From NCBI RefSeq assembly GCF_026967805.1, contig NZ_JAPVBG010000003.1:372001-436000 (forward strand): a DNA stretch of 64,000 nucleotides, in the 5' to 3' direction. Shown in pieces: positions 1-64,000 of the stretch; within the stretch, counting starts at the first letter, position 1; every line of letters begins with the position of its first letter. The notes under the pieces were generated by a model. It saw only the letters and a program-made list of their open reading frames with translations, was not told where the DNA came from and did no database searches. A program made the position numbers and the translations under genes. The DNA comes from Blastococcus sp. VKM Ac-2987. GTDB taxonomy: Bacteria; Actinomycetota; Actinomycetes; Mycobacteriales; Geodermatophilaceae.

Positions 1-1007
1 AGATCGTCTTCACCCGCAACACCACCGAGGCGATCAACCTCGTGGCGTACGCGCTCTCCAACGCCGTCACGGCGAAGGAGCCGGAGTTCCGCACCTACGC
101 CGTCGGCCAGGGTGACGAGATCGTGGTCACCGAGATGGAGCACCACGCCGACCTCCTGCCGTGGCAGCAGCTGTGCGAGCGCACCGGGGCGACCCTGCGC
201 TGGCTCGGGCTGACCGACGAGGGGCGGCTGGACCTGTCGGACCTGGACACGGTGGTCAACGAGCGCACCAAGCTGGTCGCGGTCACCCAGCAGTCGAACA
301 TCCTCGGCACGATCAACCCGCTCGAGGAGATCGTTGCGCGCGCTCACGCGGTGGGTGCGCTCGTGCTGGTCGACGGCGCGCAGTCGGTGCCGCACCAGCC
401 GGTCGACGTCACCGCGCTGGGCGCGGACTTCCTGGTGTTCTCCGGGCACAAGATGCTCGGTCCCACCGGCGTCGGCGTGCTGTGGGGCCGCTACGAGGTG
501 CTCGACAAGCTGCCGCCCTTCCTCACCGGTGGCTCGATGATCGAGGTCGTGCGGATGGAGGCCAGCACCTTCATGCCGCCGCCACAGCGCTTCGAGGCCG
601 GCGTGCCGATGACCGCCCAGGTGATCGGGCTCGGTGCCGCTGTCGACTACCTCCAGGCCCTCGGCATGGACAAGGTCGAGGAGCACGAGAAGGTGCTGAC
701 CGGCTACGCGCTGGCCAAGCTCGCCGAGATCCCCGGCGTGACCGTGATCGGCCCGCCCGACACCGTCGCCCGCGGCGGGGCGATCTCCTTCACCGTCGAG
801 GACATCCACCCGCACGACGTGGGGCAGGTGCTCGACGACCTGGGCATCGCCGTCCGCGTGGGGCATCACTGCGCCTGGCCGGTGGTGCGCCGCTACGGCG
901 TCCCGGCGACCACCCGGGCCACGTTCTACGTGCACACCGGGTACGACGACGTCGACGCGCTGGCGGACGGAATTCGGCAGGCCCAGAAGTTCTTCGGAAC
1001 GGTGTGA
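1..1007 (+). CDS. sufS: Cysteine desulfurase SufS, 5' end outside the window
   Basis: PLP-dependent cysteine desulfurase that takes sulfur from cysteine for Fe-S cluster assembly in the cytoplasm. The reading frame is open from base 3 and reads FTRNTTEAINLVAYA, a conserved SufS segment that normally sits well inside the protein, so the true start lies upstream and the GTG at 42 is internal. The PLP lysine is in SGHKMLGPTG (codon 450-452). The persulfide cysteine is in VGHHCAWP (codon 870-872), followed by the usual C-terminal TRATFYVHTGYDDVDAL. It is 28 bp upstream of sufU, so the group I desulfurase and its SufU partner are paired as in other actinobacteria. Identification is firm; only the N-terminus is missing. 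Confidence 0.95.
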   Translation, partial: IVFTRNTTEAINLVAYALSNAVTAKEPEFRTYAVGQGDEIVVTEMEHHADLLPWQQLCERTGATLRWLGLTDEGRLDLSDLDTVVNERTKLVAVTQQSNILGTINPLEEIVARAHAVGALVLVDGAQSVPHQPVDVTALGADFLVFSGHKMLGPTGVGVLWGRYEVLDKLPPFLTGGSMIEVVRMEASTFMPPPQRFEAGVPMTAQVIGLGAAVDYLQALGMDKVEEHEKVLTGYALAKLAEIPGVTVIGPPDTVARGGAISFTVEDIHPHDVGQVLDDLGIAVRVGHHCAWPVVRRYGVPATTRATFYVHTGYDDVDALADGIRQAQKFFGTV

Positions 1008-1035
1008 GGTCCGCGCACATGAATCTGGCCATCTG

Positions 1036-1503
1036 ATGCAGCTCGAGTCGATGTACCAGGAGATCATCCTGGACCACTACAAGAACCCGCACGGGCGCGG
1101 CCTGCGCGACCCGTTCGACGCCGAGGTCCACCACGTCAACCCGACCTGCGGGGACGAGGTGACCCTGCGCGTGAAGCTCGACGGCGAGACGGTCGCCGAC
1201 GTGTCCTACGAGGGCATGGGCTGCTCGATCAGCCAGGCGTCGGTCTCCGCGATGTACGACCTGGTGGTCGGGAAGCGCGTGACCGAGGCGCTGGAGACCG
1301 GCGAGCACTTCATGACCCTCATGCAGGCCAAGGGCGACCCCGCGGTGGCCGAGAAGCTCGAGGACGAGCTGGAGGACGCCGTGGCGTTCGCCGGGGTGTC
1401 CAAGTACCCGGCGCGGATCAAGTGCGCGCTGATGAGCTGGATGGCCCTCAAGGACGCGTCCGCCCGGGCTCTGTCCGCCCACCAGACCGGAGGCAGCAAC
1501 TGA
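1036..1503 (+). CDS. sufU: Fe-S cluster assembly protein SufU
   Basis: 155-residue NifU-like protein that accepts persulfide sulfur from SufS. In Gram-positives it works as a Zn-dependent sulfurtransferase. The three ligand cysteines are visible in NPTCGDEV, GMGCSISQAS and RIKCALMSWMAL, and the N-terminus (MQLESMYQEIILDHYKNP) is typical. The length matches actinobacterial SufU. Its stop codon overlaps the ATG of the next gene by one base (TGATG), so the three suf genes are one transcription unit with coupled translation. Confidence 0.95.
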   Translation: MQLESMYQEIILDHYKNPHGRGLRDPFDAEVHHVNPTCGDEVTLRVKLDGETVADVSYEGMGCSISQASVSAMYDLVVGKRVTEALETGEHFMTLMQAKGDPAVAEKLEDELEDAVAFAGVSKYPARIKCALMSWMALKDASARALSAHQTGGSN

Positions 1504-1907
1504 TGAGCGAGACCACCGAGAACGCCACTCCCGCCACCGACGGGGCGCCCGGCGACCTGCCGGCCTACAAGTCGGCGCTGCTCGAGGACCTCGAAGAGGC
1601 CATGCGCGACGTCGTGGACCCCGAGCTCGGCGTGAACGTCGTCGACCTGGGCCTGGTCTACGGCCTGGACGTCGACGACAGCAACGGGGACAGCAGCGTC
1701 GCGATCATCGACATGACGCTGACCTCGGCGGCCTGCCCGCTGACCGACGTCATCGAGGACCAGGCGCGCCAGGCGCTCACCGGTGGCCCCGGCCCCGGCC
1801 TGGTCGACGACATCCGGATCAACTGGGTCTGGATGCCGCCGTGGGGCCCCGACAAGATCACCGACGACGGCCGCGAGCAGCTGCGCGCCCTCGGCTTCCG
1901 CGTCTGA
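1503..1907 (+). CDS. MIP18/DUF59 family Fe-S assembly protein (SufT-like)
   Basis: 134-residue protein of the DUF59/MIP18 family, whose bacterial members help mature Fe-S proteins and end many suf operons. The core reads AMRDVVDPELGVNVVDLGLVYGLDV, followed by MTLTSAACPLTDVIEDQ, which holds the conserved cysteine, and ends near WMPPWGPDKITDDGREQLRALGF. The first ~25 residues are a poorly conserved acidic, Ala/Thr-rich tail. The ATG at 1503 shares a base with the sufU stop and is preferred over an upstream in-frame start because it gives the normal family length. It closes the suf operon. The name sufT is used for such genes but is not certain here. Confidence 0.88.
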   Translation: MSETTENATPATDGAPGDLPAYKSALLEDLEEAMRDVVDPELGVNVVDLGLVYGLDVDDSNGDSSVAIIDMTLTSAACPLTDVIEDQARQALTGGPGPGLVDDIRINWVWMPPWGPDKITDDGREQLRALGFRV

Positions 1908-2031
1908 GCCGGCGTCCCCGCCTCCCGCGGGGCGCCAGGTAGCACCGATCGATGTCCCCGAGACGGACGCTCCGACGTACGGAGTGTCCGGCCCGGGGAC
2001 ATCGTCGTCCCAGGTCCGGGAGCCGGCGGCA

Positions 2032-2784
2032 TCAGGGGCCGCCGTCGAGCAGCCGGTCGAGGGCGGCAGCCCCCTGGAGCAGGGCCCGGGACCGGTCGTC
2101 GATGCTCGTGCTCCGGGCGGCCAGCCCGGCCTCGACGTCCGACCCCCGGCCGGTGCGGCGGAGCTGGTCGAGCAGGGCGCGGAGCGGCCCGATGCGGTAG
2201 CCGGCCCGGCGCAGCTGGTGGGTGATCCGTGCGTCGCGGACGGCGTCGGGGGAGTAGGTGCGCGTGCTCCGCGGCCCCGAGCGGTGGGCCGGCACCAGCC
2301 CCTCCGCGTCCCAGTGCCGCAAGGTCGACGGACGGATCCCGAGCGCGGCCGCGAGCTCGGTGATGCTCATCGCGTCCGACGCCCGCGGGGCCGCGATGGG
2401 CTCGGCGGCGATCGCGCCGGCTGCTTCCCGGGCCAGCGCGAGCTCGCGCCGCTCCGCGTGCAGCCGGGCGTGCGCCGCGTCCAGGAGGACGAGCACGGCC
2501 GGCCCTCCGCGCAGTGCTGCCCGCAGCACCCGCTTGGCCTCGACCGGGCCGATCCCGGCGGCGAACGCCCGGTAGGCGAGGGCGGCGTGCACGTGCCGCT
2601 CGGTGTACCTCCGGTAGCCCGCCGGGGTCCGGTCGGCCGGTGGCAGGACGCCGGCCTGCTCGAGGTCCCGGATCTGCTGGACGGAGTAGCCCGCCCGCCG
2701 CGCGACGTCGACGGTCCGCAGGCCCCACTTGCGACCGGCCGACCCCGTTCCGCGGCGGTCGTCGGCCGAAGTCTCCACGAGCAC
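2032..2784 (-). CDS. MerR-family regulator with two winged-HTH domains
   Basis: Cytoplasmic DNA-binding regulator of about 250 residues. It carries two MerR-type headpieces: LRTVDVARRAGYSVQQIRDLEQAGVLPP...GYRRYTERHV near the N-terminus, and MSITELAAALGIRPSTLRHWDAEGLVPAHRSG near the middle, followed by YSPDAVRDARITHQLRRAGYRI and a dimerisation helix. Two headpieces in one chain are unusual, since MerR proteins normally carry one and dimerise. The frame stays open upstream, but GTG codons at 2784 and 2778 lie just before the first domain and just after a TACATT -10-like hexamer (2793-2788 on the minus strand), so the start is put there. It is divergent from the DUF6194 gene, its likely target, across 21 bp. 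Confidence 0.75.
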   Translation of the reverse strand: MLVETSADDRRGTGSAGRKWGLRTVDVARRAGYSVQQIRDLEQAGVLPPADRTPAGYRRYTERHVHAALAYRAFAAGIGPVEAKRVLRAALRGGPAVLVLLDAAHARLHAERRELALAREAAGAIAAEPIAAPRASDAMSITELAAALGIRPSTLRHWDAEGLVPAHRSGPRSTRTYSPDAVRDARITHQLRRAGYRIGPLRALLDQLRRTGRGSDVEAGLAARSTSIDDRSRALLQGAAALDRLLDGGP

Positions 2785-2805
2785 GTGAATGTAACGCTGG
2801 AATCC
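2785..2805. promoter_or_regulatory. Divergent promoter/operator between MerR gene and DUF6194 gene
   Basis: Only 21 bp separate the GTG of the MerR gene from the ATG of the DUF6194 gene. On the minus strand TACATT (2793-2788) fits the TANNNT -10 consensus close to the GTG codons, which points to a leaderless transcript. The stretch also contains GGATTCC, itself a near palindrome. The promoters must overlap, so one bound regulator could control both genes. The exact operator is an inference. Confidence 0.45.
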
Positions 2806-3282
2806 ATGCGCATCGAGGAGATCATCGGGTTCGTGCAGGCCCTGGGCGGAGTCCTGACCCTGCAGCCGCAGCCCGGGGACGGCTCGCCGGAGGCCAGCTG
2901 GGGCGACAGCTTCTTCTACTACGCGCCCGACGGCGTCGTGCCGCGGACGCAACCGTTCGCGACCATCGTGACCGGGGACCAGCCCGGCGACCGGGGATCG
3001 CGCCTCGACCGTCCCGGGGCCTTCCGGCTCAACATCGCCGCCGGGACGGCGGAGTTCACCCGGATCACCGGCTCCGCCCCCCGGGAGCCGGCCGCCCAGG
3101 CCGTCGACCCGAGCGCCGCCGACGTCCTGTTCCCGCACCCGGTCTACGGCGAGCTGGGCTGGCTGGCCGTCGTGGACCCGGGCCCGCGGACCGACCCGAC
3201 CGTGCGCGAGCTGCTCCGCGCGGCCCACGAGTCCGCGCGCGGACGCCACGAGCGCCGCGCGGGGGCCTGCGGCGCGGGCTGA
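2806..3282 (+). CDS. DUF6194 family protein
   Basis: 158-residue protein recognised by the DUF6194 pattern: MRIEEIIGFVQALGGVL at the start, then GDGSPEASWGDSFFYYAPDGVVP, RPGAFRLNIAAGTAEF and HPVYGELGWLAVVDPGP. The family is common in actinobacteria and has no established function. No signal peptide or membrane segment is seen, so it is probably cytoplasmic. The last ~15 residues (RGRHERRAGACGAG) are a basic, Gly/Ala-rich tail. The ATG at 2806 has no Shine-Dalgarno sequence, consistent with leaderless translation. The divergent MerR gene is a likely regulator. Confidence 0.8.
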   Translation: MRIEEIIGFVQALGGVLTLQPQPGDGSPEASWGDSFFYYAPDGVVPRTQPFATIVTGDQPGDRGSRLDRPGAFRLNIAAGTAEFTRITGSAPREPAAQAVDPSAADVLFPHPVYGELGWLAVVDPGPRTDPTVRELLRAAHESARGRHERRAGACGAG

Positions 3283-3294
3283 CGGGCTGCCGGG

Positions 3295-5124
3295 TCAGCG
3301 CAGGTCGGCGAGGCGGGCGGCGAAGCCGGCCACCGGGAAGCGCTCGCGGCGCATGCCGATGAGCAGCAGCAACGCTCCGACCACGAGGGCGGCGCCCACC
3401 GGCCACGGCAGCGCGCGCACCGCCAGCCCCAGGGCGAGCACCAGCGTCGTGACCGCCCCGACCACCAGCGGGGCGCGGACGCCGGCGCGGGAACCGGCCA
3501 CCATCGCGACCGCCGCCACGGCCAGCACCAGCACGGGGCGCGGGGCGGCGGGGGAGAGCACGGCGAGCGTGGTCGACGGCGCCGCCGCCGTCACCAGGCC
3601 CGGGCCCCAGGACGGCCAGGAGGCCTCGCGCAGCAGGTCCCGCCCCGCCGCGAGCAGCAGCCCCGCGGCCGCCGGCAGGGTGTAGGCCTCCACGGTCCCG
3701 GTGCCGGCGAGCGCCGCCGCGATCCAGGCGGCGAGGACCAGCTGCGCCGCGCCCACCCGCCAGGCGGTCGAGGTGTCGGTCGCGGTGCCGGCGTCCCGGC
3801 GCGCCGCGCGGCCGGTCCACCACGCCCACCCGAGCGTCGTCGCCCCCTGGACCGACAGGTGGACCAGCACCTGCGCCCGGTCGCCCTCGGCCACGAGGAT
3901 CAGCACGGCCAGGGCGGCGACCGCTGCGGCGGCGATAACGGTGGCCCGGCGGGATTCGCGCTCGAGGAGCGCGGCCATGACGAGCGAGACCACGTAGAGG
4001 CCGGTCAGCAGGACGGCGGCCCCGGCGGGGGAGGCCCAGCCGTCGGGCAGGCCCAGCAGCAGCGCGGCGCCGGCCAGGCAGCCGACCGCCGTCGGCGCCG
4101 CCACCGGCCGGTCGTCGGGGCGCAGCGCCGCGACCCACACGGTCGGCGCCGCGGTCAGCAGGAGCAGCAGCGCGAGCGCCGACCAGTGCACCCCCGCCAC
4201 CAGGCGGACGACCGACAGGACGGCCAGCAGCACGCCACCGGTCAGCGCCACGGGCAGGAGCAGCCCGCGGCGCCACCCCGACAACTCCCCGGCCGCCACC
4301 GCGGCGACGAGGACGCCGGCGAAGCCCGCCACCGCGACGACCACCGGCCCGCCGGCGGAGGAGGCACCGGCGACGGCCACACCGGTCACGGCGCCGGAGA
4401 CGACGGGGACCAGCCGCGGCGGGCCGAGCAGCACGTCCAGCGGTTCCCGGAGCCGCGCCAGCAGCAGCCCGCCGGCGGGGACCGCCGTCAGCGCCGCGGC
4501 CACCCACCGGTCGGCCGTCCCGGCCGTCCAGGCCTCCCCGATGCCGGTCAGGACCGCGGCGGCGAGCCAGGGGACGGTCGTCGCCATCCCCACCCGTGCC
4601 ACCAGCGGCCGGCCGAACAGGGCGACCGCCAGCCCGACCAGCGTCACCGCCACGAGGAACTCCGTGCGCAACAGCACGGGTACGGAGCCGAGCACGCGGA
4701 GTGCGGCCACCGAGAGCCCGGCCCACGCCGCCAGCGGCCACGCGGCGGTGGCGGGGGAGACGCGGTGCAGCACCAGGAAGACGCCGGTCAGCGCCAGCGG
4801 CAGCAGGGGGTCACCGGTCCGGAGGGCGCCACCGACGTCGCTCGCCGCCAGCGCCAGGCCTGCAGCGCTGGCGGCGAACGTCTCGGCGGAGCTGTGCAAC
4901 CCAGCCCGGTCGCCCCGGAGCGAGCCGGCGGCGGCCGCTCCGGCCAGCGCCAGGAGCGCGACCCGCACGACCGGCCCGCCGGAGGCCGACGCCAGAGCTG
5001 CGCCGGCGCAGACCAGCAGCACGGCGCCGACGGCGAGCAGGACCTGCGGCGGGCGGGCGCGGTAGGGGAACGGGGGCACCGACGGCGGTACCGCCGGCGG
5101 CGTCGGACGCGCTCCCGGGGTCAC
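3295..5124 (-). CDS. Large polytopic membrane protein (SCO7613 C-terminal-like)
   Basis: 609-residue protein that is almost entirely Ala/Leu/Val/Gly. It has a short Pro-rich cytoplasmic N-terminus (MTPGARPTPPAVPPSVPPF) followed by many hydrophobic segments, roughly 16-18 by eye. There is no catalytic motif. It resembles the actinobacterial family annotated as SCO7613 C-terminal domain membrane proteins, whose function is unknown. Because composition is so skewed, homology is hard to judge by eye, and family membership is less certain than the fact that it is an integral membrane protein. It is divergent from the ABC-F gene; 84 bp separate the two starts. Confidence 0.7.
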   Translation of the reverse strand: MTPGARPTPPAVPPSVPPFPYRARPPQVLLAVGAVLLVCAGAALASASGGPVVRVALLALAGAAAAGSLRGDRAGLHSSAETFAASAAGLALAASDVGGALRTGDPLLPLALTGVFLVLHRVSPATAAWPLAAWAGLSVAALRVLGSVPVLLRTEFLVAVTLVGLAVALFGRPLVARVGMATTVPWLAAAVLTGIGEAWTAGTADRWVAAALTAVPAGGLLLARLREPLDVLLGPPRLVPVVSGAVTGVAVAGASSAGGPVVVAVAGFAGVLVAAVAAGELSGWRRGLLLPVALTGGVLLAVLSVVRLVAGVHWSALALLLLLTAAPTVWVAALRPDDRPVAAPTAVGCLAGAALLLGLPDGWASPAGAAVLLTGLYVVSLVMAALLERESRRATVIAAAAVAALAVLILVAEGDRAQVLVHLSVQGATTLGWAWWTGRAARRDAGTATDTSTAWRVGAAQLVLAAWIAAALAGTGTVEAYTLPAAAGLLLAAGRDLLREASWPSWGPGLVTAAAPSTTLAVLSPAAPRPVLVLAVAAVAMVAGSRAGVRAPLVVGAVTTLVLALGLAVRALPWPVGAALVVGALLLLIGMRRERFPVAGFAARLADLR

Positions 5125-5195
5125 CGGAGCACCCTGCCCGGCCCGAGGCGGCCCGAATCACCGGCAATCGGTTCGGAACCGGGCGGTGGAGCGCC

Positions 5196-5201
5196 TACCC
5201 T
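5196..5201 (+). promoter_or_regulatory. Leaderless -10 element of the ABC-F gene
   Basis: TACCCT fits TANNNT and ends 7 nt before the GTG at 5209. A weak -35 candidate (TTCGGA, 5172-5177) sits 18 bp upstream. No Shine-Dalgarno sequence precedes the GTG, so the transcript probably starts at the start codon. Confidence 0.6.
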
Positions 5202-5208
5202 GGGTTCA

Positions 5209-6810
5209 GTGATCACGACGACGGGCCTGGAGCTGCGCGCCGGCGCCCGCATCCTCCTCAGCGAGGTCGACCTGCGGGTTCAGCCGGGTGACCGGATCGG
5301 ACTGGTGGGGCGCAACGGTGCGGGCAAGACGACGACGCTGACCACCCTCGCCGGGGAGCGGCTGCCGCACAGCGGCAAGGTGGAGGTCACCGGCGAGATC
5401 GGCTACCTCCCGCAGGACCCGCGCAGCGGCGACCTCGACATCACCGCCAGCGACCGGGTGCTCTCCGGCCGCGGGCTCGACGTGATCCGGGCGCAGATGG
5501 TCAAGGCCCAGGTCGCCATGGCCGAGCCCGCCGACGACGCCGAGCGGGACAAGGCGGTCCGGCGCTACGGGCGGCTGGAGGACCAGTTCGCCGCGCTCGG
5601 CGGGTACGCCGCGGAGAGCGACGCCGCCCGGATCTGCAGCAACCTGGGCCTGCCCGACCGCGTGCTGGTGCAGCCGCTGCGCACCCTCTCCGGCGGTCAG
5701 CGCCGCCGCGTCGAGCTGGCCCGCATCCTCTTCTCCGACGCCGAGACGCTGCTGCTCGACGAGCCCACCAACCACCTGGACGGCGACTCGATCACCTGGC
5801 TCAGGGGCTTCCTCTCCAGCCACCGCGGCGGGCTGATCGTGATCAGCCACGACGTCGAGCTGCTCGACGCCGTCGTCAACAAGGTGTGGCACCTCGACGC
5901 GAACCGGGCGACCGTCGACGTCTACAACCTCGGCTGGAAGCCCTACCTGGCCCAGCGGGAGACCGACGAGCGGCGGCGCAAGCAGGAGCGCGCCAACACC
6001 GAGCGGAAGATCGACACGCTCACCGCACAGGCGGACAAGATGCGGGCCAAGGCCACCAAGGCCAAGGCCGCCAAGAGCATGGACAAGCGGGCCGAGCGGC
6101 TCGCCTCCGGGCTGGCCGACGTCCGGGTGCAGGACCGGGTCGCCAAGCTGCGGTTCCCGACGCCGGCGCAGTGCGGCCGGACCCCGCTGACGGCCGAGGG
6201 CCTTTCCAAGAGCTACGGCTCGCTGGAGATCTTCACCGACGTCGACCTGGCGGTGGACAAGGGCGCGCGCGTCGTCGTCCTCGGGCTCAACGGTGCAGGC
6301 AAGACCACGCTGCTGCGGATGCTGGCCGGCACCGAGAGCCCCGACACCGGTGCGGTGAAGCCCGGGCACGGGCTGCGGATCGGCTACTACGCCCAGGAGC
6401 ACGAGACCATCGACATGGACCGGTCGCTGCTGGAGAACATGCGCTCCGCGGCCCCGGACAGCACCGACACCGAGCTGCGCCGGATCCTCGGCGCGTTCCT
6501 CTTCTCCGGCGAGTCGGTCGACCAGCGCTCCGGCACGCTCTCCGGTGGGGAGCGCACCCGGCTGGCGATGGCCACGCTCGTCGTCTCCGGCGCCAACGTG
6601 CTGCTGCTCGACGAGCCGACGAACAACCTCGACCCGGCCAGCCGGGAGCAGGTGCTGGAGGCGCTGCGCACCTACGCCGGCGCGATCGTCCTGGTCACCC
6701 ACGACGAGGGCGCCGTGCGGGCGCTCGACCCCGACAAGGTCATCATGCTGCCCGACGGCACGGAGGACGCCTGGAGCGAGGACCTCGCCGACCTCGTCGA
6801 ACTGGCCTGA
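5209..6810 (+). CDS. ABC-F family ATP-binding protein
   Basis: 533-residue soluble protein with two ABC ATPase domains and no membrane domain, as in ABC-F translation factors and antibiotic-resistance proteins that act on the ribosome. Domain 1 shows Walker A GRNGAGKTTTL, signature LSGGQRRRVELARI and Walker B LLLDEPTNHLDGDS. Domain 2 shows GLNGAGKTTLLRM, LSGGERTRLAMATL and LLLDEPTNNLDP. The linker between them (about residues 240-300) is charged and Lys/Arg-rich (NTERKIDTLTAQADKMRAKATKAK), as in the P-site tRNA interaction motif. The GTG start follows a leaderless promoter, and a 7-bp hairpin follows the stop. Subfamily and any resistance role cannot be decided from sequence alone. Confidence 0.93.
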   Translation: MITTTGLELRAGARILLSEVDLRVQPGDRIGLVGRNGAGKTTTLTTLAGERLPHSGKVEVTGEIGYLPQDPRSGDLDITASDRVLSGRGLDVIRAQMVKAQVAMAEPADDAERDKAVRRYGRLEDQFAALGGYAAESDAARICSNLGLPDRVLVQPLRTLSGGQRRRVELARILFSDAETLLLDEPTNHLDGDSITWLRGFLSSHRGGLIVISHDVELLDAVVNKVWHLDANRATVDVYNLGWKPYLAQRETDERRRKQERANTERKIDTLTAQADKMRAKATKAKAAKSMDKRAERLASGLADVRVQDRVAKLRFPTPAQCGRTPLTAEGLSKSYGSLEIFTDVDLAVDKGARVVVLGLNGAGKTTLLRMLAGTESPDTGAVKPGHGLRIGYYAQEHETIDMDRSLLENMRSAAPDSTDTELRRILGAFLFSGESVDQRSGTLSGGERTRLAMATLVVSGANVLLLDEPTNNLDPASREQVLEALRTYAGAIVLVTHDEGAVRALDPDKVIMLPDGTEDAWSEDLADLVELA

Positions 6811-6816
6811 TACATC

Positions 6817-6833
6817 GTCGGCCTCCGGCCGAC
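6817..6833 (+). terminator. Hairpin after the ABC-F gene
   Basis: A perfect 7-bp stem (GTCGGCC/GGCCGAC) with loop TCC begins 6 nt after the stop codon, without a T-tract. This is a typical high-GC actinobacterial terminator shape. The rest of 6811-7145 shows no gene. Confidence 0.6.
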
Positions 6834-7145
6834 ACCCGCGGCCAGGTGCCGTCCCCCTGCTGCGACGAGCGCGTCCCTGGCGCCTCGCAGGGGCGGCTCG
6901 CGGGGTGCCGCGGCTTCGTGCCGTCCCCGGCCCCGCTCCGCGCGTCCGCGACCTTCCTCGGGGACCTTCGGGCCCCGCTCGGAAGGTCGCCATTCGTATG
7001 GCCGAGGTCATGGGTCTGGGTGATCATGGGTTCGAGGGAGCCGTGGTCGACGGGACGGCGGCACCAGGGCGACAGCCAACAACTGGCCACCACGCGGCCG
7101 GCATCTCCGGTGCCGGCGGGCCGGTGGCTGACACGGAGGGGAGCC

Positions 7146-7376
7146 ATGGCCGACACGAGCACTTCGGACCTCGGCAAGGGCAAGCGGATCACCGGCGGAG
7201 ACCGGTCCACGCTCGCCGACGAGCTGCGCAAGCGGTACGACGAGGGCGAGAGCATCCGGTCGCTGGCCACCTCCACGAACCGGTCCTACGGCTTCGTGCA
7301 CCGGCTCCTGTCGGAGTCCGGGGCCTCGCTGCGCAGCCGCGGTGGGGCGAACCGGAACAGCAAGAAGAGTGAGTGA
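7146..7376 (+). CDS. Small helix-turn-helix protein
   Basis: 76-residue basic protein with an HTH in the centre: LADELRKRYDEGESIRSLATSTNRSYGFVHRLLSESGASLRSRGG. This small family is widely conserved in actinobacteria and often annotated only as a helix-turn-helix domain protein. It resembles the DNA-binding part of resolvases and Hin-type HTHs. The first ~20 residues and the Lys/Ser-rich end are likely disordered. The ATG at 7146 has a strong ribosome site (GGAGGGG about 5 nt upstream), which decides the start. It probably binds DNA; the target is unknown. Confidence 0.8.
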   Translation: MADTSTSDLGKGKRITGGDRSTLADELRKRYDEGESIRSLATSTNRSYGFVHRLLSESGASLRSRGGANRNSKKSE

Positions 7377-7445
7377 GCTCGCGGACGAACCGGTAGGCAC
7401 AGCACCGCGCGGTCCGCGCCTGACGAGCGTCGGCGAGGCAGGGTC

Positions 7446-8237
7446 GTGACCGCGGACCCCACGTTTTCGTCCGCCACCTCCGGCTGGGTGCGGACCAGCC
7501 GCGACGGCGCCGTCCTCACCGTCACGCTGGACCGTCCGGACCAGCTGAACGCCCAGACGCCGGCCACCTGGTCGGCGCTGGCCGACGTCGGGGCCTCGCT
7601 CGACGACGAGGTCCGCGTCGTCATCCTGCGCGGCGAGGGCCGGTCCTTCTCGGCCGGCCTCGACCGGAGCATGTTCGACACCTCGTCCACCGCGGGGGGT
7701 GGGCTCGGCGAGCTCGTCCGCCTGCCGGTCGAGGAGGCGCAGGAGCGCATCCGGGGCTACCAGGCGGGTTTCCGCTGGCTCCGGTCACCGGGCATCGTCT
7801 CGATCGCCGCGGTGCAGGGGCACGCCATCGGTGCGGGCGCCCAGCTGGCGCTCGCCTGCGACCTCCGGGTGTTCGCCGAGGACGCCCAGCTCCGGCTGCC
7901 GGAGGTCACCCTCGGCCTCGTGCCCGACCTCACCGGGACGAGCACGCTGGTCGAGCTCGTCGGGTACTCCCGGGCGCTGGAGCTGTGCCTGACCGGGCGG
8001 GCCGTCGGCGCGGCGGAGGCCCGGGCGATCGGGCTGGCCACCGCCGTCGTCCCGGTCGCCGAGCTGGACGACGCCGTCGGCGACCTCACCGCGGCGCTGC
8101 TGGCGCCGCCGGCCGGGGCCGGCCGGGCGACCGCGGCCCTGGTGCGCTCCGCGGTGCGCAACGACTTCCCGACCCAGGACGCCGCCGAGCGGGCTGCCCA
8201 GGTGCAGCGCCTGCACGATCTCGCGGGCGGCCGCTGA
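7446..8237 (+). CDS. Enoyl-CoA hydratase/isomerase family protein (crotonase)
   Basis: 263-residue crotonase-fold enzyme acting on acyl-CoA thioesters. The oxyanion-hole and CoA-binding segments are present: GEGRSFSAGLDRSMFD and AAVQGHAIGAGAQLALACDLRVFAEDAQLRLPEVTLGLVPDLTGTSTLVELVG. The glutamate in LPEVTLGLVPD is at one catalytic position, and an aspartate (VPD) lies near the second, so it could be a hydratase or an isomerase. The GTG at 7446 gives the normal N-terminus before LTVTLDRPDQLNAQT. It stands between the HTH gene and an ABC exporter on the same strand, with no clear pathway partners. Confidence 0.9.
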   Translation: MTADPTFSSATSGWVRTSRDGAVLTVTLDRPDQLNAQTPATWSALADVGASLDDEVRVVILRGEGRSFSAGLDRSMFDTSSTAGGGLGELVRLPVEEAQERIRGYQAGFRWLRSPGIVSIAAVQGHAIGAGAQLALACDLRVFAEDAQLRLPEVTLGLVPDLTGTSTLVELVGYSRALELCLTGRAVGAAEARAIGLATAVVPVAELDDAVGDLTAALLAPPAGAGRATAALVRSAVRNDFPTQDAAERAAQVQRLHDLAGGR

Positions 8238-8314
8238 CCGGTCGTCGGAACAACCGCCGTCGCGCCCCGGTTGGAGGATCCGCCGGGGCGGAACCGGCGG
8301 ACGGAGGAGGCTCG

Positions 8315-10207
8315 GTGGACAGTCCCATGACCTCCATGGCGGCGATGCGGTCGTTCCGGCGCGACCCGTCGGTGACCGCACGGCGGCTGCCGAAGGGGAC
8401 CGTCCGGCGGATCCTCGGCATCGCCCGCCCCTACAAGCGCGAGCTGACCAAGTTCCTGGTCCTGGTCGTCGGGTCCTCGGTGATCGGGGTGATCACCCCG
8501 CTGCTGGCCGGCAACATCGTCAACCGGATCGCCGGGCTCGAGGGCACCGCCGCTGGCATCGTGCGCATCGCGCTGCTCATCGCCGGGCTCGCGGTGGTCG
8601 ACGCCGGCATCTCGCTGGCCACCCGCTGGTACTCGGCGCGGATCGGCGAGGGCGTCATCTACGACCTGCGCAGCCAGGTCTTCGAGCACGTCCAGCGGAT
8701 GCCGGTCGCGTTCTTCACCCGCACCCAGACCGGGGCCCTGGTCAGCCGGCTCAACAACGACGTCATCGGCGCCCAGCAGGCGTTCACGTCCACGCTCTCC
8801 GGCGTCGTCTCCAACGTCATCGGCCTGGTGCTCACCGCCGGCGTGATGCTCACGTTGTCCTGGCAGATCACGCTGCTGTCGCTGGTGCTCGTGCCGCTGT
8901 TCGTGCTGCCCGCCCGGCGGATCGGCAGCCGGCTGCAGGAGATCACCCGGGAGTCCTACTCGCTCAACGCCTCCATGAACGCGACGATGACCGAGCGGTT
9001 CAACGTCGCCGGCGCGCTGCTGGTCAAGCTCTTCGGCCGGCCCACCGCCGAGGCGGAGTCCTTCCGCGGCCGCGCCGCCCGGGTGCGGGACATCGGCGTG
9101 CTGTCGGCCATGTACGGCCGCACCTTCTTCACCGCCCTCACGCTGGTGGCCGCCCTGGCCACCGCGCTGGTCTACGGCCTCGGTGGCTGGCTGGCCTTCA
9201 CCGGCACGCTGACCGCGGGCGACGTCGTCGCGCTGGCCCTGCTGCTGTCCCGGCTGTACGGCCCGCTCACCGCGCTGGCGAACGTGCGGGTCGACGTCAT
9301 GAGCGCGATGGTGAGCTTCGACCGCGTCTTCGAGGTCCTCGACCTGCCGCCGATGATCCGGCAGGCGCCGGACGCCGTCCCCGTGCCGGCCGACGACCGC
9401 TCGATCGAGTTCGACGCCGTCTCGTTCAGCTACCCCGCGGGTGCGGACGTGTCGCTGCCGTCGCTGGAGGAGGTGTCGCTGCCCGAGCACGGCGGCCCGG
9501 TCGACGTGCTGCACGACGTCAGCTTCCGGGTCGAGCCAGGCCACCTGGTCGCGCTGGTCGGCCACTCGGGCGCGGGCAAGTCGACGATCGCCAACCTCGT
9601 ACCGCGGCTGTACGACGCGACCGGCGGCGCGGTGCGGGTCGGGGGGGTGGACGTGCGGCAGGCGACCCTCGCCTCGCTCCGCGACGCGATCGGCGTGGTC
9701 AGCCAGGACGCGCACCTGTTCCACGACACCATCCGGGCCAACCTGCTCTACGCCCGTCCGGAGGCCTCGGACGAGCAGCTGTGGGACGCGCTGACCGGCG
9801 CCCGCATCGGCGACCTGGTGCGCGCGCTCCCCGAGGGGCTGGACACCGTCGTGGGCGACCGCGGCTACCGGCTCTCCGGCGGCGAGAAGCAGCGCCTGGC
9901 GATCGCCCGGGTGCTGCTCAAGGCGCCCGGGATCGTGATCCTCGACGAGGCGACCGCCCACCTGGACAGCGAGTCGGAGGCCGCGGTCCAGCACGCGCTG
10001 GACACCGCGCTGGCCGGGCGCACCTCGCTGGTCATCGCCCACCGGCTGTCCACCATCCGCAGCGCCGACCAGATCCTGGTGGTCGACGGCGGGCGGATCG
10101 TGCAGTCCGGGACGCACGAGGAGCTCCTCGCGCGGGGCGGCCGCTACGCCGACCTGTACCGCACCCAGTTCGCGCAGAAGGAGGACGGCCGGGTCGTCGT
10201 CGGGTGA
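8315..10207 (+). CDS. ABC exporter, fused membrane and ATPase domains
   Basis: 630-residue type IV (exporter-fold) half-transporter that should act as a dimer in the cytoplasmic membrane. Residues about 35-330 form the six-helix ABC transmembrane domain (TKFLVLVVGSSVIGVITPLLAGNIV, then FFTRTQTGALVSRLNNDVIGAQQAF). The nucleotide-binding domain follows with Walker A GHSGAGKSTIANL, signature LSGGEKQRLAIARVLL, Walker B IVILDEATAHLD and H-loop IAHRLST. GTG at 8315 is chosen because GGAGGAGG lies 5-6 nt upstream; the in-frame ATG at 8327 has no such site. The substrate (lipid, peptide or drug) cannot be told. Confidence 0.93.
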   Translation: MDSPMTSMAAMRSFRRDPSVTARRLPKGTVRRILGIARPYKRELTKFLVLVVGSSVIGVITPLLAGNIVNRIAGLEGTAAGIVRIALLIAGLAVVDAGISLATRWYSARIGEGVIYDLRSQVFEHVQRMPVAFFTRTQTGALVSRLNNDVIGAQQAFTSTLSGVVSNVIGLVLTAGVMLTLSWQITLLSLVLVPLFVLPARRIGSRLQEITRESYSLNASMNATMTERFNVAGALLVKLFGRPTAEAESFRGRAARVRDIGVLSAMYGRTFFTALTLVAALATALVYGLGGWLAFTGTLTAGDVVALALLLSRLYGPLTALANVRVDVMSAMVSFDRVFEVLDLPPMIRQAPDAVPVPADDRSIEFDAVSFSYPAGADVSLPSLEEVSLPEHGGPVDVLHDVSFRVEPGHLVALVGHSGAGKSTIANLVPRLYDATGGAVRVGGVDVRQATLASLRDAIGVVSQDAHLFHDTIRANLLYARPEASDEQLWDALTGARIGDLVRALPEGLDTVVGDRGYRLSGGEKQRLAIARVLLKAPGIVILDEATAHLDSESEAAVQHALDTALAGRTSLVIAHRLSTIRSADQILVVDGGRIVQSGTHEELLARGGRYADLYRTQFAQKEDGRVVVG

Positions 10208-10341
10208 CCGCACCGAGAATCAGTGGCGCTGTGCTCATGGCCGGGCACGCGCTGTCGTGGGCGCTCGGGAGAACCACGAAACAGCAGTTGAGACGGTGGG
10301 TGACTCCGGCGGGGGTCGGACGAGCCTGGCCCTCCGACCAC

Positions 10342-10347
10342 TAGCGT
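10342..10347 (+). promoter_or_regulatory. Candidate -10 element upstream of the SnoaL-like gene
   Basis: TAGCGT fits TANNNT. A start about 10 nt downstream would give a ~100-nt leader before the GTG at 10457. Assigned by pattern only. Confidence 0.35.
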
Positions 10348-10456
10348 CACTCCTGTCCCAGGCGGCCGCAGCCGGGGACACGTGACCGGGCTGGCGCGGT
10401 CACGCAGAACCACAGCAGGCGTCGGACGAACCGGCGAACGCCAGCGAGGAGGAGAC

Positions 10457-10921
10457 GTGACCGCAGCGCACCCGCAGGACTCCCAGATCCGTTCGCTCTA
10501 CGCCCAGTTCGTCGACGGGTGGAACCGGCGCAGCGGCGCGGCGGTGGCGGCCGGTTTCGCCGACGACGGGGACATCATCGGGTTCGACGGGACCCACCAC
10601 CGCGGCCGGCTCTCCATCGCCGCGGATCTCCGCCAGGTCTTCGGCTCGCACCAGACCCCCGCGTACGTCGCGGTGGTCCGCTCGGTGCGGCCGGTAGGCG
10701 AGGGGGTCGCGATGCTCACCGCGCACGCCGGGATGATCCCCGCCGGCGGGAGCGACCTCGACCCGGAGCTGAACGCGGTCCACACGATGGTCGCCGTCGA
10801 CGAGGGGCGTGGCCGCTGGCGGATCTCGCTGTTCCAGGCGACCCCCGCCGCGTGGCACCAGCACCCGGAGGCCCGGGAGGAGCTCACCGAGGAGCTCCGC
10901 GGGCTGCTCATCCCGCAGTGA
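10457..10921 (+). CDS. SgcJ/EcaC (SnoaL-like) family protein
   Basis: 154-residue protein with the NTF2-like alpha+beta cone fold. It opens with IRSLYAQFVDGWNRRSGAAVAAGFADDGDIIGFDGTHHRGRLSIAADLRQVF, the SgcJ/EcaC pattern, and ends with WRISLFQATPAAWH. Members are small hydrolases, cyclases or binding proteins, and most have no known reaction. The GTG at 10457 has an excellent ribosome site (AGGAGGAG, 10447-10454). It converges with the DUF881 gene 6 bp downstream. Confidence 0.8.
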   Translation: MTAAHPQDSQIRSLYAQFVDGWNRRSGAAVAAGFADDGDIIGFDGTHHRGRLSIAADLRQVFGSHQTPAYVAVVRSVRPVGEGVAMLTAHAGMIPAGGSDLDPELNAVHTMVAVDEGRGRWRISLFQATPAAWHQHPEAREELTEELRGLLIPQ

Positions 10922-10927
10922 CCGGGG

Positions 10928-11797
10928 TCAGTCGACCGTCGCGTCGACGGTGATGACGTCGACCTGCTCCACGACGGCCTTGCCGCCCACCCGGCCGACG
11001 TCGTCGACGATCCCGCCGGAGACCTCCAGCGCGACGGCCATCGCTGCGGGCGGGCCGACGACGCGGACGTCGTAGGGGGCGCTCAGCGGCTGCCCGTCGA
11101 TGCGCAGGTCGCCCGGGGTCCCGGTGACGGCGCTGGACGCGACCACCCGTACGTCGTCGAACTGGAGCGCCTCCGCACCGGCGCCCCGGAGCTCCTGGAT
11201 GGCGCCCAGCACCACCGACGCCGGCACGGCGCCGTCAGGGTCCTGGATGGTGATCTGCAGGCCGGGACCGGACGCCGGGAGGGTGCCGGCGAGGATGCCG
11301 ATGGCCTCGGCACGGGACCGCGCCTGCTCGAGCGCCGGGCCGAACTCCTCCTGGTCGCCGCTGAGCTCCTCGACGGTCCGGCGCGTCTCGCCGATCTGCC
11401 GCCGCAGCGCCTCTTCGCGGGCGTTGAGGTCGTCGAGGATCAGCACGAGATCCGCCTCGCGCCGCACGTCCTGGTCCTCCGGCTCGGCGGTGTTCCGGAT
11501 CTGGACGGTGAGCGCGAAGCCCAGCGTCACGGTCAACCCGGCGGTGGCCACGGCCGCGACCGGGCGGCTCCACCCGCGCCGGGACCGTGACGCTCCAGTG
11601 GAGGTCGAGGGTTCAGCGGCCGGCGGGGGAACGGCGGATCCGGACGGCGCTGCGTCCGCCCCGTCGGTGGCCGGCTGCGCGGTGGCCGGCTGTGCGGCGG
11701 ACGGCTGCTCGGAGGACGCGACCTCGGCCGGCTCGGCCCCGCGCGACGACCCGGCTGACGGGTCCGGCACCCCGTCGGTCGTCGGCTCGCGCTCCAT
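10928..11797 (-). CDS. DUF881 family membrane-anchored protein
   Basis: 289-residue protein. Residues 1-70 are a disordered Pro/Ala/Ser-rich cytoplasmic tail with repeated PA(T/S)AQPAT-like runs. A single membrane segment follows (PVAAVATAGLTVTLGFALTVQI), then a coiled coil (LILDDLNAREEALRRQIGETRRTVEELSGD) and the DUF881 domain (LPASGPGLQITIQDPDGAVPASVVLGAIQELRGAGAEALQFDDVRV). DUF881 proteins in actinobacteria sit near cell-division genes; their biochemical role is unknown. The ATG start has a leaderless promoter at 11806-11811. Confidence 0.85.
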   Translation of the reverse strand: MEREPTTDGVPDPSAGSSRGAEPAEVASSEQPSAAQPATAQPATDGADAAPSGSAVPPPAAEPSTSTGASRSRRGWSRPVAAVATAGLTVTLGFALTVQIRNTAEPEDQDVRREADLVLILDDLNAREEALRRQIGETRRTVEELSGDQEEFGPALEQARSRAEAIGILAGTLPASGPGLQITIQDPDGAVPASVVLGAIQELRGAGAEALQFDDVRVVASSAVTGTPGDLRIDGQPLSAPYDVRVVGPPAAMAVALEVSGGIVDDVGRVGGKAVVEQVDVITVDATVD

Positions 11798-11805
11798 CGC
11801 ACCCC

Positions 11806-11811
11806 ACAGTA
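11806..11811 (-). promoter_or_regulatory. Leaderless -10 element of the DUF881 gene
   Basis: On the minus strand TACTGT is followed by 8 nt and the ATG at 11797, with no Shine-Dalgarno sequence between. Confidence 0.55.
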
Positions 11812-11848
11812 GGTCAGCGCCCTCCCGTGCCGGTGGCGCCCGGGCGGG

Positions 11849-12565
11849 TCAGCGGGCCTGCGCCGATGGGGTGGCTGCGTCGTACCGGTCGAGCAGGATC
11901 GCGGCGATCCGGTCGTCCGGCAGCAGGGGCGCGGTGACGACGTCGGCACCCGCCCCGCCCAGCTTGTCGTGGAAGTGCCCCGGCGCCAGCAGGTAGGACG
12001 CGACCACCACGGTCGTCGCGCCGGCCGCACGGGCGGCAGCGACCGCGTCGGGCACCGCCGGGCGGGCCGCCGAGCCGTAGCCGGTGGTGACCGGCCCGCC
12101 CCACGAATCCTGGACCAGCGCCGCGGTGCGCTCCACGTCGGCGACCGAGCGGGGGTCGCTGGAGCCGGCGGCGGCGAGCACCACGGCGGTCCGCGGATCG
12201 GCGGGGTCCGCGCCGGCCTGCACCAGCCGGTCGCGCAGCACGGCCGCCAGCCGGGGATCGGGCCCCAGCGGCCGGGCGGCCACGGTTCCGGGAGCCGACG
12301 CCACGGCCTGGGCGATGTCCACGTGCACGTGGTAGCCGCCGGACAGCAGCAGCGGGACGACCACCGCCGGCCGCCCGTCGGCCGACAGCCCGGCGACGAC
12401 GTCGACGACGGTGGGCGGCTGCACGTCGACGAACGCCGCGGTCGTCACGAGCCCGGGGCGCTGGGTTCGGGCGGCGAGGGCGAGCTCGGCGATCAGCCGG
12501 CGGCCGGTGGGGTTGCGGGTGCCGTGCGCGCAGGCGACGAGCACTGGTGCGGGTGTGGGTGTCAC
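11849..12565 (-). CDS. Sirohydrochlorin chelatase (CbiX/SirB family)
   Basis: 238-residue class II chelatase, which inserts Fe or Co into sirohydrochlorin for siroheme or cobalamin. It has two tandem half-domains. The first starts PVLVACAHGTRNPTGRRLIAEL and has LLSGGYHVHVDIA; the second has VVLAAAGSSDPRSVADVERTAAL and VASYLLAPGHFHDKL. The histidines in ACAHGT, GYHVHVD and PGHFHDK are the expected metal ligands. The GTG start overlaps the SDR stop codon by 4 nt (GTGA), so it is the last gene of an acnA-SDR-chelatase operon. Whether iron or cobalt is the substrate is not decided by the sequence. Confidence 0.9.
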   Translation of the reverse strand: MTPTPAPVLVACAHGTRNPTGRRLIAELALAARTQRPGLVTTAAFVDVQPPTVVDVVAGLSADGRPAVVVPLLLSGGYHVHVDIAQAVASAPGTVAARPLGPDPRLAAVLRDRLVQAGADPADPRTAVVLAAAGSSDPRSVADVERTAALVQDSWGGPVTTGYGSAARPAVPDAVAAARAAGATTVVVASYLLAPGHFHDKLGGAGADVVTAPLLPDDRIAAILLDRYDAATPSAQAR

Positions 12566-13323
12566 AGCGCCCGGGTCGCCCCGCCGTCGACGGCGATCAT
12601 CGTCCCGTTGAGGAAGGAGGCGGCGGGGGAGAGGGCGAACGCCGCCACCCGGCCGAACTCCTCGGGCCGCCCGACCCGGCGCAGCGGGATCGATGCCTCG
12701 GTCCGGGCGCGCATGGCGGCCGGATCACCCGATGCGGCCTCGATCTCGGTGATCCGGTCGGTGGCGATGGTGCCGGGCAGCAGCCCGAGCACGCGGATGC
12801 CTCTCGGCCCCAGCTCGTCGGCCAGCGCCTTCGCCGTCATCGCCAGGCCGGGGCGCAGACCGTTGGAGATCGCCAGGTGCCCGACCGGCTGGCGCACCGA
12901 GATGGAGAGCACGAAGGCGATCACGGCCCCGTCGCCGAGGTGGGGGACCAGTGTCCTGACCAAGCGCAGGGGGCCGAGGAGGACGCTGTCGACGGCGGTG
13001 CGCCAGGCGTCCTCGGGGGTGTCCAGCACGCTGCCGGGCTTCGGGCCGCCGACGCTGATCAGCGCACCGTCCACCTGGCCCAGGCGGGTCCTCGCCTCGC
13101 CGACCAGCCGCTCGGCGGCGTCGGGATCGGCCAGGTCGGCGGCCACCCCGGTCGCGGCCGGCTCGCCGCCGAGCGCGTCGACGGCCGAGCCGACGCCGTC
13201 CGCGGAGCGGGAGCTGACCAGCACCCGGGCCCCGTCGTCGACGAGGGCCCGGGCGGTCGCGAACCCCAGCCCCCGGCTCGCGCCGGTGAGCAGGAATCCA
13301 CGACCACCCAGGCCCAGGTCCAT
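12562..13323 (-). CDS. SDR family oxidoreductase
   Basis: 253-residue short-chain dehydrogenase with Rossmann motif TGASRGLGFATARAL and the C-terminal GRPEEFGRVAAFALSPAASFLNGTMIAVDGGATRAL. The canonical active site is damaged: where most SDRs have S...YxxxK, this reads LSISVRQPVGHLAISNGLRPGLAMTAKALADE, so the serine region is present but the tyrosine is replaced. That pattern occurs in a known group of atypical SDRs, and activity is uncertain. The ATG at 13323 follows GAGGA and lies 25 bp after the acnA stop; its stop overlaps the chelatase start. Confidence 0.85.
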   Translation of the reverse strand: MDLGLGGRGFLLTGASRGLGFATARALVDDGARVLVSSRSADGVGSAVDALGGEPAATGVAADLADPDAAERLVGEARTRLGQVDGALISVGGPKPGSVLDTPEDAWRTAVDSVLLGPLRLVRTLVPHLGDGAVIAFVLSISVRQPVGHLAISNGLRPGLAMTAKALADELGPRGIRVLGLLPGTIATDRITEIEAASGDPAAMRARTEASIPLRRVGRPEEFGRVAAFALSPAASFLNGTMIAVDGGATRAL

Positions 13324-13348
13324 CAGCGGGTCCTCAGCCGTCCGTCGG

Positions 13349-16204
<2,856 letters not shown>

Positions 16205-16464
16205 TTGTCTGCGCCTACCCCTCGTGGTTCATCACGCTTCGTTGACCACCCTCGATCATCCCAGTTCGCGGCCGGGAGCACCGAGTCAGGCGACCCTTCC
16301 CTCACCCGGTGACCTGTGCCACCTCCCGGGAAACACGCGCCGCCCGGTTCGTGCGGACGCCGGGATGCCGGCGTCCCTCCCGCCCGTACCGCCGCACCCG
16401 TCCCACCCGGCCCCCGGGGACGGCGTGCCGCGGAGACCTGCCGCTCCGCCGGCCGCCGCGCGGT

Positions 16465-16470
16465 TACGGT
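16465..16470 (+). promoter_or_regulatory. Leaderless -10 element of the PAP2 gene
   Basis: TACGGT, then 8 nt, then the ATG at 16479, with no ribosome site between. Confidence 0.55.
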
Positions 16471-16478
16471 CCCGCGCC

Positions 16479-17474
16479 ATGACCGCGGTCGACCCACCGG
16501 CACCCGTCCTCGCCGGGGCGCGTCCCGCGCCGGAGCAGCTCGCCGGCCTCCGCCTGCCCGGGCGGCCGGCCCGCGCCCGGCTGGTGACCTGGGTGCTCTG
16601 GACGTGCCTGGGAGTGGCGTTCGCCGGGACCTGCGCCGTCCGTGGGCTGCCGACCGACCGCGTCGTGCTGCTGGGCTGGGTGCTGGCCGGGCTGGGCGTC
16701 TCCGCGGCCACCCAGGGCTGGCGCCGGCTCGTCCGCCTGCTGGTGGACTGGCTGCCGCTGGCGGCGGTGCTGCTGGCCTACGACGCCACCCGCGGGCTCG
16801 CCGACGGCCTGGGCATGCCGGTGCACGTGACCGAGCCGGCCGACGCGGACCGGTGGCTCGGCGGCGGCGTGCTGCCCACCGTCTGGCTGCAGGAGAACGT
16901 GCGGGCCGACTGGTGGAAGGCGCTGGCCACGCTCGTCTACAGCAGCCACTTCGTCGTCACGCCGGTGGTCCTCGCCGTCCTGTGGCTGCGCGACCGGGCC
17001 CGCTGGGCGCGGTGCGCCCGCCTGGTGGTGGCGCTGTCGCTGGCCGGCCTGGTGACCTACGTGCTGTACCCCGCCGCCCCGCCGTGGCTGGCCGCGAAGG
17101 AGGGCGTGATCGAGCCGGTCGGGCGGGTCAGCAGCGCCGGCTGGGAGGTGCTGGGGCTGCCCCGCGCCGGCGTGCTGCTCGCCACGAGCCAGGGCCAGGT
17201 CAACCTGGTGGCGGCGGTGCCGTCGCTGCACACGGCGTTCGCCGTCCTGATGTGCATGGTCCTGCTCCCGCTGGCCCGGCGGACGTGGCAGCGGGTCGCG
17301 CTGGTGGCCTACGCCGTGCTGATGCCGCTGGTGCTGGTCTGGTCCGGCGAGCACTACGTCGTCGACACCCTGCTGGGCGCCGCGTACGCCTGCGGCGTCG
17401 TCCTGCTCGCCCCGCCGGCCGGACGGCTGGTCCGCGCGGGCGTCCGCCGCGCGGCCCTACCGTGGCGGGCGTGA
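16479..17474 (+). CDS. PAP2 superfamily membrane phosphatase/phosphotransferase
   Basis: 331-residue integral membrane protein with about six hydrophobic helices. PAP2 motif 2 is [11 protein letters not shown] and motif 3 is [13 protein letters not shown], giving the two catalytic histidines. Motif 1 is less clear, as in the inositol-phosphoceramide-synthase-like branch. Members of this branch handle lipid phosphates or transfer phospho-head groups at the outer membrane face. The ATG at 16479 follows a leaderless promoter and gives a short cytoplasmic N-terminus. The stop overlaps the sirtuin GTG by 4 nt, and a second leaderless promoter for the sirtuin lies inside the last codons. Confidence 0.85.
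17458..17463 (+). promoter_or_regulatory. Internal leaderless -10 element for the sirtuin gene
   Basis: TACCGT inside the 3' end of the PAP2 gene, 7 nt before the GTG at 17471. The same TACCGT-N7-GTG arrangement, with matching downstream codons, recurs at 18382-18410. Confidence 0.55.
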
Positions 17475-18229
17475 CCGGCGCCGTCCCCGAACCCCTGCCC
17501 GGCTGGCTGACCGCCGCCTCCCGGATCACCGCGCTCACCGGCGCGGGCATCTCCACCGACAGCGGCATCCCCGACTACCGGGGGCCGAACGGGGTCTGGA
17601 CCCGCGACCCGGACGCCGAGAAGCTCGTGACGCTGTCCTACTACGTGCGCGACCCCGACATCCGGCGCCGGGCCTGGCTGATGCGCCGGGACATGGGCGC
17701 GCTGGACGTGCGCCCCAACGCCGGCCACGCGGCGCTGGTCGACCTGGAGGGGCAGGGCCGGCTGCGCACGCTGATCACCCAGAACGTCGACGGCCTGCAC
17801 CAGGCCGCCGGGTCGGCGCCGGAGCGGGTGCTGGAGATCCACGGCACGGTGCACGAGGTCGAGTGCCTGGGCTGCCGGGACCGGACGACGATGCGTGAGG
17901 CGCTGGACCGGGTCGCCGCTGGAGACCCCGACCCCGCCTGCCGGGTCTGCGGCGGCATCCTCAAGTCGGCGACGATCAGCTTCGGGCAGCTGCTCGACCC
18001 CGCGGTGATCGACGCCGCCGCGGCGGCCGCCGCCGACTGCGACGTGCTGCTCGCGGTGGGGACCTCCCTCCAGGTCCACCCGGCGGCGGGACTGGTCGAC
18101 GTCGCCGTCCGGCACGGCGCCCGCGTGGTGGTGGTCAACGCCGAGCCCACCCCGTACGACGACGTCGCCGATCTCGTCGTCCGCGAGCCGATCGGGACCG
18201 CGCTGCCGCGGCTGGTCGCGGCCGGCTGA
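17471..18229 (+). CDS. Sir2-family NAD-dependent protein deacylase
   Basis: 252-residue sirtuin that removes acyl groups from lysines using NAD. Motifs: [20 protein letters not shown] (NAD binding), TQNVDGLH, catalytic His124 in [11 protein letters not shown], and zinc cysteines 132, 135, 157 and 160 (CLGC...CRVC). [12 protein letters not shown] and [11 protein letters not shown] complete the fold. The GTG at 17471 overlaps the PAP2 stop (GTGA) and has its own leaderless promoter, so it can be read alone or coupled. Class and preferred acyl group are not certain. Confidence 0.93.
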
Positions 18230-18258
18230 ACGCGTTCCCTTTCACTGCGCCGGCTGAC

Positions 18259-18318
18259 CCTGGCTCACCGCACCGGCTGGCTCCTGGCTCACCGCACCGG
18301 GTCCTGGCTCACGACCGG
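18259..18318 (+). repeat. Three short direct repeats after the sirtuin gene
   Basis: CCTGGCTCACCGCACCGG occurs at 18259-18276 and identically at 18283-18300. A shortened third copy (CCTGGCTCACGACCGG) is at 18303-18318. The third forms the left arm of the hairpin at 18297-18336. Confidence 0.8.
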
Positions 18319-18336
18319 TGCTGAGCCAGGACCCGG
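18297..18336. repeat. 15-bp perfect hairpin
   Basis: CCGGGTCCTGGCTCA (18297-18311) pairs perfectly with 18322-18336 around a 10-nt loop. It is about 70 nt beyond the sirtuin stop, has no T-tract, and shares four bases with the next palindrome. It could be a terminator or a REP-like element. Confidence 0.75.
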
Positions 18337-18363
18337 AACGATCAGGTGACCTGATCGTTCCGG
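18333..18363. repeat. 31-bp perfect palindrome
   Basis: CCGGAACGATCAGGT, a single G at 18348, then the exact reverse complement to 18363. It is too symmetric to be chance and too tight to form an ordinary terminator loop. It lies just upstream of the leaderless promoter at 18382, so it could be an operator or an extragenic palindrome family. Confidence 0.8.
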
Positions 18364-18381
18364 AGCGCCACGGCCGCGACC

Positions 18382-18387
18382 TACCGT
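18382..18387 (+). promoter_or_regulatory. Duplicated leaderless -10 element
   Basis: TACCGT, 7 nt, GTG at 18395: a near copy of the sirtuin promoter and start at 17458-17490. Confidence 0.55.
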
Positions 18388-18394
18388 GGGCGGC

Positions 18395-18424
18395 GTGACC
18401 GGCGCCGTCCCCGACCCGCGGTGA
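18395..18424 (+). CDS. Nine-codon leader peptide (copy of the sirtuin start)
   Basis: GTG at 18395 opens a tiny frame reading VTGAVPDPR then TGA. The sirtuin starts VTGAVPEP. The TGA overlaps the GTG of the small membrane-protein gene by the GTGA arrangement, so ribosomes that load on this leaderless start could re-initiate on the next gene. This is an inference from sequence; the peptide probably has no function of its own. Confidence 0.45.
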   Translation: MTGAVPDPR

Positions 18425-18846
18425 CGCTGCTCGTCGTCCACCTCGCGCTCACCGCGGCGTACGCCGGGTTCCAGTGGGCCGTGCGGATCGTGGTCTACCC
18501 GCAGTTCGCCCAGGTCCCACCCGCCGCCTTCGCCGCCTACGAGCGCAGCCACCAGCGGCGGGTCACCCGGGTCGTCGGTCCGCTGTTCGCCGGGCAGGGG
18601 GTCACGACGCTGGCGCTCCTGGTAGCCCGGCCGGCCGGGACGCCGCTGCTCCCCGTCCTCGTCGGTGCGGCGGGCCTGGCCGTCGTCCTGGCGGTCACCG
18701 CGCTGCTCGCCGTCCCGTTGCACCGCCGACTCGACCGCGGCTGGGACGCCGCCGCGCACCGCCGCCTGCTGTCCGTGGACGGCGTGCGGGCGGGCGCCGC
18801 CACCGCCAGCACGGCAGCGGCCGCGTGGGCGCTGCTGGCCACCTGA
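18421..18846 (+). CDS. Small four-helix membrane protein
   Basis: 141 residues with about four membrane segments (VVHLALTAAYAGFQWAVRIVVYP, PLFAGQGVTTLALLVA, LLPVLVGAAGLAVVLAVTALLAV and VRAGAATASTAAAAWALLA). No catalytic motif; function unknown. The YPQFAQVPPAAFAAYERSHQRRVTRVVGPLF segment resembles DUF1772-like small membrane proteins. The GTG at 18421 has no ribosome site and is probably translated by coupling to the nine-codon leader. Confidence 0.7.
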   Translation: MTLLVVHLALTAAYAGFQWAVRIVVYPQFAQVPPAAFAAYERSHQRRVTRVVGPLFAGQGVTTLALLVARPAGTPLLPVLVGAAGLAVVLAVTALLAVPLHRRLDRGWDAAAHRRLLSVDGVRAGAATASTAAAAWALLAT

Positions 18847-18888
18847 TCGGCACGCGCCCGGCCGCTCGTCGTCGTCCCCGCTGACCGA

Positions 18889-18894
18889 TAGCGT
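18889..18894 (+). promoter_or_regulatory. Candidate -10 element of the acyl-CoA ligase gene
   Basis: TAGCGT about 57 nt before the ATG at 18952. It fits TANNNT and leaves a short leader with GGGAGCC before the start codon. Confidence 0.4.
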
Positions 18895-18951
18895 GACGGG
18901 GACCACCTCTTCGGCCGGCCCGGTGCCGGCCCAGCACCTCCGGGAGCCGGC

Positions 18952-20487
<1,536 letters not shown>

Positions 20488-20526
20488 GTTCTCCGGAGGG
20501 CCGGCCGGCGCGCGGCCTCCGTAAGG

Positions 20527-20574
20527 GGAGGGTTCACCCGCTCGGGCGGTCCCACCCGTCGGGGTGAGCCCTCC
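20527..20574 (+). terminator. Terminator hairpin after the acyl-CoA ligase
   Basis: GGAGGGTTCACCC (20527-20539) pairs with 20562-20574 with one G-U pair, and the loop holds a smaller CGGG/CCCG stem. No T-tract. Confidence 0.65.
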
Positions 20575-20604
20575 TCAACGGTCCTGCCCCACCGCCCGAT
20601 GACT

Positions 20605-20634
20605 CCACGGGACGCCCGACCGGGCGTCCCGTGG
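20605..20634. terminator. 14-bp near-continuous palindrome upstream of the NlpC/P60 gene
   Basis: CCACGGGACGCCCG (20605-20618), AC, then the exact reverse complement (20621-20634). It lies 20 bp before the GTG at 20655. It may be a second terminator, or a leader structure for the peptidase gene. Confidence 0.55.
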
Positions 20635-20654
20635 ACGTCGGGAAGAGGCAGGTC

Positions 20655-22052
20655 GTGGGCAGCGGAACGCGGATGCGCACGGTGCGGGGCGGTACCGGTT
20701 CCCCCTCCGGGGTGGTCGGGCGTCATGGCGGCCGCCAGGCGCTGCGGACGGCGGTCACGCTCCTCGTCGCCGCGGTGGCGATCGGCCTGACCCCGTCGCC
20801 GGCCGGTGCCGCGCCGCGGAACCCCAGCGATGCCGAGCTCGGCGCCGCGGAGCGGGCGGAGGCCGATGCCGCCACCCGGGTCGGGGAGATTGGCGCGCAG
20901 CTGGCGCGGGCCCGGGCCGGCATCGACGCCGCCCACCAGGCGGCGCTCATCGCGCAGCAGGACTACGAGGACAAGCAGGCGGCGTACGACGCCGCCCGCA
21001 CCGCCGCCGACGCCGCGGCCGCCGCGGCCGTCCGGGCGGCCGCCGACCTGCAGCACGGGCGCGACGACGTCGCCTCCTTCGCGCGGGCCAGCTACATGCA
21101 GGGCTCCACCGCGCCGGGCATCACCGCGCTGCTCAGCTCCGGCGGGCCGGCCGAGCTGATCGAGCGCTCGGCGCTGCTCGACGCCGCGGGGGTCAACCGC
21201 ACCGAGGTCGTGGCCGAGCTCACCGTCCTGGAGGCGGAGGCGGAGACCGCCGAGCAGCTCGCCCGGGAGACCGCCGAGCAGGCCGAGACCGTCCAGCAGC
21301 AGGCCGCCGAGCTGCTGGCGAGCGCGCAGTCCCACGAGCTGTCCGCGCGCAGCCAGGCCGACGCGCTCGCCGCCCAGGAGGACGGTCTCCAGGCCGAGCT
21401 CGCGCAGGCGCAGCAGGCCCTCGACGGCCTGGAGGGTGCCCGGGCCGCCGCGCAGGAAGCCGCCGCCCGGCCGGCTCCCGCGCCGGTGGCGGCACCCGCG
21501 CCTGCGCCTGCGCCCGCGCCGGTGGCGGCCCCGGAGCGCACTCCCGCCCGACCCGCACCCGCCCCGGTGCCGGTACCGGTCAAGCCGACGCCCGTCCGTC
21601 CCGACGGCGGCACGGCCGGTGCGCCCTCGACGTCGGCGGTCGCCACGGCCATCGCCGCGGCGCGCTCGCAGCTCGGCGTGCCCTACTCGTGGGGCGGCGG
21701 CGGGAGCAACGGCCCGAGCAACGGGATCGCCCCGGACACCCAGATCTTCGGCTTCGACTGCTCGGGCCTCACCCAGTACGCCTACGCCCGCGCCGGCATC
21801 GCCATCGGCGGGACCAGCCGCGACCAGTGGTGGCTCAACCGCACGAAGCAGGTGGCGACCGGCGACCTGCGGCCCGGCGACCTGCTGTTCTGGGGCGGCG
21901 ACCGGGACGACTACATGTCCATCACGCACGTGGCGATCTACATCGGCGGCGGGCAGATGATCGAGGCGCCGGACCGCGGGGAGCACGTGACCGTCGCCAG
22001 GGTGCGCACCTCGAGCAGCACGTACTTCGGCGCGGTGCGACCGAGCGCCTGA
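20655..22052 (+). CDS. Secreted NlpC/P60 peptidoglycan endopeptidase (C40, RipA-like)
   Basis: 465-residue cell-wall hydrolase. Signal region of about 52 residues with hydrophobic core TAVTLLVAAVAIGLTPSPAGA. Then a long Ala/Glu-rich coiled coil (about 60-270), a Pro/Ala linker of PAPAPVAAP repeats (about 275-320) and a C-terminal NlpC/P60 domain with Cys369 in FDCSGLTQYAYAR and His425 in ITHVAIYIGGG. This coiled-coil-linker-C40 order matches RipA-type enzymes that cut peptide stems at division. GTG at 20655 is chosen for the AGAGG site 6 nt upstream; a GTG at 20631 lies within the hairpin and an ATG at 20673 is also possible. Confidence 0.88.
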   Translation: MGSGTRMRTVRGGTGSPSGVVGRHGGRQALRTAVTLLVAAVAIGLTPSPAGAAPRNPSDAELGAAERAEADAATRVGEIGAQLARARAGIDAAHQAALIAQQDYEDKQAAYDAARTAADAAAAAAVRAAADLQHGRDDVASFARASYMQGSTAPGITALLSSGGPAELIERSALLDAAGVNRTEVVAELTVLEAEAETAEQLARETAEQAETVQQQAAELLASAQSHELSARSQADALAAQEDGLQAELAQAQQALDGLEGARAAAQEAAARPAPAPVAAPAPAPAPAPVAAPERTPARPAPAPVPVPVKPTPVRPDGGTAGAPSTSAVATAIAAARSQLGVPYSWGGGGSNGPSNGIAPDTQIFGFDCSGLTQYAYARAGIAIGGTSRDQWWLNRTKQVATGDLRPGDLLFWGGDRDDYMSITHVAIYIGGGQMIEAPDRGEHVTVARVRTSSSTYFGAVRPSA

Positions 22053-22084
22053 GGGGGCTGCCCCGACGAGGGGCGCACGAAAAG

Positions 22085-22118
22085 GCGTCGGGCAGCCACG
22101 GGGGGAGCTGCCCGACGC
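22085..22118 (+). terminator. Terminator hairpin after the NlpC/P60 gene
   Basis: Perfect 12-bp stem GCGTCGGGCAGC / GCTGCCCGACGC with a 10-nt loop, 32 nt after the stop. Confidence 0.7.
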
Positions 22119-22329
22119 AGTCGCGAGGCTAGCAGTCCGGACGCTCCGCGGGCAGGGGTCTCGACGCCGCTGCAGCGTCCTGTTCGCGCAGGCCACGCGC
22201 CGCCTGCGCCGTCGGGGAGTGGCCGAGCCGGTTTCGTGTAGGACACTGGGCAGGGGGCCGGGACGACACCGCCCCGTCGACGGCCTGCCCGAGCCGGGCA
22301 GTCGCGGCCCGGCACGACCAGGGAGCCAC

Positions 22330-23610
22330 GTGTCCAGCGCTGCCAGCACTCCGACCGAGAGCGCGCCCGCCCACCCGCAGGCGCCCGTGCCGCCCTCGGT
22401 CGACGCCGCCCGGCTGGAACGGGTCCTCTTCGAGATCAAGCGCGTCATCGTCGGCCAGGACCGGCTCGTGGAGCGGATGCTCGTCGCCCTGCTGGCCCGG
22501 GGGCACGTGCTGCTGGAGGGTGTGCCCGGCGTCGCGAAGACCCTCGCCGTCGAGACGCTGGCGAAGGTCGTCGGCGGCAGCTTCGCCCGACTGCAGTTCA
22601 CCCCGGACCTCGTGCCCGCCGACATCCTCGGCACCCGCATCTACAAGGCCGGCCAGGATGCCTTCGACACCGAGCTCGGCCCGGTGTTCGCCAACTTCGT
22701 CCTCACCGACGAGATCAACCGCGCGCCGGCCAAGGTGCAGTCGGCGCTGCTGGAGGTCATGGCCGAGCGGCAGGTCTCCATCGGCGGCGTCACCCACCCG
22801 CTGCCCGACCCGTTCCTCGTGCTGGCCACGCAGAACCCGATCGAGTCCGAGGGCGTCTACCCGCTGCCCGAGGCGCAGCGCGACCGCTTCCTCATGAAGG
22901 TGCTGGTCGACTACCCCAGCTCCGAGGAGGAGCGGGAGATCATCTACCGGATGGGCGCCGAGCCGCCGGTGGCCGAGACGGTGCTCGCGCCCGGCGAGCT
23001 GCGCCGGCTGCAGCGGACCGCCTCCCAGGTCTTCGTGCACCACGCCCTGGTCGACTACGTCGTCCGGCTGGTGGTGGCCACCCGGTCGCCGCGGGAGCAC
23101 GGCATGGAGGACGTCGCCAGCTGGGTCTCCTACGGCGCCAGCCCGCGCGCCTCGCTCGGCCTGATCGCCGCCAGCCGCGCCCTGGCCCTGGTGCGCGGCC
23201 GGGACTACGTCCTGCCGCAGGACGTCCTCGACGTCACCGCGGACGTGCTGCGCCACCGCCTGGTGCTCTCCTACGACGCGCTCGCCGACGGCGTGCCGGC
23301 CGACCACATCGTCAAGCGGATCGTGCAGACGGTCCCGCTGCCGCAGGTGGCGCCTCGGCAGGGCGCCTCCGGCGGGGGCCCCGGTGCTCCGGGCGGGCCC
23401 GCGGTGCCGCCCGGCCAGGGCGCCCCGTTCTTCGGTCCGCCGCAGGGCGTGCCGAACGGCGCCCCGTGGGGGCAGGCGCCGGGCGGCCGGCAGTACGGCC
23501 CGGGTCAGCAGGGGCCCGGCGGCCCGGAGGCCGGCCCCCACGGCGGTGCGTCGGCCGCCGGCGGCAACGGCGGCCCCAACGGCGCCGCACCCGGGTCGCA
23601 GCCGAGGTGA
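22330..23610 (+). CDS. MoxR-family AAA+ ATPase
   Basis: 426-residue MoxR ATPase, a chaperone class that works with VWA-domain proteins. Walker A GVPGVAKT, Walker B VLTDEINRAPAKVQSALLEVMAE, sensor 1 LATQNPIE, and the C-terminal lid with SYGASPRASLGLIAASRALAL. The last ~90 residues are a Gly/Pro-rich disordered tail (GGPGAPGGPAVPPGQGAPF...), longer than usual. The start is GTG at 22330. The stop overlaps the DUF58 GTG by 4 nt (GTGA). It is the first gene of the moxR-DUF58-VWA operon. Confidence 0.92.
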   Translation: MSSAASTPTESAPAHPQAPVPPSVDAARLERVLFEIKRVIVGQDRLVERMLVALLARGHVLLEGVPGVAKTLAVETLAKVVGGSFARLQFTPDLVPADILGTRIYKAGQDAFDTELGPVFANFVLTDEINRAPAKVQSALLEVMAERQVSIGGVTHPLPDPFLVLATQNPIESEGVYPLPEAQRDRFLMKVLVDYPSSEEEREIIYRMGAEPPVAETVLAPGELRRLQRTASQVFVHHALVDYVVRLVVATRSPREHGMEDVASWVSYGASPRASLGLIAASRALALVRGRDYVLPQDVLDVTADVLRHRLVLSYDALADGVPADHIVKRIVQTVPLPQVAPRQGASGGGPGAPGGPAVPPGQGAPFFGPPQGVPNGAPWGQAPGGRQYGPGQQGPGGPEAGPHGGASAAGGNGGPNGAAPGSQPR

Positions 23611-24638
23611 TCCGCCGTCGTCGCCGGGAGGAACCGCTCCCGGCCGCGCCCGAGCACCCCGGCCTGCTGCTGCACCCGGCGACGCCCGGCTCGGCGGCGG
23701 GCGGGGGACCGGGCGACGACGGTGCGCCGCCGCGGTTCACCGACGGCCCGGCCGACGTGCTGCTGCGCCGGCTGGAACTGACCGTGCGCCGCCGGCTCGA
23801 CGGCCTGCTGCAGGGGGACCACCTGGGCCTGGTGCCCGGCTCGGGCAGCGAGGCCGGCGACTCGCGGACCTACCACGCCGGAGACGACGTCCGGCGGATG
23901 GACTGGCCGGTCACCGCCCGCACCCAGGTCGCGCACGTCCGCGAGACGATCGCCGACCGCGAGCTCGAGACCTGGGCGGTGGTCGACCTGTCGGCCAGCC
24001 TCGACTTCGGCACCGCGAACTGCCAGAAACGGGACCTGGCGATCGCCGGCCTCGCCGCCGTCGGCCACCTCACCGTGCACGGGGGCAACCGGCTCGGCGC
24101 CGTCGTCACCACGGGGGAGCGGGTCGACCGCTACCCGGCGATGCCCGGCCGGCTGGCCGCCGAGCGGCTGCTCCGCTCGGTGGTGGCCACGCCCCGGGCC
24201 GAGAGCGGACGGCGCGGGGACCTCGCGGCCGCGCTGGAGACGCTGCGCCGGCCGCTGCGCCGCCGCGGGCTGGTCGTGGTGATCTCGGACTTCCTCGGCG
24301 ACAGCGACTGGGAGCGGCCGCTGCGCGGTCTGGGCACCCGGCACGATCTGCTGGCCGTCGAGGTCGTCGACCCCCGGGAACTGGAGCTGCCCGACGTCGG
24401 CCTGCTCACCGTGGTGGACCCCGAGACCGGCGAGACGCTCGAGGTGCCGACCGGGGACGCCGAGTTCCGCGCCCGCTACGCCGAGGGTGCCGCGGCCCAG
24501 CGCGAGCGGGTGGCCGCGGCGCTGCGCCGGGCCGGCGCCGGCCACCTGCAACTGCGGACCGACCGTGACTGGCTCATGGACGTCGTCCGCTTCGTCGCCG
24601 AACGCCGGCGTGCCGGCAACGGAGGGGCCTCCCGATGA
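23607..24638 (+). CDS. DUF58 domain protein
   Basis: 343-residue cytoplasmic protein of the DUF58 family, the usual partner between MoxR and VWA genes. The signature is GDDVRRMDWPVTARTQVAHVRETIADRELETWAVVDLSASLDFGT, where the DxSxS stretch resembles a metal-site motif, followed by a degenerate VWA-like domain. The N-terminal ~50 residues are Gly/Pro-rich. It is translationally coupled on both sides (GTGA with moxR, ATGA with the VWA gene). Function is inferred only from the operon. Confidence 0.88.
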   Translation: MIRRRRREEPLPAAPEHPGLLLHPATPGSAAGGGPGDDGAPPRFTDGPADVLLRRLELTVRRRLDGLLQGDHLGLVPGSGSEAGDSRTYHAGDDVRRMDWPVTARTQVAHVRETIADRELETWAVVDLSASLDFGTANCQKRDLAIAGLAAVGHLTVHGGNRLGAVVTTGERVDRYPAMPGRLAAERLLRSVVATPRAESGRRGDLAAALETLRRPLRRRGLVVVISDFLGDSDWERPLRGLGTRHDLLAVEVVDPRELELPDVGLLTVVDPETGETLEVPTGDAEFRARYAEGAAAQRERVAAALRRAGAGHLQLRTDRDWLMDVVRFVAERRRAGNGGASR

Positions 24639-25591
24639 CGTTCCAGTCCCCGTGGTGGCTGCTGGCCCTGCTGGTGGTCGCCCTGCTGGTGGCCGTCTAC
24701 GTGCTGATGCAGCTGCGGCGCAAGGCGTACGCGGCCCGGTTCACCAACGTGGCGCTGCTGAGCTCGCTGGTGCCCAGGCGGCCCGGCTGGAAGCGGCACC
24801 TGGCGTTCGGGGTGGTCGCGCTCGGCCTGGCCACGCTCGTCGTCTCCCTGGCCGTGCCGAGCACCGAGGTGCGGGTGCCGCGGGAGAAGGCGACCGTGGT
24901 GATGGCCGTCGACGTGTCGCTGTCCATGGAGGCCGAGGACGTCGAGCCCACCCGGTTCCGGGCGATGCAGCGGGCGGCCACCGAGTTCGTCGACGTGCTG
25001 CCCGAGCGGATCAACCTGGGGCTGGTCACCTTCGCCGGGACGGCCACCACCGTGGTCCCGCCGACGACGGACCGCGCGCAGGTGGCGACCGCGATCGAGA
25101 ACCTCGACCTCGCCGAGGCCACCGCGATCGGCGAGGCGGTGTTCACCTCGCTGGCGGCGATCGAGAACTTCCAGACCTCGCTGGAGAGCAACGGCGAGGA
25201 GCCGCCGCCGGCGCGGATCGTGCTGCTGTCCGACGGCACCAACACCGTCGGCCGGGACAACTCGCAGGCCGTCGACGCCGCGCGCGCCGCGGGGGTGCCC
25301 GTCTCGACCATCGCGTTCGGCACCGACTACGGCACCCTCGACATCGACGGGGAGCAGGTGCCGGTGCCGGTGGACCGGGGGGCGCTGGAGGAGATCGCCG
25401 ACCAGACCGGCGGCAGCTTCAGCGAGGCCGCCAGCGCGGCGGAGCTGGAGCAGGTCTACTCCGACCTGGGCAGCCAGATCGGCTACACCACCGAGCCCAA
25501 GGACATCAGCCCGTGGTTCGTGCGGGCCGGCGTCCTGGTCGTGCTGGTCGGCGCGATCCTCAGCCTGTTCTGGACCAACCGGCTGATCTGA
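24635..25591 (+). CDS. VWA domain membrane protein (BatA-like)
   Basis: 318 residues. Two N-terminal membrane segments (about 5-25 and 56-75), a VWA domain (about 85-275) with the MIDAS motif DVSLS at 93-97, then TFAGTATTVVPPTTD and LLSDGTNT, and a final membrane helix WFVRAGVLVVLVGAILSLFW. This matches BatA of MoxR-linked Bat systems, which hold metal-dependent protein-interaction domains at the membrane. No BatB or BatD gene follows, so the operon is a minimal three-gene form. The start overlaps the DUF58 stop (ATGA). Confidence 0.9.
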   Translation: MTFQSPWWLLALLVVALLVAVYVLMQLRRKAYAARFTNVALLSSLVPRRPGWKRHLAFGVVALGLATLVVSLAVPSTEVRVPREKATVVMAVDVSLSMEAEDVEPTRFRAMQRAATEFVDVLPERINLGLVTFAGTATTVVPPTTDRAQVATAIENLDLAEATAIGEAVFTSLAAIENFQTSLESNGEEPPPARIVLLSDGTNTVGRDNSQAVDAARAAGVPVSTIAFGTDYGTLDIDGEQVPVPVDRGALEEIADQTGGSFSEAASAAELEQVYSDLGSQIGYTTEPKDISPWFVRAGVLVVLVGAILSLFWTNRLI

Positions 25592-25676
25592 GCCGCGCGG
25601 TACCGCAGCCGTCCGCGCCGTCGACGGCACGGACGGCTGCAACACCGCGAGGACGAGCCGCCGTGCGCGGCCAGGG

Positions 25677-26648
25677 TCAGCGGGCGGGGTCGAGGACGAG
25701 CTTGCCGGTGGTGCGGCGGGCGAGCAGGTCCTGGTGGGCGTCGGCGACGCCCGACAGCGGGTAGCGGCCGCCGATCACCGGGTGCAGCTGGCCGTCGGCG
25801 ACCTGCTGCAGCAGGTCGGTCATGGCGGCGTCCATCATCTGCGGTCGCGCCATGCAGTGCGCCAGCCAGAAGCCGATGACCGCTCGGCTCTTCTGCATCA
25901 GCATCCCCGGCGGCACCGAAGGGGTCTGCTGCCGCGCGGCCATGCCGTAGGTGACCAGCCGGCCGAACGGCGCGAGCGCGGACAGCGAGCCGGAGAAGAC
26001 GTTGCCGCCGGTCATCTCCAGCACGATGTCGACCGGCTTGCCGCCGTTGGCCTCCCGCAGGGCCCCGGTGAACCGCTTCGGGTCCTCGTCGGCCAGCGCC
26101 GGGTCGACGGTGGCGTGCGCGCCGAGCTCCTCGGCGAGCTTCCGCTTCTCCGGGCTGGACGCGGTGGCGATGACCCGGCCGGCGCCCCAGCGGCGGGCCA
26201 GCTGGACGGCCAGCGAGCCCACACCGCCGGCTCCGGCGATGACGACGACCGTCTCGCCCTCGGCCAGGTGCGCGCTGGTGCGCAGCAGGTGCCAGGCGGT
26301 GCTGCCCTGCAACACCAACGACAGGGCCTGCTCGTCGCTGACGCCGTCGGGCACCGGCCAGGTGAGCGCGTCGTGCGCCGCCACCTTCTCGGCGTACCCG
26401 CCGCCGTCGAGGAGGCCGACGACCCGCTGACCGCCCCCGACCGGGGTGCCGACGAACTCGGCGCCCGGGACGAGCGGCAGTCTCTGCTCGGCCAGGTAGG
26501 AGTTCTCGATCTGGTGTGTGTCGGCGTAGTTCACCCCGGCGGCCGAGACGTCGTGCAAGGTTGTGCCCGGGCCCGCCTCCGGCTCCGGGACGTCGACGAC
26601 GGTCAGGACCTCGGGGCCACCGAACTCGGTGATCTGGACTGCGCGCAT
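25677..26648 (-). CDS. Quinone oxidoreductase-like NAD(P)H dehydrogenase (MDR family)
   Basis: 323-residue medium-chain dehydrogenase of the zinc-independent QOR type. GroES-like N-terminal domain (MRAVQITEFGGPEVL...), nucleotide motif GAGGVG at 139-144, C-terminal NGGKPVDIVLEMTGGNVFSGSLSALAPFGRLVTYGMA. The catalytic and structural zinc cysteines of alcohol dehydrogenases are absent. The ATG at 26648 follows a leaderless promoter (TAGCCT, 7 nt). It matters here because its first ~45 codons and promoter have three related, decayed partial copies at 28823-28982, 39847-39995 and 41834-41962. Confidence 0.9.
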   Translation of the reverse strand: MRAVQITEFGGPEVLTVVDVPEPEAGPGTTLHDVSAAGVNYADTHQIENSYLAEQRLPLVPGAEFVGTPVGGGQRVVGLLDGGGYAEKVAAHDALTWPVPDGVSDEQALSLVLQGSTAWHLLRTSAHLAEGETVVVIAGAGGVGSLAVQLARRWGAGRVIATASSPEKRKLAEELGAHATVDPALADEDPKRFTGALREANGGKPVDIVLEMTGGNVFSGSLSALAPFGRLVTYGMAARQQTPSVPPGMLMQKSRAVIGFWLAHCMARPQMMDAAMTDLLQQVADGQLHPVIGGRYPLSGVADAHQDLLARRTTGKLVLDPAR

Positions 26649-26655
26649 GAGGGTG

Positions 26656-26661
26656 AGGCTA
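26656..26661 (-). promoter_or_regulatory. Leaderless -10 element of the quinone oxidoreductase gene
   Basis: TAGCCT on the minus strand, 7 nt before the ATG at 26648. The same TAGCCT-CACCC-N2-ATG layout is kept in the partial copy at 39982-39995. Confidence 0.6.
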
Positions 26662-26862
26662 TGACCTGCTCACGCCCGGACGTCGTTCCGGCCAGCCCCG
26701 CCGGTCGCCGGGTGCTCGGCCGGGGCGTGGTGGTGAGCCGCCGGATCCAGAGGTGGGCGTGGTCGTCGGCGAGCTCGACGTAGAAGTCGGACAGGGGCGC
26801 CCGCAGCCCCACCGGTGGTGCGGGCTCCCCATCGCTCGCGCGGGCGGCTGCCTGGCCGAGGG

Positions 26863-28599
26863 TCAGCCGCCGGCGAGCCGCTGCAGCCGGGTGGCCAGCG
26901 CGCCCCGCCGGTCGGCGTTGCCGTGCAGGTCCACGTACCGCTGCCCGAAGCCGGCCAGCAGCGTGTCGTCCAGCCGGCGCACGGCACCCGGGGGATAGCG
27001 GTAGTCCATCCGGGCGGTGATGCCGCTGTCGTCGACACCGCGGAGCACCTCACCCAGCTCCACCAGGCTGGTCACGCCCAGCTCCAGGAGCAGGCCGGAG
27101 ATCCAGGTGTAGTGGTCCGGGCGTGACCAGCCGGCGTCGGCGTACTGCCCGGCCAGGAACGCAGCCAGCTCGCGGGGCGCGATCCGAGGGTCGTCGGGGT
27201 CGATGTCGTCGGCCTCGTCGCTGGGAACCGGTGCCCGTAGGCGTTCGCGGATCGCGGTGAACTGCTGGTCGGCCAGCTCCAGCAGCCCGGCGGCCAGGGT
27301 GAAGCGGCGGTCGAACTCGGAGGCGTGCTCGTCCGGCACCGTGCCCTTGTAGCGGATGTCGTGCTCGAACTCGGCCCACGCGTGTTGCAGCACCGTGCGC
27401 ACCTGCACCTGCACCACGCGCCCGACCAGCTCCGGCAGCTCCGCCGCCCGGCCCGGGTCCACGCCGATCAGCAGGTGCCGGCTGGAGTAGCCGAACCGGC
27501 CCTGCTGCGCGGTCCGCCGTCCCATGTCGCGGTCGTCGATCACCCGCACCTGCGCGGCCAGCAGCTCGGCGACCGCCTCCACGTCGCTCTGCACGTAGGT
27601 GATCACCCGCACGCCGATCTGGTCGGTGATGTCGCGCGCCGGGTCCGGGTAGGCAGGCGCGCCGTCGACCGTGCGGGCCGCCTTCTCCGCGAACGAGGCG
27701 ATGGTCTTGGTCCGCCCGGTCACCGACAGGTAGTTGATCCCGGCGTCGTTGAGCACCGCGGTGACGAGCGCGAGCGCCTGCGCCCCGGCGACCAGGGTCT
27801 CGGGCCGGCCGTCGGCGTACGCCTGGATGGCCTGCTGCACCGGGTCGGGCGGGGGTGCGGCGACCTGCGGGCCGGGCTCCAGGTCCGGCGGCAGGGTCGG
27901 GGTCACGATGGCGCCGCCGGCCGCGTCGCCGTAGGTGGTCACCTCGTCCGGGCGCCGGACGGCGATCCATCCCACGTAGGCGCACACCACGGCGTCCACC
28001 TGGTCCTCCGCCACCCGCAGCTCGCTCTTGCGGCTGGCGTCCTGCACCTGCTGGCGCAGCGCGGCGAACGGTGCGCCGAGGTCGAGCTCGGCCACCGCGC
28101 CCAGCAGATCGATGAGCAGCAGCAGCTCCGCACGCATCTGCTCGAGCGCCCGGCCCGGCTTGTTCTTGTACTTCAGCGTGCGGCCCAGCCGGAACAGCGC
28201 CACCGTCGCCGCGTGCGGGTACACCTCGATCGCGCGGCGGTCGCGGCCCGAGCGGGGGTCGAGGTCGAGCCGCAGGCGCCGGCCGATCCGCCCGCCGCGG
28301 GTGTCACCATCGGTGAACTCGGGCCTGCCGGTGTTCGTCGGGTGCGCTCCGGCCTCGAACCTCGCGAAGTCGGCGTTGAGCGCCCGCTCAGCGGCTCGAT
28401 TCCCGGTGGCGTTGGTGACCACCAGCGGGGCGTCTATCGCCACGATGCACGGGCCGGCGGTGAACGGGGCCAGCGCGGTCTCGATCTCCTCGTCGGTGCG
28501 CACCGCGCTGACGTGCACCAGCCGGCCGGCGTCATCCAGCACGGCGAGGCCGGTGGGTTGCCTGAGCCCCCAGGCGAGGTCGATCCCGATGTGGTGCAC
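26863..28599 (-). CDS. DUF429 (RNase H-like) - RelA/SpoT synthetase fusion
   Basis: 578 residues, two domains. Residues 1-215 are DUF429, a predicted RNase H-fold nuclease, with acidic residues Asp7 (IGIDLAWG), Asp56 (VAIDAPLVV), Glu125 (IEVYPHA) and Asp199/Asp202 (EDQVDAVVCAY). A Pro-rich linker (215-255) leads to a RelA/SpoT nucleotidyltransferase domain (about 255-460) with GRTKTIASFAEK (295-306), DQIGVRV (Asp326), GYSSRH (370-375) and VQVQVRT...HAWAEFEHDIRYK (396-418), so the synthetase site looks intact. No HD hydrolase, TGS or ACT domain is present. The last ~115 residues are unassigned. GTG at 28599 begins the DUF429 motif directly. It lies alone between the qor gene and its first partial copy. 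Confidence 0.82.
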   Translation of the reverse strand: MHHIGIDLAWGLRQPTGLAVLDDAGRLVHVSAVRTDEEIETALAPFTAGPCIVAIDAPLVVTNATGNRAAERALNADFARFEAGAHPTNTGRPEFTDGDTRGGRIGRRLRLDLDPRSGRDRRAIEVYPHAATVALFRLGRTLKYKNKPGRALEQMRAELLLLIDLLGAVAELDLGAPFAALRQQVQDASRKSELRVAEDQVDAVVCAYVGWIAVRRPDEVTTYGDAAGGAIVTPTLPPDLEPGPQVAAPPPDPVQQAIQAYADGRPETLVAGAQALALVTAVLNDAGINYLSVTGRTKTIASFAEKAARTVDGAPAYPDPARDITDQIGVRVITYVQSDVEAVAELLAAQVRVIDDRDMGRRTAQQGRFGYSSRHLLIGVDPGRAAELPELVGRVVQVQVRTVLQHAWAEFEHDIRYKGTVPDEHASEFDRRFTLAAGLLELADQQFTAIRERLRAPVPSDEADDIDPDDPRIAPRELAAFLAGQYADAGWSRPDHYTWISGLLLELGVTSLVELGEVLRGVDDSGITARMDYRYPPGAVRRLDDTLLAGFGQRYVDLHGNADRRGALATRLQRLAGG

Positions 28600-28822
28600 A
28601 AGGCCAGCATGCCCGGCCCCCGCAGCTCGGCGGGGCTCGTCCCATGAGATCTGCCTGGCGGGTCCGTGTGACGAGCTGCCCGAGATCGCTCGGATGAGCG
28701 CCGTTCCACCGGCCGGCTGTCCACCGGGTGGACGAACGCGAGGACATGGACCCGCTGCGTGGACGTGACGACACCGACTCGCCGCAGGCGCGGCTCCCCG
28801 AGCTGCCCGCCCACAGGCCGCC

Positions 28823-28982
28823 GTCAGGTCAGTGGCCAGACAGCCGGCGGTGGGGTCGGCGAGGTCGATGCCGGCGGTGGAGACGTCGAAGACCCGCTGG
28901 CCGGGGCCGCCTCCGGCTCGGGGGTGTCGACGACGTCGTGGACCCCGGGCCCGCCGAAGCGGGTGATCTGCGCGGCACGCAC
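28823..28982 (-). pseudogene. Decayed 5' fragment of a quinone oxidoreductase gene (copy B)
   Basis: On the minus strand from GTG 28982 it reads VRAAQITRFGGPGVHDVVDTPEPEAAP, clearly the start of the qor protein. A single missing base then shifts the frame; the other frame continues GQRVFDVSTAGIDLADPTAGCL. Nothing of the remaining ~280 codons follows. The promoter side is changed to a GGCA/CTGC-rich stretch. Its far end (ending in TCAGGTCAGT on the plus strand) matches the far end of copy D. It ends the block that holds the DUF429-RelA/SpoT gene and is in the same orientation as the intact qor. The rest of 28600-29127 shows no gene. Confidence 0.8.
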
Positions 28983-29127
28983 GCAGGCAGGCAGGCTGGC
29001 TGGGCCTGGCCCGGTGACCACTGGAACGGGGAAGACACCCCGGCAGAGTCGGCGTCCGCGCCCGAGGAGGTTGACCGGTCACCGACGGCGGTTCGACACT
29101 GGTCCTCTCCTGTGGAGGGAGCCGGCG

Positions 29128-29730
29128 ATGTCGTGGAACGTCAGAGGCAGCTACGCCGAGACCTGCTCGTGCGAGCTGATGTGCCCCTGCAATCTCTCGT
29201 TCGACCACGGTGCCACCTACGACTACTGCCGAGCGACCCTGGCCTTCGACATCCGCGAGGGCCAGGTCGAGGGCACCGATGTCAGGGGCCGTCGTGTCGT
29301 GGCGATCATCGACACCCCGAAGGTCATGACCGACGGCGGCTGGCGCCTCGGTGTGTTCGTCGACGACCAGGCCGACGACGACCAGTTCGACAAGCTGGTC
29401 AAGGTCTTCGGCGGGCAGCTCGGCGGCCCGATGGCCGCGCTCGCCCCGCTCGTCGGCGAGATCGCGGGTGTCGAGCGGGCGAGGATCGAGATCAGCGACG
29501 ACGGGCTCCTGCACCGCGTCCGCGTGGGTGACGTGATCGAGTTCGAGGTGGAGGACATCGTGCCGTTCGGCAAGGAGGACGGGCAGCCGGTGCGGTTCGA
29601 CGGGATGTTCCACCCGGCCGGGGCGAACCTGACCATGGCCGAGGCGCGGAGTTCGCGGATCGACGCCTTCGGGATCCGGTACGAGGGCAAGACCGGGCTG
29701 TCGACCTCGGACTTCTCCTGGGCCGGCTGA
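29128..29730 (+). CDS. DUF1326 family protein
   Basis: 200-residue protein, start MSWNVRGSYAETCSCELMCPCNLSFDHG. The cluster of cysteines (TCSCELMCPC) is the family signature and suggests metal binding. Then CRATLAFDIREGQVEGTDVRGRRVVAIIDTPKVM and a beta-rich remainder. ATG at 29128 has GGAGGGAG 6-7 nt upstream. The DUF2182 membrane protein begins 5 bp after the stop, and this two-gene pairing is conserved in many bacteria. Function is unestablished; a role in metal handling is an inference. Confidence 0.88.
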   Translation: MSWNVRGSYAETCSCELMCPCNLSFDHGATYDYCRATLAFDIREGQVEGTDVRGRRVVAIIDTPKVMTDGGWRLGVFVDDQADDDQFDKLVKVFGGQLGGPMAALAPLVGEIAGVERARIEISDDGLLHRVRVGDVIEFEVEDIVPFGKEDGQPVRFDGMFHPAGANLTMAEARSSRIDAFGIRYEGKTGLSTSDFSWAG

Positions 29731-29735
29731 CACCC

Positions 29736-30566
29736 GTGAGCGCGCCGACCCGGGAACGCTCCAGCGCCGGCGGGGGGCTGGCGCCCGCCTTCGCCGCGGT
29801 GCGCGTGCGGCTCCTGCTGGTCGCCGCGCTCTTCGCGCTCGCCGGCGCGGGGTGGTGGTGGACGGTCGACCGGATGCGGGGCATGGACGACGGGCCGTGG
29901 ACCGGCCTCGGCACGCTGGGCTGGTTCCTCGTCCTGTGGGTCGTGATGATGGCGGCGATGATGTTCCCGTCCGTCGCACCGACGATCGCCCTCTACTCCC
30001 GCATGACCGGGCGGCGGTCCCCGCTCTCACCGCTGCTGTTCACCGGCGGCTATCTGGCCACGTGGGCCGGCGCCGGACTTTTCGCCTATGCGCTCGCCGT
30101 GATCCTCGGCCGGGTGCCGGGCGATCTCCTGGCCTGGGACCGGGCGGGCCGATGGATCGCGGGAGGCACGCTGGTCATCGCGGCGGCGTACGAGATGACC
30201 CCGTTGAAGGACGTCTGTCTCGGCAAGTGCCGCAGCCCGCTCGGGTTCCTGCTCGGCGCGTGGCGGGACGGCCGCCGGGGTGCGTTCCTGATGGGCGCGA
30301 AGAACGGCGCCTGGTGCGTCGGCTGCTGCTGGGCACTCATGGCCTCGCTGTTCGCCCTGGGGGTCATGAGCATCGTGTGGATGGCCCTCGTCGCCGGGTT
30401 GATCGCGGTCGAGAAGACCCTGCCCTGGCGCAGGGTCGCGACGTACGGAACGGCCGCTGTGCTGCTCGGCCTCGGCCTGCTGCTGTTCGTGGCCCCGGAT
30501 GCCGTCCCGGCCCTCATGATTCCCGGAGCCGGGGAGACGGGCACGATGGGTCCGATGAGTTCCTAG
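29736..30566 (+). CDS. DUF2182 predicted metal-binding membrane protein
   Basis: 276 residues with about six to seven membrane helices. Family marks are WVVMMAAMMFPSVAPTIALYSRM, where a Met-rich helix could bind a soft metal, then YEMTPLKDVCLGKCRSPLGFLLGAWRDG and GAKNGAWCVGCCWALMASLFALGVMSIVWM. Cysteines in CLGKC and CVGCCW are candidates for metal ligands. The C-terminus is Met/Gly-rich (GETGTMGPMSS). It is the partner of the DUF1326 gene just upstream (GTG start 5 bp after its stop), so the two should act together at the membrane. Confidence 0.88.
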   Translation: MSAPTRERSSAGGGLAPAFAAVRVRLLLVAALFALAGAGWWWTVDRMRGMDDGPWTGLGTLGWFLVLWVVMMAAMMFPSVAPTIALYSRMTGRRSPLSPLLFTGGYLATWAGAGLFAYALAVILGRVPGDLLAWDRAGRWIAGGTLVIAAAYEMTPLKDVCLGKCRSPLGFLLGAWRDGRRGAFLMGAKNGAWCVGCCWALMASLFALGVMSIVWMALVAGLIAVEKTLPWRRVATYGTAAVLLGLGLLLFVAPDAVPALMIPGAGETGTMGPMSS

Positions 30567-30746
30567 GAACCTGCGGCGGGCGCGGATGGGCGCCCCGAGC
30601 GGTGGTCGCCCGTGGTGTCCCGCAGCAGTCTCCTGCAGCGGCAGGCGCGCGAGGGACTCCACGGGTCCTGCGACTCCTCGACTGCGGTTGTGACTCGCGC
30701 CACAGTGCCGTGCGGCGTATCGGCCGCCGGTCGCACGAGGAGACAC

Positions 30747-31850
30747 ATGAGCGAGACGACGCAGGAGGTCAGGGCGCGGCAGGAGGGTCGGCTCGCCGAC
30801 CCGGACGTGGAGCTGCGCACCGATCCACGACTGCACCCCGGCCTGCGGGCGACGTTCGCGGCATTCCAGCTGGACCGGCACGCCGCCCCGCCGCCGTTCG
30901 ACCGCAGCGCCCCGCCGGAGGCGGTCGCCGAGTTCGTCGGCGCTTCGCACGCCGCCTTCGAGGAGCTGTACGCCGCCGTCCCCAGCGACTGGCCCGACGA
31001 GGTGCGCGCCGATGTCGACCACCGGCAGGAGACGGTGAGCGCGGTCGACGGATATGAGATCCCGCTGCACGTGCTCCGTCCGGCCGGCGTCGAGGGCCCA
31101 CTGCCGTGCGTGGTCTACATCCACGGCGGTGGCATGACGATCCTCGAGGCGCACAACGCGGTGCACCGACGCTGGAGCGAGGACCTCGCCCTGACCGGCA
31201 TGGTGGTGGTCACCGTCGGCTTCCGGAACGCCTGGACCGAGCAGGGGCCCAACCCGTTCCCGGTGGGGCTGGACGACTGCAGCTCCGCGCTCGACTGGGT
31301 GCACGAACACCGCGCCGAGCTGGGCATCACCCGGATCGTCCTGCAGGGAACGTCCGGCGGGGCCAACCTCGTGCTGGCCACCACGCTGAAGGCCAAGCGG
31401 GAGAACCGGCTGAACCGCATCGACGGCGTCTACGCGATGGTTCCGTACATCAGTGGCGGCTACGGCTGGAGCCGCGAGCGCAAGCTTCGGGAGCTGCCGT
31501 CGATGGTCGAGAACGACGGGCACTACATCAACTGCGACATGATGGACATGCTCGTGGCGGTCTACGACCCGACCGGCGAGAACGCGGAGAACCCGCTCGC
31601 CTGGCCGTACTTCGCCACCGAGGACGACGTCGCGGGGTTGCCTCCGCACGTGATCGCAGTCAACGAGCTCGACCCGCTGCGCGACGAGGGGATCGCCTAC
31701 TTTCGGCTGCTGCAGCGGGCCGGGGTCCCGGTGGTCGGCCGCGTGAACCTCGGCCTCACCCACGCCGCGGACATGTCCTTCCGTGCGGCGGTGCCCGAGG
31801 CGTACAAGGCGGCGGTGCGCGACATCCGGGGGTTCGCTGACGCGCTCTGA
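30747..31850 (+). CDS. Alpha/beta hydrolase, HSL-type esterase
   Basis: 367-residue carboxylesterase of the hormone-sensitive-lipase family. Oxyanion motif YIHGGGM, nucleophile elbow GTSGGAN (serine), acid in ELDPLRDEG and histidine in GLTHAADM. An N-terminal ~100-residue helical cap (AEFVGASHAAFEELYAAVPSDW) precedes the core. No signal peptide, so cytoplasmic. ATG at 30747 follows GAGGAG with 4 nt spacing. The natural ester is unknown. Confidence 0.88.
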   Translation: MSETTQEVRARQEGRLADPDVELRTDPRLHPGLRATFAAFQLDRHAAPPPFDRSAPPEAVAEFVGASHAAFEELYAAVPSDWPDEVRADVDHRQETVSAVDGYEIPLHVLRPAGVEGPLPCVVYIHGGGMTILEAHNAVHRRWSEDLALTGMVVVTVGFRNAWTEQGPNPFPVGLDDCSSALDWVHEHRAELGITRIVLQGTSGGANLVLATTLKAKRENRLNRIDGVYAMVPYISGGYGWSRERKLRELPSMVENDGHYINCDMMDMLVAVYDPTGENAENPLAWPYFATEDDVAGLPPHVIAVNELDPLRDEGIAYFRLLQRAGVPVVGRVNLGLTHAADMSFRAAVPEAYKAAVRDIRGFADAL

Positions 31851-31990
31851 GTGACGACGGCGCTGCTAGTCATCGGCGACGTCGAGGGCACCGGACCCGT
31901 TGCCGCTCACCCCGCGGAGCGGGTCGGACGCGGTCGAGGAAGTCGGCGCTCCGGGGCATCCCACCGACTTCCACGTGCCGGTGTCCACCG
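31851..31990 (+). pseudogene. Possible remnant of an isochorismatase-family gene
   Basis: Directly after the esterase stop a GTG frame reads MTTALLVIGDVEGTG. Isochorismatase-like cysteine hydrolases typically start with MTTALLVIDVQ, so an extra codon and later frame changes would explain it. No long frame follows and the later catalytic parts are absent. This rests on a very short match. Confidence 0.3.
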
Positions 31991-32070
31991 CGCGACGCGG
32001 GTGCGCTGTCGTGATCGAGGGCCGGGGACCCGGACTCGTCACCGCTGGCCCGACGGGGTCCCGGCCGGGC

Positions 32071-33435
32071 TCACGACCGGACCGGGGCCAGCCAGGGGGA
32101 GGCCTGGTCGCACAGGCGCTCGTAGTCGGCGGACAGCGTCAGCGACTCCTTCGCGCTGTCGAGGACGAGGCGCGCCTCCCGCCGGAGCGGGCCGGTGCGG
32201 TCGGGAAGGCCTGCGTCCTCGAGCTGGGCCACCAGCATCTCGATGGTGCTCAGCAGGCAGCGGGCGATCGTCGGCGACTGGGCGCCCGCCAGGCGGATGC
32301 GCTCGAAGGCGGTGGAGACGTAGTCGCCGAAGCCCTGCTCGTCGGCAAGGACCACCGCGCGCCCGGCACTCGCCGTCCGCCAGCTCGGTGGCAGATCCCG
32401 CAGCAGCAGCGCACGCAGGACGATGCCGAGGTGGAGGACGACCTCGCGGACGGTGGTCGAGTCGCTGCTGCTCTGGGAGCCGGCGCGCTCGGCGATGTCC
32501 ACGAGCAGGGTGAGCCCGTAGCCGAGGTCCTGCTCCAGCGTCGGGTCGGCGCCGATCACGACGGCCGAGCGGACGGCGGAGCACACGCTCTCGTCCGGCT
32601 CTCCGTCCGACCCGTTCCGCACCGTCGCCAGCAGGATCCCCTCGGACACGAAGTCCCCGGCGTGCACCGACAGCTCCACGGTCGTCCGCGGCGGCAGGGC
32701 GTCGAGCACGGCGTCGAGGTCGATCCGCTGGATCCAGCCGCTGTCCTGCGCCAGCACCGGACGCCCCGGACCGTCGTCGCCTCCCCGGGGCACCGTGTCC
32801 GGGGGGTCGGCCGAGTGGCCACGCTCGAGCGGCGGGTGGGTGACCTCGATGAGGCGCAGGCAGTTGTCGGTCATCCAGCGGATCATGCGGCCGATCTCGC
32901 CCCAGTGGGTGGCGTTGCGGAGGGCGAAGAGGACCAGCATCGCGGCCATGACCGGGACGGCGCATGCAACGGCCACGGACACCTGGGGCACGGAACCACC
33001 GGCGTCCGGGTCGGGGATTGCCCGGGCGACGAGGATCACGAAGGTCATCGAGCCGACGAGGGCGCCCATCGCGTGGCGCTGCACCGGATCGGTCAGGAAG
33101 CGACGTCGGACCCGGGCGGACAACGGTTCCGCGCTCATCTGCAGCGCGTAGATCCGGACCATGAAGACGACCGAGATCACGAAGAGCAGGCTCGAGCCGA
33201 AGCCGGTGGTCAGGGCCTGCGCGACGGAGGTGCCGACGTGCAACCAGGACGGCGTCCCGTCCGGGCCGAGCCACCGGTCGAGCGTCAGCGTCCCGGCCGC
33301 CAGGGCCGCCCCGCCCGCGACGTACAGGAGCGCCACGACCACCGGGTGGTCGGTCGGCGTCCCGGTGCCGGGAGCCGCGGAGAGTCGCCGCTCGGCCCGA
33401 GGGCGCCGCGGTTCCGTTCCCGTCGGGGACGCCAC
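32071..33435 (-). CDS. DUF2254-like membrane protein
   Basis: 454 residues. Four membrane segments in the first ~190 residues (VVVALLYVAGGAALAAGTL, GFGSSLLFVISVVFMVRIYAL, AMGALVGSMTFVILVARAI and VSVAVACAVPVMAAMLVLFAL) are followed by a large soluble part with ERGHSADPP, a beta-rich domain (SGWIQRIDLDAVLDALPPRTTVELSVHAGDFV) and helical end. This fits DUF2254, whose function is unknown. GTG at 33435 lies 7 nt after the stop of the DUF2267 gene, which decides the start and shows a two-gene operon. Confidence 0.78.
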   Translation of the reverse strand: MASPTGTEPRRPRAERRLSAAPGTGTPTDHPVVVALLYVAGGAALAAGTLTLDRWLGPDGTPSWLHVGTSVAQALTTGFGSSLLFVISVVFMVRIYALQMSAEPLSARVRRRFLTDPVQRHAMGALVGSMTFVILVARAIPDPDAGGSVPQVSVAVACAVPVMAAMLVLFALRNATHWGEIGRMIRWMTDNCLRLIEVTHPPLERGHSADPPDTVPRGGDDGPGRPVLAQDSGWIQRIDLDAVLDALPPRTTVELSVHAGDFVSEGILLATVRNGSDGEPDESVCSAVRSAVVIGADPTLEQDLGYGLTLLVDIAERAGSQSSSDSTTVREVVLHLGIVLRALLLRDLPPSWRTASAGRAVVLADEQGFGDYVSTAFERIRLAGAQSPTIARCLLSTIEMLVAQLEDAGLPDRTGPLRREARLVLDSAKESLTLSADYERLCDQASPWLAPVRS

Positions 33436-33442
33436 CGCCGGC

Positions 33443-33820
33443 CTACCCCGACCGGGCCACGAGCTGGGCGAACTCCCCACCCAGCTGGGACAGCACGTCG
33501 TCGAACTCGCCCGGCTCGACCGCGTCGCGGGTCGTGGCGAGCACGGCGACCATGCCCTCCCGCGCCTGCGCCTCGGGGACGCGCGCCATCCGCGCGACCC
33601 GCCGGGCGAACTCGTCCGGCTGGAAGGGCTGTGCCTCGGGTTCCGGCGGGATGAGGTCGGCGTGCAGCTCCCCGGGCAGCTGGGCACGCAGGTCGTCGGC
33701 CTCACCGGCGGTCAGCCGCTGTGCCAGCACGCGCAGGGTGGCGTGGACGAGAGTCTCGGCCTCGTCGTGCGGGCGTCCGCTGCGTACCTGGACGGACGAG
33801 ATGTAGTCGTCGTACTGCAA
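33443..33820 (-). CDS. DUF2267 family protein, TTG start
   Basis: 125-residue acidic helical protein: MQYDDYISSVQVRSGRPHDEAETLVHATLRVLAQRLTAGEADDLRAQLPGEL... then FARRVARMARVPEAQAREGMVAVLATTRDAVEPGEFDDVLSQLGGEFAQLVA. Both halves are the helical repeats typical of DUF2267. The start codon is TTG; AGGAGGAGC just upstream is a near-perfect ribosome site and makes the choice safe. Role unknown; it is co-transcribed with the DUF2254 membrane protein. The 33821-34130 stretch upstream shows no gene. Confidence 0.82.
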   Translation of the reverse strand: MQYDDYISSVQVRSGRPHDEAETLVHATLRVLAQRLTAGEADDLRAQLPGELHADLIPPEPEAQPFQPDEFARRVARMARVPEAQAREGMVAVLATTRDAVEPGEFDDVLSQLGGEFAQLVARSG

Positions 33821-34130
33821 AGCTCCTCCTCGCGATCCCTGCCTGATCCGGACGCGAGGGACCGACCGCCCGGTGCCCCCACCCTGGCGGGTGCCGCCGG
33901 GGGGAGGCCATCGGCAGACCTGCCGATTCGCGCGCCGTCCGGCGACCGGTGGGGCGGCCGACCGGCCTCAGCTGCGCTGCGCCTGGCAGGACATCGCTCG
34001 CTGCCGCCGGCGCGGTCGTGGGCAGGGGCGCCTTGACCGACAGCCGCGGTCGTGACCGTCCCGGCGCCCAGACGTCGACGTGGGCCGCCGCACCACTCAC
34101 CGCGCGCAGCGGCGACCACGGTCCGGGACA

Positions 34131-34886
34131 TCATCTGGCACGACCTGCCATCCGGGCCCACCCGCTGCGCGGAGGCGGGACACGCAGGGCGCGCTGGACG
34201 GCAGCGGCCAGGCCGACGCCCACGACGGCGGCGGCTGAGGGTTTCGGCGACCAGCGCAGCGCGGTGACGGCCCAGCCGACGGGGGCCTCGCGTTGCCGGT
34301 CGGATTCCCGACCCGGTGTCGTCGTCGCCGGCTCCGGTGACGTCTCCGCGAAGGCGTCGAGCATCCCCCGGACGAAGGCGGTCATGTCCTGGGGCCCTCT
34401 GCTCGTGGTCAGGTTGCCGTCCCGGACGATCTCCCGATCGAGCCAGGTGGCACCGGCGTTGACCAGGTCGTCGCGGATCCCGGGCCAGGAGGTGAGGGTC
34501 CGTCCGTCCAGGAGGCCCGCCGATGCGAGCACCCACGGTCCGTGGCAGAGGGTGGCGATGGGCTTGCCACGTGCGGCGAACGCGCGGACGAACTCCCGTG
34601 CTGCGGCGGACTGCCGGAGCAGGTCGGGATTGATGAACCCGCCGGGCAGCAGCAGCCCGTCGTAGTGGGCGGGATCGGCGTCGTCGACCGGCTGGTCCAC
34701 GCGGACCCGGCTGGCCGGCATGTGCAGGTTCACCCCGCGGATCCGCCCGCGCCGCAGGGACACGACGTCCACCGTGGCGCCGGCCGCCTTCAGCGCTCGC
34801 AGCGGAACCACCAACTCGACCTTCTCGAAGCCGTCGGCCGCCAGGGCAGCGATGGTCCGGCCCTTGAGCCGGCGTCTGGTGGGCAT
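34131..34886 (-). CDS. DJ-1/PfpI family protein
   Basis: 251 residues. The class I glutamine amidotransferase-like fold has nucleophile elbow ATLCHGPWVL (Cys114, His115), YDGLLLPGGFINPDLL and LTSWPGIRDDLVNAGATW. PfpI proteins act as stress proteins, chaperones or deglycases. The PfpI core ends near residue 185; the remaining ~65 residues (AFAETSPEPATTTPGRESDRQREAP...) are a low-complexity tail not part of the family. ATG at 34886 follows GGGGGA at normal spacing. An earlier in-frame start would add an unrelated 29-residue tail. Confidence 0.85.
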   Translation of the reverse strand: MPTRRRLKGRTIAALAADGFEKVELVVPLRALKAAGATVDVVSLRRGRIRGVNLHMPASRVRVDQPVDDADPAHYDGLLLPGGFINPDLLRQSAAAREFVRAFAARGKPIATLCHGPWVLASAGLLDGRTLTSWPGIRDDLVNAGATWLDREIVRDGNLTTSRGPQDMTAFVRGMLDAFAETSPEPATTTPGRESDRQREAPVGWAVTALRWSPKPSAAAVVGVGLAAAVQRALRVPPPRSGWARMAGRAR

Positions 34887-35059
34887 GGCGTCCCCCTGTT
34901 GCCTGATGGCGCACGGACGACGGAACTGCCCGGGTAGCGGGAGCTCGATCGGCGGCGCCACGGTCGTTCGCACCTCGCCGGCTGCTCAGCGGTGAGTGGA
35001 GTACCCGCACCGGGCGGCCGGACACCTTCCCGGGCGACCACGGTGAATGACGTCCGGGC

Positions 35060-35373
35060 TCACGGCGGGTCCGCCGCAGCCGGTGCGGCCGTCGGAGCCG
35101 GCTCGGGAAGCGCGTCCGGGATGACCTCCGGCTCGGTGTCGGCCCGCGCCGCGGGCACCGCGTAGGCCCAGACGAGGTGCCGCACGACCGTGTTCCCGAC
35201 GAGGTAGGCGCGTGCCCGCTCCTCCAAGGCGGCGTCGGCGACCGTGCCCCGTTCGACGTGCTGGCGCAGGTGTTCACGCCACGTGGTGACGGTGAACGTC
35301 TCCAGGAAGAGCTCGGGATCCTCCGCGTCCTGGAACACGCCCCACAGGTAGGCGCCGGTGCGGCGCCGGGCCC
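35060..35373 (-). pseudogene. 3' remnant of an MFS transporter gene
   Basis: The frame reads RRTGAYLWGVFQDAEDPELFLETFTVTTWREHLRQHVERGTVADAALEERARAYL, which resembles the cytoplasmic C-terminal region of the DUF894-type (MFS_3, enterobactin-exporter-like) transporters. None of the preceding ~400 residues of membrane helices exists. A GTG at 35338 could start a 92-residue product. Upstream, on the same strand, a TAGCCT element 6 nt before an ATG at 35385 is in a different frame. The product ends in a Pro/Ala-rich tail. Assigned as gene decay. Confidence 0.55.
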
Positions 35374-35558
35374 GGGCGGGCGCATGCAGTCAGGCTATGG
35401 GCTTGGCGCGTTCGTCACCGGGCCAGGGCCGCTTTGATCACGTCGGAGAGCGCCCCCGGAGCACCCGTCCGATCGCCCATAGCCTGCAGTCCACCCGGGG
35501 AGCTGTGCATCCCTCCCTGACCGGGAATCGACGGATCGGTGGGCGTAGCGGCGCCCGG

Positions 35559-35564
35559 TACCAT
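35559..35564 (+). promoter_or_regulatory. Candidate -10 element of the SpoIIE phosphatase gene
   Basis: TACCAT fits TANNNT and would give a ~50-nt leader to the GTG at 35620, which has AGGGGGA just upstream. Confidence 0.35.
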
Positions 35565-35619
35565 CAGCGAGCTGACTCCGTGGGACCTCACGTCCGTGTC
35601 CCTGTCCTAGGGGGACTCT

Positions 35620-38232
35620 GTGACTGGCTCGCTACCTGCGGGCACCGCGCTGCCCGCGCAGTCGGATGCGGCGTTCGAGCGCTTCGCCCGGCTGGTGCGT
35701 CGGCAGCTGGACGTCCCCGTGGCGCTGGTGACCATGGTGTCGGCCGACGAGCAGGTGTTCCCGGGCGCGCTGGGGCTGCCTGAGCCTTGGCAGTCCACGC
35801 GTAGGACGCCGCTGAGCCACTCGTTCTGCCAGCACGTGGTGCGCTCGGCCGCCCCGCTGGTCATCACCGACGCGCGCACCGATCCGTTGGTCGCCGACAA
35901 CCTGGCCATCCCCGACCTGCACGTCATCGCCTACGCCGGCGTTCCGATGACCGACGCCGACGGCCAGGTCGTGGGCTCGCTGTGCGCCATCGACAGCCGG
36001 CCGCGGGAGTGGAGGGACGAGGACCTGGCGGTGCTCACCGACCTGGCCGAAGCGTGCGCCTCGGAGCTGCGGATGCGGGCTGCCCAGCTACGCGCCGACG
36101 CCGCCGTCGCCCGGGCGGAGGAGTCCGCGGCGCACGCGCGTCAGTTGCTCGCCGAACGCGAGTTCGACCGGTCCCGGTGGTTGCTGGCGCTGCACGCCGG
36201 GCAGGCCGGCACCTTCGACCTGGACCTGGCCACCGGCGCGCTGACCGCGGATGACCGCCTGCTGGAGTTGTCGGGGATGGACCGGGCTGGCTTCTCCGGC
36301 CGGCCCGAGGACGTGTACGCCCACGTGCACCCCGACGACCTCGCCGATGTCGTGGCTGCAGTTCAGCACGCCGTCGACACCGGCGGGACCTACGACGCCG
36401 AATACCGGATCGTCCTCGCCGACGGCGCGCACCGCTGGCTCGCCGCCCGAGGGCAGGTGGTCGGCGGTGGAGACGGCGTCGGTTCGCGCCTCGTGGGCGT
36501 GGTGCACGACACCACCGCCCAGCGGGAGCCGCTGACCCTGGCAGCTCAGGCGGTCGAGTCGATGGCGGTCGGCTTCCTCGCGATGGACACCGACTGGGTG
36601 ATCACGCACGTCAACGCCGAGGCCGAGCGGATCGCCGGCTTCCCCCGGGAGAAGCTGCTGGGCCGCACGCTGTGGGAGGCGTTCCCGGCCACCGTCGGCA
36701 CCGAGTTCGAGGACCACTACCGCCGCGCCGCCGGCACCGGGCAGCCGGTGTCCTTCGACGCGTACTACCCCCAGCCGCTGGACGTCTGGGTCGAGGTGCG
36801 CGCCGTGCCGAACCCAGCAGCGGTTGCGTTGCACTTCGTCGACGTCACCGCCCGGGCCTCGGCGCAGCAGCAGGCGGAGCGGGCAGCCGGGCGGGAGCGG
36901 CTGCTGGGCCGAATCACCGAGGAGCTGGTCGGCACCCTGGACGCCGACGAGGCCGCCGACCGGCTGGCTCGGCTGCTCGTTCCGGCGCTGACCGACTGGT
37001 GCATCGTCACTCTCAGCGTGGATGACCAGGCCGCGGGCGTCCGGCGCGGCCTGCGCCCGGCCGCAGCCCAGCACGCCGACCCCGCGATGCAGGAGATCCT
37101 GGATAGCTACGCCCAGGTCCGGCTGGCTGCCGTCTCCGACGACGCGGTCCTCAAGCGGGCCATGCGGACAGGTCAGCTGCAGCTCCTCGACGCCAACGCG
37201 ACCGCGCGAGCCCTCACGAGGCTCACCCCCGGGCCGATGCACGATGCGCTCCGGGCGCTGGCACCCGAAGCAGTGGTGGTGCTCCCACTACCTGGGCGGG
37301 ACGGCTCGGTCGGGATGCTCACCCTGGCCAACGGCACCGACCGGGGCGGATTCTCTGCCGAGGACCTGGTCACCGCCCGGCACGTCGCCGCGCGGGCGGG
37401 GCTGGTGCTGGACAACGCCCGGCTGTTCCGGCAGCAGCGTGGGCTGGCAGAGGGCTTCCAGCGGTCGCTGCTCACCGCTCCGCCCGAACCCGACCACCTG
37501 CAGATCGCCGTCCGGTACGTGCCCGCAGCTCAGTCGGCAGAGGTCGGCGGCGACTGGTACGACGCGTTCATGCAGCCAGGGGGTGCGACCCAGCTGGTCA
37601 TCGGCGACGTCGTCGGGCACGACGTGGCTGCCGCGGCGGCGATGGGTCAGATCCGCAGCATCGTGCGCACCATCGGCGCTCTGGACCACGACGGCCCGGC
37701 TGCAGTGCTGCGCCAGGTAGGGCAGGTGATGGAGACCCTGCAGTCACCGATCTTGGCCACGACGCTGATCGCGCGCCTGGAGCAGACCGACGCCGAGCGC
37801 GAAGCCGGGCTGACCCGGTTGCGCTGGTCGAACGCAGGCCATCCGCCGCCGATGACGATCGCCTCCGACGGCACGGTGACCGCGCTGACCACCGAGCACA
37901 CGGACCTGCTGCTCGGTGTGGACGCTGCGGCCGTACGCCGGGAGTCGCAGGTGACGCTGGGGCGGGACGTGGTCGTCCTCCTGTACACCGACGGGCTCGT
38001 CGAGCGCCGGAACTCCGACCTCGACGCGGGAACGGCTCGGCTGGAGGCCGTGCTGGCCGAGCTCGCCGGCCGGGAGCTGGACGAGCTGTGCGACGAGCTG
38101 CTGGCCCGCATGCTGCCCGACGCGCCCGACGACGACGTCGCGCTGGTCGCCGTGCGGCTGCACCCGCAGGACCGGCCGCGCCCGCCGGAGGCCGGCCCGC
38201 ACCGGGTGCCGCCGGGCTTCCCGGTGGACTGA
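35620..38232 (+). CDS. Multi-sensor SpoIIE-type PP2C phosphatase
   Basis: 870 residues. Order: GAF (about 20-165; LDVPVALVTMVSADEQVFPGALGL), PAS (about 195-300; HPDDLADVVAAVQHAVDTGGTYDAEYRI), PAS (about 305-410; DTDWVITHVNAEAERIAGF), GAF (about 425-610) and a SpoIIE/RsbU phosphatase (about 625-855) with EVGGDWYDAF, VIGDVVGHDVAAAA and LLYTDGLVERR. Such proteins dephosphorylate anti-sigma-factor antagonists in partner-switching stress or light responses. GTG at 35620 has AGGGGGA upstream. It converges with a MEDS/ATPase kinase gene 26 bp away, a likely anti-sigma partner. Confidence 0.93.
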   Translation: MTGSLPAGTALPAQSDAAFERFARLVRRQLDVPVALVTMVSADEQVFPGALGLPEPWQSTRRTPLSHSFCQHVVRSAAPLVITDARTDPLVADNLAIPDLHVIAYAGVPMTDADGQVVGSLCAIDSRPREWRDEDLAVLTDLAEACASELRMRAAQLRADAAVARAEESAAHARQLLAEREFDRSRWLLALHAGQAGTFDLDLATGALTADDRLLELSGMDRAGFSGRPEDVYAHVHPDDLADVVAAVQHAVDTGGTYDAEYRIVLADGAHRWLAARGQVVGGGDGVGSRLVGVVHDTTAQREPLTLAAQAVESMAVGFLAMDTDWVITHVNAEAERIAGFPREKLLGRTLWEAFPATVGTEFEDHYRRAAGTGQPVSFDAYYPQPLDVWVEVRAVPNPAAVALHFVDVTARASAQQQAERAAGRERLLGRITEELVGTLDADEAADRLARLLVPALTDWCIVTLSVDDQAAGVRRGLRPAAAQHADPAMQEILDSYAQVRLAAVSDDAVLKRAMRTGQLQLLDANATARALTRLTPGPMHDALRALAPEAVVVLPLPGRDGSVGMLTLANGTDRGGFSAEDLVTARHVAARAGLVLDNARLFRQQRGLAEGFQRSLLTAPPEPDHLQIAVRYVPAAQSAEVGGDWYDAFMQPGGATQLVIGDVVGHDVAAAAAMGQIRSIVRTIGALDHDGPAAVLRQVGQVMETLQSPILATTLIARLEQTDAEREAGLTRLRWSNAGHPPPMTIASDGTVTALTTEHTDLLLGVDAAAVRRESQVTLGRDVVVLLYTDGLVERRNSDLDAGTARLEAVLAELAGRELDELCDELLARMLPDAPDDDVALVAVRLHPQDRPRPPEAGPHRVPPGFPVD

Positions 38233-38258
38233 CCTACGCAGCCGGGTAGGCGGCCTGC

Positions 38259-39287
38259 TCAGGCCCAGCGGGTGGTGAGCCGGACGCTGCTGCCGTGTGC
38301 ATCTCGGCGCAGTGCCACGTGGTCGCACAGCTGGCGGGCCAGCCACAGCCCCATCCCGCCGGCCGACAGGTCTTCGCCGTGCGCGGGCCCGTACCCGGCG
38401 AAGGGGTCGGCCGGGCCGGTTCCGGCGTCGCTGATGGTGCACACCAGCTGACCCGGCGCGGTCCACAGCCGCAGGCTGACCGGTTGGTGGCCGTGCCGGA
38501 CGGCGTTGGAGGTCATCTCGTCGACGGCGAGCTGGAAGTCCTCCAGCAGGTCATCTGGTCCGGCGACCATGCTCAGGTGACGGCGGATGGTCCGTCGGAG
38601 CCCGATGAAGTCGGTGACGTCGTCGGCGGCCAGAGCCGGCGGCGTGCGCTCCAACGGCTCGTCGGGCACCGGCAGGCCGGCCAGGTAGGTCACCGGGTCG
38701 ACGTAGTCGCCGTTCGTCGCCCGGCCGGCGCGGCTGACCAGCTGCGGGTGGGTGTGCCTGGCGGTGGCCAGCAGCGGCTCGGGCAGGTCGGTGCTGAACA
38801 AGCACAACCCCCACAGCGGTGCGGGCGCGAATGCGGCATTGATGACCGCCTCGTAGCGCTGCCACTCGGTCCAGTCAGCGACGGTGGTGCCGAAGTCCAC
38901 CTCGCCGACGACCCGGATCCGCTGGCCGTCGCCCGCCTGTTCACCGAGTCCGCGGAACGTGGTGATCGCCGTCGGCGTGCGTGCGCGGTAGAGGGCGTGC
39001 CGCTCGAGCACCAGGACCAGGGGGTGGTTCCCGACCGCGTCGTGGAGGGCGGCGGTGGCTTCCGGACTGGCAGCGATCACCGCGCCGTCACCGGCGGCCA
39101 GGCCCTCGAGCAGGAACGGGGCGGCGAGGTCGACCAGGTCCTCGGCCGAGTCGTAGAGCAGCGCGTCATGCCGGAAATCCGGCACCGCGCACCCGCCCGG
39201 CCCGGCGCCGGTCGTGCTGCCGTGCCGGTCGGCGTCCCCCGTGTGTTCGAGGCCCAACGCGTCCAACCCCCATGTCGTGCCGCTCAC
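38259..39287 (-). CDS. MEDS-domain anti-sigma factor / serine kinase
   Basis: 342 residues. An N-terminal MEDS (DcmR-like) sensory domain (FRHDALLYDSAEDLVDLAAPFLLEGLAAGDGAVIAA) is followed by a GHKL ATP-binding domain of RsbW type (LAVDEMTSNAVRHGHQPVSLRLW, then DAGTGPADPF and GGMGLWLARQLCDHV). Such proteins sequester sigma factors or phosphorylate their antagonists. The frame is open further upstream; GTG at 39287 is chosen as the first plausible start, with TACCGT (TANNNT) about 28 nt earlier. Convergent with the SpoIIE phosphatase. Confidence 0.82.
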   Translation of the reverse strand: MSGTTWGLDALGLEHTGDADRHGSTTGAGPGGCAVPDFRHDALLYDSAEDLVDLAAPFLLEGLAAGDGAVIAASPEATAALHDAVGNHPLVLVLERHALYRARTPTAITTFRGLGEQAGDGQRIRVVGEVDFGTTVADWTEWQRYEAVINAAFAPAPLWGLCLFSTDLPEPLLATARHTHPQLVSRAGRATNGDYVDPVTYLAGLPVPDEPLERTPPALAADDVTDFIGLRRTIRRHLSMVAGPDDLLEDFQLAVDEMTSNAVRHGHQPVSLRLWTAPGQLVCTISDAGTGPADPFAGYGPAHGEDLSAGGMGLWLARQLCDHVALRRDAHGSSVRLTTRWA

Positions 39288-39382
39288 GCTCGGTAGGCGC
39301 GGCTCCGGTCTACGGTAGCTGCGGTTTCGGTACGAGCCACCGGGGAGATGGGCTGTGTCGTCGTGCGACACGAGTGGCGGGC

Positions 39383-39724
39383 CTAGGGCTGAAGTTGCTC
39401 CGTGTCGCCGGTGAGCCACTCCGGGATGACGATGCGGGCGTCGTCTCGCGGCTCGGCCTGGTGCTCGAGCACCCTGCCCTTCAGCTGCCGAACGGTCTCC
39501 GGCGCCGGGTCGCCGGCGGCCAGTGCAGAGCTGACGAAGTCCGCCGGCCGCTGCTCGCGAAGAAGTCGCCGCAGGGAGAGCGGGCCTCGGTGTCGTTCAG
39601 GGGCGGGACCCGACCCCTGTAGCCGCTGCTCAAGCGACCTGATCTCGGCCTTCGTCCCGGCCCGACGCGCACTCGGACCGAGTGCCTCCGGCGATGCCCG
39701 GCGCTCCGCGGGCGAACGGCTCAC
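39383..39724 (-). CDS. Hypothetical protein
   Basis: 113-residue open frame, GTG start: SRSPAERRASPEALG, then AEIRSLEQRLQG and ADFVSSALAAGDPAPETVRQLKGRVLEHQ...ARIVIPEWLTGDTEQLQP. The last third has normal codon bias for this genome, the first part less. No family recognised. It may be a real small gene or the end of a decayed one in this disturbed region. Confidence 0.4.
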   Translation of the reverse strand: MSRSPAERRASPEALGPSARRAGTKAEIRSLEQRLQGSGPAPERHRGPLSLRRLLREQRPADFVSSALAAGDPAPETVRQLKGRVLEHQAEPRDDARIVIPEWLTGDTEQLQP

Positions 39725-39846
39725 ACGGACGTGCGCTGCGGGGCGGAGCCGCGTGGCAACTGAATGGTGGGATCAGAGAGCCATGGAATGGGGCTCGATG
39801 TCGAGCGGTCCGTGCCTCTCGGCGGGCCGACTGAGCACTCCGACGG

Positions 39847-39995
39847 TGGTGGGTGTCGGCGAAGTTGACGCCGGCGGCGGAGACGTCGTAGAGCTGCTGC
39901 CCGGGGCCGGCCTCCGGCTCCGGGATGTCGACGACGTCGAGGACCTCGGGCCCGCCGAAGCGGTGATCTGCACAGCGCGCATGCGGGTGAGGCTA
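39847..39995 (-). pseudogene. Decayed 5' fragment of a quinone oxidoreductase gene (copy C)
   Basis: The minus strand keeps the leaderless promoter (TAGCCT 39995-39990, 7 nt, ATG 39982) and reads MRAVQIT, then one missing base shifts the frame; the restored frame is FGGPEVLDVVDIPEPEAGPGQQLYDVSAAGVNFADTHH. It ends at about codon 45, and unrelated sequence follows. It lies ~280 bp upstream of the beta-amylase and in the same orientation as copy D on the other side. The rest of 39725-40270 shows no gene. Confidence 0.85.
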
Positions 39996-40270
39996 GGGCC
40001 CTGGGCGCAGGGCAGTTCTCCTCGGGCTGGCGGGCGTCGCTTGACGCGGGTATCCGCTGCAGCCAGCGGGCGAAGATGCCCGACCCACTGCATGTGCAGA
40101 CCTCGAGGTCGGGCGTCCGTGGATCTTGGGGCTGAGCGAGGCCCATCATGCGCAGGGGCGAGGTCTGCGGCCCGCTCAGGACCGCGAGTCGGGCAGGACA
40201 CGCCGGGAAGACGTATTAGACCGGAGACTGAACCGCAGCCCGGCGCGAGAGGCTGGCAGGGTGTCCGGGT

Positions 40271-41722
40271 GTGAGACACGTCACAGTCACGTTCGCCGTC
40301 CTGAGCTTGCTCCTCGCCGGCGCCAGCGGCGCCCAGGCCACTCCTGCGGACGGCCCGGTCCCCCCCGGGCCTGTGGCGCTGGACAACCCGGAGTTCACCG
40401 CGAACGTCATGGCACCGCTGAAGGTGACCGACTGGGCGACGTTCGAAGCCGACCTCGAGACCGTGGCCGCCTATGGCGTGGACGCCGTCAGCGTCGACGT
40501 GTGGTGGGGCGACGTCGAGGGTGTGGCCGACAACCAGTTCGACTGGAGCTACTACGACCAGGTCTTCGACGTGATCACGTCCAAGGGCCTGGACCTGGCG
40601 CCGATCCTGTCGTTCCACCAGGCCGGCGGCAACGTCGGAGACGACTACACGAGCCTGCTGCCGTCGTGGCTGTGGCCCAAGTACGCGGATGTCACCTACC
40701 GCGGCATCGAGCTCGGCGCGACGGGACTCCAGCACCAGAGCGAGCAGGGGAACCACAGCGCCGAGAGCGTGCAGGGCTGGGCCGACCAGCTGGTCATGGA
40801 CGAGTACCGCGACTTCACCGAGGCGTTCGAGCAGCAGTACGGGGACGTCTATGCCGACGAGGTGATCGAGATGAACGTCTCCCTCGGCCCGTCCGGCGAG
40901 TTGAGGTACCCCTCCTACAACCAGCACGACGAGGGCACTGGCTACCCGACCCGGGGTGCACTGCAGGCCTACTCCCCGCTGGCCGTGCAGGACCTCCGCA
41001 GCCAGATGCTGCACCGGTACGGCTCCCTGGAAGCGATCAACGCCGCCTGGGGGACCCACCTCGCGTCGGTGCAGGAGATCACCCCGCCGGAGGACGCCGA
41101 CGCCTTCTTCGCCGGCCTGGACTACCTGGACACGCAGTACGGCCGCGACTTCGTGGACTGGTACAACGGCTCGCTCGTCGAGCACGGCGAGCGCGTGCTG
41201 TGGGCGGTCATCGACGCCCTCGGCGAGGACTTCCCCGATGCCGACATCGGCTACAAGGTGCCGGGGATTCACTGGTCGATGACCAACCCCGCCCATCCGC
41301 GGGCCGCAGAGGTGACCACCGGCCTGATCCAGACGAGCATCGACCTCGACTCCTGGAAGACCGGGCACGGCTACCAGCGGGTCGTCGAGCTGGCCAACCG
41401 GTTCGACGGCGGCCCCCGCGAGGTGGTCATGCACTTCACCGCGCTCGAGATGGACGACGACCCGGGGGAGCCCGCCTACTCGCTGGCGCAGACCTTGGTC
41501 GGCTGGATCGGCGACTACGCCTACCGCGCCGGCGTCGAGCTCAAGGGCGAGAACGCGCTCGCCGGCGGCGTCACGTCCGACGAGGGCTGGGACAACATCA
41601 ACGAGGCCTTCGAGATGTGGGGCTACCTCGGGCTGACCGTGCTTCGCATCGGTGACGTGTCCACGGGCACCGGGGCAGATCGATATGCGAAGTTCATCGC
41701 GACGTACAACCCCGACATCTGA
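40271..41722 (+). CDS. Secreted beta-amylase, glycoside hydrolase family 14
   Basis: 483-residue exo-acting enzyme that releases maltose from starch. Signal peptide of about 23 residues (RHVTVTFAVLSLLLAGASGAQA), so secreted. GH14 marks: DVWWGDVEG, LSFHQAGGNVGDD, catalytic acid Glu210 in SLGPSGELRYPSY, PGIHWSMTNPAHPRAAE and catalytic base Glu427 in KGENALAGG. Plant and Bacillus enzymes have HQCGGNVGD; here the Cys is Ala. No starch-binding domain follows. Bacterial GH14 genes are uncommon. It is framed on both sides by same-orientation qor 5' fragments, which suggests acquisition by recombination. Confidence 0.92.
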   Translation: MRHVTVTFAVLSLLLAGASGAQATPADGPVPPGPVALDNPEFTANVMAPLKVTDWATFEADLETVAAYGVDAVSVDVWWGDVEGVADNQFDWSYYDQVFDVITSKGLDLAPILSFHQAGGNVGDDYTSLLPSWLWPKYADVTYRGIELGATGLQHQSEQGNHSAESVQGWADQLVMDEYRDFTEAFEQQYGDVYADEVIEMNVSLGPSGELRYPSYNQHDEGTGYPTRGALQAYSPLAVQDLRSQMLHRYGSLEAINAAWGTHLASVQEITPPEDADAFFAGLDYLDTQYGRDFVDWYNGSLVEHGERVLWAVIDALGEDFPDADIGYKVPGIHWSMTNPAHPRAAEVTTGLIQTSIDLDSWKTGHGYQRVVELANRFDGGPREVVMHFTALEMDDDPGEPAYSLAQTLVGWIGDYAYRAGVELKGENALAGGVTSDEGWDNINEAFEMWGYLGLTVLRIGDVSTGTGADRYAKFIATYNPDI

Positions 41723-41833
41723 CGACGCGGCGGCGGTGTCACCGCCGGGTGGAACCGGCAGTTCCCTGTGCTGGCGCAGAGAGCTGCGGCCGCCCGGCGG
41801 TGGGGTAGCCGCCACAGCAGCCCACGGCCCGCC

Positions 41834-41962
41834 TCAGGTCAGTTGGGAGACAGCCGCTGGTGGGTGTCGGCGAAGTTGACTCCTGCGGCGGAGGCGTCGT
41901 AGAGCTTCTGCTCCGGACCGGCCTCCGGCTCCGGGACGTCGACGACGTCGAGGACCTCCGGC
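41834..41962 (-). pseudogene. Decayed 5' fragment of a quinone oxidoreductase gene (copy D)
   Basis: Reads PEVLDVVDVPEPEAGPEQKLYDASAAGVNFADTHQRLSPN then TGA on the minus strand, with the first ~10 codons lost. By eye it differs from copy C at 9 of ~103 aligned bases. The stop and following TCAGGTCAGT-type end are shared with copy B, so the unit has a defined far end. The break on the promoter side is about 8 bp from the stop of the XRE regulator gene. Confidence 0.85.
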
Positions 41963-41969
41963 GCCCAGG

Positions 41970-42866
41970 TCAGGGCTGGTCGGCTGCTGGAGCCGCCTGT
42001 CCGGCCGCCGAGGACGTCGCCTGGGTCGCCGCCCAGCTCGCCAGCACCTTCAAGCCGTCCTCCGACGCCGACCCGGGGACCGCCGTGTAGATGGTCAGGC
42101 GGAGGTCCGAGCGGTCCTCGGCGGGCAGCGCCAGGGTGCAGTAGCCGAGGGCGAGCGCGCCGACGACGGGGTGGTGGAACTGCTTGGTGCCGTCGTGGTG
42201 GATGCGCACGTCGTGGGCGGCCCAGCGGGTGCGGAACTCATCGCTCACCGTCGAGAGCTCCCCGACGAGCTCGCGCAGGTGCGTGTCGTGCGGCCGGCGG
42301 CCGGCCTCGGCGCGGAGCAGGGCGGCGGTGATGGTCGCCGCGCCCTCCCAGTCCTGGTAGAAGTCGCGCGACCTGCGGTCGAGGAACTGGAAGCGAGCGA
42401 AGTTCGCCCGCTGCCGCGGGTCGTCGAACATCGGCGAGTGCAGCGCCCGACCCAGGGTGTTGGCGGCGAGGATGTCGAGCCGGCCGTCGGCGACGAACGC
42501 GGCCGACCCGGTCATCGTGTCCAGCATCCACTGCACGCGTGGCTGGAGCTGCGCCCTGCTGCGGCGCTGCGGCGCACGGGTCGGACGGGCGGCGCGCGCC
42601 AGGTCGAACAGGTACGTCCGCTCGGCGTCGTCGAGCTGCAGTGCCCGGGCGACGGCCACGAGCACGTCCTCGGAGACGCCGCTGATGTGCCCCTTCTCCA
42701 GCCGGGTGTACCAGTCGGTGCTCACCCCGGCGAGGACGGCGACCTCTTCGCGGCGCAGCCCTGGTACGCGTCGTCGTCCGCCGCCGGGGAGCAGCCCTGC
42801 CTGCTCGGGGGTGATCCGGGCGCGCCGGCTCGTGAGGAAGCCCCGGATGTCCGCGCGGTTGTCCAC
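41970..42866 (-). CDS. XRE-family regulator with MmyB-like ligand domain
   Basis: 298 residues. N-terminal HTH ([49 protein letters not shown]) and the MmyB-like C-terminal domain ([33 protein letters not shown]). These regulators usually sit opposite an oxidoreductase gene and control it, as here: the alcohol dehydrogenase starts 136 bp away on the other strand. GTG start at 42866. Likely repressor or ligand sensor; ligand unknown. Confidence 0.9.
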
Positions 42867-43002
42867 CCGATCGACGCTACGTCGCTGCGCCGGTGGAGGG
42901 AGGTCGAGCTTCTACCCCCCACAAACCCGCCCTCCCACCCGAGGGCTCCAACGCGTTCCGTGGGTCCGACACCCGTCCAGACCACGTCGCGAGGAGCACC
43001 CC

Positions 43003-44043
43003 ATGCACGTCAACGCCTACGCCGCCCCCGCCGCCGGCCAGCCCCTGGCCCCCACCACCATCGAACGCCGCCCGGTCGGCGCGAACGACGTCCTCATCGA
43101 GATCGAGTACGCCGGTATCTGCCACTCCGACATCCACACCGTCAGCGGCGAGTGGGGGCCGCAGCCGTTCCCCGTCGTCCCCGGCCACGAGATCGTCGGC
43201 CTCGTCACCGAGGTCGGCGCCGAGGTCACGGGCCACCGGGTCGGCGACCGGGTCGGCGTCGGCTGCATGGTCAACTCCTGCGGCGAGTGCGCCAACTGCC
43301 GGGCCGGCGACGAGCAGTACTGCGTACAGGGCATGGTGCCCACGTACGCCGGCACCGACCGCGACGGCAGCACGACCCAGGGCGGCTACTCCACCCACGT
43401 CGTCGTCGACGCCGGCTACCTCCTGCGCGTGCCGGCCGGCATCGACCCGGCCGCAGCCGCGCCGTTGCTGTGCGCCGGCATCACCACCTACTCGCCGCTG
43501 CGCCGCTGGGGCGCCGGGCCCGGCAAGCGCGTCGCCGTCGTCGGACTGGGCGGGCTGGGCCACATGGCCGTCAAGCTGGCTCACGCCATGGGCGCCGGGG
43601 TGACGGTGCTGTCGCAGTCGCTGAAGAAGCAGGAGGACGGCCTGCGGCTGGGTGCCGACGCCTACTTCGCCACCAGCAACCCGGAGGCATTCACCGAGCT
43701 GGCCGGCCGGTTCGACCTCGTCCTCAACACCGTGAGCGCGGCGATCGACGTCGACGCCTACCTGTCGCTGCTGGCGGTGGACGGCGCGCTGGTCAACGTC
43801 GGCGCACCGGCCGAGCCGCTGAGCCTCGACGTGATGTCGCTGATCAGCGGGCGGCGCACGTACGCCGGCTCGATGATCGGCGGGATCGCCGAGACCCAGG
43901 AGATGCTCGACTTCTGCGCGGAGCACGGCATCGGCGCGGAGGTCGAGATCATCCCTGCCGCAAAGGTGAACGAGGCCTACGAGCGCGTGCTGGCCTCCGA
44001 CGTCCGCTACCGGTTCGTCATCGACGCGTCCACCCTGCGGTGA
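43003..44043 (+). CDS. Zinc-dependent NAD(P) alcohol dehydrogenase (CAD/AdhC-like)
   Basis: 346-residue MDR enzyme that interconverts alcohols and aldehydes. Catalytic zinc ligands Cys40 and His62 with Glu63 (GICHSDIH...GHE), structural zinc cysteines 93, 96, 99 and 107 ([16 protein letters not shown]), nucleotide motif [15 protein letters not shown]. The sequence is close to cinnamyl-alcohol-dehydrogenase-type broad-range aldehyde reductases. ATG at 43003 follows GAGGAGC. The divergent XRE/MmyB regulator is its likely controller. Confidence 0.92.
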
Positions 44044-44073
44044 CCTCGATGGCGGACCGGGCCGGCTGCTGGC

Positions 44074-44871
44074 TCATCGCGGGGTCATCCGGAAGACGGG
44101 CCAGCCGATCTCGGTGCGCCAGGCGTCCGGATCGGGGGTGTCGCGTGGCCCGACGAGGTAGATCTCCCGCACCGGGCCGGCCACGGCCAGTGCGTTGGCC
44201 ACCACCCAGGTCCCGAGTTCGCCGTAGGTGACGTCGATGTCGTCGTGCTCGCCGGCGTGGGTGGTGACGGCGAGCTCGACGGCCGGCAGGGTGACCGGGT
44301 GCACCCGGCCGCTGCGTGGCGGTTCCGCCGTCGGGCGGTACACGAGGAGGTGCCCGCGGCCGTCCTCGAACAGCGCGTTGTCGTAGAGCCCGCCCGGAGC
44401 GCCGGTCGGCTGGCGGACCACGGCGTCCAGCTCGGCCATGGCGCCGGCGTACCAGCCGAGCACCTCCTCGTGCGCCACGTCGTCCTCGACCGCGGCCACC
44501 GTCGTCGCCGGGACCGCGCGGAGCTCGACGTCCAACGGGGCCGGATCCGGCCGGAGCAGCCGGCGCAGCGACGCCACCGCGGAGCGGGTCCGATCGAGCT
44601 CTGCCTCGAGCCGCTGCAGGTGGTCGGCCACGAGGGTGGCCCGGGCACCCGGGTCAGGGGAGCGCAGGATGCGCTGGACGTCGGGCAGGGGGACGTCGAG
44701 CTCCCGCAGCCGGTGGATGACCTGGGCGGTCGGGATCTGATCTGCGCTGTAGTAGCGGTACCCGGTCGTGGAGTCCACCGCAGCGGGCTCCAGCAGGCCG
44801 GCGTCGTGGTACCGGCGCAGCGTGCGCACGCTGAGGTGGGTCAGCCGGGAGAACTCGCCGATCGCCAGCAT
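44074..44871 (-). CDS. MerR-family regulator with GyrI-like effector domain
   Basis: 265 residues. N-terminal MerR headpiece (MLAIGEFSRLTHLSVRTLRRYHDAGLLEPAAVDSTTGYRYYSADQI), a coiled dimerisation helix and a C-terminal GyrI/AraC-effector-like ligand domain (VELRAVPATTVAAVEDDVAHEEVLGWYAGAMAELD), as in BmrR-type activators. ATG at 44871 is used because an earlier in-frame start only adds a tail over the operator region. Divergent from an SnoaL-like gene; two inverted repeats lie between them. Confidence 0.88.
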   Translation of the reverse strand: MLAIGEFSRLTHLSVRTLRRYHDAGLLEPAAVDSTTGYRYYSADQIPTAQVIHRLRELDVPLPDVQRILRSPDPGARATLVADHLQRLEAELDRTRSAVASLRRLLRPDPAPLDVELRAVPATTVAAVEDDVAHEEVLGWYAGAMAELDAVVRQPTGAPGGLYDNALFEDGRGHLLVYRPTAEPPRSGRVHPVTLPAVELAVTTHAGEHDDIDVTYGELGTWVVANALAVAGPVREIYLVGPRDTPDPDAWRTEIGWPVFRMTPR

Positions 44872-44889
44872 GCGTGCACTGTGCACCCT

Positions 44890-44934
44890 CTCCCCAGGGG
44901 AGGGTCCAGCGCTTGCCCCTCCCGCATCGGGAGG
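44890..44934. promoter_or_regulatory. Two MerR-type operators between divergent genes
   Basis: CTCCCCAGGGGAG (44890-44902) faces the merR gene, and CCTCCCGCATCGGGAGG (44918-44934) faces the SnoaL gene. For the latter, TTGCCC (44913-44918) and CACCGT (44938-44943) are separated by 19 bp with the palindrome between them. That is the overlong spacer typical of MerR-activated promoters. Confidence 0.65.
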
Positions 44935-44949
44935 CCGCACCGTGAGGAC

Positions 44950-45303
44950 ATGACCTCACCGACCAGCATCCAGCCCGACCAGCTCCCCGTGATGATCCGG
45001 GGCTACCTCGCCGCGCACGACGCCGGCGACGCGGACACCGCGCTCCGCGCGTTCACGCCCACCGCCGTGGTCGTCGACGACGGCATCACCTACCGCGGGA
45101 CCGAGGAGATCCGGCGCTTCCTGGCCAAGGCCGGGGCCGAGTTCACGTACACCAGCACCCTCGTCGCCGCGGAGCGCTCCGACGACGCGCACTGGGTCGC
45201 CACCAAGCATCTGGAGGGCGACTTCCCTGGTGGCGTCGTCGACCTGCGCTACCGCTTCGCGATGGACGGCGACCTCGTCGCGGAGCTCGTCATCGCGCCG
45301 TGA
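44950..45303 (+). CDS. SnoaL/NTF2-like protein
   Basis: 117 residues with the SnoaL_2 pattern: MIRGYLAAHDAGDADTALRAFTPTAVVVDDGITYRGTEEIRRFLAKAGAEFTYTST, then LEGDFPGGVVDLRYRFAMDGDLVAELVIAP. Probable small-molecule binding or isomerase-type protein; reaction unknown. ATG follows GTGAGGAC and the MerR-type promoter, so it is the likely target of the divergent regulator. 45304-45615 downstream holds no clear gene, only an AT-richer stretch (45510-45570) with TACCTT at 45564-45569, a possible promoter for the next gene. Confidence 0.8.
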   Translation: MTSPTSIQPDQLPVMIRGYLAAHDAGDADTALRAFTPTAVVVDDGITYRGTEEIRRFLAKAGAEFTYTSTLVAAERSDDAHWVATKHLEGDFPGGVVDLRYRFAMDGDLVAELVIAP

Positions 45304-45615
45304 CGACCGCGGCGTCGTCGTCGTCGGCGTGCGCGGGACGGGCCGCGCTGCGGGTGCAGATGAGGTCGACGACCGTCATCCGACGGATGTGCGTGGCCCG
45401 GCGACCGGTGAGCCTGTCGGCATTGGCTTCGGACCAGGACGGCCCGTCCTCGACAGCGCACAGCAGGGAGCCGGTGACCCGCCGGACGGCGGCCGCGAGC
45501 GACCCGCCATATCAGAACCGGAGACCTCGTATCGGACCTATACCTGGTTGTCCCGCGCCCACTACCTTGCCGTCGTCGAGGAGGGCGCGCGGCAGCCGGA
45601 CGGTGGTGGGCGCAG

Positions 45616-48327
45616 ATGGGCGCGGACAAGACGACAGCCGGCCTGGTGGGCCGGGACGCGGAGATCGGCGCGCTCGATCGGCTGCTCCTCGATGTGCAGC
45701 ACCGCGGTGCCGCCGTTCTCGTCCGTGGCGAGGCCGGGATCGGGAAGTCCGCCCTCCTCCGCCACGTGTGCGAAGCCGCGGCCGGACGGGGGCTGCGGGT
45801 GCTGAGCACGACCGGCGTGGAGTCCGAGACAGCGCTCCCGTTCGCCGGCCTCCACCAGCTGGTCCGGCCGCTGCTCGGTCGCCTCCCCGCGTTGCCCGCT
45901 CCGCAGCGGCGCGCGCTGAAGGCGGCCTTCGGCATGACCGACGACGCCGCACCGGAGCTCTTCCTGATCGGGCTGGCGGCCCTGACGCTGATCAGCGACA
46001 GCGCCGGGGACCAGCCCCTCGTGCTCGTGGTCGACGACGCGCACTGGCTCGACCGGCCCAGCGCCGACGTCCTCGGCTTCGTCGCGCGGCGGCTGGAGTC
46101 CGAAGCGGTGGTGATGGTGGCGGCTCAGCGCGACGGCTACCCGCCCGCCCTCGCCGGCCCGGTGCTGGGCGAGCACCGCCTGGAGCGCCTGGATCGTCGC
46201 TCCGCCGAGGACGTGCTGGCGCGCCGGGCACCGCAGCTCGATCCGGCCGTGCGCCGGCGTCTGCTGGCCGTGGCCGCGGGGAACCCGCTCGCGCTGGTGG
46301 AGCTGCCCCTGGAGGGCGCGCGGGACGACTGGGCGCCCCCGACGCTGACTGCACGGTTGGAGCGCGCGTTCGCGGCCCGCCTCCCCGGGCTGGCCGACGC
46401 GACCCGGGACCTGCTGCTGGTCGCCGCCCTGGAGGACGAGGGCGACCTGGGAGAGGTCCTGGCCGCGGCGTCCGCACTCCGCGGCGACGAGGTGACCGCG
46501 GAGGCACTGACCCCGGCCGTCGAGGTCGGGCTGGTCACCGCCGACGGTGGGAAGCTGACCTTCCGTCATCCGCTGGTCCGCCACGCGATCCGCCAGCGGG
46601 CTCCACTGGCCGAGCGGCAGCGCGCGCACATCGCGCTGGCCGGGACGCTGCGCGGCGCCGACCGGCAGATCTGGCATCGGGCTGTCGCCTCCGATGTGCC
46701 GGACGACGCGGTCGCCGCCGAACTGGAGGACGCCGCGGCCCGCGCCCAGCGCCGAGGTGGCGCGGCTGCGGCGCAGGCGGCGCTCGAGCGCGCCGCCCGA
46801 CTGACCGCCGACCCGGTGGAGCGGGCACGGCGCTACCTGCGAGCGGCCGAGCTGGCCTTCGAGTGGGGGCGGCCCGACGTCGTCGACCGCCTCCTGCGCG
46901 AGGCCGCTGTCCTCGACGTCCCGGCCCGGGAGCGGGCCCGCATGACGGTGATCCGGGAGGGGTTCGAGGAGGGCATCCACGACGTCCGGGCGGGCACCCG
47001 GATGCTGACCGAGGTCGCCGCCGCGGCCGCGGCCGACGGCCGGGCCGACCAGTCGCTGCGGTTCGTCCGGGCCGCGGCGCTGCGGTGCTGGTGGGCCGAG
47101 CCGGGCCCCGAGGCGCGCGCCCACCTGCTGGAGGTCGTCGAGCAGGCACTCGACCCGGACGACGTGCTCGTGCTCGAGGTGCTCTCGTACGTGGCGCCGT
47201 TCGACCGCGGGGCGATGCTCCACGAACGATTGCGCGCCGTTTCCGAGGGCCCGCTCGACACGGCGCGGGCCCAGGCCGCCGGCGAGGCGGCGAGCGTCGT
47301 GGGTGACTTCCCGCTCGCCGTCGAGTTCCTGACGTCGGCGGTGACCGGCCTCCGGGGCGACGGTCGGCTCGGCCTCCTGGGCCGAGCGCTGGCCGTGCAG
47401 GCGTGGAGTGCGCTCAACGTCGGGCGGTTCGACCTGGCCGCCACGGCCGCGGACGAGGCAGCCCGGCTCGCCGCCGACTCCGCCCAGCCGCTCATGGGGA
47501 CCGTGGCCCTGGTGGTCCAGTCGGTGGTCTCCGCGGTCTGCGGCTCCGAGGACGTCGAGGAACGCCTCGCCGAGGCGGCCCGGCTGGGCCTGCAGGTGGA
47601 CTCGAACGCCGTCCTCGCGGGCGTGCAGTTCGCCCGCGGCATCGTCGCGCTCGACCTGGGGCTGCACCAGGCGGCCTGGGACCAGCTCGTGCGCCTCTCC
47701 GACCCCGCCGACCCCGCCCACCACCCCGTGGTGCGCAGCTTCGCCGTCGGCGACCTGGTGGAGGCCGCCGTCCACAGCGGGCACCGGGCCGAGGTCGAGC
47801 CGATCGTCGCGGACCTCGAGGCGATCGCGGCGCGGACGCCGTCACCCGTGCTGCACATCGGCTTGCGCTACGGCCGAGCGCTCCTGGCCCCCGAGGACGA
47901 GGCCGAGGAGCTCTTCGCGGCGGGCCTCGCGGCCGACCTGGGCGCCTGGCCCTTCGCCCGTGCCCGGCTGCAGATGGCCCACGGGGCCTGGCTGCGGCGG
48001 TGCCGGCGGGCGGCGGAGTCCCGTGCCCCGCTGCGGGCCGCGCGGGACACCTTCGACGCCCTGGGAGCCGCTGCCTGGGGCGACCGGGCGCGGCAGGAAC
48101 TGCGGGCGTCGGGGGAGCAGAGCAGGCCGCGCACCCCGGAGGCGCGCGAGCAGCTCAGCCCGCAGGAACTGCTGATCGCACGGCTGGCCGCCGACGGGCT
48201 GACCAACCGGGAGATCGGCGCGCGGTTGTACCTCTCGCACCGGACGGTCGGCACGCACCTGCACCGGATCTTCCCGAAGCTGGGGATCACCTCTCGTGTC
48301 GCCCTGCGTGCCGCGATCGGCCCGTGA
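45616..48327 (+). CDS. LAL-type LuxR regulator with AAA ATPase
   Basis: 903-residue large ATP-binding LuxR regulator. N-terminal ATPase with Walker A GEAGIGKSALL (about 38-48) and Walker B LVLVVDDAHWLD (about 134-145), a long TPR-like helical middle, and a C-terminal LuxR HTH (LSPQELLIARLAADGLTNREIGARLYLSHRTVGTHLHRIFPKLGITSRVALRAA). These proteins switch on target genes in response to a ligand, using ATP. ATG at 45616. The alpha/beta hydrolase 133 bp downstream with its own -10 element is the likely target. Confidence 0.93.
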   Translation: MGADKTTAGLVGRDAEIGALDRLLLDVQHRGAAVLVRGEAGIGKSALLRHVCEAAAGRGLRVLSTTGVESETALPFAGLHQLVRPLLGRLPALPAPQRRALKAAFGMTDDAAPELFLIGLAALTLISDSAGDQPLVLVVDDAHWLDRPSADVLGFVARRLESEAVVMVAAQRDGYPPALAGPVLGEHRLERLDRRSAEDVLARRAPQLDPAVRRRLLAVAAGNPLALVELPLEGARDDWAPPTLTARLERAFAARLPGLADATRDLLLVAALEDEGDLGEVLAAASALRGDEVTAEALTPAVEVGLVTADGGKLTFRHPLVRHAIRQRAPLAERQRAHIALAGTLRGADRQIWHRAVASDVPDDAVAAELEDAAARAQRRGGAAAAQAALERAARLTADPVERARRYLRAAELAFEWGRPDVVDRLLREAAVLDVPARERARMTVIREGFEEGIHDVRAGTRMLTEVAAAAAADGRADQSLRFVRAAALRCWWAEPGPEARAHLLEVVEQALDPDDVLVLEVLSYVAPFDRGAMLHERLRAVSEGPLDTARAQAAGEAASVVGDFPLAVEFLTSAVTGLRGDGRLGLLGRALAVQAWSALNVGRFDLAATAADEAARLAADSAQPLMGTVALVVQSVVSAVCGSEDVEERLAEAARLGLQVDSNAVLAGVQFARGIVALDLGLHQAAWDQLVRLSDPADPAHHPVVRSFAVGDLVEAAVHSGHRAEVEPIVADLEAIAARTPSPVLHIGLRYGRALLAPEDEAEELFAAGLAADLGAWPFARARLQMAHGAWLRRCRRAAESRAPLRAARDTFDALGAAAWGDRARQELRASGEQSRPRTPEAREQLSPQELLIARLAADGLTNREIGARLYLSHRTVGTHLHRIFPKLGITSRVALRAAIGP

Positions 48328-48389
48328 CCGGCCGATCCACCGTCGTCGCGACGGTCATCTGACGTACGCGAGGAGAGGGCCTCGCTTCC

Positions 48390-48395
48390 TACGGT
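48390..48395 (+). promoter_or_regulatory. Candidate -10 element of the hydrolase gene
   Basis: TACGGT fits TANNNT, about 65 nt before the ATG at 48461. It lies just after the LAL regulator gene, a plausible site of its action. Confidence 0.4.
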
Positions 48396-48460
48396 CGGTC
48401 CATCAGCGCTGACGCGGCCGAACCGGTCGTCCCGGTCGCTGCGGATCGAGAAGAACGACG

Positions 48461-49210
48461 ATGACCATCGACACCGACGAGCGCACGACGGCCCAGGAGA
48501 AGCCCACCGTGGTGCTCGTACACGGCGCCTTCGCCGAGTCCGCGAGCTGGAACGGGGTGATCGAGCAGCTCCGGAGCGAGGGCTACCCGGTCATCGCGGC
48601 GGCCAACCCGCTCCGGGGCCTGCGCGCCGACGCCGAGCAGTTGCGCAGCGTCCTGGACCAGGTGGACGGCCCGATCGTGCTGGCCGGCCACTCCTACGGC
48701 GGCTCGGTGATGAGCGTGGCCGCGGACGGGTACCCCGGCGTCCGGGCGCTCGTCTACGTGGGCAGCTTCCTGCTCGAGGAAGGGGAGAGCACCGGTGAGC
48801 TGGCCGGGAAGTTCCCCGGCAACGAACTGGGGTCCGCGCTGGACCCCGTGCCCGTCCCCGACGGGAACGGCGGCACGGTGACCGACCTGTACATCCAGCC
48901 GGACAAGTTCCGGCAGGTGTTCGCCGCCGATGTCCCGCCGGAGGTCGCCGAGCTGATGGTCGCGACGCAGCGGCCCATCACCAGCGAGGCGCTGGAGGAG
49001 AAGGCGACGGCGGCGGCCTGGCGGACCATCCCGTCCTGGACCCTGGTCACGCGGCAGGACCTCGCGGTCCCGGCCGAGGCGCAGACCTTCATGGCCCAGC
49101 GCGCGCAGTCCACGGCCGTCGAGGTCGACGCCTCCCACGCCGTGGCCGTGTCCCGGCCCGGCGCGGTCGCCGACCTGATCGTCGAGGCCGCCCGCGCGAC
49201 AACCGGCTGA
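48461..49210 (+). CDS. Alpha/beta hydrolase
   Basis: 249-residue cytoplasmic hydrolase. VVLVHGAFAESASWNGVIEQL (oxyanion region), nucleophile elbow GHSYGGSVMS, and catalytic histidine near VDASHAVAVSRPG. This pattern is the common actinobacterial alpha/beta hydrolase found beside LuxR or TetR regulators; its natural substrate is unknown. It lies downstream of the LAL regulator and has its own promoter. The 483-bp stretch 49211-49693 that follows shows no gene, RNA or repeat I can support. Confidence 0.88.
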   Translation: MTIDTDERTTAQEKPTVVLVHGAFAESASWNGVIEQLRSEGYPVIAAANPLRGLRADAEQLRSVLDQVDGPIVLAGHSYGGSVMSVAADGYPGVRALVYVGSFLLEEGESTGELAGKFPGNELGSALDPVPVPDGNGGTVTDLYIQPDKFRQVFAADVPPEVAELMVATQRPITSEALEEKATAAAWRTIPSWTLVTRQDLAVPAEAQTFMAQRAQSTAVEVDASHAVAVSRPGAVADLIVEAARATTG

Positions 49211-49693
49211 GACGCCGCTCGCGACCGTCCCGCCCGCTCCGTGCTCCGGTTGACGGAGCGGGCCCGGGGCGGTCGGCACGGCGCCGACACCCAGCGCGAG
49301 GAGGCCGGGAACGACATGCAGGTCCTCGACCTTCGAGCTCGGGTCACGACACATCCCCGCCGGCGGCAGCACCGCCGTCACGAAGACTCACTCCTTCCGC
49401 TCCATCACCACCCGGACGTACTACCGGGGCCTCATCACGTCACCGTGCAGGCGAACGGGTCCTCTCCCCACCCGAGGAGTTCGTCCTGGGAAGGGCGGAC
49501 GGGGAGGAGGGCGGTCATGGGAGGTGAGACCGGCGTCGGCCGGAACGGTCGACGAGAGCTCCGATGGACACGCTCGACGAAGGCAGCAGGGGACGACATC
49601 GTGAACGACGTGGCCGAACGGGTTCTGAGTCAGTGGAAGACAGCACGTCCGAGCGGCCGCGGGCCGTGCAGCTCGTCGAGTTGGTTGCCCGCG

Positions 49694-50809
49694 TCAGGCG
49701 AGGATCTCGTCGAGGGAGGACGCGGTCAGCCGGTGCGCGTCGGCCACGGGTGCGTTCGTCAGGACGCCGGCGTGGGTGTTGAGGCCCTTGGCCAGTGCCG
49801 GGTCCTCGGACAGCGCCCTCGTCCAGCCCTTGTTCGCCAGCGCCACGGTGTAGGGGAGCGTCGCGTTGGTGAGGGCGTAGGTCGACGTGGTCGGCACCGC
49901 GCCGGGCATGTTGGCCACGCAGTAGAACGTCGAGCCGTGCACCTGGTAGGTGGGGTCGGAGTGCGTCGTGGCGTGCGAGTCCTCGAAGCAGCCGCCCTGG
50001 TCGATGGCGATGTCGACGAGAACCGAGCCGGGCTTCATCGCGGCGACGAGCTCGTTGCTGACCAGGGTGGGGGCCGACGCCCCGGGGACGAGCACCGCGC
50101 CGATGACCATGTCCGCCTGGGTGACCTGCTCCTCGATGGCGAGCCGGGAGGAGGCCAGTCCGTGGACGCGGTTGTCGTAGCGCCAGAACGACATGCGCAG
50201 CTTGTCCAGGTCGGTGTCGAGCAGGGTCACGTCGGCGCCCATGCCGAGCGCGATGTTGGCCGCGTTCTGCCCGGAGACGCCGGCTCCGAGGATGACGACC
50301 TTGGCGTTGGCCACACCGCCGACGCCGCCCATCAGCACACCGCGGCCGCCCTGGGCCTTGTGCAGCGAGAGGGCGCCGACCTGCGGTGCGAGGCAGCCGG
50401 CGACCTCCGACATCGGGTACAGCAGCGGTAGCCCGCCCGAGGGCAGCTGCACCGTCTCGTAGGCGATGCCGGTGACCCGGTGGTCGAGGAGGGCGTCGGT
50501 GAGCGGCCGGTCGGCAGCGAGGTGCAGGTAGGTGAAGAGCACCAGGTCCTCGCGCAGCAGCGGGTACTCCGATGCGACGGGCTCCTTGACCTTGAGCACC
50601 ATCTCCGCCCCCGCCCACACGTCCTCGGCGCGGGCGACGATCGTGGCACCGGCGGCGGTGTACTGGTCGTCGGTGATCGACGAGCCGAGGCCGGCCCCGG
50701 TCTCGACGGCCACCTGGTGGCCCTGACTGGTCAGCTCCCGCACGCCGACGGGTGTGATGGCGACGCGGTACTCGTGGTCCTTGATCTCCTTCGGCACGCC
50801 GATGCGCAC
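49694..50809 (-). CDS. ald: Alanine dehydrogenase
   Basis: 371-residue NAD-dependent enzyme that interconverts L-alanine and pyruvate plus ammonia. RIGVPKEIKDHEYRVAITP at the start (Arg and Lys of the pyruvate site), catalytic His in FTYLHLAADRPL, and NAD motif ILGAGVSGQNAANIALGMGA. Full length for the family. GTG at 50809 has GGAGGAGGA directly upstream. Divergent from an Lrp/AsnC regulator 108 bp away, the standard arrangement for regulation of ald. Confidence 0.95.
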   Translation of the reverse strand: MRIGVPKEIKDHEYRVAITPVGVRELTSQGHQVAVETGAGLGSSITDDQYTAAGATIVARAEDVWAGAEMVLKVKEPVASEYPLLREDLVLFTYLHLAADRPLTDALLDHRVTGIAYETVQLPSGGLPLLYPMSEVAGCLAPQVGALSLHKAQGGRGVLMGGVGGVANAKVVILGAGVSGQNAANIALGMGADVTLLDTDLDKLRMSFWRYDNRVHGLASSRLAIEEQVTQADMVIGAVLVPGASAPTLVSNELVAAMKPGSVLVDIAIDQGGCFEDSHATTHSDPTYQVHGSTFYCVANMPGAVPTTSTYALTNATLPYTVALANKGWTRALSEDPALAKGLNTHAGVLTNAPVADAHRLTASSLDEILA

Positions 50810-50905
50810 AGCTCCTCCTCCGGTCGGGTGCGAGAAGCGTGTTCGCCGCAGCGGATCACGGGTCGCAAGATCGCACGATCGGTGAGAATCCGCGCGACGA
50901 TCGAA

Positions 50906-50911
50906 TATCCT
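50906..50911 (+). promoter_or_regulatory. Leaderless -10 element of the Lrp/AsnC gene
   Basis: TATCCT, 6 nt, GTG at 50918, no ribosome site. The 108-bp ald-lrp interval also carries repeated CGATCG blocks that could be Lrp sites. Confidence 0.6.
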
Positions 50912-50917
50912 GCGACG

Positions 50918-51526
50918 GTGACCGTCTGGAGCGCGGCTCGGCCGAACCCTCTGTCGTCGACCGGGGAGGTCCTGCTCGACGAGGTGGACCGCCAGATCCT
51001 CGACGCGCTGGTCGAGGACGCCCGGCTGCCGAACAACACCCTCGCGGCGCGGGTCGGTGTCGCTCCGTCGACCTGCTCTCTGCGGGTGAAGCGCCTGGTG
51101 TCCGCCGGGGTGATCCGCGGCTTCCACGCCGACCTGGCCCCGGAGGCGCTCGGTCTGCCCCTCCAGGCCATGATCGCCGTCCGGATGTCGGCGAGCGCCC
51201 GGGCGGACATCGGCGCCGTGGCTCCGCGGCTGGCCGCGCTGCCGGGCGTGCTGAACGTGTACTTCCTCTCCGGTGGGGACGACTTCCTGATCCAGGTGGC
51301 CGCTGCCTCCCCGGACGCGTTGCGCGAGTTCGTGACCCGGCACCTCAGCGCATCGCGGGAGTTCGCCTCCACCGAGACGAGCCTGGTCTTCGACCACGTC
51401 CGGGGCGCGAGCGAGCGCCTAGCGCCGAGCGGTCGCCAGGACGGCGCAGCACTGCACGTACCGGCCCCGGAGCCGCCGCGGGACCGTGGCCGTCAGGCGA
51501 CGTCGGTGCGGGCGCCGGACAGGTAG
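50918..51526 (+). CDS. Lrp/AsnC family regulator
   Basis: 202 residues. HTH (LDEVDRQILDALVEDARLPNNTLAARVGVAPSTCSLRVKRLVSAGVIRGFHADL) and the RAM ligand domain (GVLNVYFLSGGDDFLIQVAAASPDALREFVTRHL). The final ~40 residues after VFDHVRG (ASERLAPSGRQDGAALHVPAPEPPRDRGRQ...) are an atypical Pro/Arg-rich tail. The tail overlaps the 3' end of the opposite excisionase-like gene by 34 bp. It is the likely alanine- or leucine-responsive regulator of the divergent ald. Confidence 0.9.
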   Translation: MTVWSAARPNPLSSTGEVLLDEVDRQILDALVEDARLPNNTLAARVGVAPSTCSLRVKRLVSAGVIRGFHADLAPEALGLPLQAMIAVRMSASARADIGAVAPRLAALPGVLNVYFLSGGDDFLIQVAAASPDALREFVTRHLSASREFASTETSLVFDHVRGASERLAPSGRQDGAALHVPAPEPPRDRGRQATSVRAPDR

Positions 51527-51870
51527 GCGCGGACGGCCGGCTCGGGAACCCGGAAGGACCGGCCGACACGGACGGCGCTCAGTTCGCCGCCGTGCACGAG
51601 GCGGTACACGGTCATCTTGGAGACCCGCATGATCGCCGCGACCTCGGTCACGGTCAGGAAGGAGACGGTCGGCCGGGGAGCCGGCCGCTGCATTCCCGGA
51701 GCGGACGCCATCGGGTGTCCCGGCGCGGGGCGGGTGCCCATGGGGCGCATGCCCGAGGGCTGCCGGACCGCCGGCGCGGGGCCAGGAGCGGGAAGGCGGC
51801 TGGAGGGGCGCTGGCCGTAGGCGGCCGGGCGGGGGGAGGCGGCAGCGGGGGAGCGCTGGGGAAGGGACAC
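51493..51870 (-). CDS. Excisionase/BldC-like HTH protein
   Basis: 125 residues. The first ~70 are disordered and Pro/Arg-rich; the C-terminal ~55 are a MerR-like winged HTH of the excisionase/BldC kind (FLTVTEVAAIMRVSKMTVYRLVHGGELSAVRVGRSFRVPEPAVRAYLSGA). Such small proteins act as developmental regulators or recombination directionality factors. No integrase is nearby, so a regulatory role is preferred. GTG at 51870 has GAGGAGAT upstream. Its 3' end overlaps the Lrp gene. Confidence 0.82.
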   Translation of the reverse strand: MSLPQRSPAAASPRPAAYGQRPSSRLPAPGPAPAVRQPSGMRPMGTRPAPGHPMASAPGMQRPAPRPTVSFLTVTEVAAIMRVSKMTVYRLVHGGELSAVRVGRSFRVPEPAVRAYLSGARTDVA

Positions 51871-52194
51871 GTCGATCTCCTCGGTGGTCGTTTCTCGGTC
51901 GCGAAGCCGGCTCGTCGTCGGCGACGTTGCGCACCTGTTCTGCTACCGACAGTAGGGCCTGCGGTCGTGTCCGCAGCGGGAACGGAGGACGAGACGAACC
52001 GGTCCGGTTCGTCAGATGTTGACCGTGCGCCCGCCGCAGAGTTCGGGATGAGTGGTCGCGGCCCCCGCGTGGTGGGTGCCGTGGCGTGGCCGGCTGACGG
52101 GTCCGGCCGGTGCGCGGCCGACGGCGGCGTGCACCCACCCAGCGGCCTGCCGGCACACGGACGCCGGCTGGTGGTCGAGCGATCCGCTGCCGTC

Positions 52195-53436
52195 GTGAAC
52201 GATGTCCCGGTGCCCCTCGGACAGCCAGCTCCCCGCCCGCCGTCCGCACCGAGCGCACCCGACCTGCTGGACGGTCGGCGGGCCTGGGCGGTCGTGGCCG
52301 CGGCCTTCGTCGCGATGTTCACCAGCTTCGGGGTGGCCTACAGCTTCGGTGCGTTCCTGCTCCCGATGAGCGAGGCGCTCGGCTCCGGGCCCGGGGCCAC
52401 CGCCGGGGTCTTCTCCCTGACCACGATGGCCTTCTTCGGCCTCGGCGCGTTCTCCGGCCCGGCGGTCGACCGCTTCGGCCCTCGGCGGGTGGTGCTCGTC
52501 GGGGCCCTGGCGATGGGGCTCGGTCTCGTGCTCACCTCCCGCGCCACGGCGTTGTGGCAGGCCTACCTCGGGCACGGGCTCGGCGTCGGGCTCGGGGTGG
52601 CCTGCAGCTACGTGCCGCTGGTGGCGGTGGTGGGTGGCTGGTTCGCCCGGCGGCGCACCCTCGCGGTCGGGATCGCGGTGTCCGGCATCGGCCTCGGCAC
52701 GCTGCTCGTCGCCCCGCTGGCCGCCGACCTCATCGCCCGCTACGGCTGGCGCGAGGCCTACCTCGTCCTCGCGGCCGTCAGCACGGTCGCGCTCGTGGCG
52801 TGCGCCCTGCTCGTCCGCGCGGCCCCCACGGCCACGGAGGGCGACGCGGCGCCGCTGCTCCCTCGCCTGCGCACCCCGATGTACCTCCGCCTCTACGCGA
52901 GCGGGCTGCTGCTCTCGGTCGTGCTGTACATCCCGTTCGTGCACCTGCCGGCGTACGCCGTGAGCCGGGGCGCGGGTGACGTGGCGGCGGCGACGCTGGT
53001 GGGGGTCATCGGCGCGGCCAGCATCGTCGGGCGGCTGGCCCTCGGCGCCGCCGCCGCCCGCACCGGGGTGCTCCGCACCTACCAGGCCTGCTTCGCGCTG
53101 ATGGCCGGCAGCTTCCTGCTCTGGCTCGGGTCGCCCGGCTATCCACGGCTCGTGGTGTTCGCCGCGCTCCTCGGGATCGGGTACGGCGGGTTCGTCGCGC
53201 TCGGCCCGCCGCTGGTCGCCGACCTGTTCGGGGTGCGGGGACTCGGTGGGCTGCTGGGCATCCTCTACACGTCCGCGGCCCTGGGGTCGGCGATCGGACC
53301 ACCGGCCGCGGGCGCGGTGATCGGCGCCACGGAGGGGTACCTGCCGGTGATCGTGGCAGCCCTGGCGATCGGGACGGCGGCCACCGTCGTGGTGCTCACC
53401 GTCCGGACGGCTTCCCCGGTGGAGCCGAGCCAGTAG
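52195..53436 (+). CDS. Major facilitator superfamily transporter
   Basis: 413 residues, 12 predicted membrane helices. FVAMFTSFGVAYSFGAFLLPMSEALGSGPGATAGVFSL and DRFGPRRVVLVGAL (loop 2-3 motif) resemble the monocarboxylate/oxalate-formate type. Likely an organic-acid transporter. The start is uncertain: GTG at 52195 is preferred for the family-like N-terminus, but an in-frame GTG at 52171 and a longer open frame exist. Confidence 0.85.
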   Translation: MNDVPVPLGQPAPRPPSAPSAPDLLDGRRAWAVVAAAFVAMFTSFGVAYSFGAFLLPMSEALGSGPGATAGVFSLTTMAFFGLGAFSGPAVDRFGPRRVVLVGALAMGLGLVLTSRATALWQAYLGHGLGVGLGVACSYVPLVAVVGGWFARRRTLAVGIAVSGIGLGTLLVAPLAADLIARYGWREAYLVLAAVSTVALVACALLVRAAPTATEGDAAPLLPRLRTPMYLRLYASGLLLSVVLYIPFVHLPAYAVSRGAGDVAAATLVGVIGAASIVGRLALGAAAARTGVLRTYQACFALMAGSFLLWLGSPGYPRLVVFAALLGIGYGGFVALGPPLVADLFGVRGLGGLLGILYTSAALGSAIGPPAAGAVIGATEGYLPVIVAALAIGTAATVVVLTVRTASPVEPSQ

Positions 53437-53528
53437 CCGATTGCCGGCGGGTGGTCGGAGTCGAACGGGCACCCGCACGGCGGGCACGACGGCGTGCGGT
53501 TCGCCCCGTCGAGCGCTATCCACGACGT

Positions 53529-55916
53529 GTGGGCCGACTGAGCGTGGGGGAGGCGGGGGACGTGCCCGACAGTGCGGAGTACGCGGTACCGGGCCTGGGC
53601 GACCGGGTCGAGATCCTGGTCGACGAGTGGGGCGTGCCGCACCTGTACGCCGGCTCGCGCGACGACGTCTTCCTGGCGCAGGGCTTCAACGCCGCCCGGG
53701 ACCGCCTCTTCCAGATCGACCTGTGGCGGCGCCGGGGCCTCGGGCAGCTCGCCGAGGTCTTCGGCGAGGAGCACCTGGAGCGGGACCGCGCCGCCCGGCT
53801 GTTCCTCTACCGCGGCGACATGCGGGCGGAGTGGCTCTCGTACGGCTCGGACACCAAGCGGGTGGTCAGCGCCTTCGTCGCCGGCATCAACGCGTTCGTG
53901 CGCCTCACCCGGGAGGACCCGTCCCACCTGCCGCCCGAGTTCGTCGAGCTGGGCTACCTGCCGGCGCTGTGGGAGCCGGCCGACGTGGCGCGGATCCGCA
54001 GCCACGGGTTGTTCTACAATCTGGAGCAGGAGGTGGCGCGTGCCCGCACGCTGCGCGACTTCGGCCCCGAGGTGGAGGACCTGCGCCGGGTGCGCGAGCC
54101 GGGCGCGCCCCTGGTGGTCCCGGACGGGCTCGACCTGTCGCTGATCCCCGACGACGTGCTGCGCGTCTACCGGCTGGCCACCACGCCGCCGGTGCTGTCG
54201 CAGGTCGCCGACCCGGGCCCGCGGTACGACCCCGAGGGCAGCAACAACTGGGTGCTGGCGGCGTCGTGGACGGCGACGGGGCGGCCCATCCTGGCCAACG
54301 ACCCGCACCGCACGGTGACCCTGCCCTCGCTGCGCTACCTGGCCCACCTGTCGGCCCCCGGCCTCGACGTCATCGGCGGGGGAGAACCTGCCCTGCCGGG
54401 CATCTCGATCGGTCACAACGGCCGGATCGCCTTCGGGCTCACGATCTTCGCGATCGACCAGGAGGACCTCTACGTCTACCGGACCAACCCGGACGATCCG
54501 CGCCAGTACTGGTACGACGGCGGCTGGTCCCGCATGCGCGTGGTGCACGAGACGGTGCGGACGGGCCCGGACGAGGAGCGCACGGTCGAGCTGGTGTTCA
54601 CCCGGCACGGGCCGGTCGTCCTCGAGGACCCGGACCGGCACTCCGCCTTCGCCGTCCGTGCCGCCTGGCTGCAGCCGGGCATGGCGCCCTACCTGGGCAG
54701 CATGGACTACATGGGCGCGCCCGACCCCGACGCGTTCGTCACGGCGATGAACCGGTGGGGCGCACCCGGTGAGAACCAGGTCTACGCCGCCCCGGACGGG
54801 ACGATCGGCTGGCAACCCGCCGGGCTCGTCCCGGTCCGGCCGAACTGGGACGGCACGCTGCCGGTGCCCGGCGACGGCAGGTACGAGTGGGACGGCTTCT
54901 ACGACGGCGACCAGCTCCCCTCGGTGCAGGACCCGCCGGAGGGCTGGTTCGCCACCGCCAACGAGATGAACCTGCCCGACGACTACCCGAACGACGAGCG
55001 GACGGTCACCTACGATTGGTACGCCGGCGTGCGCCACGAGCGCATCGCCGAGGAGCTCGGTTCCCGGGGGAACTGGTCGGTGCAGGACTGCGTGGACCTG
55101 CAGACCGACTACGTCAGCGTGCCGGCGCGGCGCATCGTCGCCGTCCTGGAGCGGCTGCTGCCGTCCGCCGCGGACGAGGCGGCGCAGCGCGGGCTGGACC
55201 TGCTCCTCGGCTGGGACGGGGACGAGGCGCCGGACTCCGCGGCGGCCGCGCTGTTCGAGATCTGGTACCGCCGGCACCTGCGCCCAGGCCTGCTCGGTGC
55301 CGCGTTGGCGCGCCTGCTGCCCGAGGACCGGCGAGCGGAGGCACTGGCGCGGATCTCGCCGGTCGAGGACACCTCGGCGGACTCCCGGGTCGATCTCGGC
55401 CTGCTGCTCCGTCCCGGCGACCGCCTCGGGCCCGACCCGGACCGGGTGCTCGCCGGCGTGCTGGAGCGCTCGCTGGCGTCGGCGTGGGCGGAGGTGCGGC
55501 AGCTGCTGGGGGAGGACCCGGCGGGGTGGCAGTGGGGCACGGTGCACCGAGCCCGGCTGCGCCATCCGCAGGCCGACCTCCTCGGACCCGAGCACGCCTC
55601 GTGGACCGCTCTGGAGACCGTGCCCCGCGGGGGCAGCGGGGACACGGTGGGCTGCTGCACGTACTCCCGGGACTTCACCCAGACGGTCGGCGCGAGCTTC
55701 CGGCTGGTCGTCGACGTGGGCGGCTGGGACTCCAGCGTCGCGATGAACTCGCCCGGCCAGTCCGGGGTGCCGACGAGCCGGCACTACCAGGATCTGCTGG
55801 GCCGGTGGGCGGCGGACGGGGCGTTCCCGCTGCTGTACACCCGGGAGCGGGTGATGGAGCACCTCGCTCAGCGGATCGTGCTCGTCCCGACGGCGGGACC
55901 GGCCCCCACCGCGTGA
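53529..55916 (+). CDS. Penicillin acylase family Ntn-hydrolase
   Basis: About 795 residues. The precursor is expected to cut itself so that Ser238 in EGSNNWVLAA becomes the N-terminal nucleophile of the beta subunit; alpha subunit about 237 residues. Other marks: VPHLYAGSRDDVFLAQGFNAARDRLFQIDLWRR, ANDPHRTVTLPS, ISIGHNGRIAFGLT, and the beta-subunit stretch ATANEMNLPDDYP. No signal peptide is visible, unlike secreted family members, so it is probably cytoplasmic. Substrate may be an acyl amide or an acyl-homoserine lactone. GTG at 53529 is a guess; the frame is open from 53451. Confidence 0.88.
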   Translation: MGRLSVGEAGDVPDSAEYAVPGLGDRVEILVDEWGVPHLYAGSRDDVFLAQGFNAARDRLFQIDLWRRRGLGQLAEVFGEEHLERDRAARLFLYRGDMRAEWLSYGSDTKRVVSAFVAGINAFVRLTREDPSHLPPEFVELGYLPALWEPADVARIRSHGLFYNLEQEVARARTLRDFGPEVEDLRRVREPGAPLVVPDGLDLSLIPDDVLRVYRLATTPPVLSQVADPGPRYDPEGSNNWVLAASWTATGRPILANDPHRTVTLPSLRYLAHLSAPGLDVIGGGEPALPGISIGHNGRIAFGLTIFAIDQEDLYVYRTNPDDPRQYWYDGGWSRMRVVHETVRTGPDEERTVELVFTRHGPVVLEDPDRHSAFAVRAAWLQPGMAPYLGSMDYMGAPDPDAFVTAMNRWGAPGENQVYAAPDGTIGWQPAGLVPVRPNWDGTLPVPGDGRYEWDGFYDGDQLPSVQDPPEGWFATANEMNLPDDYPNDERTVTYDWYAGVRHERIAEELGSRGNWSVQDCVDLQTDYVSVPARRIVAVLERLLPSAADEAAQRGLDLLLGWDGDEAPDSAAAALFEIWYRRHLRPGLLGAALARLLPEDRRAEALARISPVEDTSADSRVDLGLLLRPGDRLGPDPDRVLAGVLERSLASAWAEVRQLLGEDPAGWQWGTVHRARLRHPQADLLGPEHASWTALETVPRGGSGDTVGCCTYSRDFTQTVGASFRLVVDVGGWDSSVAMNSPGQSGVPTSRHYQDLLGRWAADGAFPLLYTRERVMEHLAQRIVLVPTAGPAPTA

Positions 55917-56105
55917 GGCCGGACCGGTAGCGCGGCCGCCGGAGGACCGACCCGCGGCCGGTCGCGGACTCGTCGCCACGCTCGAGGCGTTCCCGGCGCG
56001 TGCCGTGCGCGAGCGCCGTCCCGGCCCGGCCGGGAGCGCCCAGTTCGGCGGCGAACCGCGGTCTACCCGTCCGGTGGGCCGGAACAGCGGCGGAGGTGGT
56101 CGGGG

Positions 56106-56698
56106 ATGGGCGGGATCGTCGTCAGCGAGAACGTCTCCATCGACGGAGTCGTGCAGGACCCGACCGGTGAGGAGGGCTTCGCCCAGGGCGGCTGGTTCGG
56201 CCGGATCGGCGACGCGGACCGCCGGGCGTGGGCGGAGGTCGAGCACGAGGAGGCGCGCGACGCGGCCGCCCTGCTGCTGGTGCGGGGCAGCTACACGTGG
56301 TTCGCCGCGCGCTGGCCGACGCGGACGGGGGCGTGGGCGGACCGGTTGAACGGCCTGCCGAAGTACGTCGTCTCCACCACGCTCCGGGACCCCGGGTGGA
56401 CCAACACCACGGTGCTGACCGGCGGCGTGGTGGATGCGGTGTCCGGTCTCAGGCGGGCAGTTGCCGGGACGTCGTCGTCTACGCGAGCCGCCCCCTGGTG
56501 CGCACGCTGCCGGAGCACGACCTGGTCGACGAACTGCGGCTGATGGTCTTCCCCGTCGTGCCGGGCTCCGGGGAGCGCCTGTTCGGGCCCGCGGTCGACC
56601 GCACGGCCGTGCGCCTGCTCGAGGTGGGGACGGGCGGCGACTGCCTCGCCCGGCTCACCTACCGGACCGCGCGGGAGGGCGAGCCCGGCGACGCGTGA
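56106..56698 (+). pseudogene. Dihydrofolate reductase-family (RibD-C) gene with one frameshift
   Basis: The first part reads GGIVVSENVSIDGVVQDPTGEEGFAQGGWFGRIGD...LNGLPKYVVSTTLRDPGWTNTTVLTGG, and the end, in another frame, reads DVVVYASRPLVRTLPEHDLVDELRLMVFPVVPGSGERLFG. Both halves belong to the same DHFR/RibD-C family. They would be joined by one extra G at the GGGAC at 56466-56470. The rest looks intact and unmutated, so this is either a recent mutation or a single-base sequence error. If repaired, a ~197-residue cytoplasmic reductase-like protein. Confidence 0.8.
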
Positions 56699-56730
56699 GC
56701 ACCCCGGTGGCCGTCGCGGCCGGCACGCCC

Positions 56731-56748
56731 GCACCCGCCGGCGGGTGC
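56731..56748. terminator. Perfect 18-bp palindrome after the DHFR-family gene
   Basis: GCACCCGCC followed directly by its reverse complement. Likely part of a terminator, 33 bp after the stop. Confidence 0.5.
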
Positions 56749-56862
56749 GGCCTGGCGGGGTGAATCGGGGCCCGGGCAGGACCCGGGAGGCCGCGCACGG
56801 TAGACACTCGACCACGGAGCTCGCTCTTCTCCGCAACGACGCGGAAGACCGGAGGTGCTGAC

Positions 56863-56931
56863 ATGACGGCTGACCGACCGGGCGACCGCCACGCGCCGGA
56901 CGCCGGTGGCTCGTCCGGGGGCGCCCGGTGA
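56863..56931 (+). CDS. 22-codon upstream ORF before the PEP synthase regulator
   Basis: ATG at 56863 has a strong ribosome site (GGAGGTGCTGAC) and opens a 22-codon frame rich in Asp, Arg and Gly (MTADRPGDRHAPDAGG...). Its TGA overlaps the GTG of the next gene by the GTGA arrangement. The next gene has no convincing site of its own, so this leader probably carries ribosomes to it. No protein family is recognised. Confidence 0.5.
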   Translation: MTADRPGDRHAPDAGGSSGGAR

Positions 56932-57842
56932 CCGAGCGGGCCGCGGCCGGCGAGCCGGACGGCGGTGACGCGGCCGTCGTCCCGGTGTTCTTCCTGTCCG
57001 ACAGCACCGGGATCAGTGCGGAGACGATGGGCAACGCGCTGCTCATCCAGTTCCCGGACGTGCACTTCGAGCGCACCGTGATCCCGTTCATCTCCTCGGT
57101 CGAGGAGGCCCGCGAGGTCGTCGCCCAGCTGGACGAGGTGATGGCGGGGCCGATCACCCCGCTGGTCTTCACCACCGCCGCCGTCGACGAGGTGCGCGCG
57201 GAACTGCTCAGGACCAAGGCCCCGATCATCGACTTCTTCGGCATCCACATGGCCCGGGTGGAGGAGCAGCTGGGCGCCCGCGGGCTGCGCGAGGCCCGGC
57301 GGCTGCACGGGCTCGGCGACGTGCGCCGCTACAACAGCCGGATGGCGGCGATCGAGTTCGCCATCGAGCACGACGACGGCCTCAGCCCCCGGGGGCTGGA
57401 CCGGGCCGACGTGGTGCTGCTGGCGCCGTCCCGGTGCGGCAAGACGCCCACCGCGATGTACCTGGCGCTGCAGCACGGCCTGTTCGTGGCCAACTACCCG
57501 CTGGTCGACGAGGACCTGGAGACCACCGACCTGCCCCGCCCCGTCCGCGACCTGGGCGACCGCTGCTTCGGGCTGACCACCACGGTGGCGCGGCTCAGCC
57601 GGGTCCGCCAGGAGCGCCGCCCGGACTCGCGGTACGCCTCGGAGGAGCAGTGCCGCTTCGAGCTGCGCCGGGCGGCGGCGATGTACGACAGGCACCACCT
57701 GCCCACGGTGGACACCTCGGCGGCCTCCGTCGAGGAGATCGCCGCCGTGGTGATCCAGACCCTGGCCCGGCAACGGCGCCGCCCCGGCGCGCGACCGCAG
57801 TCCGGCCACGACCTCCCCCGAGGAAGGACGACCCGCTCATGA
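56928..57842 (+). CDS. ppsR: PEP synthase regulatory protein (bifunctional kinase/pyrophosphorylase, DUF299)
   Basis: 304 residues. It switches PEP synthase or pyruvate phosphate dikinase off and on by ADP-dependent phosphorylation and Pi-dependent dephosphorylation. [23 protein letters not shown] at the N-terminus, P-loop [15 protein letters not shown], and [10 protein letters not shown] match the DUF299 family. The stop overlaps the PEP synthase ATG (ATGA). It sits directly before its target, which supports the regulatory assignment. The C-terminal ~35 residues are Arg/Pro-rich. Confidence 0.92.
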
Positions 57843-60259
57843 GCACCGACACCGCACCCGAGACCCCGGCCGGGGGGACGGCCGGCGACGGCGACAACGT
57901 CCGGTGGTTCGCCGAGCTGGGGCTGGGCGACCTGGAGGTGGTCGGCGGGAAGAACTCCTCGCTGGGCGAGATGATCTCCCACCTCGCCGACGCCGGGGTG
58001 AGCGTCCCCGACGGCTTCGCCACCACGGCGGCGGCCTACCAGCGCTTCCTCGGCGACACCGGGCTGGCGGCCCGGATCGCCGAGCGGCTGCGCACGCTGG
58101 ACACCGACGACGTCCGGGCGCTGTCCGCGGCGGGCACGGAGATCCGCCGGGCGGTCGTCGAGCAGCCGTTCCCGCCGGCCCTGGAGGCCGACATCCGGGC
58201 GGCGTACGACCAACTGGCCGGGGACGACGCGGAGGCCTCCTTCGCGGTCCGCTCCAGCGCCACCGCCGAGGACCTGCCGGACGCCTCCTTCGCCGGGCAG
58301 CAGGAGACCTTCCTCAACGTGCGCGGGATCGACGCGGTCCTGCAGGCCGTCCGGGAGGTCTACGCCTCGCTCTACAACGACCGGGCGATCGCCTACCGGG
58401 TGCACCACGGGTTCGACCACGAGGCGGTCTCGCTGTCGGCGGGCGTGCAGCGGATGGTGCGCTCGGACGTCGGGGCCTCCGGTGTCATGTTCACCATGGA
58501 CACCGAGTCCGGGTTCCGGGACGCCGTCTTCATCACCTCCGCCTACGGGCTGGGGGAGGGCGTGGTGCAGGGTGCGGTCAACCCCGACGAGTTCTACGTC
58601 TACAAGCCGGCGCTGCGGGCCGGGCGCCCGGCGATCCTCAAGCGCGGCGTGGGGGAGAAGGCCACCAAGATGGTCTACACCGAGCACGCCGAGGTCGGCC
58701 GGACGACGGAGTTCGTCGACGTCGACCCCGCCGACCGCCGGCTGCTGTCCCTCACCGACGACGAGGTGCTCGAGCTCGCCCGCCAGGCGCTGCGGATCGA
58801 GGAGCACTACGGCCGGCCGATGGACATCGAGTGGGGCAAGGACGGGCTGACCGGGAAGCTGTTCATCCTGCAGGCCCGGCCGGAGACGGTGCAGTCCCGC
58901 TCCGGGAACACCTCCGAGCGCTACCGGCTCACCGGCACCGGCGAGGTCGTGGTCGAGGGCCGGGCGATCGGGCAGAAGATCGGCGCGGGGGCCGTCCGGG
59001 TGCTCGGCGACATCGACGAGATGGACTCCTTCACCCCGGGCGACGTGCTGGTCGCGGACATGACCGACCCGGACTGGGAACCGATCATGAAGCGGGCCTC
59101 GGCGATCGTGACCAACCGCGGCGGGCGCACCTGCCACGCAGCGATCATCGCCCGCGAGCTCGGCATCCCCGCCGTCGTGGGCACCGGCACCGCCACCCGG
59201 GTGCTGTCCGACGGCGCCCCGGTCACCGTCTCCTGCGCGGAGGGTGACACCGGCTTCGTCTACGCCGGTGAGGTCGGCTTCGAGGTGGCGGAGACCGAGC
59301 TGGGCGCCATGCCGGAGATCCCCACCAAGATCATGATGAACGTCGGGACGCCGGAGCAGGCCTTCGCGTTCTCCCGGCTGCCGCACGCCGGGGTGGGGCT
59401 GGCCCGGCTGGAGTTCATCATCAACCGGCAGATCGGCATCCACCCCCGCGCACTGCTGGAGCTGGACACCCTGGACGCCCCGCTGAAGGCGAAGATCGAG
59501 GAGCGGATCGTCGCCTACCCGTCGGCGCGCGACTTCTTCGTGCAGCGGGTCGCCGAGGGCGTCTCGATGATCGCCGCGGCGTTCGCGCCCGAGCCGGTGA
59601 TCGTGCGGATGAGCGACTTCAAGTCCAACGAGTACGCCAACCTCCTGGGCGGGGAGCTCTACGAGCCGCACGAGGAGAACCCGATGCTCGGCTACCGCGG
59701 CGCGTCCCGGTACCTGTCGGCCGACTTCGCCGACTGCTTCGCCATGGAGTGCGAGGCGCTGCGGTACGTCCGCGACGAGATGGGGCTGACCAACGTCAAG
59801 ATCATGATCCCGTTCGTCCGGACCGTGGCCGAGATCGAGGGCGTGGTCCGCCTGCTCGGCGAGCACGGCCTGCGCCGCGGGGAGAACGACCTCTCCGTGG
59901 TGATGATGTGCGAGCTGCCCTCCAACGCGCTGCAGGCGCACGCCTTCCTCGACCACGTCGACGGGTTCTCCATCGGCTCCAACGACATGACCCAGCTGGT
60001 CCTCGGCCTCGACCGCGACTCCAGCCTGGTCGCCGGTGGCTTCGACGAGCGGGACCCCGCCGTGCTGGCCGTGCTGGAGATGGCCATCAAGGCCTGCCTG
60101 GAACGGGGCAAGTACGTGGGCATCTGCGGTCAGGGGCCCAGTGACCACCCCGACCTGGCCGAGTGGCTGGTGGCGCAGGGGATCGAGTCGATGTCGCTGA
60201 ACCCGGACACCGTCGTCGACACCTGGCTGCACCTGGCAAGGACCGCGCCCGCGACCTGA
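57839..60259 (+). CDS. ppsA: Phosphoenolpyruvate synthase
   Basis: 806-residue enzyme that makes PEP from pyruvate and ATP for gluconeogenesis. N-terminal ATP-grasp domain ([15 protein letters not shown], then [29 protein letters not shown]), central phospho-histidine domain with His433 in [23 protein letters not shown], and C-terminal PEP/pyruvate barrel with [17 protein letters not shown] (catalytic Cys) and [19 protein letters not shown]. Length and domain order are normal for PpsA. ATG at 57839 overlaps the regulator stop and follows AGGAAGGAC. The pair forms a tight operon. Confidence 0.96.
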
Positions 60260-60268
60260 CGGCGGGGG

Positions 60269-61657
60269 TCAGCCCAGCGCGCGGCGGTACTCCTCCCGGC
60301 GGGCCGCCGGCAGGTCGGGGTCGGGACGGCGGCGCGGGACCGGCGGGGGGAGGGTCCCGGTCACCGCCCGCACGGCCAGGTGCGCGGCGCCCAGCGCCGT
60401 GGCCTCGTCGGCGTCGACGAAGGCGGCCTCGCCCTCGCCGACCGCCGTGCGGATCTCCCGCCAGGCCGGTGACTCCGTCGGCCGGCCGGCGAGCAGCCGC
60501 CGGACGACGGAGCGGCCGGCGGTCCGGCTCAGCTCGCGGGTCAGGTCCCGGGACGCCACGGCGGTGGTCTCCATGAGCGCGCGCAGCAGCGTCGCCGGCG
60601 TCACGTCGAGCGGCACGTCCGCCAGGGACAGCCGGCGCTCGGCGGAGATGCTTCCCCGGACGCCACGGCTGCCGACCGGCTCGTCGCCGAGGAGCAGGTC
60701 CAGCGGGGTGGCGGGGTCCAGGCCGAGCAGCCGCGTCCAGGACAGGTACAGCCCGCCGGAGGGCAGCGCGGCGTGCAGGTAGAACAGCCCGTCGGCGACG
60801 AAGCAGCCGACCTCGCTGCCCGCGGTCGCCGCGGGATCGAGGGCATCGGTCACCAGCAGGTGCGCCTCGGAGGTCCCGGCCGAGACGAAGAGGTCACCGG
60901 GCGAGCGGGCCCCCGCGGCCAGGGCACCGCAGAAGTGGTCGTGCCCGCCGGAGACCAGCGGCACGCCGGGGGCTACGCCGAACTGCTCCGCCGCCGGCGC
61001 GCCCAGCTCGCCGACGACGGTCCCCGAGGGCACCAGCCGGGGCAGGGTCAGCCCGCCCATCCCGACCACGTCCAGCCCGTCGGGCCGCCAGGAGCGGGTG
61101 GGAGCGTCGAACAGCCCGGTGCGGGACGCGTGCGAGTGGTCCATCACCAGGTCGCCGGGGCCCAGGGAGGACAGCAGCCAGCTGCCCAGGTCGGTCAGGG
61201 TCACCGCGGCCCGCGCCTGGTCGGGGCGGGTCCGCGCCCACCAGGCGAGCGCGTGCACGGTGTACTCGGGATGCCGCAGCCCGGTGACCGGAGCGCGCCG
61301 GTCCAGCTCGGCGGCGTGCTCGCGGGCGGCGTCGTGCCCGACGCCGGAGAACCAGGTGGGCACGTCGCCGACCGGCCGGGCCGCGGCGTCCAGCAGCACC
61401 GCCTCCTCGCCGACCGAGGTCACGGCGATGCCGCCCAGCGCCGCGCGCGCCTCGGGACCGGCGTCGGCGAGAGCGCGCCGGGCCGCGCCGACCGCCACGT
61501 CCCGGACCACCTCCGGGGAGTGGACCGCGACGTCGCCGGCGGTTCCCTGGGGCGTCGGGGCGGCGGCGGTGGCGAGCACGGTGACGCCGTCCGGCGCGAG
61601 CACCACGGCCTTGGTCCGGGTCGTGCCGACGTCGATCCCGAGGAACGTCGCGCTCAC
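60269..61657 (-). CDS. FGGY-family carbohydrate kinase
   Basis: 462-residue sugar kinase of the FGGY/ASKHA fold. N-terminal ATP motif LGIDVGTTRTKAVVLAPDG, catalytic Asp in SGGHDHFCGALAAGA, and FVSAGTSEAHLLV. It resembles xylulose or gluconate kinases but is shorter than glycerol kinase; the substrate is not certain. GTG at 61657 overlaps the PfkB stop (GTGA), so it is the second gene after PfkB on the minus strand. Confidence 0.88.
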   Translation of the reverse strand: MSATFLGIDVGTTRTKAVVLAPDGVTVLATAAAPTPQGTAGDVAVHSPEVVRDVAVGAARRALADAGPEARAALGGIAVTSVGEEAVLLDAAARPVGDVPTWFSGVGHDAAREHAAELDRRAPVTGLRHPEYTVHALAWWARTRPDQARAAVTLTDLGSWLLSSLGPGDLVMDHSHASRTGLFDAPTRSWRPDGLDVVGMGGLTLPRLVPSGTVVGELGAPAAEQFGVAPGVPLVSGGHDHFCGALAAGARSPGDLFVSAGTSEAHLLVTDALDPAATAGSEVGCFVADGLFYLHAALPSGGLYLSWTRLLGLDPATPLDLLLGDEPVGSRGVRGSISAERRLSLADVPLDVTPATLLRALMETTAVASRDLTRELSRTAGRSVVRRLLAGRPTESPAWREIRTAVGEGEAAFVDADEATALGAAHLAVRAVTGTLPPPVPRRRPDPDLPAARREEYRRALG

Positions 61658-62628
61658 CCGCGTGCTCCCGGGACGGCGGTGGCGACGGCGTGCACCCGCA
61701 GCTCCTCGACCTCGTCGGGCCCGCTGAGGTCCGGCTCCAGCCGGGCCGCGTTGGCCGCCCCCGCGGCCGCGCCGGTGCGCAGCGCCGACTCGCGGTCGTC
61801 CCCGCGGGCGAGCGACGTGACGAAGCCCGCCAGCATCATGTCGCCGGAGCCGGTGGCGTTGACGACGGGCACCGACGGGCTCCGCACCTCCCACCCCTCG
61901 GTGGTCGAGCGGTAGGACAGGCCCGCGGCACCGCGGGTGACGACGACGGCGCCCACCCCGGCGTCCAGGACCAGCCCCATCAGGGCGGGGAGCGCCGGCG
62001 GGTCCTCGCCGGGCGCGGCGAGGCCGGCATCGGCCCGCAGCTCCTCCTCGTTGACCTTGAGCACGTCGGGGGCCGCCCGGACGGCGAGGGCCAGCCCCGG
62101 CCCCGAGGTGTCGACGACGGAGAGGACGCCGCGACCGCGCAGCGCGGCGACGCACCGCGCGTACAGGTCCGCCGGGGCACCCCGCGGCAGGCTGCCGGTG
62201 CAGACCACCAGATCACCCGGCCGGACCGCGTCCAGCAGCCCGCCGACCAGCGCGTCCACCTCCGCGGGACGCACCTCGGGGCCCGGCTCGTTGACGACGG
62301 TGGAGGCGCCCGTGGCGCTGTCCACGAGCACCGTGCTGACCCGGGTCTCGCCGTCGATCCGGACGTGCCGGTCCGCGATGCCGAGGTCGCGGCAGCCCGC
62401 CGAGATCTGCGCGCCCACCGGTCCGCCGACGAAGCCGTGCAGCGCCGCCCGGCCGCCCAGCCGCACCACGCCGCGGGCGACGATCATGCCCTTGCCGCCG
62501 GGCCGGCTGACCACCTGCGTGGCGCGGTTGACCTCGCCGACCAGGAGCCGGGGGACCACCTGCAGCCGGTCCTGCGCCGGGTTCGGGCTGACGACGTGGA
62601 CCGTCGGGCCGGTGGGACGTCCGTGCAC
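61654..62628 (-). CDS. PfkB-family hexose kinase (1-phosphofructokinase/tagatose-6-phosphate kinase type)
   Basis: 324 residues. Sugar-binding glycines PGGKGMIVARGVVRLGG, then VSTVLVDSATGASTVVNEPGPEV and the ATP/active-site motif VNATGSGDMMLAGFVTSLARG (catalytic Asp). The NPAQDRLQVV opening is typical of the FruK/LacC group that phosphorylates a sugar phosphate or ketose at C1/C6. GTG at 62628 follows GGAGGAC. It is divergent from a class II aldolase gene. Confidence 0.9.
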   Translation of the reverse strand: MHGRPTGPTVHVVSPNPAQDRLQVVPRLLVGEVNRATQVVSRPGGKGMIVARGVVRLGGRAALHGFVGGPVGAQISAGCRDLGIADRHVRIDGETRVSTVLVDSATGASTVVNEPGPEVRPAEVDALVGGLLDAVRPGDLVVCTGSLPRGAPADLYARCVAALRGRGVLSVVDTSGPGLALAVRAAPDVLKVNEEELRADAGLAAPGEDPPALPALMGLVLDAGVGAVVVTRGAAGLSYRSTTEGWEVRSPSVPVVNATGSGDMMLAGFVTSLARGDDRESALRTGAAAGAANAARLEPDLSGPDEVEELRVHAVATAVPGARG

Positions 62629-62691
62629 GAGTCCTCCTGGGACGGGTCGGTGCCCAGTGCGTGCGCAGCTGAGCGGTCGTGGAGCGGCTGC

Positions 62692-62697
62692 TACGTT
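62692..62697 (+). promoter_or_regulatory. Candidate -10 element of the aldolase gene
   Basis: TACGTT fits TANNNT in the 194-bp gap between divergent PfkB and aldolase genes. A further GGCACGG/CCGTGCC inverted repeat near 62774-62795 could be an operator or leader hairpin. Weak evidence. Confidence 0.35.
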
Positions 62698-62822
62698 CGC
62701 CGCCGGGCCGAGGGTGCTGATCGACGGGGAGACGGCTCCCCGGTACCGCACCGGGCCCGCTCTGCCACCCCCCGGGCACGGCCCGGACCGTGCCGGGGGA
62801 CGACCGACCCGAGGAGCACCCC

Positions 62823-63656
62823 GTGCCACGCGCAGCACTGACCGACGTCCTGTCCACGGCCGCGCAGGCCCGTGGCGGGCTCGGCGCCTTCAACGTCATC
62901 CAGGTCGAGCACGCCGAGGCCATCGTGGCCGGTGCGGAGGCGGCCGGCCGGCCCACGGTGCTGCAGCTGAGCGAGAACGCGGTGCGCTACCACGGCGCGC
63001 TCGCGCCGGTCGGCAGCGCCATGCTCGCCGTCGCCGACGCCGCCGCCGTCCCGGTCGTGGTGCACCTGGACCACGCCACCGACCTGGACCTGGTGGCGCA
63101 GGCCCTCGCGCTCGGGTTCACGTCGGTGATGTTCGACGGCTCGACGCTGCCGGTCGAGGAGAACCTCGCCACCACCCGCGGTGTCGTGGAACGGGCGCAC
63201 GACCGCGGCGTCTCGGTGGAGGCCGAGATCGGCGAGATCGGGGGCAAGGACGGCGTGCACGCCCCGGGCGTGCGCACCCGGCCGGAGGACGCCGCCCGGT
63301 TCGTCGAGGCGACCGGGATCGACGCGGTCGCGGTGGCCGTGGGCAGCTCGCACGCCATGACGACGCGCACGGCGCGGCTCGACCTGGACCTGATCAGCGC
63401 CATCCGGGACGCCGTGCCGGTGCCATTGGTGCTGCACGGGTCCTCCGGCGTCCCGGACGACCACCTGCAGGAGGCCGTCGCCGCCGGGATGACGAAGATC
63501 AACATCTCGACGCACCTGAACGGCACCTTCACCCGGGCGGTCCGCGACGCCCTCGCCGCCGATCCGGCGCTCGTCGACCCCCGGAAGTATCTCGGGGCGG
63601 CCCGCACGGCGACCGCGCTGGAGGTCGAGCGGCTGGTCCGGCTGCTCGCCGGCTGA
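62823..63656 (+). CDS. Class II fructose/tagatose-bisphosphate aldolase
   Basis: 277-residue zinc aldolase that cleaves a ketose bisphosphate or related sugar phosphate into two triose units. Zinc and substrate motifs: GAFNVIQVEHAEAIVAGAE, VVHLDHATDLDLV (His ligand), SVEAEIGEIGGKDGVH, VAVGSSHAMT (His ligand) and LVLHGSSGVPDDHLQEAVAAGMTKINISTHL. The compact length and HGSSG match the GatY/KbaY-FbaA-like group. GTG at 62823 has GAGGAG upstream. Confidence 0.92.
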   Translation: MPRAALTDVLSTAAQARGGLGAFNVIQVEHAEAIVAGAEAAGRPTVLQLSENAVRYHGALAPVGSAMLAVADAAAVPVVVHLDHATDLDLVAQALALGFTSVMFDGSTLPVEENLATTRGVVERAHDRGVSVEAEIGEIGGKDGVHAPGVRTRPEDAARFVEATGIDAVAVAVGSSHAMTTRTARLDLDLISAIRDAVPVPLVLHGSSGVPDDHLQEAVAAGMTKINISTHLNGTFTRAVRDALAADPALVDPRKYLGAARTATALEVERLVRLLAG

Positions 63657-63660
63657 CCGG

Positions 63661-64000
63661 TCAGTCGTCACCGAGCTCCTGCCGGAGGGCGGCCGCCAGC
63701 ACCGGGGCCAGCGGGAGCTGCGGCAGCAGGGTCGCCTGGTAGGCGTGGTAGACGTCCGGCTTGCCCGACCAGACGGCGTCGGCGTCCCCGACCGGCAGTT
63801 CGTGCACCCAGCTGCCGTGCTCGCGGTCGATGAAGCGGGTGGCGGCCTCGTCCCAGAACGTGCGGTACCAGCGCTCGTAGCCCGGGTCGCCGGTGCGCCG
63901 GACCAGCGCGGCCGCCGCGCCGATGGCCTCGGTGAGCACCCAGTGCAGCCGGGAGGCGACGACCGGCCGGTCCGCCCAGTCCAGCGTGTAGACGAAACCG
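63661..64000 (-). CDS. AGE-family sugar epimerase/isomerase, C-terminal part
   Basis: The minus strand is open to the window end and reads GFVYTLDWADRPVVASRLHWVLTEAIGAAAALVRRTGDPGYERWYRTFWDEAATRFIDREHGSWVHELPVG...WSGKPDVYHAYQATLLPQLPL. The WVLTEAIGAAA and SGKPDVYHAYQA segments are typical of the N-acylglucosamine 2-epimerase/mannose isomerase family, with the histidines that drive epimerisation. The N-terminal two thirds lie beyond the window. It is convergent with the aldolase, 4 bp apart, and likely in the same sugar pathway. It could be a mannose, glucosamine or sulfoquinovose isomerase. Confidence 0.85.
   Translation of the reverse strand, partial: GFVYTLDWADRPVVASRLHWVLTEAIGAAAALVRRTGDPGYERWYRTFWDEAATRFIDREHGSWVHELPVGDADAVWSGKPDVYHAYQATLLPQLPLAPVLAAALRQELGDD

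Follow-up and report, generated by a model that had tools for sequence, protein, structure and literature searches.

In the Geodermatophilaceae, the quinone oxidoreductase gene qor very probably anchors a single-site cassette array that has grown by site-specific integration into codon 46 of the gene and by tandem accretion of the inserted elements. In the mechanism that we propose, a recombinase would insert an element, which presumably arrives as a circle, into the chromosome within this codon. Each element would consist of a left arm of ~25 nt, cargo in either orientation, and a leaderless promoter with the first 46 qor codons, so that integration would supply qor with a new promoter and start and the gene would therefore stay open, presumably under selection to keep qor. 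The old start would be pushed to the far end of the element and be followed there by the element's left arm, usually with an in-frame stop, and repeated integration would produce a tandem array with displaced starts as its separators. Such arrays may be active at present.

The window, i.e., the whole 64-kb stretch of Blastococcus DNA analyzed here, contains an intact qor gene and three displaced copies of its start (Table 1). Compared with unit C, these starts show 84% (A), 86% (B), and 91% (D) identity, and E values of 4e-39 to 6e-37 in a search of the window's own genome mean that the copies are not due to chance. The same genome holds these four copies and one weak match at positions 62088-62138 of the window (E 1.9e-4), and a relaxed search of the window found no fifth unit at E<0.01. 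A preliminary description of this DNA had reported partial qor starts, all on the minus strand, beside the intact gene, and we indeed located units B, C, and D upstream of qor and on its strand, in addition to the start of the gene itself. Its other observations of sequence were confirmed as well, namely the promoter TAGCCT-7 nt-ATG that unit C retains and the far end common to B and D, ACTGACCTGA (TCAGGTCAGT on the plus strand). It had further placed the end of the copies near codon 45; the common end holds, but it falls at a single, exact base within codon 46. Finally, the small copies do share letters that are absent from unit A, from which it had been concluded that they are not simply fragments of the intact gene; these letters are ordinary family variety of qor starts, and in a comparison of such starts the A class was found only beside a DUF429-RelA gene.

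Table 1. Coordinates of the intact qor gene, displaced starts, arms, and cargo blocks in the window.
Feature	Position	Strand	Remarks
Intact qor, anchor gene of the array	25677..26648	-	323 aa; ADH_N, ADH_zinc_N, ADH_zinc_N_2
Unit A: leaderless promoter and codons 1-46 of intact qor	26512..26663	-	insertion point 26512/26511
Unit B: displaced qor start, lacking one base near its end	28848..28987	-	junction 28848/28847
Unit C: displaced qor start that keeps its promoter and has lost one base near codon 8	39847..39997	-	junction 39847/39846
Unit D: displaced qor start without promoter and without about the first 12 codons	41858..41962	-	junction 41858/41857
Left arm after unit B, CCGGCTGTCTGGCCACTGACCTGAC	28823..28847	-
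Left-arm position after unit C, diverged from either arm subfamily	39822..39846	-
Left arm after unit D, GCGGCTGTCTCCCAACTGACCTGAG	41833..41857	-
Cassette I, arm to unit A	26512..28847	-	one gene, DUF429 + RelA_SpoT (26863-28599); PADLOC candidate PDC-S44/PDC-S33
Block II, arm position to unit B	28848..39846	-	11 kb; no further unit within at E<0.01
Cassette III, arm to unit C	39847..41857	-	one plus-strand gene, GH14 beta-amylase-like (40271-41722)

For a comparison across the family we assembled 105 stretches (2.03 Mb) from 85 Geodermatophilaceae genomes, picked from query matches and including the window. A 171-base query made from copy C matched all 23 genomes of the genus with a best E value of at most 1e-37 in each, several of them with clustered copies on one contig, and a copy-D query matched 104 of 112 family genomes if weak matches to other genes are counted in. 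A profile of the unit run on the 105 stretches found 154 displaced and 76 intact starts, with 28 of the 154 falling short of the junction. The arrays are one-directional: where a displaced start and an intact qor occur together on a stretch, the start is on the same strand as the gene and 5' of it in 79 of 80 cases, and the remaining one is a paralogue. At least 56 of the 85 genomes carry one displaced unit or more, which is a lower bound because most loci are only partly covered, and their number ranges from 0 to 8 and varies between species within one genus. Arrays are present in the single-contig genomes G007, G009, G021, and G047 and are therefore not assembly artefacts. Judged by eye from predicted proteins, the locus is flanked by fabG-fabI-hemH on the far side and by qor-VWA-DUF58-MoxR on the near side.

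Outside the family, a search of 298 genomes of the order, scored by the best two matches per genome and thus in a way that cannot reveal arrays, provided 20 stretches of which one (G106) belongs to the Geodermatophilaceae. Among the 19 others, 15 carry a qor orthologue of 52-63% identity, and no second unit lies beside these 15 within the fetched DNA. The exact pattern of core and arm retrieved 36 stretches from a collection of 84,980 species, 14 of them chance matches and 22 with a unit, the latter comprising 21 from Geodermatophilaceae and one metagenome-assembled genome labelled Frankiales.

The copies end at one base, directly after GCCGACACCCACCA, and the arm of ~25 nt that often comes next is absent from qor. 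At the same place, intact genes read GCCGACACCCACCA followed by GATCGAG or a close variant, with the exact core in 58 of 76, and the exact core was found in 67 of 122 displaced units. The displaced copies can be written as ACCCACCA/arm and the intact ones as ACCCACCA/GATCGAG or variant. Because both partners share sequence to the left of the junction, the crossover can be placed no finer than there. Two subfamilies account for many of the arms, CCGGCTGTCGGCCAACTGACCTGAG with 32 of 94 and CCGGCTGTCGTGAGAGGTACCTCAG with 21 of 94, and the other 41 are divergent or eroded. A strict arm pattern gave 14 matches in 10 of 108 family genomes, every one of them inside array spans by coordinate. An in-frame stop occurs no more than nine codons past the junction in 89 of 122 displaced units, 80 of these at two fixed places, compared to 14/122 and 46/122 in the other frames and 18 in a control stretch within the cargo. 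The exact common end and the arm are thus apparent at the level of nucleotides. The core at the junction is G+C-rich and appears dissimilar to the dif site.

Constant ends with variable neighbors were what the preliminary description had suggested to look for in related Geodermatophilaceae, and their presence there strongly supports its idea of a recombination site that separates cargo. Its alternative suggestion, that the 150-bp repeat itself is a non-autonomous mobile element, did not hold: the mobile unit appears to run from the arm behind one copy through the next copy. It had also taken a lack of further copies in the genome, or freely varying ends, as a sign of mere decay. The genome literally has no more than the four copies, yet their ends do not vary freely, and a copy count is unsuited here because the site is a single locus at which copy number varies between species.

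Between the junctions lie blocks with a median length of 3.3 kb (n = 105; interquartile range 1.9-5.4 kb, shortest 0.3 kb, longest 17.7 kb). That the blocks hold unrelated accessory genes, as had been noted for the window, was borne out in the first 61 stretches, where a home-made gene caller found 289 genes in 189 clusters, with 151 genes oriented against qor and 138 with it. One nine-member cluster from these stretches consists of the displaced starts themselves. In the window, block II encodes DUF1326, PpoB2, Abhydrolase_3, DUF2254, DUF2267, DJ-1/PfpI, GAF/PAS/SpoIIE, and MEDS+HATPase proteins and may represent several old cassettes. A homologue of the beta-amylase-like gene of cassette III sits between units in another array (L106).

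Cassettes are shared between genomes, with 34 homologous pairs among 82 complete blocks. In the cleanest pair (L098/L120), homology begins at the base after the junction, continues through arm (96% identity), cargo (96.4% end to end), and the next unit (99%), and stops at the next junction. The front units of this pair share 82% (75% for random pairs), the DNA behind the cassette is unrelated (47%), and the host qor region shows 91%. At least one cassette is thus shared as arm, cargo, and unit together. Homology sets in within four bases of the junction in both members of 8 of the 34 pairs; their arms are 80-96% and their front units 65-82% identical, and the right unit reaches 0.99 and 0.90 in two pairs and 0.69-0.81 in six. 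The right unit of the pair formed by the window and L071 reaches 0.91. Many other pairs have only the inner gene in common or show remodelled ends, and few of the 34 are clear cases of a right unit moving together with its cargo. In addition, L095 and L078 change partners within the unit, after its first codons, so that homologous recombination is a probable further route of exchange between units.

A filled and an empty state of the same site can be compared for the DUF429-RelA cassette, which G008 and the window share together with its qor start; G008 has this start in a displaced position, whereas in the window it belongs to the intact gene. Among 185 starts, the eight with the highest similarity to unit A over 180 nt (0.87-1.00) all lie no more than 210 bp from a DUF429-RelA gene, six of them in intact genes and two displaced. 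A ninth unit next to such a gene (L076) is truncated and scores 0.78 against unit A; for nine more DUF429-RelA genes, the next unit is 285-9144 bp away. In several pairs the cargo is more alike than the host locus: between different genera, cargo identity is 94.4% versus 83.2% for the 3' part of qor (G008/G100) and 93.4% versus 83.5% (G024/G003). In a pair from one genus (G100/G101), the cargo (95.2%) is not above qor (95.8%).

The enzyme behind these events would probably act in trans. No tyrosine recombinase was found in the 105 stretches with a small home-made profile of limited sensitivity built from eight recombinases of the window's own genome, and no PF00589 match (E<=0.01) lies inside array coordinates in 12 array genomes. 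Among the matches listed, those to PF00589 in the 23 genus genomes reach about E 2e-19. Serine recombinase searches cover 28 of the 85 genomes; none of 33 PF00239 places in the 23 genus genomes lies inside an array, and among nine genomes of a second search G003, G009, G010, and G024 have no PF00239 match. No recombinase lies beside qor in the window or in five stretches that were examined gene by gene. IS110 transposases (PF01548) were matched in 7 of 12 genomes. Genome G024 combines six displaced units with only two PF00589 proteins, XerC and XerD by our reading, and lacks any match to PF00239 or PF01548. The enzyme is therefore XerC/XerD, outside these families, borne by a visitor, or lost. 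The window's own genome also contains two divergent recombinase-like genes (L161, L162) in another region.

Two further readings bear on the source of the enzyme. According to one, which overlaps the proposed single-site array, differs from it in where the enzyme originates, and has only a little less than an even chance of being right, the blocks are integrase-less relics, similar to cis-mobilizable elements (CIMEs), of ordinary integrative elements aimed at qor, which an integrase-bearing relative occasionally visits and moves in cis or trans. The accounts in PMC7563491 and PMC3146451 describe such behaviour for CIMEs and for ssrA islands that lack an integrase, several array genomes have many PF00589 or PF00239 genes elsewhere, and the array contig of G027 encodes a large serine recombinase on the side of the unassembled qor, at a distance of about 44 kb from the closest unit. 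However, the 105 array stretches contain no homologue of this recombinase, it shows no att link, and no integrase-bearing element lies between units in the arrays examined. A related ICE or IME that uses these att sites was likewise found neither there nor among phages (no match), viral contigs (0 matches to the core-arm pattern), or plasmids, four weak qor-like matches in the latter aside. According to the other reading, somewhat less likely than not and offered tentatively, the arrays would be the Geodermatophilaceae's own form of gene capture, integron-like but unrelated to integrons, with recombinase-free cassettes, an enzyme acting in trans (XerC/XerD or one outside PF00589, PF00239, and IS110), and qor as the only docking site, which each arriving cassette would have to repair.

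Other explanations fare much worse. It is improbable that RecA-type homologous recombination alone moves the blocks via their 150-bp repeats: the partner swap inside the unit of L095/L078 indicates that units do exchange, and block transfer needs no enzyme gene, in line with none having been found, but this would leave unexplained why a constant arm of ~25 nt precedes cargo of unrelated kinds and why, in L098/L120, the crossover falls on the last base of codon 46 when the front units are dissimilar. We give just as little credence to a true integron variant in which an IntI-type integrase acts on folded attC-like sites formed by core and arm. Mixed-cargo arrays with a recombination site as separator would fit, as does the bottom-strand fold of the ACTGA arm class, which exceeds that of shuffled arms (mean z -1.59, n = 46); yet other arms have no such fold (z -0.26, n = 25; -0.39, n = 50), no integrase lies beside the insertion point, and G024 has only two PF00589 proteins, which we take to be XerC and XerD. 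Rfam has no match in positions 26000-43000 of the window.

Ordinary decay of tandemly duplicated qor genes, with erosion leaving 5' pieces, can practically be dismissed: the copies do derive from qor and some are frameshifted, but one common end, a shared arm, and unrelated cargo between the copies contradict it, and when 46-codon slices were searched in all stretches by tblastn, codons 1-46 occurred outside intact qor 136 times and the next five slices 0, 0, 1, 0, and 0 times, a pattern of start-only displacement that decay would not yield. As to the state of the displaced starts, 53 of 76 full-length units are frame-intact and 23 are not, compared to 39 of 41 intact genes under the same filter. 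Their difference rates at the three codon positions (0.13, 0.09, 0.23) are coding-like and close to those of intact genes (0.10, 0.06, 0.23), which together with the intact frames would fit functional gene starts whose displacement is fairly recent. Compared with other segments of qor, the start has the weakest correlation with the remainder of the gene (rho 0.25, versus 0.37-0.49 for the others; 73 genes), and a gradient of decay with distance from qor was not significant (rho -0.25, p 0.07).

The proposed single-site array resembles several known systems in part. Islands that target the 5' end of a gene, such as dusA-specific elements or ICE SXT at prfC, rebuild the start of their target as described in PMC8409611, and the qor elements likewise seem to do so, apparently inserting within the 5' end and supplying a promoter and in-frame N-terminus. 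Those elements encode an integrase and are large and mobilizable or conjugative in that account, whereas the qor arrays consist of many small recombinase-less blocks with up to eight displaced starts. Dehalococcoides ssrA islands are similarly tandem at one gene, with gene-end repeats and a conserved adjoining motif, and PMC3146451 lists 15 without an integration module next to 16 with a serine recombinase module; they insert at an RNA gene, at its 3' end, and their repeat measures 20 bp, whereas the qor separator comprises a promoter as well as coding sequence over ~150 bp, and no serine recombinase module was seen in the arrays searched. Streptococcal CIMEs consist of cargo without an integrase, bounded by att sites and arranged in tandem beside a target gene, and the qor cargo would fit this description of tandem accretion without a recombinase; the CIMEs covered by PMC7563491 adjoin ICEs or IMEs at the 3' ends of genes, a partner that the qor arrays examined lack. 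Integrons and CALINs also comprise unrelated gene cassettes separated by recombination sites, and integrase-less arrays exist (PMC8618304). Relative to that description, the qor arrays have no intI or attI platform at the site and show better folding than shuffled arms in one of three arm groups, and what separates their cassettes is a displaced gene start, by which the anchor gene has to be restored; the integrase was sought gene by gene beside the site and by PF00589 in array coordinates, and a CALIN needs none.

What appears new are multi-genus arrays of small integrase-less cassettes with a coding separator and no visible parent element. Insertions at qor in Geodermatophilaceae were absent from a literature search of titles and abstract openings that included few subscription papers. 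If our interpretation is right, the locus would be a family-wide platform of gene exchange that carries metabolic, regulatory, and candidate defence cargo across genera, and both the movement of integrase-less cassettes and the origin of new ones would become testable. The exact position in qor could also serve as an integration target in genetic work on these desert- and stone-dwelling actinomycetes. Among the candidate defence cargo we also observed a double-GTPase protein.

The protein encoded by the sole gene of cassette I, which lies next to the start of the intact quinone oxidoreductase gene (qor) and combines DUF429 with RelA_SpoT, has homologues of 91-96% amino acid identity in 17 other stretches from several genera. 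Its first half matches the PADLOC candidate PDC-S44 (E 3e-76), while part of its second half matches the PADLOC candidate PDC-S33. Four Geodermatophilaceae genomes have in common a cassette of two genes, which includes one for a double-GTPase (DO-GTPase2) protein.

Both subfamilies of the arm, i.e., the ca. 25 nt just behind the codon-46 junction of displaced qor starts, supply an in-frame stop codon (arm positions +10 to +20), so that each promoter-bearing displaced copy could, judging from its reading frame, encode a putative peptide of ca. 50 amino acids.

In the array-bearing relative G027, the qor-proximal flank of the array runs for 49 kb without any unit (qor promoter plus first 46 codons) up to the contig end. 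It holds DUF429-RelA and large genes resembling helicases or methylases and GTPases (all labelled by eye), together with a large serine recombinase (PF00239, PF07508, PF13408), and might represent an integrase-bearing parent element. In the window's own genome (G000), two very divergent tyrosine-recombinase-like genes (L161, E 2.5e-4; L162, E 0.017) lie 8 kb apart in island-like surroundings.

Locations of the features discussed
Feature	Location	Related entries
DUF429 + RelA_SpoT gene	window 26863-28599	
Double-GTPase cassette	L068:11975-13470	L076, L107, L115 (further occurrences)
Unit-free flank	G027:C3:1-48000	L249-L252
Tyrosine-recombinase-like pair	G000:C5:552000-571999	L163 (stretch)
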